This document shows, piece by piece, positions 1 through 64,000 of a stretch of 64,000 bases of DNA; within the stretch, counting starts at the first letter, position 1; every line of letters begins with the position of its first letter. The notes below the pieces were generated by a model. The model did not search any database. It was not told where the DNA came from and saw only the letters and a list, made by a program, of their open reading frames with translations. A program made the translations under genes and the position numbers. The DNA lies in contig NZ_CP094264.1 of assembly GCF_023614235.1 (NCBI RefSeq), forward strand, positions 1,922,001 to 1,986,000, read 5' to 3'. This DNA is from Streptomyces sp. MRC013. Its GTDB lineage: Bacteria; Actinomycetota; Actinomycetes; Streptomycetales; Streptomycetaceae.

Positions 1-1287
1 CCACTGGGTGCCGCGCACCTGCCCCAGGTACAGCGCGACCAGGTAGCAGGCGACGAGCTGGGTCAGGAACGCCTTGGTGGACGCGACGGCGACCTCCGGC
101 CCGGCGTGCGTGTAGAGCACGGCGTCGGACTCCCGGGGGATGGTGGAGCCGTTGGTGTTGCAGATGGCCAGCACGCGGGCGCCCTGCTCGCGGGCGTGCC
201 GCAGCGCCATGAGGGTGTCCATCGTCTCGCCGGACTGGGAGATCGCGACGACCAGCGTCCGCTGGTCGAGGATCGGGTCGCGGTAGCGGAACTCGCTGGC
301 CAGTTCGACCTCGCAGGGGATGCGGGTCCAGTGCTCGATGGCGTACTTGGCGATGAGACCGGCGTGGAAGGCGGTGCCGCACGCGACGATGACCACCTTC
401 GTGGCCTCCCGCAGCGCGGCGGCGGGGATGCGCACCTCGTCGAGGGTCAGCGACCCCTCGGCGTCGATCCGGCCGAGCAGCGTGTCCGCGACGGCCTTCG
501 GCTGCTCGGCGATCTCCTTGAGCATGAAGGAGGCGTAGCCGCCCTTCTCGGCGGCGGACGCGTCCCAGTCCACGTGGTACGGGCGCACGTCGGCGGGTGC
601 CCCGTCGAAGTCGGTGACGACGGCGCCGTCCCGGCGCAGCTCGACGACCTGGTCCTGGCCCAGCTCGATCGCGGACCGGGTGTGCTCGATGAACGCGGCC
701 ACGTCGGAGGCGAGGAACGACTCGCCCTCCCCGACGCCGACGACCAGCGGGGAGTTGCGGCGGGCGCCGACGACCACGTCCGGCTCGTCGGCGTGGACGG
801 CGACGAGCGTGAACGCGCCCTGGAGGCGCCGGCACACCTGCCGCATCGCCTCGGGGAGGTCGGCGGTGGACGAGTGGGCCTCCGCGAGGAGGTGCGCGAC
901 GACCTCGGTGTCGGTCTCGGAGGCGAGGTGGTGGCCGCGCTCGGCGAGTTCGGCGCGCAGGGCGGCGAAGTTCTCGATGATGCCGTTGTGGACGACGGCG
1001 ACGCGGCCCGCGTTGTCGAGGTGCGGGTGCGCGTTGGCGTCGGTCGGGCCGCCGTGGGTGGCCCACCGGGTGTGCCCGATCCCGGTGGAGCCGGCCGGCA
1101 GGGGCCGGGTGGCCAGTTCCTTGTCGAGGTTGACGAGCTTGCCCGCCTTCTTGGCGGCGGCGAGGCCCCCGTCGGCGAGCACGGCGACCCCGGCCGAGTC
1201 GTACCCCCGGTACTCCAGCCGCCTCAGCCCCGCGATGACGACATCAAGCGCCGACTGCCCGCCGACGTATCCCACGATTCCGCACAT
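1..1287 (-). CDS. glmS: Glutamine--fructose-6-phosphate aminotransferase (isomerizing), partial
   Basis: Makes glucosamine-6-phosphate from fructose-6-phosphate and glutamine, the first step to UDP-GlcNAc for peptidoglycan. The protein opens MCGIVGYVG, so processing would expose the catalytic Cys2 of the N-terminal glutamine amidotransferase domain; GHTRWATHG and NGIIENF follow. The first sugar-isomerase (SIS) domain is visible with VACGTAFHAG and SQSGET. The 429 residues seen cover the glutaminase and the first SIS domain; the second SIS domain lies beyond the window edge (family members are about 600-615 residues). glmM, the next enzyme of the same pathway, is 2 kb downstream on the same strand, so this is a cell-wall precursor neighbourhood. 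Identification is firm. Confidence 0.96.
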   Translation of the reverse strand, partial: MCGIVGYVGGQSALDVVIAGLRRLEYRGYDSAGVAVLADGGLAAAKKAGKLVNLDKELATRPLPAGSTGIGHTRWATHGGPTDANAHPHLDNAGRVAVVHNGIIENFAALRAELAERGHHLASETDTEVVAHLLAEAHSSTADLPEAMRQVCRRLQGAFTLVAVHADEPDVVVGARRNSPLVVGVGEGESFLASDVAAFIEHTRSAIELGQDQVVELRRDGAVVTDFDGAPADVRPYHVDWDASAAEKGGYASFMLKEIAEQPKAVADTLLGRIDAEGSLTLDEVRIPAAALREATKVVIVACGTAFHAGLIAKYAIEHWTRIPCEVELASEFRYRDPILDQRTLVVAISQSGETMDTLMALRHAREQGARVLAICNTNGSTIPRESDAVLYTHAGPEVAVASTKAFLTQLVACYLVALYLGQVRGTQW

Positions 1288-1395
1288 GGACCGCAGCCTA
1301 CGGCCCCGGCCGCCGCACACCCCGTCACACCCGCCCGGCCCGCCGTGGCCCGGCCCCGTCGGCGCAGGCCCCGCCCCGTCCCCCGCGCGGCGGGC

Positions 1396-1656
1396 TCAAG
1401 CCCCGTAGTGGTACCGGGCCAGGGCGATCTCGACGCGGTCGTCGTGCGCGCGGTACACGAGGCGGTGCTCGTCGGTGATGCGGCGCGACCACCAACCGGA
1501 CAAATTGCCCTTGAGCGGTTCGGGCTTGCCCATGCCCTCGAACGGTGTGCGCTCGATGTCCTTGATGAGGCGGTTGGTCTTCTTGAGGATCTTCGGGTCG
1601 GCGGTCGCCCAGTGCGCGTACTGCTCCCAGGCCGTGGAGGAGAACAGCTTCTTCAC
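1396..1656 (-). CDS. yoeB: Txe/YoeB family mRNA-interferase toxin
   Basis: An 86-residue toxin of the RelE/YoeB superfamily, expected to cut mRNA on the ribosome. It carries the family core [15 protein letters not shown] and ends RYHYGA, matching the C-terminal His-Tyr pair used in catalysis by YoeB. The GTG start overlaps the stop of the upstream antitoxin (GTGA), giving translational coupling so that toxin is made only after antitoxin. Length matches the roughly 84-residue family norm. Cellular targets cannot be read from sequence. Confidence 0.93.
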
Positions 1657-1913
1657 TCGTCGCCCCCCGTGTCCACGAGGTCCCCGATCTGCCCCTCCCC
1701 CGCGTCCAGTTCCGCGATGGAGTCCATCAGCACGCGGGCGTTGGCCGGTGAGCGGAGCAGGTAGGCGGTCTCCTGCCACCCCCGGAAGTCGTCCTCGGCG
1801 ATCAGGTAGGCGTTCCCTTTGCGGGAGGTGATGTGCACCGGCTCGTGGTCGTTGTTGACCTTCTCTATCAGCGGGAACAGCTCGTCCCGGGCCTTGCTGG
1901 CGCTGATCGACAT
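1653..1913 (-). CDS. yefM: YefM/Phd family antitoxin
   Basis: An 86-residue antitoxin that neutralises the YoeB-like toxin and normally represses its own promoter. The start ATG at 1913 gives [19 protein letters not shown], the standard N-terminal DNA-binding fold of YefM; a GGGAGGGG ribosome site lies just upstream. A TTG six bases further up is possible but less likely. The acidic C-terminal tail (ending DTGGDE) would wrap the toxin. It is the first gene of a two-gene operon and overlaps the toxin by four bases. Confidence 0.93.
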
Positions 1914-1932
1914 GCCCAACCCCCCTCCCGGA

Positions 1933-1970
1933 GTCGTACGACTTTTCCGTACGGTACGACTTCACCGTAC
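1933..1970 (-). promoter_or_regulatory. Operator-like GTAC repeats upstream of the antitoxin
   Basis: Two imperfect 17-base direct repeats (1936-1952 and 1954-1970) each begin and end in GTAC. They include the palindromes GTCGTACGAC (1933-1942) and CCGTACGG (1947-1954). They lie 20-57 bases upstream of the antitoxin start, in the gap to the divergent coaA. YefM-YoeB complexes are known to bind paired short palindromes in their own promoter, so this is a good autoregulation site. The role is inferred. Confidence 0.7.
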
Positions 1971-2059
1971 CATTCACCGTCCGCCGGGCATGAGCCTCCT
2001 TCCACCCACGTGACCGAGCCCACCCCCCACGGCGCGGCCGCACGGCCGACAATGGCCGT

Positions 2060-3067
2060 GTGATCACTTCGCCGCCACGAAGCAGCACACCCCCGCCCGG
2101 AATCCCCCCGGGCGCGTCCCGGCGTTCCGAGTCGACGCCGTACGTCGACCTGACCCGGGACGAGTGGAGCGCGCTGCGGGACAAGACGCCCCTGCCGCTC
2201 ACCGCCGAGGAGGTGGAGCGGCTGCGCGGCCTCGGCGACGTCATCGACCTCGACGAGGTCCGCGACGTCTACCTGCCGCTCTCCCGGCTCCTCAACCTCT
2301 ACGTGGGTGCCTCCGCGAACCTGCGCGGGGCGCTCAACACGTTCCTGGGCGAGAAGGGCGTCCAGCGCGGCACCCCGTTCGTCATAGGCGTCGCCGGGTC
2401 CGTCGCCGTCGGCAAGTCGACCGTGGCCCGCCTCCTCCAGGCGCTGCTGGCCCGCTGGCCGGAGCACCCGCGCGTCGAGCTGGTCACGACCGACGGCTTC
2501 CTGCTGCCGATGAAGGAGCTCCAAGCACGCGGCCTGACCTCCCGCAAGGGGTTCCCCGAGTCGTACGACCGCCGGGCGCTCACCCGGTTCGTCGCCGACA
2601 TCAAGGCCGGCAAGGAGGAGGTGACCGCCCCGGTCTACTCGCACCTGATCTACGACATCGTGCCCGGCGGGATCCTCACCGTGCGCCGCCCGGACATCCT
2701 CATCGTCGAGGGCCTCAACGTCCTCCAGCCGGCCCTGCCCGGCAAGGACGGCCGCACCCGGGTGGGCCTCGCCGACTACTTCGACTTCTCCGTGTACGTG
2801 GACGCCCGGCCCGAGGACATCGAGCGCTGGTACCTGAACCGCTTCCGCCGGCTGCGGGAGACCGCCTTCCAGGACCCGTCCTCGTACTTCCGCAGGTACA
2901 CCCAGGTCAGCGAGGAGGAGGCACTGGAGTACGCCCGTACGACGTGGCGGACGGTCAACAAGGTCAACCTCCTGGAGAACGTCGCCCCCACCCGCGGCCG
3001 CGCCAACCTCGTCGTCCGCAAGGGGCCCGACCACAAGGTCCAGCGGCTCTCCCTGCGCAAGCTCTGA
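2060..3067 (+). CDS. coaA: Type I pantothenate kinase
   Basis: Phosphorylates pantothenate with ATP, the first step of coenzyme A synthesis in the cytoplasm. The 335-residue protein has a P-loop [12 protein letters not shown] at residues 110-121, then the family segments [11 protein letters not shown] and RKGFPESYD. It starts at GTG 2060, with a proline/serine-rich N-terminal extension of about 25 residues before the conserved [10 protein letters not shown]. It is transcribed alone, divergent from the toxin-antitoxin pair and convergent with glmM, and ends in a shared terminator. Confidence 0.96.
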
Positions 3068-3128
3068 GGCCGGTGCGCGGACGGCCCGTACGGGAACCCC
3101 CTCCCGGACGGCCCGCGCGGAGACGGAA

Positions 3129-3163
3129 GGCGCCCCGCACGGTCCGGAACCGTGCGGGGCGCC
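3129..3163. terminator. Bidirectional terminator between coaA and glmM
   Basis: Perfect 15-bp inverted repeat (arms 3129-3143 and 3149-3163) with a five-base loop, placed between two convergent genes. No U-tract follows, as is common in high-GC actinomycetes. Confidence 0.85.
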
Positions 3164-3178
3164 TGCGCGTGCGGGGGG

Positions 3179-4537
3179 TCAGCCCAGCGTCGCCTTGACC
3201 GCGTCGGCCAGCCGGCCCGCGACCGACCGGGCCTGTTCGATGTCCGCGGCCTCGACCATGACCCGGACGAGGGGCTCCGTGCCGGACGGGCGCAGCAGCA
3301 CGCGGCCGGTGGTGCCCAGCGCCCGCTCGGCGTCCGCGACGGCGACGCCCAGCTCGGCGGAGGTCCGCACGCGGCTCTTGTCGACGTCCTTGACGTTGAT
3401 CAGGACCTGCGGGAGCCGTTCCATGACGCCGGCCAGCTCGGCCAGCCGCCGCCCGGTCGCCGCGACGCGCGCCGCCAGCAGCAGGCCGGTCAGGGTGCCG
3501 TCGCCGGTCGTGGCGTGGTCCAGGACGATGACGTGCCCGGACTGCTCGCCGCCCAGCGCGTAACCGCGTTCCTTCATCTCCTCCAGGACGTAGCGGTCGC
3601 CGACCGCGGTCTGGACGAGGCGCAGGCCCTCGCGCTCCATGGCCAGCTTGAAGCCCAGGTTGGACATGACCGTCGCGACGACGGCGTCACCGCGCAGCGT
3701 TCCCGCCTCGCGCATGGCGAGGGCGAGGACGGCGAGGATCTGGTCGCCGTCGACCTCGGCGCCGGTGTGGTCGACGGCCAGGCAGCGGTCGGCGTCGCCG
3801 TCGTGGGCGATGCCCAGGTCGGCGCCGTGTTCGAGGACGGCGGCCCTCAGCATGTCGAGGTGGGTGGAGCCGCAGCCGTCGTTGATGTTGAGGCCGTCCG
3901 GGGCGGCGCCGATGGTGACGACCTCGGCCCCGGCCCGGGTGAAGGCGTCGGGCGACACCCGCGACGCGGCGCCGTGCGCCTCGTCGAGGACGACCTTCAG
4001 GCCGTCGAGCCGGTTGGGCAGGGCGGACAGCAGGTGGGCGACGTAGTCCTCGGCGCCCTGCCCGTACTCCCTGACCCGGCCCACGCCGGCGCCGGTCGGC
4101 CGGTCCCACGGCTCGCCGGTGCGGTGCTGCTCGTAGACCTTCTCGATGCGGTCCTCCAGCTCGTCCGCCAGCTTGTGGCCGCCGCGCGCGAAGAACTTGA
4201 CGCCGTTGTCGGGCATGGCGTTGTGGGACGCGGACAGCATCACGCCGAGGTCGGCGCCGAGGGACCCGGTCAGGTACGCGACGGCGGGCGTCGGCAGGAC
4301 GCCCACGCGCAGCACGTCCACCCCGGCGCTGGCGAGGCCCGCCACGACGGCGGCCTCCAGGAACTCCCCCGACGCGCGCGGGTCCCGCCCGACCACCGCG
4401 GTGGGCCGGTGGCCCTCGAAGGTTCCCGCCTCGGCGAGCACGTGGGCCGCCGCCACGGACAGGCCGAGCGCGAGCTCCGCCGTCAGATCCGCGTTGGCGA
4501 CGCCGCGCACGCCGTCCGTGCCGAAGAGTCGTCCCAC
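3179..4537 (-). CDS. glmM: Phosphoglucosamine mutase
   Basis: Interconverts glucosamine-6-phosphate and glucosamine-1-phosphate for UDP-GlcNAc synthesis, directly after GlmS. The start GTG at 4537 follows GGAGG with six-base spacing and gives [12 protein letters not shown], the usual N-terminus. The active-site phosphoserine loop reads [13 protein letters not shown] and the metal loop DGDADR; the C-terminal phosphate-binding [12 protein letters not shown] is present. The length of 452 residues is normal. It lies downstream of rplM-rpsI but is separated from them by a strong hairpin, so it probably has its own promoter. Confidence 0.96.
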
Positions 4538-4577
4538 AACCGTCCTCCGAAAGACTTGCCTATGGACCAAGGAGAAA

Positions 4578-4617
4578 CGTACGCCCCGGCGGCACGGGAG
4601 TGCCGCCGGGGCGTACG
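4578..4617 (-). terminator. Terminator of the rplM-rpsI operon
   Basis: Perfect 18-bp inverted repeat (arms 4578-4595 and 4600-4617) with a GGGA loop, 28 bases after the rpsI stop and before glmM. Confidence 0.85.
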
Positions 4618-4644
4618 TACGAGCAGACCGAGCAGGCGCGGTGT

Positions 4645-5163
4645 TTAGCGCTTGCTGTACTGCGGCGCCTTGCGGGCCTTCTTCAGACCGGCCTTCTTCC
4701 GCTCGACCGCGCGGTCGTCGCGGCTCAGGAAGCCGGCCTTCTTCAGCGGGCCGCGGTTGTTGTCCACGTCCGCCTCGTTCAGGGCGCGGGCCACGCCGAG
4801 GCGCAGGGCGCCGGCCTGGCCGGAGACGCCGCCGCCCGCGATGCGGGCGATGACGTCGTAGCGGCCCTCGAGCTCGAGCACCTTGAAGGGCTCGTTGACT
4901 TCCTGCTGGTGCACCTTGTTCGGGAAGTAGTCCTCGAGGGTGCGACCGTTGATCTTCCACTTGCCGGTGCCCGGGACGATCCGGACGCGGGCGATGGCGT
5001 TCTTGCGGCGGCCCAGGCCGGCGGCCGGCTGCGGCTCGCCGAAGCGGGAGGCCAGGGACTCCGAGGTGTACTCGCCCTCGACGGGGGCCTCGGACTCGAA
5101 GGTGGTGACCTCGGCGTAGGTCTCCTCGCCCTCGACGGGGTTCTCAACAGTGGTCTCGGCCAC
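4645..5163 (-). CDS. rpsI: 30S ribosomal protein S9
   Basis: S9 binds 16S rRNA in the head of the small subunit; its C-terminal tail reaches the P-site tRNA. The conserved core runs from [11 protein letters not shown] to the basic C-terminus [12 protein letters not shown]. At 172 residues it is about 40 longer than the E. coli protein because of an acidic N-terminal extension rich in Glu and Thr, which I take to be typical of actinobacteria. It starts with GTG and is 40 bases downstream of rplM, in a two-gene operon. Confidence 0.97.
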
Positions 5164-5203
5164 GATGCTCCTCAGATTCTCTTCGTCTTGGGGGTGGCCG
5201 GAC

Positions 5204-5647
5204 TTACTGCGCGACCTGGGTGATCTCGAACGGAACCGGCTGCTGGGCAGCGTGGGGGTGGTTCTCGCCCGCGTAGACCTTCAGCTTCGAGAGCATCTGA
5301 CGGCCGAGGGAGTTCTTCGGGAGCATGCCCTTGACGGCCTTCTCCACGGCCTTCTCGGGGTTGTTCGCGAGGAGGTCGTCGTAGCGGACGGAACGCAGAC
5401 CGCCCGGGTAGCCGGAGTGGCGGTACGCCATCTTCTGGGTCCGCTTGTTGCCGGACAGGTGCACCTTGTCGGCGTTGATGATGATGACGAAGTCACCAGC
5501 GTCGACGTGCGGCGCGTAGATCGGCTTGTGCTTGCCCCGGAGGAGCGTGGCGGCGGTGGTGGCCAGGCGGCCCAGGACGACGTCCTGGGCGTCAATGACG
5601 TGCCACTGGCGAGTGATATCGCCGGGCTTGGGGCTGTACGTACGCAC
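5204..5647 (-). CDS. rplM: 50S ribosomal protein L13
   Basis: L13 is an early assembly protein of the large subunit. The 147-residue product has the family signatures [16 protein letters not shown] and [16 protein letters not shown]. It starts at GTG 5647 and leads the rplM-rpsI operon; a consensus promoter lies about 180 bases upstream, leaving a leader of roughly 175 bases. Confidence 0.97.
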
Positions 5648-5828
5648 GGTCGTAGCCTTCGCTTCTTCAGTGAGTGGGTCCTGTCAAGGCCACCACGGAC
5701 GATCACGACAGCCATGACCACACGTCGGTGACGCAAACCGAGTGCAGGTCGCTGGTCATCGGCCCGGTGGACCGGCGTAACGGCCTCTCACGTGAGATCG
5801 AGCAAGCCAGTACGCATAACGAACCAGA

Positions 5829-5858
5829 AGAATACGCGCCGCCCCGCGTACGGGTCAA
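5829..5858 (-). promoter_or_regulatory. Vegetative promoter of rplM-rpsI
   Basis: On the minus strand, TTGACC (5853-5858) and TATTCT (5829-5834) are separated by 18 bases, close to the HrdB consensus TTGACA-N18-TANNNT. The rest of the 273-base gap holds no convincing gene. Confidence 0.72.
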
Positions 5859-5920
5859 AACGATGCCCGTCGAGACCCGCCGGAAGCCCCCGGGAGAGCG
5901 GCGGATCCGGCGGGCCGCGC

Positions 5921-7606
5921 CTACCGCCCGCGCTCCACCCGCCGCTCGTCCCACACCGGCTCCGCCGTCTCCCGCACGACGCCGTCCGACCCGAAGACCA
6001 GGTACCGGTCGAAGGACCGCGCGAACCAGCGGTCGTGCGTCACGGCCAGCACCGTCCCCTCGTACGCCTCCAGCCCGGCCTGCAGGGCCTCCGCGGACTC
6101 CAGGTCCAGGTTGTCCGTCGGCTCGTCCAGCAGCAGCGCCGTCGACCCCGACAGCTCCAGCAGCAGGATCTGGAACCGCGCCTGCTGCCCGCCCGACAGC
6201 CGCCCGAACGTCTGGTCGCCCTGCTTCTCCAGCTCGTAGCGGCGCAGCACCGACATGGCGCCGCCGCGGTCCCTGGAGTGCTCGGTCCACAGGATGTCCA
6301 CCAGGGTCCGGTGCTCCGGTTCGGAAGGCGCGCTGTCGACGCGGAGCGCCGTCGATGAGGGGTGGCGGTCGGGTGACGGGAGGGCGTGGGTCTGCGCGAA
6401 GTGGCCGGGTACGACCCGGGCGCCCAGTTTCCACGCGCCCGTGTGCGCGACCGACGGGTCACCCGCCAACAGCCGCAGGAAGTGCGACTTGCCGGAGCCG
6501 TTCGAGCCCAGGACGGCGACCCGCTCCCCGTAGAAGACCTCCAGGTCGAACGGTTTCATCAGCCCGGTCAGCTCCAGCCCGCGGCACTCCACCGCCCGCA
6601 CCCCGGTCCGGCCGCCCCGCAGCCGCATCCGGATGTCCTGCTCGCGCGGCGGCTCCGGCGGCGGCCCGGCCTCCTCGAACTTCCGCAACCGGGTCTGCGC
6701 GGCCTGGTAGCGGGAGGCCAGCCCGTCGTTGTAGGCGGCCTTGTTCCTCAGGGTGTTGACCAGCTGCTTGAGCTGCGCGTGCTTCTCCTCCCAGCGCCGC
6801 TGCAGCTCCTCGAAGCGCGCGAACCGCTCCCGCCGCGCCTCGTGGAACGTGGCGAAGCCGCCGCCGTGCACCCACACGTCCGCCCCGGCGGGGCCCGGCT
6901 CCACCGCGACGATCTTCTGCGCGGCCCGCGCCAGCAGCTCCCGGTCGTGCGAGACGAACAGCACCGTCTTGCGGGTCTCGCCGAGCCGCTCCTCCAGCCA
7001 CCGCTTGCCCGGCACGTCGAGGTAGTTGTCCGGCTCGTCCAGCAGCAGCACCTCGTCGGGGCCGCGCAGCAGCGCCTCCAGCACCAGCCGCTTCTGCTCG
7101 CCGCCGCTGAGCGTGCGCACCTCGCGGAACTGCGCCCGGTCGTACGGGACGCCCAGCGCCGCCGTGGTGCACATGTCCCACAGCGTCTCCGCCTCGTAGC
7201 CGCGCGCCTCCGCCCAGTCGCTGAGCGCCTGCGCGTACCGCAGCTGCGCGGCCTCGTCGTCGACGGTCACGATCAGGTGCTCGGCCTCGTCGACCGCGGC
7301 CGCCGCCTCCCGGATGCGCGGCGGCGCCACCGACACCAGCAGGTCCCGCACGGTGCGCTCGTCCCGCACGGATCCCACGAACTGCGGCATCACCCCGAGC
7401 CCGCCGCTCACCGCGACCGTCCCGCCGTGCGGCTGCGCCTCCCCCGCGACCAGCCTCAGCAGCGTCGTCTTGCCCGCGCCGTTCGGTCCGACGAGCGCGA
7501 CGACGGCCCCCTCCCCGACCCGGAACGACACGTCGCCGAGCAGCGCCCGCCCGTCCGGCAGGAAGTACTCGAGATGCGCGACCTCCACATGTCCCATGGG
7601 TCGCAT
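5921..7606 (-). CDS. ABC-F family ATPase
   Basis: A soluble 561-residue protein with two ABC ATPase domains and no membrane segment, which is the ABC-F layout. Domain 1 has Walker A GPNGAGKTT, signature LSGGEQKRL and Walker B LLLDEPDNYLD. Domain 2 has GSNGSGKS, LSGGQQARF and LLLDEPTDNLD. A charged linker with predicted coiled coil (around EELQRRWEEKHAQLKQLVNTLRN, shortened here to its sense) separates them. ABC-F proteins act on the ribosome as translation factors or antibiotic-protection proteins; nothing here says which. An internal ATG at 7597 (MGHVEVAHLEYF) is an equally plausible start, three codons in. Confidence 0.9.
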   Translation of the reverse strand: MRPMGHVEVAHLEYFLPDGRALLGDVSFRVGEGAVVALVGPNGAGKTTLLRLVAGEAQPHGGTVAVSGGLGVMPQFVGSVRDERTVRDLLVSVAPPRIREAAAAVDEAEHLIVTVDDEAAQLRYAQALSDWAEARGYEAETLWDMCTTAALGVPYDRAQFREVRTLSGGEQKRLVLEALLRGPDEVLLLDEPDNYLDVPGKRWLEERLGETRKTVLFVSHDRELLARAAQKIVAVEPGPAGADVWVHGGGFATFHEARRERFARFEELQRRWEEKHAQLKQLVNTLRNKAAYNDGLASRYQAAQTRLRKFEEAGPPPEPPREQDIRMRLRGGRTGVRAVECRGLELTGLMKPFDLEVFYGERVAVLGSNGSGKSHFLRLLAGDPSVAHTGAWKLGARVVPGHFAQTHALPSPDRHPSSTALRVDSAPSEPEHRTLVDILWTEHSRDRGGAMSVLRRYELEKQGDQTFGRLSGGQQARFQILLLELSGSTALLLDEPTDNLDLESAEALQAGLEAYEGTVLAVTHDRWFARSFDRYLVFGSDGVVRETAEPVWDERRVERGR

Positions 7607-7653
7607 TCTGACCGCCGGACGTGCCCGCGCCCAACCGGATTAGGATGCGCGGC

Positions 7654-8660
7654 ATGAGCTTTGGGGGACCGCAGTGGCCGCAGGAGCCGCACCGGCCGGG
7701 CGACGGCGCCGGCCACGACCCGTACGGGGGGCGCCGGCAGTACGGGGACGGGCCGCAGGGCGCGCCGCACGGACAGCAGCAGTACGGCGCGCAGCCCCAC
7801 GGGCAGCAGCCGCCCGCCTCCCCGTTCGGTGCCGGGGGCGACGGCACTCCGGACTGGAGCGCGCTCGCCGAGGCCTCCGAGGCCCGGCAGCGCCGTAGGC
7901 GCTGGCTCCTGGCGGGCGGCGGCGTCCTCGCCACGGCCGCGATCGCCACCGTCGTCGCCGTCGCGGTCGTCTCCGGCGGCAAGGACGCCCCCGGACCGGT
8001 CGGCGGTGCGGCGGGCGGCTCCACCACCGCGCTCCCCGACGGCGCCGAGCTGCCGACCGAGGGGACGGGCCCGCAGCCGTCGTTCTCCTCCGTCGCCCCG
8101 CCGCCACCGCCGGACCCGATGGACTTCATCTCCACCGCCGCCAAGGACAGGGCCCCCTGGACGCGGAGGGCCTGTTCCCCGGCGGGAAGCTCACCTTCGG
8201 CGACCGCGTGTACACCAAGGGCGCCACCGGCTCCACCGCGGACTGCGCGTCCGCCGGCAAGGACGGGCTCGGCTCCGTCCTGGAGAAGCACGGCTGCACC
8301 CGCGTCATCCGCGCCACGTACACCCGCGACGGAGTCGCCGTCACCGTCGGCGTCGCCCTCTTCGCCGACCGGTCCGCGGCGCTGGGGGCGAAGGAGGACG
8401 CCCGCGGCGGCGTCACCCCGCTCGCCGGCGGCGGCGTCGGCGACTTCTGCCGGGCCACCGTCTGCCTGCGCCGCTCCAACGCGCTGGGCCGCTACGCGTA
8501 CTTCACGCAGGCCGGCTTCACCGACGGCAGGAAGGTCACCCAGTCCGACACGGCCGTCTTCAGGAGCAGTGACGACCTGGGCCGGTTCACCTTCAACCAG
8601 ATCTACGCCCGCGGTCGCGCCCAGGCGTCAGCAGCAGCCGCCGCGCCCGCCGGCGGGTAG
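7654..8660 (+). pseudogene. Single-span exported protein of unknown function, frameshifted
   Basis: The ORF starts MSFGGPQWPQEP and runs through a Gln/Gly/Pro-rich cytoplasmic segment, a basic stretch (RQRRRR) and one hydrophobic helix, then a Pro-rich linker. The reading frame breaks at a run of five C at 8153-8157. One extra C would continue it as APLDAEGLFPGGKLTFGDRVYTKG into the downstream frame, which ends at 8660 ([21 protein letters not shown]). The outer domain has four cysteines, consistent with two disulfides. I do not recognise the family. The break may be real or a homopolymer error. The last 33 bases overlap the 3' end of the convergent truA. Confidence 0.75.
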
Positions 8661-9491
8661 GGACCGCCGATTGCGGGCCTCCCGGTTGCGGGCGGCCAGC
8701 AGCTCGTCCGCCGGGTAGCCGACCTCCTCCAGGGTGAGCCCGTGGGGCCGTACGACGTGCACCGCCGAGTCCCGCACCCCGGCGGCCAGCACCTTCGCCG
8801 GCCAGTCCACCGGGCGGTGCCCGTCGCCGACGAACAGCATCGCGCCGACCAGCGAGCGCACCATGTTGTGGCAGAACGCGTCGGCCCGCACGGTCGCCTC
8901 CAGCACCCCGTTCGGCAGCCGCTCCCAGCGCAGCTCCTGCAGGGTGCGGATGGTGGTCGCCCCGTCCCGCTTCTTGCAGTACGCGGCGAAGTCGTGCTCG
9001 CCCAGCAGCCGCTCGGCGGCCGCGTTCATGGCGTCCGCGTCCAGCGGCCAGTCGTGCCAGAGGACGTGCCCGCGCAGCAGCGGGTCGACGCCGCCGGGAT
9101 CGTCGGTGACGCGGTAGGCGTAGCGGCGCCAGATCGCGGAGAACCGCGCGTCGAAGCCGGCGGGCGCCTCCCCGACGCGCCGGATCCGCACGTCGTGCGC
9201 GAGCCGCCCGGCCAGCCGCCGCAGCAGCTTGTCCCGGTGCTCGGCCCACACCTCCCCGGGCAGGTCGACGTGGGCGACCTGGCCGCGGGCGTGCACCCCG
9301 GCGTCGGTGCGTCCGGCGACGGTCAGCTCGTACGTCCGGGTGGACCGCGTGACGGTCCGCAGGGCGTCCTCGATCTCCCCCTGGACGGTGCGCCGTCCGC
9401 CGGCCTGCTTGGCCCACCCGTGGAAGTCCCTGCCGTCGTACGACAGGTCCAGCCGTACCCGTACGAACCCGGGCTCCACCTCATCGCTCAC
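8628..9491 (-). CDS. truA: tRNA pseudouridine(38-40) synthase
   Basis: Isomerises uridines 38-40 in the anticodon stem of tRNAs. The start GTG at 9491 gives a 287-residue protein with the early motif [29 protein letters not shown] carries the catalytic aspartate, and [16 protein letters not shown] and [12 protein letters not shown] follow. It lies downstream of rplQ, a common arrangement in actinobacteria, although a terminator separates them. Its 3' end overlaps the convergent gene at 7654-8660. Confidence 0.96.
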
Positions 9492-9523
9492 GCGAACGAT
9501 CCTCTCAAACCTGGGACAACACG

Positions 9524-9557
9524 GGACGGGCCCGCCCCCGCAGGGGCGGACCCGTCC
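9524..9557 (-). terminator. Terminator after rplQ
   Basis: Inverted repeat with arms 9524-9538 and 9543-9557, one mismatch and a four-base loop, 24 bases past the rplQ stop. It probably ends the rpoA-rplQ transcript. Confidence 0.75.
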
Positions 9558-9580
9558 GTCAACCGTGGCCGTCGGAACGC

Positions 9581-10075
9581 TCAGGCGTCCTTCGACTCCT
9601 CGGCCGGAGCCTCGGCGGCGTCGTCGGCCCCGGTCTCCTCGACCTTGGCCTCGTCCGCCTCCTTCACCGCGCGCTTGGTCGCGGCCTCGGCCTCGGCGAC
9701 GGTCGCCTTCTTGGCGATCTCGCCCTCGACCAGCTCGATGACCGCCATCGGGGCGTTGTCGCCACGACGGTTGCCGATCTTGGTGATGCGGGTGTAGCCA
9801 CCCGGACGCTCGGCGTAGCGCGGGGCGATCTCGGTGAAGAGCGTGTGGACGATGCCCTTGTCCGTGATCGTCTGCAGCACCAGGCGACGGTTGTGGATGT
9901 CGCCCTTCTTCGCCTTGGTGATCAGGCGCTCGGCGACCGGACGCAGGCGGCGGGCCTTGGCCTCGGTCGTGGTGATGCGGCCGTGCTCGAAGAGGGACTT
10001 CGCGAGGTTCGCGAGGAGCAGCTTCTCGTGCGCGGCGCTGCCGCCCAGACGGGCACCCTTGGCGGGCTTCGGCAT
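9581..10075 (-). CDS. rplQ: 50S ribosomal protein L17
   Basis: L17 lies near the peptide exit tunnel. The start ATG at 10075 follows AAGGAG and gives [20 protein letters not shown]. The core ends around [23 protein letters not shown]. The protein is 164 residues, longer than E. coli L17 (127), because of an Ala/Glu-rich acidic C-terminal tail. Last gene of the rpsM-rpsK-rpoA-rplQ block. Confidence 0.97.
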
Positions 10076-10155
10076 GGTGTTTCTCCTTGTGATCTGCACC
10101 GGCCGTGTCAGGTACCGGTGTCAGGGCCCCGCGGGCGGGCGCCCGCGGGCAGGTA

Positions 10156-11178
10156 TCAGTACTGCTCGGTCTCGACGAAACCCGCGTCCGCGTCGTCGTC
10201 GGCGCCGAAGGCGTCGGCGGCGGCGGTCGGGTCGAATCCGGGCGGGCTGTCCTTGAGGGCCAGGCCCATGCCGGCCAGCTTCGCCTTGACCTCGTCGATC
10301 GACTTCGCACCGAAGTTGCGGATGTCGAGCAGGTCGGCCTCGGAGCGGGCGACGAGCTCACCCACGGAGTGGATGCCCTCGCGCTTGAGGCAGTTGTAGG
10401 AGCGGACCGTGAGCTCCAGCTCCTCGATCGGCAGCGCCAGGTCGGCGGCGAGGGCAGCGTCCGTCGGGGACGGGCCCATGTCGATGCCCTCGGCGTCGAT
10501 GTTCAGCTCGCGGGCGAGACCGAACAGCTCGACCAGGGTCTTGCCGGCGGACGCCATGGCGTCGCGCGGGCGCATGGCCTGCTTGGTCTCGACGTCGACG
10601 ATGAGCTTGTCGAAGTCGGTGCGCTGCTCGACTCGGGTCGCCTCGACCTTGTAGGTGACCTTGAGGACCGGCGAGTAGATGGAGTCGACCGGGATGCGGC
10701 CGATCTCCTGGCCGACCTGCTTGTTCTGCACGGCGGAGACGTAGCCGCGGCCGCGCTCGACGGTCAGCTCCATCTCCAGCTTGCCCTTGCCGTTGAGCGT
10801 GGCGAGCACCAGGTCGGGGTTGTGGACCTCGACGCCGGCCGGCGGGGCGATGTCGGCGGCGGTCACCAGGCCCGGGCCCTGCTTGCGCAGGTACATGACG
10901 ACGGGCTCGTCGTGCTCGCTGGACACGACCAGCTGCTTGATGTTGAGGATGAGGTCGGTGACGTCCTCCTTGACGCCCGGCACGGTGGTGAACTCGTGCA
11001 GGACCCCGTCGATGCGGATGGACGTGACGGCCGCACCCGGGATCGAGGAGAGAAGCGTACGGCGGAGGCTGTTGCCGAGCGTGTAGCCGAAGCCCGGCTC
11101 CAGCGGCTCGATGACGAACCGCGAGCGGTACTCGTCGACGACCTCTTCGGTCAGCGAGGGGCGCTGAGCGATCAGCAT
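10156..11178 (-). CDS. rpoA: DNA-directed RNA polymerase subunit alpha
   Basis: Alpha dimerises to nucleate RNA polymerase assembly and contacts activators and upstream DNA with its C-terminal domain. The start [21 protein letters not shown] gives 340 residues. The N-terminal domain includes [15 protein letters not shown]. After a linker the C-terminal domain reads [19 protein letters not shown] and [13 protein letters not shown]. The tail is acidic. It lies between rpsK and rplQ, as usual. Confidence 0.98.
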
Positions 11179-11305
11179 GGTGTTTTCCTTCAGTCGTGGA
11201 CGCCCGCTATTTGACGTCCTCGGATACGGCAAGGGTACGGGCGGAAGGACCCGGAGGGGTCCTTCCGCCCGAACACGTCGACCGCAGGTGCCTGGGCACC
11301 TGGGA

Positions 11306-11710
11306 TCAGACGCGCCTCCGCTTCGGCGGGCGGCAGCCGTTGTGCGGGGTCGGCGTGACGTCCTGGATGGAGCCGACCTCGAGGCCGGTCGCCTGCAGGG
11401 AGCGGATCGCGGTCTCACGACCGGAGCCCGGGCCCTTGACGAAAACGTCGACCTTGCGCATGCCGTGCTCCTGCGCGCGGCGGGCGGCCGACTCGGCGGC
11501 CATCTGCGCGGCGAACGGAGTCGACTTGCGGGAGCCCTTGAAGCCGACGTGGCCGGCGGAGGCCCAGGAGATCACGTTGCCGGAGGGGTCCGTGATCGAA
11601 ACGATGGTGTTGTTGAACGTGCTCTTGATGTGCGCGTGGCCGTGAGCGACGTTCTTCTTTTCCTTGCGGCGCACCTTCTTGGCAGCGCCCTGACGTCCCT
11701 TGGGGGGCAT
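11306..11710 (-). CDS. rpsK: 30S ribosomal protein S11
   Basis: S11 forms the platform of the small subunit. The 134-residue protein has an N-terminal lysine-rich segment ([14 protein letters not shown]), the core [20 protein letters not shown], and ends with the conserved [13 protein letters not shown]. It follows rpsM at 62 bases and precedes rpoA. Confidence 0.98.
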
Positions 11711-11772
11711 CTCTTAACTCCTACGGGAGGTGGTCGGTCCTACAGCGAAGACCGCGGACAGTCCGCTGCGGA

Positions 11773-12153
11773 CTACTTCTTGCCCGGCTTCTTCTTGCCG
11801 GCGATGGCGCGACGCGGGCCCTTGCGGGTACGGGCGTTCGTGCTGGTGCGCTGACCACGGACCGGCAGGCCACGGCGGTGGCGCAGACCCTGGTACGTGC
11901 CGATCTCGACCTTGCGGCGGATGTCGGCCTGGATCTCGCGGCGGAGGTCACCCTCGGTCTTGAGGTTGGCGTCCACGTACTCGCGGATCTTGACCAGGTC
12001 CTCCTCGGACAGGTCGCGAACGCGGGTGTTCGGGTTCACACCGGTGGCGGCGAGGGTCTCCTTCGCCAGGGTGCGGCCGATGCCGAAGACGTAGGTGAGT
12101 GCGACCTCCACGCGCTTGTCGCGCGGGATGTCGACACCGGAAACGCGTGCCAT
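11773..12153 (-). CDS. rpsM: 30S ribosomal protein S13
   Basis: S13 sits at the head of the 30S subunit and contacts L5 and P-site tRNA. The 126-residue product begins [21 protein letters not shown], has the [23 protein letters not shown]-binding signature (residues near 90-110), and ends in a lysine-rich tail GKKKPGKK. It is the first gene of the rpsM-rpsK-rpoA-rplQ group, 190 bases after rpmJ. Confidence 0.98.
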
Positions 12154-12343
12154 TCACTGGCTCCTGTGTGATCGGGGGTCTTCCGCAGTGCCGCTCTCTG
12201 GCCGCCGTACGAGGTACGGACCAGGTCCCCGGCCCCCGCCGGAGGTGTCGCCAGCCGGAACGGCCCGGCGGGCACTGCGTATGTACGGGTTACTTGCGTC
12301 GCGCGTGAGCTGCGAGGTGCAGGTAGGTGTAGGTCGGCGTACG

Positions 12344-12457
12344 TCAGCCCTGGCGCTGCTTGTGGCGCAGGTTGTCGCAGATGACCATGACCCGGCCGTG
12401 GCGGCGGATCACCTTGCACTTGTCGCAGATCTTCTTGACGCTCGGCTTGACCTTCAT
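12344..12457 (-). CDS. rpmJ: 50S ribosomal protein L36 (zinc-binding form)
   Basis: A 37-residue protein starting [20 protein letters not shown]. Two cysteines in CDKC, then Cys in VICDN and His in LRHKQ, form the C-C-C-H zinc site of the C+ type. This is the form replaced by a zinc-free paralogue under zinc starvation in many actinobacteria; none is seen in this window. It lies 58 bases downstream of infA. Confidence 0.97.
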
Positions 12458-12515
12458 GGGATGTGAGGTTCTCCGGGTCAGTGCCAGCACCCCGCGGAGG
12501 GGGCGCGGACAAGAT

Positions 12516-12737
12516 CTACTTGTAGCGGTAGACGATCCGGCCACGCGTCAGGTCGTACGGGGACAGCTCCACGACGACCCTGTCATCCGGGAGGATGCGG
12601 ATGTAGTGCATCCGCATCTTGCCGCTGATGTGCGCGAGGACCTTGTGACCGTTCTGGAGCTCCACCTTGAACATGGCGTTCGGCAGGGACTCGATCACGG
12701 TGCCCTCGATCTCGATGGCACCTTGCTTCTTGGCCAC
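12516..12737 (-). CDS. infA: Translation initiation factor IF-1
   Basis: IF-1 is a single OB-fold protein that occupies the A site during initiation. The 73-residue product reads [20 protein letters not shown] at the start and ends [11 protein letters not shown]. It is followed by rpmJ and lies 168 bases downstream of map. Confidence 0.98.
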
Positions 12738-12905
12738 GCTTCGCCCTTCGAATCGGCTACCTTGATCGACTCCCGCTTCCGCGTGCAGGCACGCGGATAC
12801 ACGAGAGCCGACGCATCAGTCTACGCGAGGCCCTTCGAAAAGACGAATCCCCAAGCCTGCCCACCTCACAAGATCCCTAAGCCAGGGGGGCGCGGGGACC
12901 GGCCG

Positions 12906-13742
12906 TCAGGCGAGGGGGTCCGGGGCGGCCGTGACGCCCAGCTCCGCCAGCTTCGCCCGACCGCCGTCCGGAGCGGTGAGGACCAGGGGGCCCTCCTCCG
13001 TCAGGGCCACCGAGTGCTCCCAGTGCGAGGACCATGTGCCGTCCGTCGTGACGACGGTCCAGTCGTCCTCCAGGACCTCCGTGCGCGGCGTGCCGAGGGA
13101 CACCATCGGCTCGATCGCCAGGCAGAAGCCGGGCACCAGCCTCGGGCCCTTGCCGCGCCTGCGCGACACGTAGTTCAGCAGGTGCGGGTCCATGTGCATC
13201 TCGCTGCCGATGCCGTGGCCGCCGTAGTCCTCGATGATCCCGTACTTGCCGCCGCCCGGCTTGGGCTGGCGGCGGATGTACGTCTCGATGGCGCGGGAGA
13301 CGTCCACCAGCCGGTTGCCGTTCCTCATCGCGGCGATGCCGGCCCACATCGACGCCTCGGTCACCCGTGACAGCTCCAGCAGCTCCGGCGCGTGCCCGGA
13401 TCCGACGAACGCGGTGTACGCCGCGTCGCCGTGCCAGCCGTCGACGATGGCGCCCGCGTCGATCGAGATGATGTCGCCGTCCTTCAGGACGACGTCCTCG
13501 CCGGGGATGCCGTGGACCACGACCTCGTTCACCGACGTGCAGATCGTCGCCGGGAAGCCGCCGTGCCCCAGGAAGTTCGACTTCGCCCCGTGCTCCGCGA
13601 TCACCTTCCGCGCCGCCTCGTCCAGGTCCCTGGTGGTGGCTCCCGGAACGGCCACCTCGCGCGTCGCCGCGTGGATGGCCGCGACGACCAGCCCCGCCTC
13701 GCGCATCTTCGCGATCTGCTCCGGGGTCTTGATCTGCACCAT
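12906..13742 (-). CDS. map: Type I methionine aminopeptidase
   Basis: Removes the N-terminal methionine from nascent proteins. The start ATG at 13742 (MVQIKTPEQIAKMREAG) gives 278 residues; longer forms run into non-conserved sequence. The five metal ligands of the family are visible: Asp in SIDAGAIVDGWHGDAAY (two), His in GGHGIG, Glu in AIEPMV and Glu in VALTEEG; the substrate-binding His is in NFLGHGGFP. Encoded after adk with 197 bases between them. Streptomyces often carry a second map elsewhere. Confidence 0.96.
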   Translation of the reverse strand: MVQIKTPEQIAKMREAGLVVAAIHAATREVAVPGATTRDLDEAARKVIAEHGAKSNFLGHGGFPATICTSVNEVVVHGIPGEDVVLKDGDIISIDAGAIVDGWHGDAAYTAFVGSGHAPELLELSRVTEASMWAGIAAMRNGNRLVDVSRAIETYIRRQPKPGGGKYGIIEDYGGHGIGSEMHMDPHLLNYVSRRRGKGPRLVPGFCLAIEPMVSLGTPRTEVLEDDWTVVTTDGTWSSHWEHSVALTEEGPLVLTAPDGGRAKLAELGVTAAPDPLA

Positions 13743-13938
13743 GACGGCAAACGCCTTTCTCGGACCTCTGGAGGGTCCAGTGGGGGGCTCTCGGTACAAC
13801 GATACGGGCCGCACCCGCGCCAACGGCTTCGGCCGCGGCGCCCCGGGAGGACGCCGCGGCCGAAGCGCGGGGACTGCGTGTGATCCCGGGCCGGGCGGAG
13901 CCGGGGCGCCGGGGAGCGTACTGCGGGTCGACGGCGAC

Positions 13939-14598
13939 CTACACGGCGTGCTCGCCGCTCAGCGCCGCCATGGCCCGCTCGGTCACCTCGTCGACCTTGC
14001 CGAGCGCGGAGATCGTGACCACGAGGCCCTGGGCCCGGTAGTGGTCGATGATCGGCTCGGTCTGCGTGTGGTAGACCTCCAGCCGCGTGCGGACGGTCCC
14101 CTCGGAGTCGTCGTCGCGCTGGTACAGCTCGCCGCCGCAGACGTCGCAGACGCCGCCCTGCTTCGGCGGGGAGTACGTCACGTGGAAGACGTGCGCGCTG
14201 TCGTTGCGGCAGATGCGACGGCCGGCGATCCGCTTCACGACCTCGTCCTCCGGGACCTCCAGGTCCAGGACGGCGTCCAGCTTCATGTCCGCGGCCTCGA
14301 GCATCGCGTCGAGCGCCTTCGCCTGGGCGACGTTGCGCGGGAAGCCGTCGAGCAGGAAGCCGCCCTCGGCGTCCGGCTGCTCCATGCGGTCCTTGGCCAT
14401 CCCGATCGTGACCTCGTCGGGCACCAGGTTGCCGGCGTCCATGTACGCCTTGGCCTGCTTGCCCAGCTCCGTGCCCTGACTGATGTTTGCCCGGAACAGG
14501 TCACCCGTGGAGATGTGCGGAATCGACAGATTCCTGGCAAGGAACGCGGCCTGCGTACCCTTGCCGGCTCCGGGTGGTCCGACGAGGACGATTCGCAT
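13939..14598 (-). CDS. adk: Adenylate kinase
   Basis: Converts AMP and ATP to two ADP. The 219-residue protein starts MRIVLVGPPGAGKGTQ (P-loop at residues 8-16), has the AMP-site STGDLFRANI and the GFPRNVAQA segment. A long LID domain with Cys in RRICRND and CDVCGG suggests structural zinc. Its ATG overlaps the secY stop (TGATG), so translation is coupled to secY. Confidence 0.98.
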   Translation of the reverse strand: MRIVLVGPPGAGKGTQAAFLARNLSIPHISTGDLFRANISQGTELGKQAKAYMDAGNLVPDEVTIGMAKDRMEQPDAEGGFLLDGFPRNVAQAKALDAMLEAADMKLDAVLDLEVPEDEVVKRIAGRRICRNDSAHVFHVTYSPPKQGGVCDVCGGELYQRDDDSEGTVRTRLEVYHTQTEPIIDHYRAQGLVVTISALGKVDEVTERAMAALSGEHAV

Positions 14599-15917
14599 CA
14601 GCGGAGGAACCCTTCGTAATTGCGCTGCTGGAGCTGGCTCTCGATCTGCTTCACGGTCTCCAGCCCGACACCCACGATGATGAGGATGCTCGTCCCGCCG
14701 AACGGGAAGTTGGCGTTCGCACCGCCGAAGCCTGCCAACGCCATCGTCGGCACAAGAGCGATCAGGCCCAGGTACAGCGAACCGGGCCAGGTGATCCGGT
14801 TGAGCACGTAGCTCAGGTATTCGGCAGTAGGTCGACCGGCCCGGATGCCCGGGATGAAGCCACCATACTTCTTCATGTTGTCGGCCACTTCCTCGGGGTT
14901 GAACGAGATGGCCACATAGAAGAAGGCGAAGAAGACGATGAGGAAGAAGTAGATCACCGTGTGGATCGGCTTGCCGTCCACCAAATGCTGTTGAATCCAC
15001 GCAGACCACCCCGATGTGCTGTTGCCCGCGAACTGGACGATCAGGATCGGGATGTAGAGCAGCGACGAGGCGAAGATGACGGGAATCACACCCGCCTGGT
15101 TCACCTTGAGGGGGATGTAGGTCGAGGTGCCGCCGTAGGAGCGGCGGCCGATCATGCGCTTCGCGTACTGGACCGGGATCCGGCGCTGGGCCTGCTCGAC
15201 GAAGACCACCAGGGCGACCATCACGAAGCCGATCAGGATGACCGTGCCGAACTCGATCCAGCCCTTGGCGAGCTTGCCGCTCTCCTTGATGGCCCACAGG
15301 GAGCCGGGGAAGCCCGCGGCGATCGAGATGAACATCAGGATCGACATGCCGTTGCCGACGCCGCGGTCGGTGATCAGCTCACCGAGCCACATGACGAGGG
15401 CGGTGCCGGCGGTCATGGTGATGACCATGACGGCGATGGTGAAGATCGACTGGTCGGGGACGATCTGGTCGGCGACGGTGCAGCCGCTGAACAGCGCACC
15501 GCTCTTGGCGGTGGCCACCAGGCCGGTGCCCTGGAGGATGGCCAGGGCGACGGTCAGGTAGCGCGTGTACTGCGTGATCTTCGCCTGCCCGGACTGGCCC
15601 TCCTTCTTCAGGGCCTCGAGCCGCGGGATGACCACGGTCAGCAGCTGAAGGATGATGCTCGCCGTGATGTACGGCATGATGCCGAGCGCGAAGATGGTGA
15701 TCTGCAGCAGGGCACCACCGCTGAACATGTCCATCAGGCCGAGCAGGTTCTTGCTGCCCTGCTGGGCCTGCTTGACACATTGCTGGACGTTCTCGTAGTC
15801 CACACCGGGGACCGGGATGTGTGCACCGAGCCGGTAGAGGACGATGATGCCGAACGTGAAGAGCAGCTTCTTACGCAGGTCGGGCGTCTTGAACGCCCGG
15901 GCGAACGCGGTGAGCAC
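14598..15917 (-). CDS. secY: Preprotein translocase subunit SecY
   Basis: The central channel of the Sec translocon in the cytoplasmic membrane. The 439-residue protein has ten predicted membrane segments. The start GTG at 15917 has an excellent AGGAGG site. Recognisable parts include YRLGAHIPVPGVD near the N-terminus, the plug-region GLMDMFSGGALLQITIFALG, and GIRAGRPTAEYL in the C-terminal half. It heads a secY-adk unit that is separated from rplO by a terminator and about 450 bases. Confidence 0.98.
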   Translation of the reverse strand: MLTAFARAFKTPDLRKKLLFTFGIIVLYRLGAHIPVPGVDYENVQQCVKQAQQGSKNLLGLMDMFSGGALLQITIFALGIMPYITASIILQLLTVVIPRLEALKKEGQSGQAKITQYTRYLTVALAILQGTGLVATAKSGALFSGCTVADQIVPDQSIFTIAVMVITMTAGTALVMWLGELITDRGVGNGMSILMFISIAAGFPGSLWAIKESGKLAKGWIEFGTVILIGFVMVALVVFVEQAQRRIPVQYAKRMIGRRSYGGTSTYIPLKVNQAGVIPVIFASSLLYIPILIVQFAGNSTSGWSAWIQQHLVDGKPIHTVIYFFLIVFFAFFYVAISFNPEEVADNMKKYGGFIPGIRAGRPTAEYLSYVLNRITWPGSLYLGLIALVPTMALAGFGGANANFPFGGTSILIIVGVGLETVKQIESQLQQRNYEGFLR

Positions 15918-16032
15918 GGTGCCTCCTGCGACCCCCGAGCTAGCGCGTCAGAGGCGACGGGTTTGAAGAATCAGCGGTTACCTGGCAAGGCGGCGCTGTG
16001 CTGGCACAGGCCGCCCGAAGATTAATGGCGCC

Positions 16033-16062
16033 ACCCTACCCGGCCATGCGGCACACGGGAAA
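16033..16062 (-). promoter_or_regulatory. Candidate secY promoter
   Basis: On the minus strand TTTCCC (16057-16062) and TAGGGT (16033-16038) are 18 bases apart, about 120 bases before secY. The -10 fits TANNNT; the -35 is weak. The 452-base gap to rplO otherwise holds only the rplO terminator and very GC-rich sequence. Confidence 0.4.
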
Positions 16063-16314
16063 CATCTGTAGTCACCCACGATCCGAACCCGGTGGCCGGA
16101 CCCCCGCGGCCGGACTCCGCGTCCGGCCCCGGCGCGACCCCTGGGAGGCGGGCGGGAGCGTGCCGGAGCCCACCGGGCGGCGCCGGGGCGCCGGGCGCGG
16201 GGAAGGGCCGTACCCGGGGGCGGGGCGGGTGGACGCGCGCCCTCCGCCGGCGGGCGCGTCGCCCGCACCGGGCCGTACGCGCCCTGGGCGGGCGACACGG
16301 GCGGGGGAAGGCGG

Positions 16315-16354
16315 AAGGCCTGGCAGGGCGCCCGGAGGCGCCCTGCCAGGCCTT
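16315..16354 (-). terminator. Terminator after rplO
   Basis: Perfect 18-bp inverted repeat (arms 16315-16332 and 16337-16354) with a four-base loop, 15 bases past the rplO stop. It splits the spc block so that secY-adk form a separate transcription unit. Confidence 0.87.
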
Positions 16355-16369
16355 CACGTCAGCCGGGGC

Positions 16370-16825
16370 TCAGATGAGCTCGGTGACCGTGCCGCCGGCG
16401 GCGGTGATCTTCTCCTTGGCGGAGCCGGAGACGGCGTCGACCGTCACCTGCAGCGCCACGGAGATCTCGCCCTGACCCAGCACCTTGACGAGCTGGTTCT
16501 TGCGAACCGCGCCCTTGGCGACCAGGCCCTCGACCGTGACCTCGCCACCCTCGGGGTAGAGGGCCGCGAGCTTGTCCAGGTTCACGACCTGGTACTCGGT
16601 CTTGAAGGGGTTCTTGAAGCCCTTCAGCTTCGGGAGGCGCATGTGCAGCGGCATCTGGCCGCCCTCGAAGCGCTCCGGAACCTGGTAGCGGGCCTTCGTG
16701 CCCTTGGTACCACGACCGGCCGTCTTACCCTTCGACGCCTCACCACGACCCACGCGGGTCTTGGCGGTCTTGGCGCCCGGGGCGGGACGGAGGTTGTGGA
16801 TCTTCAGCGGGTTGTTCTCCGCCAT
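16370..16825 (-). CDS. rplO: 50S ribosomal protein L15
   Basis: A late assembly protein of the large subunit. The 151-residue product begins [20 protein letters not shown], carries the glycine-rich [19 protein letters not shown] and the [18 protein letters not shown] signature. Last gene of the spc transcription unit here, two bases after rpmD. Confidence 0.98.
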
Positions 16826-16827
16826 GA

Positions 16828-17010
16828 TCAGTCGACCTCCTCGACCGTCACGAGGTGGCGGACGGTGTGCACCATGCCGCGGAACTCGGGGCGGTCCTCC
16901 TTGACGACCACGTCGTTCAGGCGCTTGAGCCCGAGCGAACGCAGCGTGTCGCGGTGGTTCTGCTTGCTGCCGATGTACGACTTCGTCTGCGTGATCTTCA
17001 GGCGGGCCAT
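16828..17010 (-). CDS. rpmD: 50S ribosomal protein L30
   Basis: A 60-residue protein, [20 protein letters not shown], with the L30 pattern [15 protein letters not shown] and the [12 protein letters not shown] end. Its ATG overlaps the rpsE stop (TAATG), and its stop is two bases from rplO. Confidence 0.97.
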
Positions 17011-17615
17011 TACGCACCCACCCCGGCACGCGCACGCAGCAGGGCCGCGGGGGCGACGTCCTCGAGCGGCAGACCGCGGCGGGCCGCGATCTCCTCGGGG
17101 CGCTGCAGGCCCTTCAGGGCCTCCACGGTCGCGTGCACGATGTTGATCGCGTTGTCGGAGCCGAGCGACTTCGACAGGATGTCGTGGACGCCGGCGCACT
17201 CGAGCACGGCGCGCACCGGGCCACCGGCGATGACGCCGGTACCGGGGGAAGCCGGCTTGAGCAGGACGACGCCCGCGGCCTTCTCGCCCTGGATCGGGTG
17301 CGGGATGGTGCCCTGGATGCGGGGGACCTTGAAGAAGTGCTTCTTGGCCTCCTCCACACCCTTGGCGATGGCGGCCGGCACCTCCTTGGCCTTGCCGTAA
17401 CCGACGCCCACGGTGCCGTCACCGTCGCCCACCACGACCAGCGCGGTGAAGCTGAAGCGACGACCACCCTTCACAACCTTGGCGACGCGGTTGATCGCGA
17501 CGACGCGCTCGACGTACGCGGTCTTCTCGGCGGCAGCAGCGCCGCCGTCACGGCCCTTCCGGTCCCGCCGCTCGCCGCCACCGGCACCGCTTCCGCGGCG
17601 CTGGGGTCCAGCCAT
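17010..17615 (-). CDS. rpsE: 30S ribosomal protein S5
   Basis: S5 acts in decoding accuracy and mRNA unwinding. The 201-residue protein has a Gly/Arg-rich N-terminal extension (about 35 residues), then [19 protein letters not shown] and [20 protein letters not shown], the two S5 domains. It lies 41 bases after rplR. Confidence 0.98.
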
Positions 17616-17656
17616 TGGAATTACCTCTCTCTGTTTCCGCTAGCTACGGAACCGGC

Positions 17657-18040
17657 TCAGAACTTCAGGCCGGCTTCGCGGGCGGCGTCCGCCAGGGCGG
17701 CGATGCGCCCCGCGTACCTGTTGCCGCCACGGTCGAACACGACAGCCTCGACACCGGCGGCCTTGGCGCGCTCGGCGACGAGCTTGCCGACCTGCTGGGC
17801 CTTGGCCGACTTGTCGCCTTCGCCGCCGCGGATGGACGCGTCCAGGGTCGACGCCGACGCCACGGTGTGACCCGCGGTGTCGTCGATGACCTGGGCGGTG
17901 ATCCCACGGTTGGACCGGGTGACGACCAGGCGCGGACGCTCGGCGGTACCCGAGACCTTCTTGCGGATGCGGATGTGGCGACGCTTCAGGGCAGCACCCT
18001 TGTAGGCCTTGCCCTTGGCAATCTTCACGCCGTATGCCAT
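17657..18040 (-). CDS. rplR: 50S ribosomal protein L18
   Basis: A 127-residue 5S-rRNA-binding protein. The start [20 protein letters not shown] is followed by the core [20 protein letters not shown] and it ends [20 protein letters not shown]. It is three bases after rplF. Confidence 0.97.
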
Positions 18041-18043
18041 GGC

Positions 18044-18583
18044 TTACTTACCAGCCTTTCCGACCTTGCGGCGGATGACCTCGCCCGCGTACTTCACGCC
18101 CTTGGCCTTGTACGGGTCGGGCTTGCGCAGCTTGCGGATGTTCGCGGCGACCTCGCCGACCTTCTGCTTGTCGATGCCCTCGACCGAGAACTTGGTCGGC
18201 GACTCGACCTTGAACGAGATGCCCTCGGGCGCCTCGACGAGGATCGGGTGGCTGTAGCCGAGCTGGAACTCCAGGTTGGAGCCCTTCGCGGCGACGCGGT
18301 AACCGACACCGCTGATCTCGAGCGCCTTCGTGTACCCCTGGGTCACACCGGTGATCATGTTGGCCACCAGCGTGCGGGACAGGCCGTGCAGGGCCTTGTT
18401 CTGACGCTCGTCGTTGGGGCGGGTGACGCTCAGCACGCCGTCCTCACCCTTGACGATCTCGATCGGCGCGGCGACGGTGTGGGTCAGGGTGCCCTTGGGG
18501 CCCTTCACCTGGACCGTACGGCCATCGATGGTGACGTCCACGCCGGCGGGAACCGTGATGGGGAGCTTGCCGATACGCGACAT
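18044..18583 (-). CDS. rplF: 50S ribosomal protein L6
   Basis: A 179-residue two-domain protein near the sarcin-ricin loop. It begins [20 protein letters not shown]. The C-terminal RNA-binding signature reads [20 protein letters not shown]. It lies 21 bases after rpsH. Confidence 0.98.
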
Positions 18584-18604
18584 TGGCTTTTCCTCCGTTC
18601 CCGA

Positions 18605-19003
18605 CTACCAGACGTAGGCGAGGACTTCCCCACCCACGCCCTTCTTCTGCGCCTGCTGGCCGGTCAGGAGGCCGTGCGACGTGGAGATGATCGCCACGCC
18701 GAGACCGCCGAGGACCTTCGGCAGGTTGGTGGACTTCGCGTAGACCCGGAGACCGGGCTTCGAGATCCGCTTGATGCCCGCGATGGAGCGCTCGCGGTTC
18801 GGGCCGAACTTCAGCTCGAGGACGAGGTTCTTGCCGACCTCGGCGTCCTCGACCTTCCAGCCCGTGATGAAGCCCTCCTGCTTGAGGATCTCCGCGATGT
18901 GGGACTTGATCTTGCTGTGCGGCATCGTCACGGAGTCGTGGTACGCCGAGTTCGCGTTCCGCAGACGCGTAAGCATGTCTGCGATCGGATCAGTCATGGT
19001 CAT
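18605..19003 (-). CDS. rpsH: 30S ribosomal protein S8
   Basis: A 132-residue 16S rRNA-binding protein that in E. coli also represses the spc operon. It begins [20 protein letters not shown] (or two codons later) and ends [20 protein letters not shown] followed by a short tail. The gap of 236 bases to the upstream rpsN is long for this operon and contains no clear gene. Confidence 0.98.
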
Positions 19004-19239
19004 GAATTGGCCTTCGGCCTCTCTCGCCGGGGTTTCCTGTATGCGCCATCCCTCTCCCCGCTCATGGGCGGGACGGGTGCGGTGCGGGGACCTACGGCGT
19101 AGTAAGCGTTATCTAGCGGGCTCGGCCCGCGGGCGTCCGGGCGGCAGGCGCCCAACCCCACAAGCCTACGGCATGTGGAGGAGGGCCCCTGCCGGCCGGT
19201 CTGCTTACCGAGAGCCCGGCGTCAACCCAACTGGGCTGA

Positions 19240-19425
19240 CTACCAGGAGCTCTTGGTCACGCCCGGCAGCTCGCCGCGGTGAGCCATCTCACGGAGGCAC
19301 ACGCGGCACAGGCCGAACTTGCGGTAGACGGAGTGGGGCCGGCCGCAGCGCTGGCAGCGGGTGTACGCGCGCACACCGAACTTCGGCTTGCGGGCGGCCT
19401 TAGCGATCAGAGCCTTCTTCGCCAC
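19240..19425 (-). CDS. rpsN: 30S ribosomal protein S14, zinc-binding type
   Basis: A 61-residue short (type Z) S14. It starts at GTG 19425 after AAGGAGAA and reads [20 protein letters not shown]. The zinc site is two CXXC pairs (CQRCG and CRVC). This form lies in the spc operon, while zinc-free S14 paralogues of actinobacteria are usually elsewhere. Confidence 0.97.
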
Positions 19426-19427
19426 GG

Positions 19428-19985
19428 TCAGTTCTCCTTGAACGGGAAGCCGAGGTGACGGAGGAGGGCACGACCCTCGTCGTCGTTGGTCGCCGTGGTG
19501 ACCACGGTGATGTCCATGCCCCGGACCCGGTCGATCTTGTCCTGGTCGATCTCGTGGAACATGACCTGCTCCGTGAGACCGAAGGTGTAGTTGCCACGGC
19601 CGTCGAACTGCTTCGGGGACAGACCGCGGAAGTCGCGGATGCGCGGCAGCGCGAGCGACAGGGTGCGGTCGAGGAACTCCCACATGCGGTCGCCACGGAG
19701 CGTGACGTGGGCACCGATCGGCTGACCCTCGCGCAGCTTGAACTGCGCGATGGACTTGCGGGCCTTGGTGACGGCCGGCTTCTGACCGGTGATCGTGGTG
19801 AGGTCGCGGATGGCGCCCTCGATCAGCTTGGAGTCGCGGGCGGCGTCGCCCACACCCATGTTGACCACGATCTTGACGAGGCCCGGAACCTGCATGACGT
19901 TCTCGTACTTGAACTCGTCACGCAGCTTGCCGACGATCTCCTCGCGGTACTTCGTCTTGAGACGCGGGGTCGTGGTGGTAGCCAT
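19428..19985 (-). CDS. rplE: 50S ribosomal protein L5
   Basis: Binds 5S rRNA and touches P-site tRNA. The 185-residue product contains [19 protein letters not shown] and [19 protein letters not shown]. Its ATG overlaps the rplX stop (TGATG); rpsN begins two bases downstream. Confidence 0.98.
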
Positions 19986-20308
19986 CAGATGTCCTCACCC
20001 GTCCGCTTGGCAACGCGGATCTTGTTGCCGTTCTCGTCGAAGCGGTAACCGACGCGGGTCACGACCTTCTTGCCGTCCTTCTCCACGACGAGCTGGACGT
20101 TGCTCACGTGGATGGGGGCTTCGACCGTGACGATGCCGCCGGCCTGCGAGGCGCGGCCCGGCTGGTTCGCCTTGGTGTGCTTCTTGACCCGGTTGACACC
20201 CTCGACCAGGACGCGGTCCTCACGGGGGAAGGCCGCGATGACCTTGCCCTGCTTGCCCTTGTCCTTGCCGGTGATGACCTGGACCAGGTCACCCTTCTTG
20301 ATCTTCAT
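19985..20308 (-). CDS. rplX: 50S ribosomal protein L24
   Basis: A 107-residue KOW-domain assembly initiator. It begins [20 protein letters not shown], with [19 protein letters not shown] next, and includes a basic C-terminal segment. It is two bases downstream of rplN. Confidence 0.98.
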
Positions 20309-20310
20309 GC

Positions 20311-20679
20311 TTACAGCACCTCCGGCGCGAGCGAGATGATCTTCATGAACTTCTTCTCGCGCAGCTCACGGCCGACCGGGCCGAAGATACGGGTGCCGCG
20401 AGGGTCGCCGTCGTTCTTCAGAATGACGGCGGCGTTCTCGTCGAAGCGGATGTACGAGCCGTCCTGGCGGCGGCGCTCCTTGACGGTGCGAACGATGACC
20501 GCCTTGACGACGTCACCCTTCTTCACGTTGCCACCGGGGATCGCGTCCTTGACGGTGGCGACGATGACGTCACCGATGCCCGCGTAGCGGCGACCGGAGC
20601 CACCGAGCACACGGATGCAAAGGATCTCCTTCGCACCAGTGTTGTCGGCGACACGCAGTCGCGACTCCTGCTGGATCAC
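20311..20679 (-). CDS. rplN: 50S ribosomal protein L14
   Basis: A 122-residue protein at the subunit interface. It begins [20 protein letters not shown]. The signature [20 protein letters not shown] is intact. It lies 100 bases after rpsQ. Confidence 0.98.
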
Positions 20680-20779
20680 GTCTATCTCCTGATTGTCTGC
20701 CGGTTCCCGGCGCCCGTGGGCGGACCCACGGGGCGCCGAGCCTGGCGGAACGAACCTGAAGGGTTACCCCTTCAAGTGC

Positions 20780-21067
20780 TTACTTGGCCTTCTCGAGGAT
20801 CTCGACGACGCGCCAGCGCTTCGTCGCGGACAGCGGCCGGGTCTCCATGAGGAGGACGCGGTCGCCGACACCCGCGGCGTTCTGCTCGTCGTGCGCCTTG
20901 AGCTTGTTGGTACGGCGGATGACCTTGCCGTACAGGGCGTGCTTGACGCGGTCCTCGACGGCGACGACGACGGTCTTGTCCATCTTGTCGCTGACGACGT
21001 AACCCTCGCGGGTCTTGCGGAAGCCGCGTGCTTCGGCGGTGTTCTCAGTCACGTTGTTCTCGCTCAT
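20780..21067 (-). CDS. rpsQ: 30S ribosomal protein S17
   Basis: A 95-residue OB-fold protein of the 30S subunit. The core is [20 protein letters not shown]; a 20-residue N-terminal extension precedes it. The ATG overlaps the rpmC stop (TGATG). Confidence 0.98.
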
Positions 21068-21291
21068 CAGGCGCTCTCCACCGTCTCGATGCCGAGCTCA
21101 CGCTCACGCATGAGGGTGTAGATCCGGGCGATGTCCTTGCGGACGGCCTTCAGCCGGCCGTGGTTCTCGAGCTGCCCGGTCGCCGCCTGGAAGCGGAGGT
21201 TGAACAGCTCTTCCTTGGCCTCGCGGAGCTTGCCGACAAGCTCCTCGTTGCTCAGCTCGCGCAGCTCGGACGCCTTGGTACCGGCCGACAT
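21067..21291 (-). CDS. rpmC: 50S ribosomal protein L29
   Basis: A 74-residue helical protein at the exit tunnel, a docking site for trigger factor. It begins [20 protein letters not shown] and has the signature [19 protein letters not shown]. The ATG at 21291 overlaps the rplP stop (TGATG); a GTG one codon upstream is possible. Confidence 0.97.
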
Positions 21292-21710
21292 CACGCCTCA
21301 CCTGCCTCGCGCCGAACGATCCGGCACTTCATCGGAAGCTTGTGAGCAGCGCGGGTAAGCGCCTCACGCGCAATCTTCTCGTTCGGGTAGGACAGCTCGA
21401 ACATCACCCGACCGGGCTTGACGTTCGCGACCCACCACTCCGGGGAACCCTTACCGGAACCCATGCGGGTCTCGGCGGGCTTCTTGGTCAGCGGACGGTC
21501 CGGGTAGATGTTGATCCAGACCTTGCCGCCACGCTTGATGTGGCGGGTCATCGCGATACAGGCCGCCTCGATCTGGCGGTTGGTCACGTACGCCGGAGTC
21601 AGGGCCTGGATGCCGTACTCGCCGAACGCAACCTGCGTACCACCCTTGGACATACCGCTGCGCTTCGGGTGGTGCTGCTTGCGGTGCTTGACCCTACGGG
21701 GGATCAGCAT
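21291..21710 (-). CDS. rplP: 50S ribosomal protein L16
   Basis: A 139-residue protein near the A site. It begins [20 protein letters not shown] and carries [20 protein letters not shown] and [20 protein letters not shown]. It is five bases after rpsC. Confidence 0.98.
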
Positions 21711-21715
21711 GTCGG

Positions 21716-22543
21716 TCAGGCCTCCGTTCCGGTGCTCTCAGCCGGAGCAGCGGCAGCGGCCTCGGCCTTGGGGGCCTCGGCAGCGGCGTTCTGCTGCGGC
21801 TTGCGGCCGCGACCGCCGCGCTCGCCACGGCCACCGCCGCGGGCCGGGCGGTCGGCACCGCCGCGGGCCGGACGGTTGCCGGCGCGGGCGGCGGCGTTCT
21901 CGGCGCGAACCTCGGCGATGTTCTTGACGTCGCCCTTGTAGATCCAGACCTTCACGCCGATGCGGCCGAAGGTGGTCTTGGCCTCGAAGAAGCCGTACTC
22001 GACGTTCGCGCGGAGCGTGTGCAGCGGCACACGGCCCTCGCGGTAGAACTCCGAGCGGGACATCTCGGCGCCGCCGAGGCGGCCGCCGCACTGGATCTTG
22101 ATGCCCTTGGCGCCCGCCTTCATCGCCGACTGCATGCTCTTGCGCATGGCGCGGCGGAAGGAGACGCGGGAGGACAGCTGCTCGGCCACGGCCTGGGCCA
22201 CGAGCTGAGCGTCGACCTCGGGGTTCTTGACCTCGAGGATGTTCAGCTGGACCTGCTTGCCGGTGAGCTTCTCCAGGTCGCCGCGGATGCGGTCGGCCTC
22301 GGCGCCGCGGCGGCCGATGACGATGCCCGGGCGGGCCGTGTGGATGTCCACGCGGACGCGGTCGCGGGTGCGCTCGATCTCGACCTTGGAGATGCCGGCG
22401 CGCTCCATGCCGGACGTCATCATCCGACGGATGGCGACGTCTTCCTTGACGTAGTCCTTGTACAGCTTGTCGGCGTACCAGCGCGACTTGAAGTCGGTGG
22501 TGATGCCGAGCCGGAACCCGTGCGGGTTTACCTTCTGGCCCAT
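21716..22543 (-). CDS. rpsC: 30S ribosomal protein S3
   Basis: S3 has an N-terminal KH domain ([20 protein letters not shown]) and lines the mRNA entry channel. The protein is 275 residues because of an Arg/Gly-rich then Ala/Glu-rich C-terminal tail of about 60 residues, expected for actinobacteria. The ATG overlaps the rplV stop. Confidence 0.98.
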
Positions 22544-22890
22544 TACCGGGTTCCTTCCTTGCTGCTGACGACCACGGTGATGTGGCTGGTCCGCTTACGG
22601 ATCCGGTAGGCACGGCCCTGGGCGCGCGGCCGGAACCGCTTCAGGGTCGGGCCCTCGTCCACGTACGCCTCGCTGATGTACAGCGACGAGGCGTCCGTCT
22701 GGTCGTAGTTGTGCGCGGCGTTCGCGATGGCGCTGTCCAGCACCTTCTTGACCGGCACGCTCGCGGCCTGCGGGGCGAAACGCAGGACCGCCTGAGCCTC
22801 CGTGGCGTCCATGCCACGGATGAGGTCCACCACGCGGCGGGCCTTCATGGGCGTGACGCGGATGTACCGCGCCTGGGCCCTGGCTTCCAT
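22543..22890 (-). CDS. rplV: 50S ribosomal protein L22
   Basis: L22 has a long hairpin lining the exit tunnel, a site of macrolide-resistance changes. The start ATG at 22890 gives 115 residues ([20 protein letters not shown]) with an AAGGGA ribosome site. The hairpin region [20 protein letters not shown] is unremarkable. An upstream in-frame ATG at 22923 adds 11 non-conserved residues. Confidence 0.97.
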
Positions 22891-22941
22891 GGTTGTCCCT
22901 TCAGTGTCTGACACGTTCGTCATGGTCTTTCACCCCGCTGG

Positions 22942-23223
22942 TCAGCGGCGCTTCGACTTCCGGTCTTCCTTGACGTGACCCCGGAAGGTGCGCGTCGGCG
23001 AGAACTCGCCGAGCTTGTGGCCGACCATCGACTCGGTGACGAACACCGGGATGTGGGTCTTGCCGTTGTGCACCGCGATCGTGTGGCCGAGCATGGCCGG
23101 GACGATCATCGAGCGACGGGACCAGGTCTTGATGACGTTCTTGGTGCCGGCTTCGTTCTGGGCGTCCACCTTCTTGATCAGGTGGTCGTCGACGAAGGGC
23201 CCCTTCTTGAGACTGCGCGGCAT
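22942..23223 (-). CDS. rpsS: 30S ribosomal protein S19
   Basis: A 93-residue protein forming a complex with S13 in the 30S head. The start [20 protein letters not shown] fits the family. The signature [13 protein letters not shown] appears as [19 protein letters not shown]. It is 14 bases after rplB. Confidence 0.98.
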
Positions 23224-23237
23224 CTGTGAACCCGCTC

Positions 23238-24074
23238 CTAGCGCTTCTTGTTCGTCTTGCGGCGGCGGACGATGTACTTGTTGCTCGCCTTCTTGGGAGA
23301 ACGAGTACGACCCTCCTTCTGACCCCACGGGGAGACCGGGTGGCGACCACCGGAGGTCTTGCCCTCACCACCACCGTGCGGGTGGTCAACCGGGTTCATC
23401 GCCACACCGCGGACGGTCGGGCGGACGCCCAGCCAGCGCTTGCGGCCGGCCTTGCCCCAGTTGATGTTCGACTGCTCGGCGTTACCGACCTCGCCGATGG
23501 TGGCGCGGCAGCGGACGTCGACCAGGCGGATCTCGCCGGACGGCATGCGGAGGTGGGCCATCGAGCCCTCCTTCGCGAGCAGCTGCACGGAGGCACCGGC
23601 GGAACGGGCGAACTTGGCGCCGCCACCGGGACGGAGCTCGATCGCGTGGATCGTGGTACCGACCGGGATGTTGCGGAGCGCCAGGTTGTTGCCGGGCTTG
23701 ATGTCGGCGCCGGGACCGTTCTCGATCCGGTCGCCCTGGCTCAGGCCACGGGGGGCGATGATGTAGCGCTTCTCGCCGTCCGCGTAGTGCAGGAGCGCGA
23801 TGCGCGCGGTGCGGTTCGGGTCGTACTCGATGTGAGCGACCTTCGCCGGCACGCCGTCCTTGTCGTGACGACGGAAGTCGATCACTCGGTAGGCGCGCTT
23901 GTGGCCACCGCCCTGGTGGCGGACGGTCACACGACCGGTGTTGTTACGGCCGCCCTTGCTGTGCAGGGGGCGGACCAGCGACTTCTCCGGCGTGGACCGC
24001 GTGATCTCGACAAAGTCGGCGACGCTGGAGCCACGACGGCCCGGAGTCGTCGGCTTGTACTTGCGGATACCCAT
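23238..24074 (-). CDS. rplB: 50S ribosomal protein L2
   Basis: L2 is required for subunit joining and peptidyl transfer. The 278-residue protein begins [20 protein letters not shown]; the C-terminal signature [19 protein letters not shown] includes the His needed for activity in E. coli. It is 41 bases after rplW. Confidence 0.98.
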
Positions 24075-24115
24075 TTCTCAGTCCTCGTCCGATATTCGGA
24101 CGATCCAGACCGCCC

Positions 24116-24439
24116 TTAGGCGGTCGGACCGCCGAAGATGTCGATACGGTTGCCCTCGGCAAGGGTCACGATGGCGCGCTTGGTGTTGGCGCGCTTGCCG
24201 TAGCCGGTGCGGGTGCGCTTGCGCTTGCCCTGCCGGTTGATCGTGTTGACCCCGGTGACCTTGACCGAGAAGACCGCCTCGACGGCCTGCTTGATCTGGG
24301 TCTTGTTGGCGCGCGGGTCGACGACGAACGTGTACTTGTTCTCGTCCAGCAGCGCGTAGCTCTTCTCGGAGACGACCGGCTTGACGAGAATGTCGCGCGG
24401 GTCCGTGAAGGTCTTGCTGGTGACGACGGCCTCGGTCAT
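24116..24439 (-). CDS. rplW: 50S ribosomal protein L23
   Basis: A 107-residue protein at the tunnel exit that docks trigger factor and SRP. Its RNA-binding segment reads [20 protein letters not shown]. The ATG overlaps the rplD stop. Confidence 0.98.
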
Positions 24440-25101
24440 CAGACGTCGCTCCCTTCGGTCTCAACGTTCCGACCAGAGACCGGGGCGCCGGACACGAAGG
24501 ACTCGAAGGCGGCCTTGGTGAAGACCACGTCGTCGGAGACGAGCACGTCGTACGTGTTCAGCTGGCCCGGCTCCAGGATGTGCACCTGGGGCAGGTTGCG
24601 GGCGGAGAGCCACGCGGCCTCGTCGGAGCGCTCGGCGACCAGGAGCAGGTTCTTGCGCTCCGAGATCTTGCCGAACAGCGTCTTGGCGGCCTTGGTGGAG
24701 ATCTCACCCTCGACCACGCCGGTGACGACGTGGATGCGGGAGTGGCGGGCCCGGTCGGAGAGGGCACCGCGCAGGGCGGCGGCCTTCATCTTCTTGGGGG
24801 TCCGCTGGGAGTAGTCGCGCGGCACGGGGCCGTGGACGACGCCACCACCGGCGAACTGCGGGGCGCGGGTCGAACCCTGACGGGCGCGGCCGGTGCCCTT
24901 CTGGCGGTAGGGCTTCTTGCCACCGCCGCGGACTTCGCCACGGGTCTTGGTCTTGTGCGTGCCCTGGCGGGCAGCGGCCAGCTGTGCGACGACGACCTGG
25001 TGGATCAGCGGAACGCTGGTCTTCGCGTCGAAGATCTCCGCGGGGAGCTCGACGGTCCCGGCCTTGTCGCCTGCCGGCGAAAGGATGTCAATGGTGCTCA
25101 T
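24439..25101 (-). CDS. rplD: 50S ribosomal protein L4
   Basis: L4 has an extended loop in the exit tunnel and in E. coli represses the S10 operon by binding its leader. The start ATG at 25101 ([20 protein letters not shown]) gives 220 residues; the loop contains [20 protein letters not shown]. It is seven bases after rplC. Confidence 0.97.
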
Positions 25102-25108
25102 CGTTACC

Positions 25109-25753
25109 TCAGGCCCCCTTGGCCGCGGTACGGACCAGGACGAGGCCGCCGTTCGGACCAGGAACCGCGCCCTTGATGAGCAGCAGCCCCTTCTCCGCGT
25201 CAACGGCGTGGACGGTCAGGTTCTGGGTGGTGACCCGCTCGTTGCCCATGCGGCCCGCCATGCGGAGGCCCTTGAACACGCGGCCCGGGGTGGCGCAGCC
25301 ACCGATGGAACCGGGCGAGCGGTGCTTGCGCTGGGTACCGTGACCGGCGCCCAGACCACGGAAGTTGTGGCGCTTCATGACACCGGCGAAGCCCTTGCCC
25401 TTGCTCTTGCCGGTGACGTCGACCTTGACGCCCGCCTCGAAGACCGCGGCGGTGATCTCCTGGCCGAGGGTGTACTCGGAGGCGTCGGCGGTGCGGATCT
25501 CCACCAGGTGGCGGCGCGGGGTGACGTCGGCCTTGGCGAAGTGGCCCTTGAGGGGCTTGTTCACCTTGCGCGGGTCGATCTCGCCGAAGGCGATCTGGAC
25601 CGACTCGTAGCCGTCGGTGTCGTTGGTGCGGACCTGGGTGACGACGCAGGGACCGGCCTTGACGACGGTCACCGGGACGACCCGGTTGTTCTCGTCCCAG
25701 ACCTGGGTCATGCCGAGCTTCTCGCCCAGGACGCCCTTAATGTTCTTAGCCAT
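25109..25753 (-). CDS. rplC: 50S ribosomal protein L3
   Basis: L3 is a primary assembly protein near the peptidyl transferase centre. The start [20 protein letters not shown] gives 214 residues; the signature [20 protein letters not shown] is intact. It is 13 bases after rpsJ. Confidence 0.98.
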
Positions 25754-25766
25754 CTCGCGCGTCACC

Positions 25767-26075
25767 TCAGAGCTTGATCTCGATGTCGACGCCGGCCGGC
25801 AGGTCGAGGCGCATGAGCGAGTCGACCGTCTTCGGCGTGGGGTCGAGGATGTCGATGAGGCGCTTGTGCGTCCGCATCTCGAAGTGCTCGCGCGAGTCCT
25901 TGTACTTGTGCGGCGACTTGATGACGCAGTACACGTTCTTCTCAGTGGGCAGCGGCACCGGGCCCGCGACCGACGCACCAGTGCGGGTCACCGTCTCGAC
26001 GATCTTCTTCGCCGAGGAGTCGATGACCTCGTGGTCGTAGGCCTTGAGCCGGATGCGGATCTTCTGTCCCGCCAT
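25767..26075 (-). CDS. rpsJ: 30S ribosomal protein S10
   Basis: A 102-residue protein of the 30S head, also the NusE partner of NusB in antitermination. It begins [20 protein letters not shown] and has [20 protein letters not shown]. First gene of the S10 operon. Confidence 0.98.
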
Positions 26076-26432
26076 GGCTACTCAGTAGTCCTGTCTCTCG
26101 TAACGCTCCGGAACCTGGCGGGCTGCCGTCTTCTCCGACCCCCGCGGTCGGGCGTGTCGCACTCCCTCTACGAAGATCTCCCGAAGGATTTCCCAACCAA
26201 GGGGGTGCGGGCCTGAGACCGCGGGTCCGGGGGAAGACACCCACCGGGTGCCTGGTCGGCGCCCCGCTGACGCTTCCCGGAAGATTCCCGTACTTCCGCC
26301 CCACGCAGGGACGACGAGTACTGTGGGACTCGCTTCCGGTCCTCCCGGCGGGAGGCGCGCAGCATCGGCACTCAACCGAGCAACCCGGACAGTCTGCCAC
26401 ACGGGGCGGCGCGCGCGCCAATCGAGCCGAAG

Positions 26433-26460
26433 AGAATACCCCGAGGGCCGTATCGATCAA
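26433..26460 (-). promoter_or_regulatory. Candidate S10-operon promoter with long leader
   Basis: Minus-strand TTGATC (26455-26460) and TATTCT (26433-26438) are 16 bases apart. The same -10 hexamer is used in the rplM promoter. If real, it leaves a leader of about 350 bases before rpsJ (26076-26425). I see no known leader fold in that stretch; it is moderately GC-rich and has no convincing gene. Confidence 0.55.
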
Positions 26461-26615
26461 ACCGGGGCGCGCGGCCCCGCCCGCGCGGGCGGGTGCGGGG
26501 CCCGCGCGACGGACGTACGCGGCCCGCCCCGGCCCCGGGGCGCGTGCGTGAGGCACCTGCACGGCGCCGGCGCCCCGCGCGCGGCCGGGCGGGCACGGGG
26601 CGCGTGCGGGCGCCG

Positions 26616-26819
26616 TCAGTACCGCGACGCGTACGCCACGAAGCCGGCCCACGCGCCGGGCGCGACGGCCAGCCGGGGACCGTCGGCGTCCTTGGAGTCG
26701 CGGACGTGGACGGTGCCCTCGGTTGCGGCGACCTCAACGCAATCAACCTCGGGGCCGTTGCTGCTGTAGCTGCTCTTGCGCCACTCCGTCGAGAGGCCCT
26801 CGACCGGGGTCTCGCTCAT
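26616..26819 (-). CDS. DUF397 domain-containing protein (copy 1)
   Basis: A 67-residue DUF397 protein: [20 protein letters not shown] at the N-terminus, then [16 protein letters not shown] and a WAGFVAYA end. The start ATG at 26819 follows GGAGGA. DUF397 proteins are encoded beside XRE/DUF5753 regulators in Streptomyces and modulate them (the WhiJ system). This copy is 90 bases downstream of the second copy and resembles it closely, suggesting tandem duplication. Confidence 0.9.
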
Positions 26820-26909
26820 CCTGTCCTCCCAGCGCCTACTCGGTGAAGGCCTCGGCTTGCGCACGCTGCCCCGCACGCGACCAACCGAGCACGGGGCACA
26901 GCGGACCGG

Positions 26910-27119
26910 TCAGCACTCCGAGGCGTACGCCACGAAGCTGGACCAGTTCTGCGGAGTGACGGTCAGGAGAGGACCGTCCGCATTCTTGGAATCACGAACG
27001 TGGACGGCACCCTCGGTTATGGCGGCCTCGACACAGTCACCCTCGGGACCGTTGCTGCTGAAGCTGCTCTTGCGCCACTCAAGGGCAGCGCCGTCCCGGG
27101 CAGCGGCGATACGGATCAT
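26910..27119 (-). CDS. DUF397 domain-containing protein (copy 2)
   Basis: A 69-residue DUF397 protein with ALEWRKSSFSSNGPEGDCVE and VHVRDSKNADGPLLTVTP. Its ATG overlaps the stop of the upstream XRE regulator (ATGA), so the pair is translationally coupled, as expected for a regulator and its small partner. Confidence 0.92.
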   Translation of the reverse strand: MIRIAAARDGAALEWRKSSFSSNGPEGDCVEAAITEGAVHVRDSKNADGPLLTVTPQNWSSFVAYASEC

Positions 27120-27991
27120 GTCTCTCCCAGCACCTGCTCGATGAAGGCCAGCGACTCCCGCGGGGTGAGAGCCTGAGCCCGGATCATGCCATAGCGCAGC
27201 TCAAGCACCCTGAGTTGCTTCGGGTCGGAAGTGGGGCGCCCTCCGAAGGCCCCTTCCGAACGGCCGACGGCCGTACCGTCTGCGAACTTCAGCACCTGCG
27301 TCTCACCGTGCATCCCCGCATGTTCCTCACAGTGGGTCGGCATCACCTGGATCACGACGTTGCGCAACTGCCCAAGTTGCAACAGGCGTTCGAGCTGACG
27401 CCGCAGAGCCATTCTGCCTCCAAGGGGGCGCCGTAGCGTCACCTCTTCCTGGACAAAACTGAGCATGGGGGCAGGCGAGCGATCGAAGATCGCTTGACGA
27501 GCCATTCGACCCGCCACGACTCGCTCGATTTCATCGGTGCTGTAGGCAGGCTGACGCATCGCAAAGAGCGCACGGATGTACTCCTCCGTCTGAAGAAGAC
27601 CGTGGAGGTTGTGGTCCCCGTAAGCCAACAGCTCCACTGCCCGCGCTTCCATCCGAGCCAGGTCCCGGACCTTCTTCGGGTAGCGGACCTCCTCCACGTC
27701 TTTCTTCATCGCGGCGATCAGGCCGTTCGCCCCCAGGACCTTGTCCGCCTTGTCCAGGTACTCGGGGCGGGGGATCCGCTTGCCCGCCTCGACCTTGTAG
27801 ACCAGGTCGTCGCCGTACCCGATCAGGCGGCCGAACTCCGCCGCCTTCAGGCCGGCGGCCTCCCGGCGCAACCTGAGCTGGCGCCCGACCGTCGCGACGA
27901 CGGCCGCGCCGGACTCGTCGTCCGGGTCCACCTCCCAGCCGGGGTCGTCCACGTCCTCCCCGGGCCGCCGCGTCCCGTTCGCCTCCACCAC
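27116..27991 (-). CDS. XRE-family regulator with DUF5753 domain (WhiJ-like)
   Basis: A DNA-binding regulator. An N-terminal helix-turn-helix (VGRQLRLRREAAGLKAAEFG, then GYGDDLVYKVEAGKRIPRPE) is followed by a DUF5753 domain (MEARAVELLAYGDHNLHGLL to the C-terminus). The GTG at 27991, with a GAGG site six bases upstream, gives 291 residues; an upstream GTG at 28075 adds 28. With the coupled DUF397 gene and the divergent ATPase it forms a WhiJ-like locus; such loci affect development and secondary metabolism in S. coelicolor. Its target is not visible. Confidence 0.88.
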   Translation of the reverse strand: MVEANGTRRPGEDVDDPGWEVDPDDESGAAVVATVGRQLRLRREAAGLKAAEFGRLIGYGDDLVYKVEAGKRIPRPEYLDKADKVLGANGLIAAMKKDVEEVRYPKKVRDLARMEARAVELLAYGDHNLHGLLQTEEYIRALFAMRQPAYSTDEIERVVAGRMARQAIFDRSPAPMLSFVQEEVTLRRPLGGRMALRRQLERLLQLGQLRNVVIQVMPTHCEEHAGMHGETQVLKFADGTAVGRSEGAFGGRPTSDPKQLRVLELRYGMIRAQALTPRESLAFIEQVLGET

Positions 27992-28143
27992 CGACCGCCT
28001 CGCCTCCGACGTACGCCTGCGGACGCGCACCCGTTCCGCGCCCCCCGACGGTCCCGACAGGAGGCCGCGCGCCACCGACAGTGACTGTACGCACGCGGAG
28101 AATCACTGTTCATCCCTTGCCGGTCACCGCCACCATTTGTGAC

Positions 28144-28698
28144 ATGAACCACAAGCAGGTCGAACCCCTTGCAGGAACAGGTGACTTCAGCATGCGGTTA
28201 CCGCCCTCCCGGGCGGGGGCCCGGCTGGCGCGGGAGCTCGCCGCCGGATGGCTGCGCGACCGGACGGCGGCGCGGGGGGTGGTCGACGACGCCCTCCAGG
28301 TCGTCGCCGAGCTCGCCGCGAACGCCGCCCTGCACGGAAGGGTGCCGGGGCGGGACTTCCTGCTCGTCCTGCGCCTCACCGGCACCGGCCGCGCCCTCCG
28401 GATCGAGGTGGGCGACACGCGCGCCGAGCGGGTGCCCGCCTCCCCGCCCCAGCCCCCTGCGGACGGCAGCGAGAGCGGGCGGGGCCTGCTGATCGTCGAC
28501 GCCCTGGCCGACCGGTGGGGTGTCGACACGGGGCCGGTGCCGCGCAAGACGGTGTGGGCCGAACTGGACCTCGTACCGGAGCACGGGCGGCCGGGTTCCG
28601 GTGGGCCCGGCGGTCTTCTCCAAGGAACGGAAGGAAAGGAAGAACCGCTCCCGACCCCGCCCCTCCCACCCCACGGGCGGCCTCACCCCGTCGGGTGA
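28144..28698 (+). CDS. Anti-sigma-like HATPase_c ATP-binding protein
   Basis: A GHKL-fold ATP-binding protein of the RsbW/SpoIIAB-like type. The N-box reads ELAANAALHG and the G2 region SESGRGLLIVDALADRWGVD. It starts at ATG 28144 (MNHKQVEPLAG) with no clear ribosome site, so it may be leaderless. The C-terminal 35 residues are Gly/Pro-rich and probably disordered. It is divergent from the XRE/DUF397 pair, the standard arrangement in Streptomyces. Confidence 0.87.
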   Translation: MNHKQVEPLAGTGDFSMRLPPSRAGARLARELAAGWLRDRTAARGVVDDALQVVAELAANAALHGRVPGRDFLLVLRLTGTGRALRIEVGDTRAERVPASPPQPPADGSESGRGLLIVDALADRWGVDTGPVPRKTVWAELDLVPEHGRPGSGGPGGLLQGTEGKEEPLPTPPLPPHGRPHPVG

Positions 28699-28840
28699 AT
28701 GTGGTCAAACCGGCTGGCCAAGAGCGGGGGCGCGCGTTCTACGCTCAGCACGACAACATCGTCTGGCATATGCGTCGGCCCCCGCCGGGACTAGCACCCC
28801 CGGGCGGGGGCCTGACCAACGAGGAAGCACGACCTTCCTG

Positions 28841-29909
28841 ATGGATACCAAGAACCCTAGCGCGCCTCCGCGCACCTCGTCCCGGGTAACCGGAAAGCGG
28901 GCCGCACACCACCCTTCCGGGGTCGTGCACGTCAACACCCGGCACACCAGCCGCTTCACCGTCGTCGGCAACCACCTCGCCCAGCACCGGGAGTTATCGC
29001 TCCTCGCCATCGGGCTCGCCGTGCACATCCAGTCACTGCCGACCGGCACCCGCATCGACATCAAGACCCTCGCCGCCCGCTTCCCCGAGGGCGCCCAGCG
29101 GATAGCCGGCGCCCTGCGCGAGCTGGAGGCCCACGGCTACCTGCGGCGCGTGCGGGAGCGGGCCCCCGACGGCCGGATCACCACCCGTACGCTCTCCTGC
29201 AACCAGCCCTCCGCCCGCGACCGGGCCCCCGAGGCCGGTACCCGGGCCGCGCCGCCGCCCGCACCCGAGGCCGGTGCCCAAGCTCCGCCACCGTCCGCAC
29301 CCGAAGCCGGCGCCCAGGCGACGCCGCCACCCGCGCCGCCCCCTGCGCCCGCGTCCGCGCCTGCGCCCATACCCGGTCCCGTACTCGCCCAGGCACCCGG
29401 GCCGGCGGCGCCGCCGCCCGCGCCCGTACCCGCACCCGCGCCGCCGTGCGGTACGGGGCCGGCCCGCCCTCCCCGCCGGCCCCCGGCCCCCCTCCCCGTA
29501 CCGCAGCCCGCCTATCCGTCCCCGTCCCTCCTCCGGGCCGCGGTCGAACTGCTCGCCGGGCTGCACCGCCACGATCCGCGCCTGCTGCTGTCCGCCCGCG
29601 ACACCGAGCGGCTCGCCCCGGGCGCCGCCACCTGGCTGGAACGGGGCGCCAGCCCCGAGGGGGTACAACACGCGCTGAGCGCGCGCCTGCCCGCCGAACC
29701 GCTGTACCACCCGGCCGCGTTCCTGGCCCACCGGCTCACCACCGAACTCCCGCCCCCCGCCACCGGCCCGGTCCGCGCCCCGCACCCGCTCCAGAACTGC
29801 GACCTCTGCGACCGCGCCTTCCGGGCCCCCGACCCCGGGGTGTGCGGCGACTGCCGCGCCCTTCCCGCCCCGCCCGAACGGGGGGTCCCGCGGCCAGCCC
29901 GCCCCGTGA
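28841..29909 (+). CDS. Winged-helix protein with Pro-rich linker and zinc ribbon, 3' end uncertain
   Basis: The ORF starts MDTKNPSAPPRTSSRVTGKR. Residues about 40-118 look like a winged helix (FTVVGNHLAQHRELSLLAIG, then TLAARFPEGAQRIAGALREL). A Pro/Ala linker of about 110 residues follows, then a helical region and a CXXC-CXXC ribbon (NCDLCDRAFRAPDPGVCGDC). The same frame stays open to 31321, across other genes, which I consider an effect of high GC. A one-base shift in the G6 run at 29880-29885 would meet a stop at 29907-29909, so I place the end there tentatively. Function unknown; the fold suggests DNA binding. Confidence 0.6.
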
Positions 29910-30144
29910 GGCAAGGTACCGCCCCTTCCGGGACACCCGGCCCCCTCCCGGGGGCCCGGAGCGCGGGCTGCACCCGAAGCCGCGGGCGGGCGGTCCGGGC
30001 ACCGCGGTGCCGACGGACGGCTTCTCCTGCCGCACGCGGATCTCCCAGGGAGGCGGCCGCCGGGTCGAGCACCTGTCCGAAGTACTGTTGCGGGCGCTGC
30101 CCGCACCCCCCCCCTCCCCCCAACGGTCCGAACGGAGGCAACAC

Positions 30145-30324
30145 ATGCGCGTCGCGAGGTTCCGCGAGGCGGACACGGCCCGGTACGGGGCCCTGTGCGA
30201 CGACGGGGCGGTACTCCCGGCCGGCGGGCCGTCCGGGGGCCCCTCCGCCCCCGGCGACGGGGTGCCCGAGGCGCCCCTGGTGTTCCCCGGGTCCGCGACC
30301 GGCGCCGTCGGGAGCCGGCCTTGA
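30145..30324 (+). CDS. Short ORF resembling the N-terminus of FAH-family hydrolases
   Basis: A 59-codon ORF with a strong ribosome site (GGAGG, six bases before ATG). It begins MRVARFREADTARYGALCDD, which resembles the N-terminal lobe of fumarylacetoacetate hydrolase-family enzymes, but the catalytic domain is missing. Its TGA overlaps the TTG start of the next gene (TTGA). It may be a remnant of an FAH gene now serving as a coupled leader, or simply a short protein. Similarity is by eye only. Confidence 0.5.
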   Translation: MRVARFREADTARYGALCDDGAVLPAGGPSGGPSAPGDGVPEAPLVFPGSATGAVGSRP

Positions 30325-31046
30325 CACCGGCCCTCCTCGGCGCGTTCGTGATCCTCGCCGTCGCCTCCGTCGTCCGCTCCACCGCCGGCTTCGGCTTCTC
30401 CCTGGTCGCCGTACCCCCGCTGGCGCTGCTGGTCGAACCGGCCGCGGCGGTCGTCGTGGCGGGCGTCATGGCGGCGCCGCTCAGCCTGTGGATAGCGGTG
30501 CGCGACCGGCGCCACGTCGACCGGCGCATCACCGCCGTCACCCTCCTCGCCGGTCTGAGCGGGGTGCCCTTCGGCGTGTGGCTGCTGTCGGTGCTCCCGC
30601 CGGACGTGCTGACGGTCGTCATCGCGGTGGTGGTGCTGCTGGGCACGTTCCTCGTCTGGCGGAGGGTCGCGCTGCGGGGCGGCCTGGCGACGATCATCGG
30701 CGTGGGCGTGTTCTCCGGGGCGTCGTTCGCCTCCACGGGGATCGACGGCCCGCCGATGGTCGCGGCGTTCCAGAGCATGAGGCTGGAGCCGCGCGTCCAG
30801 CGCGCCACGCTGGCGGTGGTGTTCTCGGGCACCAGCCTCGCCGCGCTGGCGGGTTTCGCGGTGAGCGGCCAGCTCACCGCGACGGTGGGGCGGACGCTGC
30901 TGGTAGGGGTCCCGGCGCTGTTCGTGGGCATCTTCACGGGCGAGCGGATCTTCAGACGGTTGGACGCGGAGCGGTTCCGCCGCGTCGTCCTGGGTCTGCT
31001 CGTGGTCAGCTCGGTCTCGGTGGTCGTACGGGTGGCGATGGCCTAG
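30321..31046 (+). CDS. TauE/SafE-family membrane permease
   Basis: A 241-residue integral membrane protein with about seven to eight predicted helices. It has the two repeats of the TauE/SafE family, FVILAVASVVRSTAGFGFSL near the N-terminus and LATIIGVGVFSGASFASTGI in the middle, each with the typical Gly/Ser-rich turn. The family exports sulfite, sulfonates or other anions; the substrate here is unknown. The TTG start overlaps the stop of the upstream short ORF. Confidence 0.85.
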   Translation: MTPALLGAFVILAVASVVRSTAGFGFSLVAVPPLALLVEPAAAVVVAGVMAAPLSLWIAVRDRRHVDRRITAVTLLAGLSGVPFGVWLLSVLPPDVLTVVIAVVVLLGTFLVWRRVALRGGLATIIGVGVFSGASFASTGIDGPPMVAAFQSMRLEPRVQRATLAVVFSGTSLAALAGFAVSGQLTATVGRTLLVGVPALFVGIFTGERIFRRLDAERFRRVVLGLLVVSSVSVVVRVAMA

Positions 31047-31317
31047 CCGCCCGGCCGCGACCGCCCGCACCCCCGTCGCTTCCCGCCCGCCGGACCGGGC
31101 GCCGACGGGGTGGGCAGGTCGCCGGAGGGCGGGTGCCGCGGCCCGGTGCCGCGGTGCCTGTGAAGGCGGGACCACGGCCTCTTCCGGTTCGACGCCCCGC
31201 CTCGTTCCAGGCAACCCGGGGTGTCGATAATCCGTCTAGACGACCGCGCGGACTCCAGCGCCGACCAACGCTCCGCCGCCACCGACGGACACCCACAGCA
31301 GCAGTACGGGGGCACAA

Positions 31318-33483
31318 GTGAACGAGATACCGGGGGGCAGGCCTCACGCTGCCGTTTGCGGCGCGGACGTCCCGGAAGGACGCGACGAGGTCCCGGTCCC
31401 CGGCCTCCCGCACCCGACCCGCCGCCGCACCCTCGCCGCCGCCCTCGCCCTCGCCGGGGCCACCGGCCTCGCCGGGACCGTCGGTCTCGCCGGCTGCTCC
31501 GTCCCCGCCCCGCGCCGCGCCGCGCCCACCGCCGACCCGGCGCCGGGCCTGTCGATCGCTAGCTCGCGCCGCGCGCAGCTGATGCAGATCCTGGCGCACC
31601 CGGACGACGACCTGTACTTCATGAACCCGGACTGCCAGCGCATGGTCGACGCCGGCGTCCCCCTGGTCTGCGTGTACGTCACCGCCGGCGAGCACACCGG
31701 CAAGAACCACGTCCCCGGCCGCACCGGAGAGACCGTCGCCGACCGGGAGGACTACTCCTCCGCCCGCCACCAGGGCCTGCGCCAGGCGTACGCGCGGATG
31801 ATCGGGCTGGACCGGTTCACCCCCTGGCGGAAGGGCGTCGCCACGCTCCGCGGCGACCGCCGGGCCGAGATCAACACGCTCACCCACGGCGACCGCCGCG
31901 TCGAGCTGGTCTTCCTCAACCTCGCAATGCACACGCCCCGCCGCTGGACGGCGGTGCCCGGCCTGTGGGAGGACCGCTCGCTGAGCCTGCGGACCGTCGT
32001 CGCGACCGGCTCGCCCGTCCGCCGCCCCTCGGACTACGACCACGACGGCCTGATCGACGTCCTCGTCGGCCTGATGGAGCGCTACCGGCCCACCGTCGTC
32101 CACACCCTCGACCCCGACCCGGACATCCAGCACAGCGACGAGGCCACCCGGCGGAGGGACTCCGAGCAGCCCGGCTACTCGGACCACGCCGACCACACCG
32201 CCGTCGCCTCCTTCAGCTGGGCGGCGATGGTCCGCTGGGTCGCCGAGGCCAGTGCGGACGGCGGCTCCGTACCGGGCTTCGTCACCACCTCGTTCCGCGG
32301 CTACTACAACCGGCACTGGCCCAAGAACCTCCCCGAACCGGTGCTGCGAGAGAAGGCGGCGCACCTCGTCCCGTACGGCGGGGACCCGTCCTGGCAGTGC
32401 GGCAACACCGCCGGCTGCGGCGACTACATGGTCGGCGGCACGCGCCCCCTCACCAACAAGAAGGGCTGGGTGCGGGCCACGCACCACCGCCATCCGGACC
32501 CGGGTCCCGTCGTGGCCGCGGAGCCCGACGGACGGCTCGCGGTGTACGGGGTGCTGGGTCTGCGCGCCGTGCGCTGGCGCGAGACGGAGCGCGGCAGCGG
32601 GCAGTGGGGCGATCCGGACGACCTGGGCGGCGGGCCCCTCGCGGGCGGCCTCGGCTCGGCGGCCCTCGCGGACGGGCGGTGCCTGCTCTTCGGACTGCGC
32701 TTCGCGGCCCTCGGCGGGCGCGGCGGCGCCGGGAAGCGCGAGGTCGTACTGCTGGAGCAGCGTTCCGCGGGCGGGCCGTTCCTCGCCTGGCGCGGGCTCG
32801 GCAACCCGGAGCCCGACGACGACCGCGGGCGCCGGATCGGCGTTCCCGTGGCGGTGACGGACCGGAAGGGCCGCGTGCACCTCTTCGTCCGCAACGCGGA
32901 CAAGGGCGTCAGCACCCGGGTACGGGGGGCCGACGGCGCCTGGGGGCCGTGGGGGGACCTGGGCGGCGAGGAGGTCCAGGACGGCCTGTCGGCCACCGTG
33001 GACCCGGCCGGCCGCGTCCACCTCTTCGCGGCCGCGCGGGACGGCGTCCACCACTGGACCCAGGACGCCCCGGGCCGGCCGGTGGCGTTCCGCCCGGACG
33101 TCCGGCTCCCGGTCTCCGGCGGCCCGGTGGCCGTGGCGGCCGCGCCCGACGGCGGGCTGGAGCTGTACTACCGCGCGCCCACCCGCGAGGAGCTGGCGGC
33201 GGTACGGATCGACGGGGCCGCCCCGGCCCGCGTGGCGTTCGACGGCTACGGCCCGGTCGTCGCCGCCGCCGCGCCCCGGGGCCCGCTGCTGGCCGGCAGG
33301 GACCTGCGCGGCCGCGTCCTCGTGCGCACCGCCGCGGGCCGCCTGGTCGCGCGTGCGCGGGGAGCCGTGGCCCTGGGGTCGGCGGCCCTCCGCCTCCACC
33401 CGGAACACGGCACCCTCGTCGTCGGTCTCGGTGCCGACGCCCATCCGTGGGCCTGGGCGCCGGAGCCGCGCACCGAGAGCTGA
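31318..33483 (+). CDS. PIG-L deacetylase lipoprotein with beta-propeller-like C-terminus
   Basis: A 721-residue exported protein. The N-terminus has arginines (TRRRTL) and a hydrophobic stretch ending in the lipobox LAGC at residues 57-60, suggesting Tat-type lipoprotein export. The PIG-L/LmbE domain follows with AHPDDD at 93-98 and the downstream metal motif in YSDHADHTAV. From about residue 380 the protein has repeated segments (VVAAEPDGRLAVYGVLG, LSATVDPAGRVHLFAAARDG, VAVAAAPDGGLELYY) that look like propeller blades, perhaps for carbohydrate binding. Family members remove N-acetyl groups from amino sugars; the substrate is unknown. It starts at GTG. Confidence 0.85.
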   Translation: MNEIPGGRPHAAVCGADVPEGRDEVPVPGLPHPTRRRTLAAALALAGATGLAGTVGLAGCSVPAPRRAAPTADPAPGLSIASSRRAQLMQILAHPDDDLYFMNPDCQRMVDAGVPLVCVYVTAGEHTGKNHVPGRTGETVADREDYSSARHQGLRQAYARMIGLDRFTPWRKGVATLRGDRRAEINTLTHGDRRVELVFLNLAMHTPRRWTAVPGLWEDRSLSLRTVVATGSPVRRPSDYDHDGLIDVLVGLMERYRPTVVHTLDPDPDIQHSDEATRRRDSEQPGYSDHADHTAVASFSWAAMVRWVAEASADGGSVPGFVTTSFRGYYNRHWPKNLPEPVLREKAAHLVPYGGDPSWQCGNTAGCGDYMVGGTRPLTNKKGWVRATHHRHPDPGPVVAAEPDGRLAVYGVLGLRAVRWRETERGSGQWGDPDDLGGGPLAGGLGSAALADGRCLLFGLRFAALGGRGGAGKREVVLLEQRSAGGPFLAWRGLGNPEPDDDRGRRIGVPVAVTDRKGRVHLFVRNADKGVSTRVRGADGAWGPWGDLGGEEVQDGLSATVDPAGRVHLFAAARDGVHHWTQDAPGRPVAFRPDVRLPVSGGPVAVAAAPDGGLELYYRAPTREELAAVRIDGAAPARVAFDGYGPVVAAAAPRGPLLAGRDLRGRVLVRTAAGRLVARARGAVALGSAALRLHPEHGTLVVGLGADAHPWAWAPEPRTES

Positions 33484-34076
33484 CCCCGGCCGGCACCGGC
33501 GGGGCGAGCGCTCGGAAGTGCTCGGCCTTCTCCCCCCTCGGGCGCCTGACAGCGGCCGGACACGACCGTCAGGCCCGGTCCGGGCGGGTTCCGCTTGGCC
33601 CGGTGGACGACGTGGACGCCGTGCTCGTTCTCGTCGTTGTCGGCCGTGAGCCGGAGACTCCCGTTCGCACCGGTGTCCCTCCCGTACTCCACGGCCTTCC
33701 GGCCGCGCTTCGGCAGTTCCTCCTTGAGGCGTTACCAGACCGTGGAGCTGCCCGGGTGAGGCCGGGGTGAGGGAGCACGGTGGAAGGTCTGGAAGAACTC
33801 CTCCCCGTCCCTCCCGGAGCACCCCGTGACGCCCGGCCCGGTCTCGGAGGCCTTGCCCTTGACGCCGATCGGGTCGCAGGTCTCGCTGGACGCCTTTTCC
33901 GCCTCGTCGGCCGCGGCGAAGGAGGGGGCGGTGCCCGCGAACGGAAGGTCGTCCGATTCATTCGCACCGCATCCGGCGAGTGTGGTGAGGACGAGGGACA
34001 CGAGGAGCGCCTGAGCGCCCGATCCGGTCTTCGATCGGGAGCCTCGACGGGTCGGGCGGTGACATGGGCCGGCCAT
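33246..34076 (-). pseudogene. Small lipoprotein gene interrupted by an in-frame stop
   Basis: From ATG 34076 the protein reads MAGPCHRPTRRGSRSKTGSG, then a hydrophobic helix and lipobox LAGC, and a Cys-containing exported domain. A TAA at 33732-33734 ends it at 114 residues. The same frame continues directly past the stop with LKEELPKRGRKAVEYGRDTG, then SLRLTADNDENEHGVHVVHR and LTVVSGRCQAP, which looks like the rest of a small exported domain. The true 3' end is unclear; the open frame overlaps the end of the convergent PIG-L gene. The family is not recognised. Confidence 0.6.
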
Positions 34077-34519
34077 GCGGTCGGGGCGGGTTTCGGGTCC
34101 GGTCGCCGGGATGCCTCCGGAACGGCCGGCGCGGGAGCGGGGAGGGGCGTCGGCACGGACCGGGCGGTGGTGAGCGGGCCGAGAGTCCGACCCGTCCCGT
34201 GCCCGTCTCCCCGGCCGGGTCGCCGGAAGGGGCGACCGGGTGCCCCCGGCGTCAGCCCGACGGCGCCGGCCGCCCCGCCGGATCTCCCCCTTTTTCTCGG
34301 ACCCGGCGGAAAATCGCCGGTATCCGGAGTTCCATTCGCCCACGAGGAAATCGGGCGCCGGGAGCGCAATCAGCATTACAAGAATGGCCGAACGCATGAC
34401 ACGTCACACCGTCAACCGTTATGGATTCAGCCGCAGAGACACAACTCCGCCGCGTAAGTCAAGACTTATCTTCAGGGGACTTCGGCCGTACGGTGTGGCC
34501 CGAACCGAAGGAGTCCCTG
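34077..34519. other. Intergenic region upstream of the HelD/HelR-like gene
   Basis: This 443-base stretch separates divergent genes. It contains a short hairpin (CCGGCG/CGCCGG at 34303-34320) and a region of lower GC from about 34280 to 34480. I see no strong promoter. I looked for the palindromic rifamycin-associated element sometimes found before helR and did not find a convincing copy. Confidence 0.5.
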
Positions 34520-36601
34520 TTGTCGAAAACGGATGATCCCGCCGTGCGTGCCGTCGAATCGGAGCAGAATCATGTTTCCTCCTTATACGGGTTGCTCACC
34601 GAGCGGATCTCGGAAGCGCGAGCACAACGGGCGAGTGTGCTGAAAGCCCCGGCGGACGGCGCCGGCGAGGCGTACGAAAGGGAGGTCGCCGCCGAGCGGC
34701 TGACCAAGGAGATCGGTCGGCTGGAGGGTGCCGAGAAGGGGCTGGTCTTCGGGCGCGTCGACTGGGCGGACGGCACGGCCCTGCGCATCGGACGGATCGG
34801 ACTGCAGACGGAGGAGGACGACCTGCCTCTGCTCGTGGACTGGCGTGCGAACGCGGCGCGGCCCTTCTACGAGGCGACACCGGTGCACCCGATGGGCCTG
34901 CGGCGGCGCCGGCACCTGCGCCTCGAAGAGCGCACGGTCGTCTCGGTGAGCGACGAACTGCTGGACGGGACCGCCCCGACCGACGAGGACGTCGTGGGGG
35001 ACGGACCCTTGACCGAGGCGCTGGCGGCGCGGCGTACGGGCAGGATGCACGCGGCCGTCGCGACGCTGCAGGCCGAGCAGGACGGGATCGTCCGCTCCGC
35101 CCACCGCGGGGTGACCGTGGTGCAGGGCGGGCCCGGCACCGGCAAGACGGTGGTCGCCCTGCACCGGGCGGCCTACGTCCTGTACGCGTTCCCGCGCGCC
35201 GCGGAGGAGGGCGTCCTGGTGGTGGGCCCGAACGCCCGGTTCCTCGACTACGTCTCCCAGGTCCTCCCCTCACTCGGAGAGAACGACGTCGTTCTGGCGA
35301 CCTGCCGGGAACTGGCCGGAGTGCCCACGGACAGGGTGGACCCGCTCGATACGGCGCGCCTGAAGGGCGGCTCCGACCTCGCCGACGCCCTGGCCGGCCT
35401 GCTGCGCGTCCACCAGGCCCCCGCCGGTGACTTCGCCGTGCGGGTCGGACGGGACCCGGTTCGCCTCTCCGGCGAGGAAGTCGCCGCGGCGCGCGAAGCC
35501 GCCGTGACCGCCGTACCGGGGCACAACCCCGCGCGCCAGGTGTTCAAAGAGCTCCTGGTCGACGCCGTCATCGACGCGATGCGACGAGACGTGGGCGACC
35601 TCCTGGAGCAGATCGACGCCGATGCCGAGAAGATGACGGGCATGGACCTCGACCGGTTCACGGGAGCCGCCCGGCACCGTGCCGAGGGCGCGGCCGACCC
35701 GGGGCCGGTCCACGAGCCGGACCTGGACGCCGTCCGAGCCGACCTCCTCGACGACGCCGGCGTCGACCGAGCGGTCGAGGTGTTGTGGCCGCGGCTGGTA
35801 CCCGGTGACCTCGTGAAGGCGCTCCTGACGGACGCCGGCACGCTCGCCGAGCGCCTGCCCCGCCTGACCGCGCGGGAGCGGTCCCTCCTACTGCGCGGTC
35901 CGGACGACCCGTGGACCGACGCCGACGTGCCGCTGCTGGACGAGGCGGCGAGCCTGGTCGACGGTCCTCCCGAGCGGACGTACGGGCACGTCGTCGTCGA
36001 CGAGGCGCAGGAACTGACCGCCATGCAGTGGCGGATGGCCGTCCGCCGCTGTCCGGCACGGTCGATGACGCTGGTGGGCGACTTCGCCCAGGCGGGCCCG
36101 GTCACGGCGGCACGCGGCTGGCAGGAGGCCCTGAGCCCTCACGTCGGACCGCGGTTCGAACTGCACGACCTGACCGTCAGCTACCGCACCACGCAGGAGA
36201 TCCTGGGGAGCGTCCGGGACCTGCTCACGCGGATCGCTCCGGACCAGAGGCCCGCGCGGTCGCTGCGAAGCGGTGAGAGCCCCCGCGCCGTGACCACACC
36301 CGCGGACGGGCTGGTCGCCGCCGTCCTCCGGGAGCTCCGCGCCCAGAGCACCGCGCACCCGGGCGAGCTTCTGGGAGTGGTCTGCGCAGACGCCAGGGTG
36401 AGCGAGCTGACGGCCCGGGGCGTCGCCCACCACGCGCGCATCGTGCCGGCGTCCGAAGCACGCGGCCTGGAATTCGACGGGGTCGTCGTCGTGAACCCCG
36501 AGGAGATCGCCACGGCCCGCCCCGGTGGGGAAAGGGACCTGTACGTGGCCCTGACCCGGGCCACCAAGCGCCTCTGCACCGTCACCGGCCGGCCCGCCTG
36601 A
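34520..36601 (+). CDS. HelD/HelR-like RNA polymerase recycling ATPase
   Basis: A 693-residue superfamily 1 (UvrD-like) ATPase. The TTG at 34520 has AAGGAG six bases upstream and gives LSKTDDPAVRAVESEQNHVS; an ATG at 34421 lacks a ribosome site. An N-terminal coiled-coil arm is followed by RIGRIGLQTEEDDLPLLVDW, Walker A GGPGTGKT (203-210), Walker B VVVDEAQEL and motif VI YVALTRATKRL. This layout matches actinobacterial HelD, which removes stalled RNA polymerase from DNA, and HelR, a variant that protects from rifamycins. Its site between the rpl and rpo/str blocks fits a transcription role. HelR versus HelD cannot be settled by eye. Confidence 0.85.
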   Translation: MSKTDDPAVRAVESEQNHVSSLYGLLTERISEARAQRASVLKAPADGAGEAYEREVAAERLTKEIGRLEGAEKGLVFGRVDWADGTALRIGRIGLQTEEDDLPLLVDWRANAARPFYEATPVHPMGLRRRRHLRLEERTVVSVSDELLDGTAPTDEDVVGDGPLTEALAARRTGRMHAAVATLQAEQDGIVRSAHRGVTVVQGGPGTGKTVVALHRAAYVLYAFPRAAEEGVLVVGPNARFLDYVSQVLPSLGENDVVLATCRELAGVPTDRVDPLDTARLKGGSDLADALAGLLRVHQAPAGDFAVRVGRDPVRLSGEEVAAAREAAVTAVPGHNPARQVFKELLVDAVIDAMRRDVGDLLEQIDADAEKMTGMDLDRFTGAARHRAEGAADPGPVHEPDLDAVRADLLDDAGVDRAVEVLWPRLVPGDLVKALLTDAGTLAERLPRLTARERSLLLRGPDDPWTDADVPLLDEAASLVDGPPERTYGHVVVDEAQELTAMQWRMAVRRCPARSMTLVGDFAQAGPVTAARGWQEALSPHVGPRFELHDLTVSYRTTQEILGSVRDLLTRIAPDQRPARSLRSGESPRAVTTPADGLVAAVLRELRAQSTAHPGELLGVVCADARVSELTARGVAHHARIVPASEARGLEFDGVVVVNPEEIATARPGGERDLYVALTRATKRLCTVTGRPA

Positions 36602-36942
36602 CGACCCGGCGCCCGCGTCGTCGCCGCGGGTGCACCCGGCGCGGTGCGGACACCGGCCCATGCGCGGGGCTGCCCGCCGCCTCAGCACTCCCGACCGCAC
36701 CCGGCCTCACGCGGCCTGGTCCGTCCCGGACGACAAGCCCGGCACCCCACCGACGGGGCCGAGCCGACCGGGCGACGGGCCGCGGCCCCGGAGCGTCCTG
36801 CGCGGCCGCCGACCGGCACCCGGTCCGGGTCGCGGGGACCGGTCGGCCCGCTCTCCAGCCCGGTCCGCACCGTCGTGTTCCCCGGCCCGGACGGGGCGAC
36901 CAAACCTCCCGGCTCACGCCCCCGGCCCGCCGGAACGCGGAA
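36602..36942. other. Intergenic region between the HelD/HelR-like gene and tuf
   Basis: No convincing gene. A hairpin directly after the ATPase gene (GCGCCCGCG near 36607 pairing with CGCGGGTGC near 36624, one wobble) may act as its terminator. The rest is very GC-rich sequence with reduced codon structure. Confidence 0.4.
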
Positions 36943-36972
36943 GGGCCCGTACGACCGGAGTCGTACGGGCCC
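36943..36972 (-). terminator. Terminator after tuf
   Basis: Perfect 12-bp stem (36943-36954 with 36961-36972) and a six-base loop, 46 bases past the tuf stop. It ends the str operon. Confidence 0.82.
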
Positions 36973-37018
36973 CTCAGCTGCAGCTCTGCGGGCTACCGGG
37001 TCAGACGGTCAAGCGGAC

Positions 37019-38212
<1,194 letters not shown>

Positions 38213-38374
38213 TGGGGTCCTCCTGTGGAGTGGTTCTGTACGCCTTACTCATCGGCGCCAGGTGATCTTTGCTGGGATGCCGGCCCCGGGGCGTTCCGGC
38301 CCTCCCGCTCGCGCGGGGTGCGCCGAAACGCCCCGTGTATCCGGTGACAAGCCTAAAGCGTGAACTCGGCTGAG

Positions 38375-40501
<2,127 letters not shown>

Positions 40502-40539
40502 AAGGCTTCAGTCTTCTCTCGGTCTCGATGGGGGTGCGA

Positions 40540-41010
40540 CTACCAGCGGTAGTGCGCGAAGGCCTTGTTGGACTCGGCCATCTTGTGCGTGTCCTCGCGC
40601 TTCTTGACCGAGGCGCCGAGGCCGTTCGAGGCGTCCAGCAGCTCGTTCATCAGGCGCTCGGTCATGGTCTTCTCGCGACGGGCGCGCGAGTAGCCCACGA
40701 GCCAGCGCAGAGCGAGGGTGGAGGCGCGACCGGGCTTGACCTCGATCGGCACCTGGTAGGTGGCGCCACCGACGCGGCGGGACTTCACCTCAAGAGCCGG
40801 CTTGACGTTCTCGAGGGCGCGCTTCAGCGTGACGACCGGGTCCTGGCCGGTCTTCTCGCGAAGGCCCTCCATCGCGCCGTAGACGATGCGCTCGGCGGTG
40901 GAACGCTTGCCGTTGAGCAGGATCTTGTTGATGAGCGAGGTCACCAGAGGAGAACCGTAAACCGGGTCGATGATGACCGGGCGCTTCGGGGCGGGGCCCT
41001 TACGAGGCAT
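40540..41010 (-). CDS. rpsG: 30S ribosomal protein S7
   Basis: S7 nucleates assembly of the 30S head and in E. coli represses the str operon. The 156-residue product begins [20 protein letters not shown] and ends [15 protein letters not shown]. It starts two bases after the rpsL stop. Confidence 0.98.
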
Positions 41011-41012
41011 TC

Positions 41013-41384
41013 TTACTTCTCCTTCTTGGCGCCGTAGCGGCTGCGGGCCTGCTTGCGGTTCTTGACACCCTGGGTGTCGAGCGAGCCGCGGATGATCTTG
41101 TAGCGAACACCCGGCAGGTCCTTCACACGGCCACCACGCACGAGCACGATGGAGTGCTCCTGCAGGTTGTGTCCCTCACCCGGAATGTAAGCCGTGACCT
41201 CGATCCCGGAGGTCAGACGCACACGCGCGACCTTGCGGAGGGCCGAGTTCGGCTTCTTCGGGGTGGTCGTGAACACACGCGTGCAGACGCCGCGGCGCTG
41301 GGGGGAACCCTCGAGCGCGGGCGTCTTGTTCTTCTCGACCTTGTCCTGCCGGCCCTTCCGGACCAGCTGCTGGATCGTAGGCAC
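41013..41384 (-). CDS. rpsL: 30S ribosomal protein S12
   Basis: S12 guards decoding accuracy and is the main streptomycin-resistance target. The GTG start at 41384 with GGAGAA upstream gives 123 residues beginning [20 protein letters not shown]. The resistance-prone stretches [17 protein letters not shown] and [12 protein letters not shown] look wild type. It is the first gene of the str operon. Confidence 0.98.
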
Positions 41385-41580
41385 TACTTCTCCGGTTTCT
41401 GTGTGCCGTGTAGTGAAGCTAACCTGGAACGCCCCCCGACCCACGCGGTCGGGTGTGTCGGATGCCGTGCGCCCCCACCGGGGAGATGGGGACAAGCGCG
41501 GATCGCGGTGGCCGTCGACGACTCGCCGTGCGGTTGAGGACACGCACAGGAGCCCAGGCACACCCCAGGCACAAGGTCTG

Positions 41581-41609
41581 AGCGTACCTACCGCACGGAC
41601 CTGGGTCAA
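41581..41609 (-). promoter_or_regulatory. Vegetative promoter of the str operon
   Basis: Minus-strand TTGACC (41604-41609), a 17-base spacer and TACGCT (41581-41586) closely fit the HrdB consensus. It predicts a leader of about 190 bases before rpsL. The 297-base gap to the next gene holds nothing else that I can support. Confidence 0.72.
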
Positions 41610-41681
41610 AACAAATGCCCTCGCGCAGCACGGGGCGGTGCGCTGGGAGGACGCGCAGGCGGGGGAGGGCCGGAGCCCGGG

Positions 41682-42677
41682 TCAGACGCCCTCCTCCCCG
41701 GGCGCAGGCGGCTGCCCGGGAGGGCCCGCCGGGCCGGTCGCGCCGGGGCGACGGGGAACGGCGATCCTCGGGACGGTGGGGGCCTTGGAACTGCGGCTCT
41801 TGGGCACGAAGGCGTGGCGCCGGGGCGGCGGGCCCGCGCTCCCACCGGGAGGGACGGAGGGGCCCGGGGTCCCGGAGGCGCCGGCGGCCCGCGGGGCGCC
41901 GGCGGCGCCGGGCGGTTGCGGGCCGGGCGACGCGGTCGCGGTGTCGGGACCCCGCCCGGCCGTGGGCGCCGCGGAAGGGCCGGCGGGCGGGGAGAAAGGT
42001 TTCGGCAGAGGATCGCCCGGAGGTTCGGCGGACGTGCCGGGCCCCGCCGGTCCGGTGGGTGCGGCGGGTACGGAGGGCGCGGTGGACCCCGCCGACTCGA
42101 CCGACGCGGGGGGCGTGGTGGACCCGCGGGACCCGTCCGGCGCGGCGGGGGGCGGCCCGGCGGAGCGGCCCGGCGGGCGTTCCGCCGTCGCCACCCCTCC
42201 CTCCGCCCCCGCGTCCACGCGCACCCGCCCGTCCGCCCCGGTCTCCAGTGCGAGGTCCGGGTCCGCGGCGTAGGGCAGGCGGCGGTCGCGCGGGAAGGGG
42301 AGGACGGCGGCCCGGCCGGGCGCCCGGCCGACGAGGCGCAGCGGGCGGCCCCGCAGGTCGCGGGTGTCCTCCAGCAGTGGGGCGAAGTGGCCGGCGGCGT
42401 CGCGCCAGCCGCTGGCGTACGCCGCGTACTCGCGGCGTTCGACCTCCTCGCGGAGCAGGACGACGACCTCCTCCGGCGAGTGGGTCTCCAGCAGCCTTCC
42501 GAGTAACCCCAGCAGGCCCGGCAGGTCGCCGGGCGGGGAGGGCGGTGCACCGGCGCGGGGGCGCCGTGCGGCCGGCTCTCCGGCCGGTTCCCTCTCCGAC
42601 GGGTCCTCCCGACGGGCGCGGACCTCGTCCGCACCGTCACCCGCGGGCGGGGAGCACTCTTCGCTCTCGACCTCCAA
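41682..42677 (-). CDS. Proline-rich protein with an ASGW motif
   Basis: A 331-residue protein of unknown function. The TTG start at 42677 follows GGGGAGA. Residues about 50-140 are ordered: LPGLLGLLGRLLETHSPEEV, then EYAAYASGWRDAAGHFAPLL and RLVGRAPGRAAVLPFPRDRR. The C-terminal 170 residues are Pro/Gly/Ala-rich and probably disordered, ending in a short basic patch. The YASGWRDAA stretch recurs as FASGWQEAV in the 107-residue protein at 45453-45776. It lies between rpsL and the tail cassette, so it may belong to the island or to the host flank. Confidence 0.65.
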   Translation of the reverse strand: MEVESEECSPPAGDGADEVRARREDPSEREPAGEPAARRPRAGAPPSPPGDLPGLLGLLGRLLETHSPEEVVVLLREEVERREYAAYASGWRDAAGHFAPLLEDTRDLRGRPLRLVGRAPGRAAVLPFPRDRRLPYAADPDLALETGADGRVRVDAGAEGGVATAERPPGRSAGPPPAAPDGSRGSTTPPASVESAGSTAPSVPAAPTGPAGPGTSAEPPGDPLPKPFSPPAGPSAAPTAGRGPDTATASPGPQPPGAAGAPRAAGASGTPGPSVPPGGSAGPPPRRHAFVPKSRSSKAPTVPRIAVPRRPGATGPAGPPGQPPAPGEEGV

Positions 42678-42963
42678 CGCGTCTCCCCGTGTCCCGTCGC
42701 CACCAGTCCCACCCAGGGTCGCAGGCGTTCCCGAACGGTGCGCCCGGGGTGCCGGTGATGCGAGATGCGGTCCCCGGACGGTCTCCGGCCTGCGTGAACA
42801 CGGGGGCAGGCCGTGATCAGCCTACCGGGGGCGGCGCGGGGCGGCCGTTCCGGGCACGGGGGCCCGCGACCAGATCCCGCCGTGCGGACGGCGCCCGGGC
42901 GGGCGGCCGTCGCGGGGTGTGAGCCGCGCCCCCGGAAGCCGGGCGGCGGACCGTCCGGCGGGT

Positions 42964-43404
42964 TCACTCCTTGGCGAGCGGCGTCCGGCGCTCCGGGGCG
43001 GCCGGCAGGAACTGGCCTGCCACCTTCATGAACATCTCGCGCTGCTCCGGCGGCACGCCCAGCCCGGCGGCGGCCTCCTCCAGCGTCAGGCGGCGCCCCT
43101 CCCCGGCGGTCCGCGACGGCGCTCCGGCGGCCTGCGGCAGCGGGAGGTCGTCCTCCGTGAGCCGACCGGATCTGATCAGCATGTCGCGCACCGGCACGTC
43201 CAGAACGTGCGCGAGGCGGCGGGTCGTCTCCAGGTCCGGCATGCTCTGGCGCTGCAGCAGCCGGGTGATGGCCGCGCGGTGGACGCCGGCCTCGTCCGCG
43301 AGGCGGGACTTCCCGCCACCGCGGGGGCTGTCGATGTCGAAGCCGCGGCGGCGGATCAGTTCCTCGACCCAGGCGGCGAATTGTTCCAGGTCACTGGCGG
43401 TCAT
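42964..43404 (-). CDS. XRE-family transcriptional regulator of the tail cassette
   Basis: A 146-residue helix-turn-helix protein. The start MTASDLEQFAAWVEELIRRR is followed by the HTH (GGGKSRLADEAGVHRAAITR, LLQRQSMPDLETTRRLAHVL), typical of phage-type repressors. The C-terminal part (LTLEEAAAGLGVPPEQREMF) is of unknown role. It is transcribed divergently from the WhiB-like gene across a 200-base region with TTGCG repeats, the likely operator. It is the best candidate for the repressor of the tail genes. Confidence 0.85.
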   Translation of the reverse strand: MTASDLEQFAAWVEELIRRRGFDIDSPRGGGKSRLADEAGVHRAAITRLLQRQSMPDLETTRRLAHVLDVPVRDMLIRSGRLTEDDLPLPQAAGAPSRTAGEGRRLTLEEAAAGLGVPPEQREMFMKVAGQFLPAAPERRTPLAKE

Positions 43405-43448
43405 GGTGTGGGGTCGCCTCCCTCCGAAGCGACGCACAGAGTATCGCG

Positions 43449-43563
43449 CTTGCGCGCAAGGAATTACGTGCCCCTACGCGCGCACCGTGCCGATTCCGAG
43501 AAGAGTCCGGCCCGACACTAGTTGCGGGCGAGATCGCAACATGTAATGGTGCGTACTCGCAAC
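43449..43563. promoter_or_regulatory. TTGCG/CGCAA repeats in the XRE/WhiB-like divergent promoter
   Basis: A perfect 12-base palindrome CTTGCGCGCAAG (43449-43460), an inverted pair GTTGCG (43521-43526) and CGCAAC (43535-43540), and a further CGCAAC (43558-43563) lie between the two start codons. This arrangement is typical of operators bound by dimeric repressors. The same GTTGCG occurs in the promoter region of the tail operon. Binding by the XRE protein is inferred. Confidence 0.6.
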
Positions 43564-43604
43564 ATTCTCGTCGGGCACTCATCCCGCCGCGCCCAGGAGT
43601 CCGC

Positions 43605-43892
43605 ATGCCGTCCGCACCTCCCCCGCCCCTCCCAGAGGTCCTCGAGTCCTTCGGCTGGCGCGCTGCGGCCGCCTGCTCCGGGCTTCCTCCGCACACCGTG
43701 TTCGCTCGCCAAGAGACGGAGGCGCGACCTGCGCTGACGGCGTGCGAGCGGTGCCCGGTGGTACGCCGCTGCCTGGAGGTCGTGGCACCCGCCGAGAACT
43801 GGTTCGACGGTGTCAGTGGGGGGCATCTGTGGCGCAACGGGCGGCCGGTTCCACTCCGCCGCCGCGATCACGGTGCCTCCGATGTCGGCTGA
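43605..43892 (+). CDS. WhiB-like iron-sulfur transcription factor
   Basis: A 95-residue Wbl protein. The four cluster cysteines are C24, C47, C50 and C56 (AACSG and CERCPVVRRC). The following turn reads GVSGG (69-73) where most Wbl proteins have G(V/I)WGG, so Trp is replaced by Ser; a basic tail PLRRRD ends it. CAGGAG lies upstream of the ATG. Wbl proteins bind the primary sigma factor and redirect transcription in actinobacteria, and some are encoded by actinophages. Here it is the first plus-strand gene of the tail cassette and could act as its activator. Confidence 0.87.
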   Translation: MPSAPPPPLPEVLESFGWRAAAACSGLPPHTVFARQETEARPALTACERCPVVRRCLEVVAPAENWFDGVSGGHLWRNGRPVPLRRRDHGASDVG

Positions 43893-44310
43893 GGGGCGTT
43901 GCGCCCTCGCACGTCCTCCTCGTCGCATACGCAGGACGGCTCGCCCGATCGACCGGATGCACCGGACGTACGGCGTCTACGCCGTCCCGCCCGGGCACCG
44001 GACCCCAGGGGCGTACTCCAGGGGCGTACAACGGCTCCGGGCGCTCCCGGCTCCGGCACCGCCCGACCGGCCGCGCCGCCTCTCCGACCCCCGTGCTCAC
44101 GCCGCACCGCCGCACCGCCGCACCGGAAGCCTCTTCAGTGCCCGTCCCGTCACCGGACCTCCCGGCCCCTCCGGGTCGCTCGCCCGCCTGGCCCGTCCAC
44201 ACCGACCGCACCGCTTCGCCGGGCGGCGGCCCTCCGCAGTGGAAGTCACCGGACTCCACCCGCCCGACCCCCGCACCGCACCGCATCACGTCACCTCTGG
44301 GAGGCACTCC
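43893..44310. other. Gene-poor gap with a short tandem direct repeat
   Basis: I find no gene supported by a ribosome site and sensible protein sequence here. CCAGGGGCGTAC occurs twice, at 44005-44016 and 44018-44029, and a GCACCGCC motif repeats near 44100-44125. The stretch could carry a promoter or operator for the following gene. Confidence 0.45.
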
Positions 44311-45060
44311 ATGGCCGAACCGACATCCACCGCGCGCACCGTCCGGGACGCGGCCCTCTGGATCGAGGCGCTGCTGAAGCAGTTCCCCGAACTGCTGGGC
44401 GAACTGGCTCCCGGCCGCCCCTCCCCCGGCGCCGCCCCCGAGCGGCGGGCCCCCTCGCCCGAGGCCGCGCGGCGCGTCCGCGAGGAGCGGCTGGACGCCC
44501 TGCTGGTGGAGAAGCGGCACGGGCTGGCCGTCCCCGGGTACTCCGCCGCACCCCTGCGCCTCCACGTCTCCGACGCCGTACGCGACATCACCGACGGAGT
44601 CGTCGAACTGGACGAGGCCGTCCACGACAAGCTGGGGCTCGGCCGCCCCCGCCGCGCGCGGGTGCCGCAGCGGCTGGTCCGGATCGCCGGGCTGCTCGGA
44701 CGGATCGCCGACCACCCCCCGCTCGCCGCCCACGTGCGGGACGAGTCCCGTCGGATGGCACGCCGTTGCGCACGCGTGCTGGGTGATGCGGAGTCGATGG
44801 TCCGGGTACGGGGCCGCTGTCCCCGGTGCGACTCGGTGTCGCTGCGCGCCTTCCCCGCCCGCCGGGCGGTGCTCTGCGTGAACCCGGCGTGCCGGTGCGA
44901 CGCCCCGGAGTGCGACTGCCGTACGGACCCGGCGTACCGGCACGTCTGGCACGAGGACGGTTGGGAGGCCCTGGTGGGCGCCGGCGGGGCGGACCGGGCC
45001 GAGATCGACTCGTCCATGGACGAGTCGGCGGAGGCGTGGGCCGGCCCCCGGGCCCGGTGA
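44311..45060 (+). CDS. Cysteine-rich phage-like protein of unknown function
   Basis: A 249-residue protein starting MAEPTSTARTVRDAALWIEA after a GGGAGG site. The N-terminal 150 residues are helical. The C-terminal part has eight cysteines (153, 170, 173, 189, 194, 196, 201, 203), the middle ones as RCPRCDS and NPACRCDAPECDCR, forming a zinc-ribbon-like unit followed by YRHVWHEDGWEALV. I do not recognise the family; zinc or nucleic-acid binding is a reasonable guess. It is followed by a small HTH gene. Confidence 0.75.
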   Translation: MAEPTSTARTVRDAALWIEALLKQFPELLGELAPGRPSPGAAPERRAPSPEAARRVREERLDALLVEKRHGLAVPGYSAAPLRLHVSDAVRDITDGVVELDEAVHDKLGLGRPRRARVPQRLVRIAGLLGRIADHPPLAAHVRDESRRMARRCARVLGDAESMVRVRGRCPRCDSVSLRAFPARRAVLCVNPACRCDAPECDCRTDPAYRHVWHEDGWEALVGAGGADRAEIDSSMDESAEAWAGPRAR

Positions 45061-45163
45061 CGGCGCCGCCCCCGCACGTCCTGCCCGGCGCACCGGCCGG
45101 CCCGCTCCCGGCGAGGAGTCCCCGTACGCCCCCCGTATGACCGACCACCGAAGGAGACCGCAC

Positions 45164-45361
45164 ATGACCATCGCCGCCGGCACGTTGATCGACAGCGACC
45201 TCGCCGCGGCGGAGGCCGGTGTCGTACCGGCCACCATCCGCAAGTGGGTGCAGCTCGGGCACCTGGTACCGGCCGGGCGGCGGGGCCGGGCGCTCCTCTA
45301 CCGGCTGGAGGACGTGTTCGCGGCCGAGCGCGCGGCGCGGCGAAAGGGGCCGGCCCGCTGA
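45164..45361 (+). CDS. Small MerR/excisionase-like helix-turn-helix protein
   Basis: A 65-residue protein starting MTIAAGTLIDSDLAAAEAGV with an AAGGAG site. The segment VVPATIRKWVQLGHLVPAGR and then ALLYRLEDVFAAERAA is the winged helix of MerR-type and Xis-like small proteins. In phages such proteins act in regulation or excision; no integrase gene is present here, so regulation is more likely. A very strong hairpin follows. Confidence 0.83.
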   Translation: MTIAAGTLIDSDLAAAEAGVVPATIRKWVQLGHLVPAGRRGRALLYRLEDVFAAERAARRKGPAR

Positions 45362-45380
45362 CGGCGGCGGTGCACGAGGC

Positions 45381-45443
45381 GGTACGGCGGACGGGAGAGG
45401 CGGTCATCCCCTGGGGGTGACCGCCTCTCCCGTCCGCCGTACC
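45381..45443. terminator. Very strong bidirectional terminator inside the tail island
   Basis: A perfect 26-bp inverted repeat (arms 45381-45406 and 45418-45443) with an 11-base loop that can itself pair. It lies between convergent genes (stops at 45361 and 45453). It insulates the regulatory genes from the tail operon. Confidence 0.88.
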
Positions 45444-45452
45444 GGGTCCGGA

Positions 45453-45776
45453 TCAGGGCTCGTCGTTCCCGTCGCGGCACGTGGGGAGCGCCTGCGCGTC
45501 GTCGGGTCCGGGGTGCGCCCTGCCTAAGTGGGCGACGGCCTCCTGCCAGCCGCTGGCGAACCCGTGCGTCTCGGCCGCGTCGGAGATCCGCGCACCGATC
45601 TTCCCGACCATCGCGGTGAGGGCTCTCGCCGTCTCGGCCGTGTAGACCCCGGACTTCCCTGCCTCGGCGGCCACCTCCACGGCTGCCGCGACCACTTCCG
45701 TCAGCCGTCCCCGAGCACTGTCGGCACTGCTGGCCACACGCACCTGCCCTTCCCCGTTCGCGCGACGGGCTGCCAT
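45453..45776 (-). CDS. Small helical protein with an ASGW motif
   Basis: A 107-residue protein, mostly helical: GRLTEVVAAAVEVAAEAGKS and ARALTAMVGKIGARISDAAE, then HGFASGWQEAVAHLG. The ASGW stretch also appears in the Pro-rich protein at 41682-42677, suggesting a shared small domain. It is transcribed away from the tail operon, whose promoter region it shares. Function unknown. Confidence 0.68.
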   Translation of the reverse strand: MAARRANGEGQVRVASSADSARGRLTEVVAAAVEVAAEAGKSGVYTAETARALTAMVGKIGARISDAAETHGFASGWQEAVAHLGRAHPGPDDAQALPTCRDGNDEP

Positions 45777-45887
45777 CTGCCTTCACCAGCGTTATTCGAA
45801 TGTGCGTTTGATTTCAGAGGGTACGCCCACCGCGGTGCCGTGGACCACCCGAAACGCGCCCCTTACGAACGAACACGCACGAGCAAG

Positions 45888-45916
45888 TTGCGTTCTCGCG
45901 CGATCCCAATCACTAT
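45888..45916 (+). promoter_or_regulatory. Candidate tail-operon promoter with a GTTGCG operator half-site
   Basis: TTGCGT (45888-45893), a 17-base spacer and CACTAT (45911-45916) precede the first tail gene by about 190 bases. The -35 lies within GTTGCG (45887-45892), the same element repeated before the XRE and WhiB-like genes. The 329-base gap 45777-46105 contains no other feature that I can support. Confidence 0.5.
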
Positions 45917-46105
45917 GGGTGCAGCGGCGGAGCTGTGCCCGCATCCCTCCAGGGCACCGCTCCGCCGCTCTCGCGTCCGGGCGGCGCGCCCGCGGGCCCC
46001 GCGCACCGGACGGCAGGCGCCCCGGCCGCCGTTGGAGCGCCGTGCGCGCCCCGGCCCGCCGCCCGGACGTCGTCAACCCCGTACGAGAAGGAGTGATCCC
46101 CCGTC

Positions 46106-46513
46106 ATGAGCTCAGCACCGAGCACCTTCCCCGATGTGGAGGCCATCGTCGTGGACCTCCTCTCCGACCGGCCGGAACTGGCGGGGGCGGTCATCGACGA
46201 GACGCCGCCGCCCGGCTTCGACGGCACGCAGCGGGCCGTGATCGTCTCCCGTCGCGGCGGTGCCTGGATCGACGACCTCCACGTCGACCAGCCGCTGATC
46301 GAGCTGGAGGCGTACGGCCCCGACAAGACGACCGCGCACGTCCTGGCCAACGCGGCCCGCGCGGTACTGCTCCGGAGCGCCGGCACCGTCTTCGGCACCT
46401 CGGTCCTCACCGACGTCGCCGAGGCCGACGGGCCCCGCTGGCTGCCCGACTACGTCCACACCGCCGCGAACCGCTACCTCTGCGTGATCCGGCTCTCCGT
46501 CCGTACGGGCTGA
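46106..46513 (+). CDS. Phage tail terminator-like protein
   Basis: A 135-residue protein starting MSSAPSTFPDVEAIVVDLLS. The order VIVSRRGGAWIDDLHVDQPL, IELEAYGPDKTTAHVLANAA and then a C-terminal strand set fits siphophage tail terminators, which cap the tail tube. It lies immediately before the tail-tube gene, the usual position. In an intact phage head-tail connector genes would precede it; here there are none. The next 277 bases hold only a weak hairpin (stem 46553-46560 with 46569-46576). Confidence 0.72.
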   Translation: MSSAPSTFPDVEAIVVDLLSDRPELAGAVIDETPPPGFDGTQRAVIVSRRGGAWIDDLHVDQPLIELEAYGPDKTTAHVLANAARAVLLRSAGTVFGTSVLTDVAEADGPRWLPDYVHTAANRYLCVIRLSVRTG

Positions 46514-46790
46514 CCTCCCCGCCCGTATCGGCGGTCGTACGGACCGGCCTCCGCCCGCACCCGCGGTCGTGCGGGCCGACCGCGCCGGCGCCCGCACCCA
46601 GTCCAGACCGGACCGGCCGGCCGCGGCGCCCGCACCCCGCACCCGTGCGGACCGGCCGCACCCCGCACCGGTACCGGCCGGCGCACCGCCGCCCGTACCC
46701 CACAGACCAGGCCCCGTCACTCCCGGCAGGGCCTTCGCCGTACCCACGGCAACCCCACCGCACCACCCGATCCCCTCCAAGGAGCACACC

Positions 46791-47405
46791 ATGGCAGGCA
46801 ACTCCGCTTCCGAGATCCGCGTCGCCGGTACCGGCCGGGTCCTGGTCGCCCCCCTGGGCGCCGCCCTCCCGACCGCCTTCTCCGCCAACCCGTCCACCGA
46901 CTGGGGCAGCGCCTGGGTGGACCTCGGGTACACGACGACCGACGGGGTGACCTTCTCCAAGAAGGACAAGCTCGACCCGGTCGAGACGTGGCAGTCCATC
47001 AGCCCGGCCCGGTTCGTCTACTCGGACCGCGACCTGACGCTGAAGTTCTCCATGCTCCAGTTCAACGAGGACACGCTGCCGTTCTTCATGGGCGGCAGCA
47101 AGACCGACATCGTCTCCGGCGGCACCACCAACCCGGGCGTCTTCACCTTCGACGTCCCGGACGGCCCGACCTTCGACGAGCGGGCCCTCGGCCTGGAGTT
47201 CACCGACGGCAAGAACGTGACCTACCGCTTCGTCATCCCCCGCGGCCAGGTCACCGCCACCGACGACATCAAGCTCGCCCGCAAGGCGGCCGCCTCGCTC
47301 GGCGTCACCTTCACCGCGCTGTCGGCCGGCGACGGGGAACCGCTGGCCACCTTCGTCATGAAGGACCCGGCCTACGGCACGGCCCCCACCACCGCCACCG
47401 CCTGA
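46791..47405 (+). CDS. Major tail (tube) protein
   Basis: A 204-residue phage tail-tube protein starting MAGNSASEIRVAGTGRVLVA with AAGGAG upstream. WGSAWVDLGYTTTDGVTFSK, LKFSMLQFNEDTLPFFMGGS and LGLEFTDGKNVTYRFVIPRG are typical of siphovirus tube proteins. It should polymerise into the non-contractile tube. A perfect hairpin right after the gene may raise its level relative to downstream genes. Confidence 0.85.
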   Translation: MAGNSASEIRVAGTGRVLVAPLGAALPTAFSANPSTDWGSAWVDLGYTTTDGVTFSKKDKLDPVETWQSISPARFVYSDRDLTLKFSMLQFNEDTLPFFMGGSKTDIVSGGTTNPGVFTFDVPDGPTFDERALGLEFTDGKNVTYRFVIPRGQVTATDDIKLARKAAASLGVTFTALSAGDGEPLATFVMKDPAYGTAPTTATA

Positions 47406-47416
47406 CCACCGACCCC

Positions 47417-47451
47417 GCGCCGGGCGGGAGCCCTCCACTCCCGCCCGGCGC
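47417..47451 (+). terminator. Hairpin after the tail-tube gene
   Basis: Perfect 14-bp stem (47417-47430 with 47438-47451) and a seven-base loop, 12 bases past the tube-protein stop, inside a co-directional operon. It is likely a partial terminator or an mRNA-stabilising hairpin that gives excess tube protein. Confidence 0.7.
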
Positions 47452-47508
47452 ACGCTCCACCCCTCCACCCCTCCACCACGAACCGGTCCCAGAGATACGG
47501 AGACCCAC

Positions 47509-47799
47509 ATGGCCTCGTTCAACGTCAACGCCGCCCGCGCCCAGCGCCTGGAAGCCCTCGGTCGCGGCTGGTCCTTCGAACTGGACGGCGACACCTTCGA
47601 ACTGCCCACCGAGCTCTCGCGCACGACGGCCAAGGCTCTGCGCCGGCTCGACGACGACGACGTGGACGGCCTGCTGAGGCTGCTGCTCGGCGAGGAGCAG
47701 TTCGCGCGCTTCGAGAAGCACGAGGTCACGATGCAGGACATCGCCGCGATCCTGAACGCCTACGGCAAGGAGACCGGGCTCGGCCTGGGGGAAGACTGA
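47509..47799 (+). CDS. Tail assembly chaperone, short form (gpG-like)
   Basis: A 96-residue helical protein, MASFNVNAARAQRLEALGRG to LNAYGKETGLGLGED, that corresponds to phage lambda gpG by size and position between tube and tape-measure genes. It would coat the tape-measure protein before tube polymerisation. Near its 3' end, GGGGGAA (47787-47793) allows a -1 shift into the next frame. Confidence 0.8.
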   Translation: MASFNVNAARAQRLEALGRGWSFELDGDTFELPTELSRTTAKALRRLDDDDVDGLLRLLLGEEQFARFEKHEVTMQDIAAILNAYGKETGLGLGED

Positions 47800-48218
47800 G
47801 CCTCGACGAGTTCGTCACCGAACACGCCGAGGCTCTCGAAGCCGACCTGCTGAGGCACTACGGCGTGGACCTGCTGGACTGGCACCGCGGCCGGCTCACG
47901 GCGCGCCGGCTCGCGGTGCTGATCAAGCACATGCCACGCGACAGCGCCCTGCTGACCGAGACGGACGGCGAGGCGGCCGACTGGTCGACCACCGACTACC
48001 TGCTGGCGGCGGTCGTCGACCACCTGGCCGCGGCGAACTGGATGTTCGCGTCCGTCCACTCCGACGAGGACGCCGAACCGCCGGAGCGCCCGGTACCGGT
48101 CCCGAGGCCGGGCGACGGGACCACCAGGACGGCGGAAGCGCCACGACCGGCCGAGCCCGCACCGGCCCGGGACCCCGAACCGCCGAGCCCGGTGGAACTG
48201 GCCCGGTTCTTCAGTTGA
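47790..48218 (+). CDS. Tail assembly chaperone, frameshift extension (gpGT-like)
   Basis: Reading on in the -1 frame after codon 94 (GGG, 47788-47790) gives GRLSLDEFVTEHAEALEADL, LRHYGVDLLDWHRGRLTARR and LAVLIKHMPRDSALLTETDG, then a Pro/Glu-rich tail. This matches the T part of actinophage chaperones. The fusion would be 236 residues. The P-site tRNA can re-pair perfectly with GGG one base back. There is no good ribosome site for separate translation; the first start-like codon in this frame is GTG 47865, inside the conserved part. Confidence 0.75.
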   Translation, partial: GRLSLDEFVTEHAEALEADLLRHYGVDLLDWHRGRLTARRLAVLIKHMPRDSALLTETDGEAADWSTTDYLLAAVVDHLAAANWMFASVHSDEDAEPPERPVPVPRPGDGTTRTAEAPRPAEPAPARDPEPPSPVELARFFS

Positions 48219-48221
48219 CGC

Positions 48222-48641
48222 TCAGCCCAGCAGCAGGAGACCCGCCACGACGGAGCCGAGACCGGCCACCGCGGTGACGGCGACCGCCGGCCACATCCGG
48301 CACGGCGGATAACCGCCCGGCGGATAGATGAAGCCGGGATAGCCGGGGTCGAGATCCACGCGCACGATCTCACCGGGTGTGAACGTCCGGTCGCCGAACT
48401 TCCTGGGCGTGCTGGCGATCCACTCCGGCTTTCCCTCCGGCCGCGGCGGCACGCCCTCTCCGACGACCCGGAACCGCCAGGACGGGCCGGCGTCCAGTTT
48501 CAGGGCGCCGAGCATTTCCACCGCCACCGTCACACGTCGCCGGTATTCACGCACGGAACTGATCGCGAAATAAGCACTGTAGGCCAGGAACAAAGCCCCG
48601 ATTCCCATCGCCGCGATGGCAGGCACTAACACTGCGTTCAT
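48222..48641 (-). CDS. DUF3592-like membrane protein, reverse-oriented in the tail operon
   Basis: A 139-residue protein. MNAVLVPAIAAMGIGALFLA begins a first membrane helix, then a globular domain (WRFRVVGEGVPPRPEGKPEW, DPGYPGFIYPPGGYPP) and a C-terminal hydrophobic segment AVAVTAVAGLGSVVAGLLLL. This helix-domain-helix layout resembles DUF3592 proteins. It is the only minus-strand gene within the tail block and its stop is only three bases from the stop of the T frame. Such a gene is a phage 'moron' in style and could give immunity or simply be a passenger. No function is assigned. Confidence 0.72.
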   Translation of the reverse strand: MNAVLVPAIAAMGIGALFLAYSAYFAISSVREYRRRVTVAVEMLGALKLDAGPSWRFRVVGEGVPPRPEGKPEWIASTPRKFGDRTFTPGEIVRVDLDPGYPGFIYPPGGYPPCRMWPAVAVTAVAGLGSVVAGLLLLG

Positions 48642-48674
48642 GCGCGGAGGCTACCAGCCCCGCCAGGAGGAGTG

Positions 48675-49304
48675 ATGACAGAGAAGACGGACGCACAGCT
48701 GAGGGCCGAGGTCGATGCGCTGCGCACCGAGTTGAGCCTGAAAGCCGCGAAGAACGACATTTCGTCTTTTATCAGGATAGACAGCGTCAAGCAGATAGCC
48801 CGCGCCAGCGACACCTCGAAGATCGCCACCGAGGATTTCGTCAAGCAGGAGACGGCCACCAAGTTCTGGGAGTTCTTCAAGGGCCCCGAGGTCCTCGCCA
48901 TCTTCCTCGGCTGGGCGATTTTGAAATTGGAACTGACCCCGTTCGTCAACTTCGACCCGGCCATCGAGAACTGGCTGAAGAAGCACGACTGGGAGCGGAA
49001 CCGGTTCGGCATGCTGATGAAGCTCAACGCCACGGAACTGGAGCGGCGCGCCAACGTCGTCGCCGCCGCCGAAAGACGGCTGGTCGACATGGAGACCGGC
49101 ATCAGGCGCCTCACGAGGCTCACGCTCGACAGCCGCACCAGACTGCGTGAGCTGGGCCGGAAGGTCGCCGCCCTGGAGACACGGTCGGCGAGCACCCGAC
49201 AGGCGGTGCGGGACATCCCGGGCTCCCCGGAGATGGCGGTGGCGGCAACACGTACCGCCCGCCTCCAGGCACAGGTGAACCTGCTGTCCGCCGCGCTGGC
49301 ATGA
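48675..49304 (+). CDS. Coiled-coil protein with a central hydrophobic segment
   Basis: A 209-residue protein (MTEKTDAQLRAEVDALRTEL) with GGAGG four bases before the ATG. An N-terminal coiled coil is followed by a hydrophobic stretch FFKGPEVLAIFLGWAILKLE and a long C-terminal coiled coil (ELERRANVVAAAERRLVDME onwards). Parts of the gene have lower GC than the neighbours (for example 48750-48800). It lies between the chaperones and the first tape-measure gene. I do not recognise the family; a tail-length or membrane-inserting role is possible. Confidence 0.7.
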   Translation: MTEKTDAQLRAEVDALRTELSLKAAKNDISSFIRIDSVKQIARASDTSKIATEDFVKQETATKFWEFFKGPEVLAIFLGWAILKLELTPFVNFDPAIENWLKKHDWERNRFGMLMKLNATELERRANVVAAAERRLVDMETGIRRLTRLTLDSRTRLRELGRKVAALETRSASTRQAVRDIPGSPEMAVAATRTARLQAQVNLLSAALA

Positions 49305-49353
49305 CCACACGTCTCCGTCGCCAGGAACCAGCACTCCACGAAGGGGGCCAGAA

Positions 49354-50553
49354 ATGTCACTGGTACGTTCCCTGAGGAACGCGGCCGGTACTCTTCAGCA
49401 GTTCCGATCGAACTCCACATCGGCCGCCACCGCCGTGGGCGCCATCTCGTCCAAGGCCCGATCCGGCGAGCAGGGCCTCATGGGCCTGCGGACCGGGGCG
49501 CAGCAGTCCGGGCGGGAACTCAAGAAATTGCAGCAGTTCGCCGACCGGGCGGAGAAGTCGCTTGCGAAGGCCGGGCGCACCGGCCGGACCAGCGGCACGC
49601 AGATCGGCACGTTCAAATCCGGGGCGGACAGAGCATCGAAAGGGATGAACGGCCTCAACAAGTCCATGAAGGGCAACTTCATCGCCCGGCTCGTGGAACT
49701 GTTCATGCCGCTCATCGAGAAGGTGGTCGACATGGCCACCCGGTCGAAGACCATGCAGAAGGTCCTCCAGGTCGCCTTCGGCGCCGTCAAGAAGGTCATC
49801 ACCGTCGTCATGAAGGCCGTCGGCCCGATCATGACGGCGGCCGGCAAGCTGATCAGAACGGTCTGGGACGGCATCAGGAAGGCCGTCACGGTCGTCGCGA
49901 ACGCCGTCTCCCGGGTCGTCTCGACCACGTTCAACGCCATCAAGAAGGTCATCACCACGGTGATGACCGGCGTGAAGGCCGTCGTCTCCAGCGTCTGGAA
50001 CGGCATCAAGAGCATCATCCTGCCGGTCGTGAACTGGATCAGGGACGTCGTCCCGAGGGCCTTCACCGCCGTCAAGGACAAGCTCTCCAGCATCTGGGGC
50101 GGTCTGAAGGACATCGCGGGCCGGGCCTTCGACAAAATCAAGGGCGCGGTGAAGGGCCCGATCAACGCCGTCATCGGCCTGATCAACGGCGCGATCGGCA
50201 AACTCAACGGCATCAAGGTCTCGATCCCGGGCTGGGTGCCCCTCGTCGGCGGCAAGACGTTCGGCGTCAGCCTGCCGAGGATCCCCCTGCTCGCCCGGGG
50301 CGGCGTGGTCCAGCCCCGCCGCGGCGGCGTCCACGCGATCGTGGCCGAGGCCGGTGAGGCCGAGGCCGTCCTGCCGCTGTCCAAGCTGGACCGGCTGCTG
50401 CGCCACACCGCGCGGGCCGCCCGCGCCCGGTCGGCCGGTCGGGATGCCGGTGCGGCGCACGGCTTCCGTATCGAGAACTACTACGAGGCGTCCTCCAGTG
50501 ATCTGCGCGAGACCGCCTCCGCCCTGCTGTTCCTGTCCAAGGCGCGCGGATGA
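49354..50553 (+). CDS. Tape-measure-like tail protein 1
   Basis: A 399-residue protein starting MSLVRSLRNAAGTLQQFRSN. The N-terminal part is basic and helical. The centre has repeated hydrophobic amphipathic helices (VKKVITVVMKAVGPIMTAAG, IKKVITTVMTGVKAVVSSVW, VWNGIKSIILPVVNWIRDVV), typical of actinophage tape-measure proteins. The C-terminus reads LLARGGVVQPRRGGVHAIVA, then VLPLSKLDRLL and ALLFLSKARG. It is short for a tape measure; at about 0.15 nm per residue it would set a tail near 60 nm if used alone. The stop overlaps the next ATG (ATGA). Confidence 0.82.
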   Translation: MSLVRSLRNAAGTLQQFRSNSTSAATAVGAISSKARSGEQGLMGLRTGAQQSGRELKKLQQFADRAEKSLAKAGRTGRTSGTQIGTFKSGADRASKGMNGLNKSMKGNFIARLVELFMPLIEKVVDMATRSKTMQKVLQVAFGAVKKVITVVMKAVGPIMTAAGKLIRTVWDGIRKAVTVVANAVSRVVSTTFNAIKKVITTVMTGVKAVVSSVWNGIKSIILPVVNWIRDVVPRAFTAVKDKLSSIWGGLKDIAGRAFDKIKGAVKGPINAVIGLINGAIGKLNGIKVSIPGWVPLVGGKTFGVSLPRIPLLARGGVVQPRRGGVHAIVAEAGEAEAVLPLSKLDRLLRHTARAARARSAGRDAGAAHGFRIENYYEASSSDLRETASALLFLSKARG

Positions 50554-51832
50554 GCACCGCAGCCGCGGGTCCGGCGGGCGTCCCCCATCCCCTGGCCGGT
50601 GTCGCCGGACCGCTGGGTGCCTTCCGTGCCCGGCTCACCGACGCCGCGGGGTCCGTGCAGTCGGCCGTCCGGCGGGTCCGGCAGGCAGCGGCGGCCGTGG
50701 ACCGCCTCGGGGAGGCACCACCCCGGCGGTGCCCCTCCTGCGCACGCTCCGGGTGAACGCCGAGGGTGCCGGACGTTCCGTCACCCGCCTCGCGGGCTCC
50801 GCGACGAAGGCGGCGGCCGAGCTGCGCTCCGGGGCCACGAGGTCGCGGGGAACGTCGTCGACGCTCGCCTCCCTCGCGGGCGCGGCGGGCGGATTCGTCT
50901 CCGTGGCGGGGCTCCTCGGTCAGTTCACCGGCCCGATGTCCCGGGCCATGACCGTCCTCGGCATCGGCCTCGGGGCCGCCGCCGGCGCCATGACCGCCGT
51001 CAACGTGGCCATGCGCGCCAACCCGCTCGGCTTCCTGGCCGGGCTGGTCGTCCCCGTCGTCACGGCGATCACCGCCTACGCCCTGAACACCGAGACCGGC
51101 CAGAAGATCGTGAAGCAGGTCTTCGACCACGTGCTGAAGGTCTTCCGGGGGATCGCCACGTTCCTCGGCCCGGTCGTCACCTCCTGCGGCACCGTCGTCG
51201 GCGCGTGCTTCAAGGCCGTGGGGACCGTCGTGACGACCGTCGCCGGGATCGTCGGCGCCGCCGTCTCCGGGGACTTCGGCAGGGCCGGGGCCGCGGTGTC
51301 CCGGGCCACCGGGGCGCTGAGCGACCTCGTCCGCCGGCCCTGGAACGCCTTCAAGGAAGCCGTCCGGCCCGTCCTGGAATGGATCACCCGGAGGATCCCC
51401 GACATGTTCACCCGGGTGAGGGACGCCACCTCCGGCACGCTCGGCGGCATCGGCGACTTCGTCTCCACCGGCCTCCAGGCGCTCGCCGGTGTCGTCACCG
51501 GTCCCGTCAAGGGGCTCATCGCCTTCGCCAACTGGGTGATCGACGGGCTCAACAGCCTCGGCGGCGAGTTCCTCGGCAAGAAGTTCGGCGTCGACCTCGA
51601 CAAGATCCCGCAGCTCGCGGAGGGCGGCGTCGTCGCCCCCTCGTACGACGGGGCCTCGGCCGTACGCCCCCTGTCCTCGCTCGACCGGCTGCGGCCGGCC
51701 GAGGCCGGGCACCGCGTCGACGCCCCCCGCCCCCCGCACCGCGGCCGACTGCACACCTACCGCGAACCGGAGGGCCGCAGCGCCCTCGCGATCGCCGAGG
51801 ACCTGCTGTTCCTGCACCGGACCGCGGCCTGA
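50550..51832 (+). pseudogene. Tape-measure-like tail protein 2, frameshifted near the 5' end
   Basis: Starts at ATG 50550 (MSTAAAGPAGVPHPLAGVAG) and reads well to AAAVDRLG, then falls out of frame at a GGGG run (50709-50712). One extra G would continue as GGTTPAVPLLRTLRVNAEGA to the downstream frame ending at 51832. The downstream part has tape-measure helices (VFRGIATFLGPVVTSCGTVV, AVSGDFGRAGAAVSRATGAL) and a C-terminus QLAEGGVVAPSYDGASAVRP, PLSSLDRL, DLLFLHRTAA that parallels tape-measure protein 1. The corrected product would be 427 residues. The shift is real, programmed or a sequencing error. Confidence 0.75.
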
Positions 51833-51928
51833 GCCCGGCACGGCCGCGGCACCCCGCCGGGGGCCCGGCTCCCGCACCGGACCGCGACCCGAGGGCGCGG
51901 CCTGACGAAAGTGAGGTGACGGCCCGTC

Positions 51929-52864
51929 ATGGCCGAGACCACGACCGCGCACCCGGACGAGACCGCACCCGGCTCACTGATCACCCGCGACGGGCAGATC
52001 CAGTGGGCCGGACTGCTGATGGGCCCCGGGACGCCGTACCAGATCGACCGTTCCGGCATCACCGGCTGGGACGACCTGCCCACCCTCGACACGGGCGACG
52101 TCGCCCGACCCGACCAGCACGGCGCCTGGCCGGGGGCGGTCTGGGCCCAGCCCCGGCTGGTGACCGCCACCGTCTGGCTGGTCCCGCCCACAACGGCGCG
52201 GGCCGCCGGCACCAGCGCCGCGTTCCGCGCGGCCACCGGCCCCGAGGGCGGGGAGCACTGGCTCGCGGTGCGCCTGCACGGCGAGACCCTCGCGGTGCGC
52301 GCCCGGGTCAGCCGCCGGGTGGTCCCCCAGGACCGGGCGTACGTACGGCAGGGCCTGGCCAAGGCCAGCCTCCAGTGGACGGCGACCGACCCCCGCCGCT
52401 TCGGCACCACCGTGCACGAGGGCCGGGCCGTGCTGCCGGTGCCCGAACCCGGCCTGTCCTGGGAGAACGAGGCCGGGAGCGGTCTTCGGTGGCCGCTGGA
52501 GTGGGGCACGGACGCGGAGGCGGGCAGCTTCACCGCCGTCAACGAGGGCGACACGGCCGCACACCCGGTGATCGAGTTCCGCGGCCCGGTGCGCCGCCCG
52601 ACCCTGAGCCGGCTCGGCGACGGCCGCCAACTCCAGTACGACATCGCGCTCGCCGCCGGCGAGGTCCTCACCGTCGACACCGAGGCGGGGACGGTCCGGC
52701 TCAACGGCACGGCGTCCCGGCTCTACACCGCGACCCCCACCTCGACGCCCGAGCAGCTGTTCCGGCTGGAGCCGGGCAGTACGTCGCTCGCCTTCCGCTC
52801 CGACGACGCGGCACCCGACCCGCGGGCCTCGGTCACGGTCCGCTGGCACGACGCCCACTGGTGA
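51929..52864 (+). CDS. Distal tail (Dit-like) protein
   Basis: A 311-residue siphovirus tail-component protein. SLITRDGQIQWAGLLMGPGT, WDDLPTLDTGDVARPDQHGA and LQWTATDPRRFGTTVHEGRA match the N-terminal ring domain of distal tail proteins; the C-terminal half (FRGPVRRPTLSRLGDGRQLQ, EVLTVDTEAGTVRLNG) resembles the galectin-like domain. It should form the hub at the tube end. Confidence 0.78.
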   Translation: MAETTTAHPDETAPGSLITRDGQIQWAGLLMGPGTPYQIDRSGITGWDDLPTLDTGDVARPDQHGAWPGAVWAQPRLVTATVWLVPPTTARAAGTSAAFRAATGPEGGEHWLAVRLHGETLAVRARVSRRVVPQDRAYVRQGLAKASLQWTATDPRRFGTTVHEGRAVLPVPEPGLSWENEAGSGLRWPLEWGTDAEAGSFTAVNEGDTAAHPVIEFRGPVRRPTLSRLGDGRQLQYDIALAAGEVLTVDTEAGTVRLNGTASRLYTATPTSTPEQLFRLEPGSTSLAFRSDDAAPDPRASVTVRWHDAHW

Positions 52865-52928
52865 CCGGCCCCGCAGCCACGGCCCCCACCGCCCCCGACC
52901 CCCGCAACGCACCCTCCAGGAGGACATC

Positions 52929-54131
52929 ATGCCCGTCCGCAGCGCATGGCTGATCAACCGCACCACGACCGACTCCGGCCAGACCCGCTCCGACACCCGG
53001 CTCGCCCCCACCGGCACCCTGGCCCCCAGCGGCGCGCTGACCACCGCCTCCGGTGTCGTCCCCGGGTCCAAGGACGGCCGCTACCTCATGGACGGCCTGT
53101 ACGTCCGCGGCGACACCGCCGGGATGACCGCGAACGTCGCCCCCGGCCGGGCCGTCGTCCAGGGCTCCCCCGCGGCCGGCGCCTACCCGGTCGTCCTGAC
53201 CGACCACGCGCAGGTCGCCTTCGACGACGGCGACGCGAACAACCCGCGCGTCGACCTGGTGCTGCTGCGGGTGTACGACGCCCAGTTCGATCCGGCCTCC
53301 GGGCGCACCGAGGCCGTCCTGGAGGTCCTCAAGGGCGCGCCCGCGCCCAACCCGGAGCCGCTGCCCGTGCCGGAGGGCGCCCTCGCCCTGGCCCGCGTCC
53401 ACGTCCCGGCCGGCGCGTCCGTCGGCACCGGCGGCCTGGACTGGTCCAAGGCCGTCCAGGACCTGCGCCACACCACGGTCGCGGCCGGCGGCATCCTCGC
53501 CGAGTCGTGGAACCGCGACAGCAAGGGCGGCTACGCGGGCCAGTACCGCGACAACGCCAGCCAGCTCCAGCGCTGGGACGGCGCCCGCTGGGTGTCCTAC
53601 CCGCGGCACATCGGCGGTGTCGCCCCACAGGGTGCGCTGGCGGCCGGCGAGTACCCGGGGCAGTACCGCGACGAGGGCGGCAGGCTCCAGCGCTGGGACG
53701 GCGCCGTGTGGCGGCCGGTCGTCCCGGTCACCGGCTGGGCGTTCAACAACGACGGCGGCTACTGCACCTCCACCACCTGGGTGGAAGCCATCGCCGACAC
53801 CGTCGGCCCGTCCATCTCCACCCAGTTCACCACGCCGGTCTCGGGCATGGTGCTCATCACCGTCGGCTACCTGGGCGACAACCCGGTGGACGGCGCCTGG
53901 TCGCAGATGAGCGCGGTCGTCCGGCTGGACGGCGCCGTCGTGCTCCCGGCCGCGGACCAGCGGGCGGCACAGGCGACCGGCAAGAACGGGAGCTCGGTGA
54001 CGCACACGTTCCGGCTCGCCGGCCTCAAGCCGTACACGGAGTACACGGCGGTCGGCGCGTACCGCTCCTCGGCCGCCAGCAACAACGCCTGGATCGACAA
54101 CCGGTTCATCCGCGTGGACCCGGTGCTGTGA
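52929..54131 (+). CDS. Baseplate/minor tail protein with QYRD-QRWDG repeats
   Basis: A 400-residue protein. The N-terminal part (PGSKDGRYLMDGLYVRGDTA, DGDANNPRVDLVLLRVYDAQ) resembles baseplate upper proteins of siphophages. Two 20-residue repeats at 202-221 and 242-261 share the pattern GQYRD-(5)-LQRWDGA-x-W. The C-terminal beta-rich domain (STQFTTPVSGMVLITVGYLG onwards) could be a receptor-binding or accessory domain. AGGAGG precedes the ATG. Confidence 0.75.
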   Translation: MPVRSAWLINRTTTDSGQTRSDTRLAPTGTLAPSGALTTASGVVPGSKDGRYLMDGLYVRGDTAGMTANVAPGRAVVQGSPAAGAYPVVLTDHAQVAFDDGDANNPRVDLVLLRVYDAQFDPASGRTEAVLEVLKGAPAPNPEPLPVPEGALALARVHVPAGASVGTGGLDWSKAVQDLRHTTVAAGGILAESWNRDSKGGYAGQYRDNASQLQRWDGARWVSYPRHIGGVAPQGALAAGEYPGQYRDEGGRLQRWDGAVWRPVVPVTGWAFNNDGGYCTSTTWVEAIADTVGPSISTQFTTPVSGMVLITVGYLGDNPVDGAWSQMSAVVRLDGAVVLPAADQRAAQATGKNGSSVTHTFRLAGLKPYTEYTAVGAYRSSAASNNAWIDNRFIRVDPVL

Positions 54132-55246
54132 GCCGCCCCATGGCCCGAGCCGTCGCCACGCCCGTCTACCGGGCGGTCTTCTGCGACCTGCGCACCGACC
54201 GGGTCCTCGACGTCCTGCCGCTCACGGAGGCGAGGTTCGACGACTACATCGGCAAGCCGGGCTCCCTGTCGGCGACCGTTCCGCTGCCCGACCCCGCCCT
54301 GGCCGCCCGCGCCAGGGAGGCCCTCCGGCCCGGCCGCACGGCGGTCTGGCTGGAGCGGGACGGGGACGTCTGGTGGGGCGGGGTGCTGTGGACCTGCACC
54401 CCGGCCACCGACGAACAGGGCCGGATGACCGTGCAGTTCCAGGCGGGCACCTTCGACTCGTACCTGGACCACCGCATCCTCTCGGCCGACGTGGTGCTCC
54501 TGCGGGCCGACCAGTTCGACATCGCCCGCGCCCTGGTGGCGCACGCCCAGGAGCAGGACGGCGGCGACATCGGGATCAGCCTGGGCGCCGAGACGTCCGG
54601 CGTGCGCCGCGACTTCACGTCCGGCTACACGGCGCTGGCCCGGGTCCGGGAACTGCTCGACAAGGTGGCCCGGCTCGCGGACGGCTTCGAGTGGCGCGTC
54701 CACTGCTACCGCGACGGCCAGGGCCGCCGCGTCAAGCGGCTCCAGCTCGGGCACCCGAAGATCGAGTCGAGCCGGGCCGACATCGTCCTGGACCACCCGG
54801 GCTCCGTCCTGTCGTACAGCCTGCCGACGGACGCCACCGTGCAGGCGAACGTCTGGGTGGCCCGCGGCGAGTCGGCCAACACCGACCAGGCCCGGGACTC
54901 GCTGCCGCTCACCGCCGCGGCGAGCGAACCGGCCGACCTGGCCGGCGGGTGGCCCCGACTGGAGCGCACCTCGGACCACAGCGGGGTCACGGACGTGGCC
55001 ACCCTCCGCTCCCTGGCCGAGGCCGAACTGGCGCGTCAGCGCCGCCCGGAAATCATCCCCGAGCTGACCGTCGTCCTCGGCGACCGGATCACACCCGCGC
55101 TGCTGGGCGCCCGGATCCGGCTGCGGATCCACGACCTGTGGCACCAGGAGGGGCTCGACGCCCGCTACCGGATCGTCGGCCTCGCCGTGAACCCGCCGCA
55201 GCGCACCAGGCCGGAGACGGCCACCCTCTACCTGGAAGGAGCCTGA
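54128..55246 (+). CDS. Tail-tip protein, siphovirus Gp37-like (Tal-type)
   Basis: A 372-residue protein of the tail-associated type found in actinophages (ReqiPepy6 Gp37-like). VYRAVFCDLRTDRVLDVLPL, LEARFDDYIGKPGSLSATVP (as TEARFDDYIGKPGSLSATV) and a C-terminal GARIRLRIHDLWHQEGLDAR mark it. The GTG at 54128 overlaps the previous stop (GTGA); an ATG at 54140 is the alternative. It should form the hub below Dit. Confidence 0.77.
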   Translation: MSRPMARAVATPVYRAVFCDLRTDRVLDVLPLTEARFDDYIGKPGSLSATVPLPDPALAARAREALRPGRTAVWLERDGDVWWGGVLWTCTPATDEQGRMTVQFQAGTFDSYLDHRILSADVVLLRADQFDIARALVAHAQEQDGGDIGISLGAETSGVRRDFTSGYTALARVRELLDKVARLADGFEWRVHCYRDGQGRRVKRLQLGHPKIESSRADIVLDHPGSVLSYSLPTDATVQANVWVARGESANTDQARDSLPLTAAASEPADLAGGWPRLERTSDHSGVTDVATLRSLAEAELARQRRPEIIPELTVVLGDRITPALLGARIRLRIHDLWHQEGLDARYRIVGLAVNPPQRTRPETATLYLEGA

Positions 55247-55249
55247 CCC

Positions 55250-55963
55250 TTGGCGATCGTCCCCACCGACCTGCTGGACCGCATCCGCACCCTGGAGCGG
55301 CAGGTCCGGGAACTCATGGGCAGCGCGAACACCACGCCCGCCCTCAACCGGATCGACGGGGAGGTCGTCATCGGCAAGGACGGCCGGCTCCGCGTGAAGG
55401 TCACCGACGACAAGGACCTGGTCCACATGGGCCGTGTCCAGCCCGACCGCGGCCCGGACACCCCCCAGCAGGGCCTGATGGTCCGCCGGGACGACGGTCC
55501 GATGGCTCTGACCGTGCGGACGGCTGAACCGGACCGGCTGGAGACCCAGCAGGTGCAGATCTTCGACTGGTACGGGAACGTCGTCGTCGCCGACGACGCC
55601 GCCCGGCGAGGCCTCGCCCGCCCGTACATCCCGTACCCGCTGCCCCGGCCGGTCGACGCGGCCCGCTGGGAGTCCACCGGGAACACGGACTGGACCACGC
55701 TCTACAGCGGTCCGGCCATCTCCCAGCACCCGAGGCTGTACGCCCGGATCGCCGTCCAGGGCCCGGCCGGCGCGGAGGTGCGCCTCCTCGTCGACGGGAT
55801 CCAGGTGGGCCCCGTCGGCGGCCCCGGCGCGGACCTGGAGTTCCGGGAGTCGCTGGCGGCCGGCTTCAGCGCGACGGTCGCCTTCGAGATCCAGGCGAAG
55901 GTGGCGGCGGCGGGCGACACCGTCCGCTGCCGTCCACTCGCCCTGTACGGCGTCCAGTCCTGA
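55250..55963 (+). CDS. Minor tail / tail-tip protein
   Basis: A 237-residue protein starting at TTG 55250 with GAAGGAG upstream (LAIVPTDLLDRIRTLERQVR). A short N-terminal coiled coil is followed by a beta-rich domain (RIDGEVVIGKDGRLRVKVTD, LYARIAVQGPAGAEVRLLVD). It is three bases after the Gp37-like gene, and in actinophages small proteins of this kind follow the hub. Precise role unknown. Confidence 0.7.
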   Translation: MAIVPTDLLDRIRTLERQVRELMGSANTTPALNRIDGEVVIGKDGRLRVKVTDDKDLVHMGRVQPDRGPDTPQQGLMVRRDDGPMALTVRTAEPDRLETQQVQIFDWYGNVVVADDAARRGLARPYIPYPLPRPVDAARWESTGNTDWTTLYSGPAISQHPRLYARIAVQGPAGAEVRLLVDGIQVGPVGGPGADLEFRESLAAGFSATVAFEIQAKVAAAGDTVRCRPLALYGVQS

Positions 55964-56053
55964 CCCCGGGCCCCGTCCGCGGGGCCGCCCCTCCGACCGC
56001 CCCCGCCCCCGGCGGCACGCCCGTACGCCGCCGGGGGGCGGGTGCCGGGCCGG

Positions 56054-56088
56054 CCCCGGGCCGGGCCCCGGGCCGGGCCCCGGGCCGG
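56054..56088. repeat. 12-bp tandem repeat before the tail fibre
   Basis: The unit CCCCGGGCCGGG is repeated 2.9 times without mismatch at 56054-56088, within a 257-base untranslated gap (55964-56220) that is almost entirely G and C. Each unit can pair with the next, so it may form stable RNA structure. Confidence 0.75.
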
Positions 56089-56220
56089 AGGGCGGGGCCG
56101 TCCCAGCCTCCGCCCGCGCCGCCGCCTCCGCCCGCCGTACCCGCCCGCACCATCACCCACCGGCCCGCCGCCCGCACCGCCGTCGGCCGGGCCCGCACCC
56201 GCACTCGTGAAGGAGAGCCC

Positions 56221-57665
56221 GTGCTCCCCGACTCCATCCCCACCGTCCGCGTCACCGCCCGGTACCTGACCCCGGACGGCACCCCGATGAGCGGCTCCGT
56301 CGAGTTCCGCCCGCCGTCCCTGCTCACCCACTCCGCCGCCGACGTCTTCGTCGGCGGACCGACCGTCGCCCGCCTCGACGACCAGGGCCGGATCAGCGTC
56401 GTGCTGCCCGCCACCGACGCCTCCGGCTGGAACCCGGTCGACTGGACCTACCAGGTGACCGAGAAGCTCGCCGGCCTCGGCCAGAACCGCGCGTACCAGA
56501 TCGCGCTGCCCGCCGCCCGGCCGGCGGTCGACCTGGCCGACACCGCCCCGGCCGACCCGAACACCCCGCACTACGTGGCCGTGCCCGGCCCGCCCGGACC
56601 GGCCGGCGAAATGGGCCCGGTCGGCCCGGCGGGCCCCGTCCGGTCCGTCAACGGGCGCACCACGCCCGACATCACCCTCACCGCCGCCGACGTCTCCGCC
56701 ATCGCCGCGGACAGGGCCGGCGTGGCCGGCGGCGTCGCGAGCCTCGGCCCCGACGGCAGGGTGCCGGCGGCACAGCTCCCCCGGTCACGGGCGCGGTCTC
56801 CTCGGTCAACGGGCGGACCGGCGCCGTCACCGTCACCGCCGCCGACCTCGGGGCGCTGACGCCGGCCTCCGGCGACACCCGCTACCTGGGCATCGACGCG
56901 GCCCCGGTGAAGACCGTCAACGGCCGGACCGGAGCGGTCCAGCTGACCGCCGCCGACGTCTCGGCGGTCGCCGCCGGCGCCGCCGTGCTGACGACCGGCG
57001 ACCAGACGGTGAACGGCGCCAAGACCTTCGCGGTCCCGCCCTCCACCAGCGCCAACCCCTCGACCGCCAACCAGTTGGCCCGGCGCGGCTACGTCGACTC
57101 CGTGTCGGCCGCGGGCACCTGGTCCCCCGCCTCGATGGGCTTCTCGTGCTGGGCGTTCGACCCGGCCGCGTCCTCGGCCTACGCCGCCCAGTACTGCATG
57201 AACGGCTACGTGTACCTGATCGGCGTCCCGCTGCACACGGCCACCACCGTGAAGAACGTGGTGTTCTACGTCCCCGGTTACGCGGGCGGCACCCTCGCGG
57301 CCACCTCCTTCGCCGGCCTCTACACCGGCGCCGGGGCCAAGGTCGGGCAGACGGCTCCCCTGAACGGCCTGCTCGACAAGACCGGGGGGATGACGGCCAT
57401 ACTGCCGCTGACCACCGCGTACGCCGCCGCCCCCGGCAACTACTGGGTGGCGCTGCTGGTCAACGGCCCGAACCCGAGCAACAGCGGCCCGGCCTTCCTG
57501 CGAGGCGCGTCCATGGGCGAGTTCCCGGGCGGCAGCGCCCGGATGACGGGCGCCTTCGTCCGCCACGGCCGGCTCTCCACCACGGGACAGACCTCGCTCC
57601 CGCCGTCGTTCCCCCCGTCGTCGGTGATCGCGGACTCCAACGCCATCTGGGCCGCGCTCTCCTGA
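56221..57665 (+). pseudogene. Collagen-like tail fibre with VNGRTGAV repeats, frameshifted
   Basis: The GTG at 56221 with AAGGAGAG upstream gives VLPDSIPTVRVTARYLTPDG. After an N-terminal beta domain comes a short collagen-like Gly-X-Y stretch (GPPGPAGEMGPVGPAGP, about 123-139), then three copies of VNGRTxxxxxTAADVSA. The frame breaks at a C5 run (56778-56782); one extra C restores AQLPPVTGAVSSVNGRTGAV and continues to 57665. The C-terminal 190 residues (SWSP-like ASMGFSCWAFDP, YCMNGYVYLIGVPLHTATTV) form a beta-rich receptor-binding-like domain. The corrected length is 481 residues. It is the probable host-range determinant. Confidence 0.77.
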
Positions 57666-57688
57666 CCTTCCCCACGCCACCGCGCCAC

Positions 57689-57724
57689 GGGCCCCGTGCC
57701 GACTCCCACCGGCACGGGGCCCGC
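57689..57724 (+). terminator. Terminator between tail fibre and lysis genes
   Basis: Perfect 14-bp stem (57689-57702 with 57711-57724) with an eight-base loop, 24 bases past the tail-fibre stop and 24 before the amidase. It separates structural from lysis genes or dampens lysis expression. Confidence 0.78.
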
Positions 57725-57747
57725 CCGCTTTCCGAAAAGGAACCCCC

Positions 57748-58659
57748 ATGGCAGTCCCCCTCTCCCCCGACCGGCTCCTCGCCGCCCTGCGCGCCGAGGG
57801 CGTGCGCGTCGTCGAGCGCCCCGGCTGGCGCACCCACCACCGCAACCACGCCGGAGCCTGGGGCCCGGTCAGCGGCGTGATGATCCACCACACCGTGACC
57901 AGCGGCACCACCGCCTCCGTCGCCCTGTGCTCCCGCGGCTACGACGGCTTGCCGGGCCCCCTGTGCCACGGCGTCGTCGCCAAGGACGGCACCGTCCACC
58001 TCGTCGGCGGCGGCCGCGCCAACCACGCGGGCGGCGGCGACCCCTCCGTACTCCAGGCCGTGGTCACCGAGACGTACGGCACCCGACCGCCCGTCCCCCG
58101 CGCCCACCAGGGCAGCCCGGACGCCGTCGACGGCAACGCCCGCTTCTACGGCTTCGAGTGCGTCAACCTCGGCGACGGCTCCGACCCGTGGCCGGCCGCC
58201 CAGCTCGACGCGGTCGAACGCGCGAGCGCCGCGCTGTGCCGGGCACACGGCTGGGGCGCCAGGTCCGTGATCGGCCACCTGGAGTGGTCCGACCACAAGA
58301 GCGACCCGCGCGGTTTCGCGATGTCCGGGATGCGCGAGCGGGTCCGGAAGCGGCTCGGCGCGGCCCCGTCCCCCCAGAGGCCGACCGCGCCGAAGCCCGC
58401 CGCCCCCCGCCACCAGCCGTTCCCCGGCACCGCGTTCTTCCGGTCCGGCCCCAGCTCGCCCGTCGTCACCGCGATGGGCCGCCGGCTCGTCGCCGAGGGC
58501 TGCGGCCGCTACCGGGTCGGCCCCGGCCCGCGCTGGTCGGAGGCCGACCGCAAGTCGTACGCCGCCTGGCAGCGCAAGCTCGGCTTCACCGGCTCCGACG
58601 CCGACGGCTGGCCGGGCGCCGCCTCCTGGAACGTCCTGGAGGTCCCGTACACCACCTGA
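57748..58659 (+). CDS. N-acetylmuramoyl-L-alanine amidase (endolysin)
   Basis: A 303-residue Amidase_2/PGRP-type lysin. VSGVMIHHTVTSGTT holds the first zinc His (47 or 48), GHLEWSDHKSDPRGF the second His (177) and the Asp (186). CSRGYDGLPGPLCHGVVAKD and ANHAGGG are family features. The C-terminal 75 residues (GTAFFRSGPSSPVVTAMGRR, LVAEGCGRYRVGPGPRWSEA, YAAWQRKLGFTGSDADGWPG) are a peptidoglycan-binding domain common in Streptomyces and actinophage lysins. No signal peptide is visible, so it needs the holin. It starts with AAAAGGAA upstream. Confidence 0.9.
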   Translation: MAVPLSPDRLLAALRAEGVRVVERPGWRTHHRNHAGAWGPVSGVMIHHTVTSGTTASVALCSRGYDGLPGPLCHGVVAKDGTVHLVGGGRANHAGGGDPSVLQAVVTETYGTRPPVPRAHQGSPDAVDGNARFYGFECVNLGDGSDPWPAAQLDAVERASAALCRAHGWGARSVIGHLEWSDHKSDPRGFAMSGMRERVRKRLGAAPSPQRPTAPKPAAPRHQPFPGTAFFRSGPSSPVVTAMGRRLVAEGCGRYRVGPGPRWSEADRKSYAAWQRKLGFTGSDADGWPGAASWNVLEVPYTT

Positions 58660-58686
58660 ACCACGCACCCGTAAGGAGCACCGCCC

Positions 58687-58920
58687 ATGTCGGACGCCGC
58701 CAAGCGCACGGCCCGCACCGTCCTCCAGTCCGCCGTCGGCCTCGCCGTCGCGCTCCCCGCGATCGTCGACGCCGCGGGCGTCCCGGCGGCCCTGCCCTGG
58801 GTCGCCGGGGCGCTGGCCATCGCGGGCGCGCTCACCCGGGTCATGGCCCTCGACCCGGTCCAGCGTCTCCTGCCCGCCTGGCTGCGCACCACCCCGGTGG
58901 GTGCCGATGATCGAGTCTGA
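58687..58920 (+). CDS. Holin
   Basis: A 77-residue protein with two predicted membrane helices (VLQSAVGLAVALPAIVDAAG and LPWVAGALAIAGALTRVMAL) flanked by charged ends. Size, topology and place directly after the amidase fit an actinophage holin that times release of the lysin. Its 3' end overlaps the next gene by 14 bases. Confidence 0.8.
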   Translation: MSDAAKRTARTVLQSAVGLAVALPAIVDAAGVPAALPWVAGALAIAGALTRVMALDPVQRLLPAWLRTTPVGADDRV

Positions 58921-59173
58921 CCAGCCGAACGGCCCCGTCACCGTCGCGGTCGAACTGGAACGGCTGCGCGGCACGCTGGAGGCCGGGCTCGCCCGCGTCG
59001 ACGGCTCCCTCGCGCTGCTCGTCCAGCGCAGCGACCAGACCGACAAGCACCTCGCCGACATGGAGTCCCGCATCGACGCCCTGGAGCGCGCCCGCTGGCC
59101 GCTGGCGAGCATCGCCGCGCTCACCGCCGGCGCCGGGCTGCTGGCCACCTTCTGGCAGCTCGCCGCCCGCTGA
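58907..59173 (+). CDS. XhlA-like coiled-coil membrane protein
   Basis: An 88-residue protein, MIESDQPNGPVTVAVELERL, with a coiled coil (LARVDGSLALLVQRSDQTDK) and one C-terminal membrane helix (WPLASIAALTAGAGLLATFW). This layout resembles XhlA, which works with holin XhlB in Bacillus phages, or a spanin-like anchor. It overlaps the holin gene by 14 bases, suggesting a joint role in lysis. A GTG two codons upstream is an alternative start. Confidence 0.7.
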   Translation: MIESDQPNGPVTVAVELERLRGTLEAGLARVDGSLALLVQRSDQTDKHLADMESRIDALERARWPLASIAALTAGAGLLATFWQLAAR

Positions 59174-59253
59174 CCGGCCCCGTCCGCCGACCGGAGCGCC
59201 CCACGACCGGCCTCCGCGGCCCCGCCGCTCCGCGCCCGGTGCCTCCGGACACG

Positions 59254-59293
59254 CCGAAGGGCGGCCGCCCCTCGCGGGGTGACCGCCCTTCGG
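59254..59293. terminator. Terminator between the tail cassette and rpoC
   Basis: CCGAAGGGCGG (59254-59264) pairs with CCGCCCTTCGG (59283-59293), and the 18 bases between contain a second stem (GCCCC/GGGGT, one mismatch). It lies 14 bases past the rpoC stop, between convergent units. Confidence 0.8.
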
Positions 59294-59306
59294 TCAGGCG
59301 ACTCGC

Positions 59307-63221
<3,915 letters not shown>

Positions 63222-63317
63222 TATGCGTCAATCCCTCTCAGGGTTCGTGTCAATCAATGGTCTGTACGGGTCGCTGGGGGGCCGGCCGGACCTCGCGGGG
63301 TCCGGCCGGCCGACCCG

Positions 63318-64000
<683 letters not shown>

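What the first reader, a model, noticed from the sequence alone, without database searches (positions are those of the whole stretch)
42964..59293. Non-contractile phage-tail-like particle (F-type tailocin) locus inserted between rpsL and rpoC
Seen: an ordered block of tail terminator, tube protein, chaperones with frameshift, tape-measure proteins, Dit-like, hub, tip and fibre proteins, then amidase-holin-XhlA-like. No sheath, capsid, portal, protease, terminase, integrase or replication gene is in the block, which is bounded on both sides by housekeeping operons and terminators. Known: Pseudomonas F-pyocins and Listeria monocins have this tail-plus-lysis layout and kill related strains. Inference: the locus encodes a Streptomyces tailocin with its own regulators, made and released by lysis. 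Streptomyces contractile injection systems are a different family; no sheath gene is seen here.
Basis: partly seen in the sequence, partly recalled or inferred. Interest (0 to 1): 0.95.

Follow-up and report, generated by a model that had tools for sequence, protein, structure and literature searches.

The report
Streptomyces tailocin with swappable immunity genes
Between two housekeeping genes this Streptomyces chromosome carries an old, conserved set of genes for a headless phage tail, and inside it sits a fast-changing pair of genes that looks like a killing protein and its antidote.

Summary
Window 42964-59173 encodes a non-contractile tail (terminator, tube, chaperones, two tape-measure paralogues, Dit, hub, fibre), a lysis set and regulators; no sheath, capsid, portal, large terminase or integrase was recognised. 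Tape-measure relatives occur in 33 of 291 sampled Streptomyces genomes, 25 of them in this rpsL-rpoC interval, and the block sits there in two other genera. Core genes are nearly all open and under purifying selection. An F-type tailocin is the best reading; particles and killing were not tested.

Between chaperone 2 and tape measure 1 lies a hypervariable insert, typically a forward gene (window 48675-49304) and a divergent two-helix membrane gene (48222-48641). The two co-vary (38 loci, partial Mantel r 0.74, 0 of 5000 permutations) much more than either does with its other neighbour. Forward genes are unrelated between some near-identical cores, and extra membrane genes accumulate like orphan immunity genes. 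I read this as an effector-immunity cassette; a Pseudomonas study states that no immunity genes are known for tailocins. Linkage or phage exclusion remain possible. The window's own fibre gene is frameshifted, so this copy may be disabled.

The parts
42964..43437 (-). Xre-family repressor-like regulator
   Evidence: phrog_3949 E 6.7e-15, PF01381; 60-88% identical in relatives
43605..43892 (+). WhiB-like regulator
   Evidence: PF02467 E 2.5e-8, phrog_472
44311..45060 (+). zinc-ribbon-like protein of unknown function (zinc ribbon by eye), conserved in the block
   Evidence: weak phrog_1467/1568; 48-85% identity in relatives
45137..45361 (+). MerR/excisionase-like HTH protein
   Evidence: phrog_2474 E 1.5e-14
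45453..45776 (-). small conserved protein, opposite strand
   Evidence: tblastn hits in relatives; no family
46106..46513 (+). tail terminator
   Evidence: phrog_123 E 6.6e-23
46791..47405 (+). tail tube protein
   Evidence: PF25681 E 5e-68; phrog_117
47509..47799 (+). tail assembly chaperone 1
   Evidence: phrog_10551 E 1.2e-27
47865..48218 (+). tail assembly chaperone 2 (probably made by frameshift from chaperone 1; inference)
   Evidence: matches the C-terminal part of long chaperone families, e.g. phrog_3656 173-258/300
48222..48641 (-). cassette gene A: two-TM membrane protein with a DUF3592-like beta domain, proposed immunity protein
   Evidence: TM at 1 and 116; AlphaFold2 pLDDT 84; structural hits partly named DUF3592; co-varies with gene B; purifying selection
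48675..49304 (+). cassette gene B: variable protein directly before tape measure 1, with hydrophobic segment and helical/coiled-coil C terminus, proposed tail-borne effector
   Evidence: position kept in 52 of 56 loci; no convincing family; purifying selection within families
49354..50553 (+). tape measure protein 1
   Evidence: phrog_3981 E 2.3e-28
50699..51832 (+). tape measure paralogue 2
   Evidence: phrog_3981 E 1.3e-26; 32% identical to TMP1
51929..52864 (+). distal tail (Dit) protein
   Evidence: PF22768 E 2e-8, phrog_5577 E 2.8e-105
52929..54131 (+). tail tip structural protein
   Evidence: phrog_3398 'virion structural protein' E 1.9e-93; order as in phage SV1
54131..55246 (+). hub / minor tail protein
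   Evidence: phrog_1885 E 5.8e-97
55250..55963 (+). tip-associated protein
   Evidence: phrog_9849 E 8.9e-88
56221..56859 (+). tail fibre, N-terminal reading frame (gene broken here)
   Evidence: phrog_14726 profile 2-127; frame check
56907..57665 (+). tail fibre, C-terminal reading frame (gene broken here)
   Evidence: phrog_14726 profile 293-535
57748..58659 (+). N-acetylmuramoyl-L-alanine amidase (endolysin)
   Evidence: PF01510 E 3.9e-22, phrog_880
58687..58920 (+). small membrane protein, holin-like (inference from place)
   Evidence: phrog_4316 E 1.7e-23, function not named; small gene after the endolysin as in phage SV1
58901..59173 (+). small protein of the lysis set
   Evidence: phrog_5225 E 4.7e-29, function not named

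Best explanation
The block is an old, host-kept F-type (non-contractile) tailocin locus of Streptomycetaceae. Regulators (Xre, WhiB-like, MerR-like) control a tail operon; tails assemble without heads and are freed by the amidase/holin lysis set. Tip and fibre bind a relative's envelope. The variable forward protein (gene B), translated just before tape measure 1, is packed with the tape measures in the tube and reaches the target membrane, where it (or the channel it forms with the tape measures) kills. The divergent membrane protein (gene A) sits in the producer's membrane and blocks its own version only. The A-B pair is exchanged as one cassette by recombination through the conserved genes beside it, so strains with the same tail and fibre can still tell self from non-self. 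Shown: gene content, site, distribution, selection, hypervariability, pairwise co-inheritance and orphan A genes. Inferred: particle formation, location of B in the tube, killing, immunity.
For: Tail-only content. Conserved block at rpsL-rpoC. dN/dS of core genes 0-0.61 in ten close pairs, one value 0.94. A codon-like + ORF of >=140 aa ends within 200 bp of TMP1 in 52 of 56 loci. Strict two-TM ORFs: 41 in 104.2 kb of this gap (32 of 56 loci) against 0 in 351.7 kb of TMP1-to-hub control in the same loci. Partial Mantel r of A and B given the core 0.740, 0 of 5000 permutations, 38 loci; 0.75 on a re-run, against 0.14-0.27 for A or B with chaperone 2 or the TMP1 N terminus, and 0.58 against -0.01 to 0.16 in the 637 pairs with core score under 0.8. 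B scores 0.00-0.05 and A 0.00-0.22 among L123/L159/L124, whose cores score 0.98; window and L105 (core 0.88) score 0.00 in both. 10 of 10 hand-picked extra A-type genes have relatives among the adjacent A genes of other loci; for 6 the best such locus has a B with no detectable relation outside the trimmed C terminus. A and B behave as coding genes: dN/dS 0.13-0.49 in eight pairs, antisense control 1.08-1.59 (several dS above 1).
Against: No known toxin domain in B; its model is poor (pLDDT 56). Neighbours can co-inherit by linkage alone, and the flank correlations, though smaller, also exceed permutations (0-4 of 2000). Hydrophobic segments were detected in only part of the B proteins. In 5 loci the A position holds a TerF-vWA-like family, not a two-TM protein. 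24 of 56 loci have no strict two-TM ORF. Of 96 locus pairs with similar B, 47 lack similar A at E<1e-5. For 4 of the 10 orphan genes the best-matching cassette has a related B, so they may be plain duplicates. The identity dip around the window's cassette is not clean. Window fibre frameshifted; no LexA-type box. No particle, killing or immunity assay.
Confidence: 0.6

Rival explanations
1. F-type tailocin, but the variable pair is a superinfection-exclusion or anti-phage 'moron' unrelated to the particle's killing: A blocks incoming phage tails (tape-measure entry) and B is a tape-measure partner that must match it.
For: A is a small membrane protein in a tail operon; membrane proteins that act on incoming tape measures are known in phages (recalled: HK97 gp15, TP-J34 Ltp). 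B lies directly before TMP1, and the TMP1 N terminus co-varies with B and A weakly (partial r 0.24 and 0.27).
Against: The window's B has no match in 50,697 phage records, so a phage target carrying it is not seen; orphan A genes match A genes of other tailocin loci, which points to other tailocins as the threat.
Confidence: 0.2
2. F-type tailocin whose insert is only a recombination hot spot with fast-drifting, loosely constrained genes; A and B travel together by linkage and have no functional link.
For: Adjacent genes on an exchanged tract co-inherit; pairs without joint similarity exist (47 B-only, 55 A-only of 703); flanks also co-vary a little.
Against: Flanking stretches equally adjacent to A or B co-vary far less; two-TM architecture kept across dissimilar sequences; purifying selection on both genes; stacked A paralogues.
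Confidence: 0.13
3. A degenerate prophage remnant being lost, with no function.
For: Window fibre gene frameshifted; L065 lost terminator, tube and repressor; one short site keeps a MerR-like remnant (L208).
Against: 6 of 804 core alignments with a stop; fibre in frame in 35 of 36 loci; dN/dS well under 1; the same gene order in three genera.
Confidence: 0.04
4. A gene-transfer agent or satellite whose head genes lie elsewhere in the genome.
For: One portal gene exists about 400 kb away.
Against: The locus has its own terminator, lysis and regulators; no portal or capsid in it. Capsid and terminase families were not searched genome-wide, so this is not excluded.
Confidence: 0.03

Closest known systems
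[quoted passage not shown]
   Same: Non-contractile siphophage-like tail genes without head genes, plus lysis genes and regulators, at a fixed chromosomal site (pyocin/monocin details recalled; F-type tailocins described as siphophage-tail-like in PMC12090994, passages seen).
   Different: Here two tape-measure paralogues and a polymorphic effector/immunity-like cassette; [quoted passage not shown] Direct sequence comparison with pyocins or monocins was not made.
Streptomyces phage SV1 and relatives (Austintatious, Darolandstone, Raleigh)
   Same: Tip genes about 65-68% identical in DNA, with endolysin and two small genes following in SV1.
   Different: SV1 has portal, capsid and serine integrase, a single 805-aa tape measure and no gene between chaperones and tape measure; tailocin tube and tape measure have only distant phage relatives.
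Streptomyces contractile injection systems (SLP / CIS-Sc)
   Same: Phage-tail-derived particle genes widespread in Streptomyces (PMC8910223, passages seen).
   Different: Those are contractile; no sheath gene was recognised here.
Polymorphic toxin / effector-immunity systems (T6SS, contact-dependent inhibition, S-type pyocins; general features recalled)
   Same: Swappable effector-like gene with cognate-like partner and orphan copies of the partner.
   Different: Cassette lies inside a tail operon next to the tape measure; no recognisable toxin domain; activity untested.

Membership tests
F-type tailocin | Non-contractile tail module | tested here: met
   Terminator, tube, chaperones, tape measures, Dit, hub, fibre; no sheath recognised
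F-type tailocin | No capsid, portal, large terminase or integrase in the locus | tested here: met
   No such family among the block proteins scanned; weak head-category labels on a tip protein are discussed; genome's PF04860 match about 400 kb away
F-type tailocin | Own lysis genes | tested here: met
   Amidase PF01510; two small genes as after the SV1 endolysin
F-type tailocin | Kept by selection across strains/species, not a decaying prophage | tested here: met
   33 of 291 genomes; 6 of 804 alignments with stops; dN/dS
F-type tailocin | Headless tail particles are made and kill related strains | not testable with these tools
   Needs microscopy and killing assays
F-type tailocin | Sequence homology to F-pyocin / monocin proteins (not needed for the kind) | not tested
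   Nearest named relatives found are actinophages
Working copy in this very genome (not a family feature) | Unbroken fibre gene | tested here: not met
   Fibre split between frames in the window; in frame in the other 35 of 36 loci and by coordinates in L104
Streptomyces contractile injection system | Sheath gene | tested here: not met
   No sheath hit in the block
Intact prophage | Head, packaging and integration genes beside the tail genes | tested here: not met
   rpsL and rpoC flank the block
Polymorphic effector-immunity system (claimed only as 'works like') | Effector-like gene exchanged at a fixed position against a conserved carrier | tested here: met
Polymorphic effector-immunity system (claimed only as 'works like') | Partner co-inherited beyond flank linkage | tested here: met
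   Partial Mantel 0.75 against 0.14-0.27 for flanks
Polymorphic effector-immunity system (claimed only as 'works like') | Orphan immunity genes | tested here: met
   10 of 10 hand-picked extra A genes match A genes of other loci
Polymorphic effector-immunity system (claimed only as 'works like') | Recognisable toxin domain (usual, not obligatory) | tested here: not met
   No relevant Pfam/PHROGs match for B (10 B proteins; window B)
Polymorphic effector-immunity system (claimed only as 'works like') | B toxic, A neutralises it | not testable with these tools
   Needs expression and protection assays

The most novel reading that the evidence does not exclude
A whole family of Streptomyces tailocins discriminates kin not only by receptor but by a polymorphic, recombining effector-immunity cassette embedded in the tail operon: the first tailocins with dedicated immunity genes, with orphan immunity genes kept against neighbours' versions.
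Probability: 0.5. Interest if true: 0.92.

Novelty: new variant of a known kind. Interest (0 to 1): 0.8.

Why it matters
Tailocin producers are thought to be safe because their own surface lacks a usable receptor; a genome-wide screen in Pseudomonas concluded that tailocins have no co-located immunity factors (PMC8319346, passages seen). If the cassette works as read, headless tails deliver a specific, neutralisable killing component. Self-recognition would then evolve by cassette swapping, as in T6SS or S-type bacteriocins, and the open question of how F-type tailocins kill (PMC8910223, passage seen, calls the mechanism largely unknown) becomes testable with two small genes. It would also add a second, non-contractile phage-tail device to a genus known for contractile ones.

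Tried and rejected
The + ORF at 48672 was first taken as a split tape measure; it has no tape-measure match, while TMP1 and TMP2 do. The protein at 50599 was first translated in a wrong frame, then taken as Dit; it is TMP2. tRNA as an attachment site rejected: the only tRNA call lies inside a coding gene and has no Rfam support. SOS control by a LexA box not supported in the window; of nine loci looked at, L214, L215 and L217 have such boxes inside the block, not followed up. Promoter/terminator scans gave no more than chance. PDB fold search of gene A gave nothing below E 0.001. AlphaFold model of gene B too poor to search. A literature search for DUF3592 with immunity found no paper. Whole-genome capsid and terminase searches were not run (one portal search). 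The pair test used 38 of the 49 loci held then; 11 were dropped because A or B could not be assigned or the locus is of another kind (L063, L067, L092, L102, L103, L126, L141, L155, L160, L161, L167). A and B were chosen by hand before scoring; in L153 the chosen A is not directly adjacent, and in L072 and L163 A lies on the forward strand. Near-identical loci (L065/L114, L112/L171) stayed in; without pairs of core score 0.85 or more r is 0.569. Two of the 41 strict two-TM ORFs (in L121 and L134) lie antisense to gene B and may not be genes. In one search the TMP1 start was extrapolated where the alignment was partial. In 'phage-like' means no rpoC, chaperone-1 or strong tape-measure match in the stretch held, not a test for head genes.
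Full report
WHAT IS THERE. The window lies in a single 5.33-Mb contig. Its nearest named relative by hub protein is Streptomyces somaliensis DSM 40738 (99%, L104), then S. roseolilacinus (94%) and S. purpureus (86%). Between rpsL (41013-41384, minus) and rpoC (59307-63221, minus) stands a mainly plus-strand block of tail and lysis genes with regulators at its left end. Family scans name a tail terminator, tube, two chaperones, two tape-measure proteins, a Dit, tip proteins, a hub, a fibre and an amidase. Two small proteins follow the amidase, as two small genes follow the endolysin in phage SV1. The tape-measure pair looks like a tandem duplication (32% identical), whereas SV1 has a single tape measure of 805 residues directly after its chaperones. 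No sheath, capsid, portal, large-terminase or integrase family was found among the block proteins scanned. Head-category labels fell only on a tip protein (phrog_3398, phrog_9534, phrog_5339) and, weakly, on the MerR-like and fibre proteins. One portal gene (PF04860) exists in the genome about 400 kb away; capsid and terminase families were not searched genome-wide.

THE FIBRE IS BROKEN HERE. The fibre's N- and C-terminal parts lie in different frames (56221-56859 and 56907-57665). Where both parts could be compared the frame is kept in 35 of 36 loci, the window being the exception; the coordinates in S. somaliensis L104 are also in frame. Whether this is a real mutation or a sequencing error cannot be told. 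The type II loci described below, L141 and L153 show no relative of this fibre.

DISTRIBUTION. With tape measure 1 as query, 33 of 291 sampled Streptomyces genomes, own genome included, have a match at E<=1e-60; in G125 and G219 it is in pieces. A further 7 have only short partial matches (E 6e-21 to 2e-23). From rpsL and rpoC positions, 25 of the 33 lie in the rpsL-rpoC interval; in G238 and G116 only the rpoC side is on the same contig. Eight lie elsewhere: in G023, G041, G073, G096, G202, G213 and G259 the interval is short (0.3-2.0 kb), and in G012 rpsL and rpoC are far apart. Ten genomes without the match, taken by hand, have an interval of about 0.5-4.7 kb, one with a MerR-like remnant (G172, L208). 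In other genera of the family the block sits at the site in G317 (with about 8 kb of other sequence after rpsL) and G363, and away from it in G308. A scan of named genomes gave 68 loci, 31 of them with rpoC in the held flank; several contigs end before it could appear. The locus is therefore old within Streptomycetaceae, patchy, usually but not always at this site.

SELECTION AND ORIGIN. Of 804 core-gene alignments 6 contain a stop; a frameshift that ends an alignment early would not be counted. dN/dS in ten close pairs is 0-0.61, with one value of 0.94 for a small lysis gene. Core divergence follows rpoC divergence only moderately (34 loci, Mantel r 0.21-0.44), so vertical descent is mixed with exchange. 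In a hub tree of 120 rows (quick method, midpoint root), 51 of the 54 phage-like rows form their own clade. The other three are two short contigs within the type I tailocin hubs (50 rows) and one Catenulispora row beside the type II group (19 rows). Tip genes resemble SV1-like phages at about 65-68% DNA identity, and the amidase other Streptomyces phages at 72-78% over about 0.2-0.6 kb. Relatives of terminator, tube and tape measure were missing or weak in most phage-like loci (stretches of limited length). The top-listed tube match in named phages is 36% identical, the top-listed tape-measure matches about 30%. The particle looks like a mosaic.

THE CASSETTE. Between chaperone 2 and tape measure 1 the loci held with both neighbours carry an insert (0.6-5.3 kb, median 1.6 kb). 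In 52 of 56 loci a codon-like forward ORF of at least 140 aa ends within 200 bp of the (in part extrapolated) start of tape measure 1; the four missing are L103, L118, L131 and L141. Upstream of it, usually on the opposite strand, lies as a rule a protein of about 120-230 aa with two hydrophobic helices, one near each end. Under a strict rule there are 41 such ORFs in 104.2 kb of insert (32 of 56 loci) and none in 351.7 kb of control sequence from the same loci. The window has 48222-48641(-) and 48675-49304(+). AlphaFold2 gives the membrane protein two helices around a five-strand domain (pLDDT 84) whose viral-library matches include proteins named DUF3592; the PDB gave none below E 0.001. Pfam finds DUF3592 below its cut-off in several others (best E 3e-5, L123). 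Five loci (L065, L105, L106, L114, L154) have another family there: PF10138 (TerF vWA) matched in L114 (over its cut-off), L105 and L154 (under it), and the five are similar to one another. Among about 5.8 billion proteins the window pair gave only 4 and 2 relatives besides itself; that search needs shared short words, so this is a floor.

THE PAIR CO-VARIES. For 38 loci with both genes assigned by hand, B and A similarity correlate at r 0.752. Controlling for core similarity (tape measure 1, Dit, hub) the partial Mantel r is 0.740, reached in 0 of 5000 permutations (largest 0.187). Of 703 locus pairs, 49 are similar in both at E<1e-5, 47 in B only, 55 in A only, 552 in neither. As a linkage control, B or A against chaperone 2 or the first 90 residues of tape measure 1 gives 0.14-0.27, small but above most permutations, against 0.75 for A with B; in the 637 pairs with core score under 0.8 the values are -0.01 to 0.16 against 0.58. 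S. verrucosisporus, S. barkulensis and S. pini loci have core scores of 0.98 but B scores of 0.00-0.05 and A scores of 0.00-0.22. The window and S. roseolilacinus (core 0.88) score 0.00 for both genes, whereas the window's pair matches that of S. griseus NCTC 13033 (L171, B E 2e-46, A E 7e-32). Against S. roseolilacinus, DNA identity is 0.91-0.99 in the coding windows of terminator and tube, 0.77-0.79 in the first half of chaperone 1, back to 0.95 at its end, 0.67 at the end of chaperone 2, then the unrelated cassette, 0.59-0.69 in the first 300 bp of tape measure 1 and 0.89-0.97 after it. At 47606 other relatives (L091, L062) are closer than S. roseolilacinus, but the start of tape measure 1 is divergent in all seven relatives compared, and so is the start of tape measure 2. 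This fits replacement by recombination but is not a clean tract. By eye, the forward gene of a type II locus (L213) belongs to the family seen in type I loci L067, L126 and L127.

ORPHANS. Six loci carry further membrane genes of the same kind; 10 were picked by hand and tested. All 10 have relatives among the cassette-adjacent membrane genes of other loci (best E from 2e-58 to 1e-6). For 6 the best such locus has a forward gene with no detectable relation to the own one outside the trimmed C terminus (for instance 74% to L066, 52% to L064, 42% to L132); for the other 4 it is related. Both cassette genes are under purifying selection within families (dN/dS 0.13-0.49 in eight pairs, several dS above 1; the membrane gene read antisense gives 1.08-1.59).

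HOW IT MOST LIKELY WORKS. Shown: a tail-only locus, kept by selection, with a swappable gene pair beside the tape measure and orphan partners. Inferred: headless tails form, are released by lysis and carry gene B with the tape measures; B harms the target membrane; A protects the producer's kin. The chief rival is that A excludes incoming tails or phages and B is merely its matching tape-measure partner. Linkage without function is less likely given the flank controls, the kept two-helix plan and the orphans, but it is not excluded.

AGAINST WHAT IS KNOWN. F-type tailocins are known in Pseudomonas and Listeria. [quoted passage not shown] PMC12090994 (passages seen) ascribes self-resistance to surface polysaccharide. 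PMC10598620 (passages seen) says that no immunity proteins against antibacterial toxins of extracellular contractile systems had been identified. The passages seen of PMC8910223 describe contractile particles in Streptomyces. Ten literature searches, within one open-licence library and seen as listings apart from these passages, showed no report of a non-contractile Streptomyces tailocin at rpsL-rpoC or of tailocin immunity genes.

Noticed in passing
L172 (IMG/VR UViG_2862207470_000003) and L141: An 11.3-kb contig filed as viral appears to be the rpsL-rpoC tailocin locus of Streptomyces griseocarneus 132 (same match profile); tail-only loci may be entering virus databases as phages.
   Followed up: partly
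L218, L219, L221: The regulator group (MerR-like, zinc-ribbon-like, WhiB-like, Xre) lies inverted relative to the tail operon compared with most loci.
   Followed up: no
L214-L217, L219, L220 (chaperone 2 side of the insert): Type II loci carry a similar minus-strand gene of about 250-325 aa (motif DWLE..PDLPHL.ARLSELV, by eye) next to chaperone 2.
   Followed up: no
L160, L161, L162, L164: Loci of S. aureocirculatus, S. aurantiacus, S. aureoverticillatus and NRRL B-1347 share terminator, tube, chaperones and a type II-like hub but show no amidase or rpoC match in the stretch held: a second tailocin lineage or prophages.
   Followed up: no
G036:C1:14413 and G036:C1:53414 (L074): Two phage-like hub genes with equal scores lie about 39 kb apart on one contig, as in a tandem or linear-plasmid prophage.
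   Followed up: no
L214, L215, L217: LexA-type boxes GAACNNNNGTTC occur inside type II loci, by position in the variable insert and in the Dit gene.
   Followed up: no
window 45206-45302: ARAGORN tRNA-Gly call inside the MerR-like gene; no Rfam support, probably false.
   Followed up: yes
window 31318-33483: A 721-aa protein with a PIG-L deacetylase domain, with a TauE-like transporter gene (30195-31046) before it.
   Followed up: no
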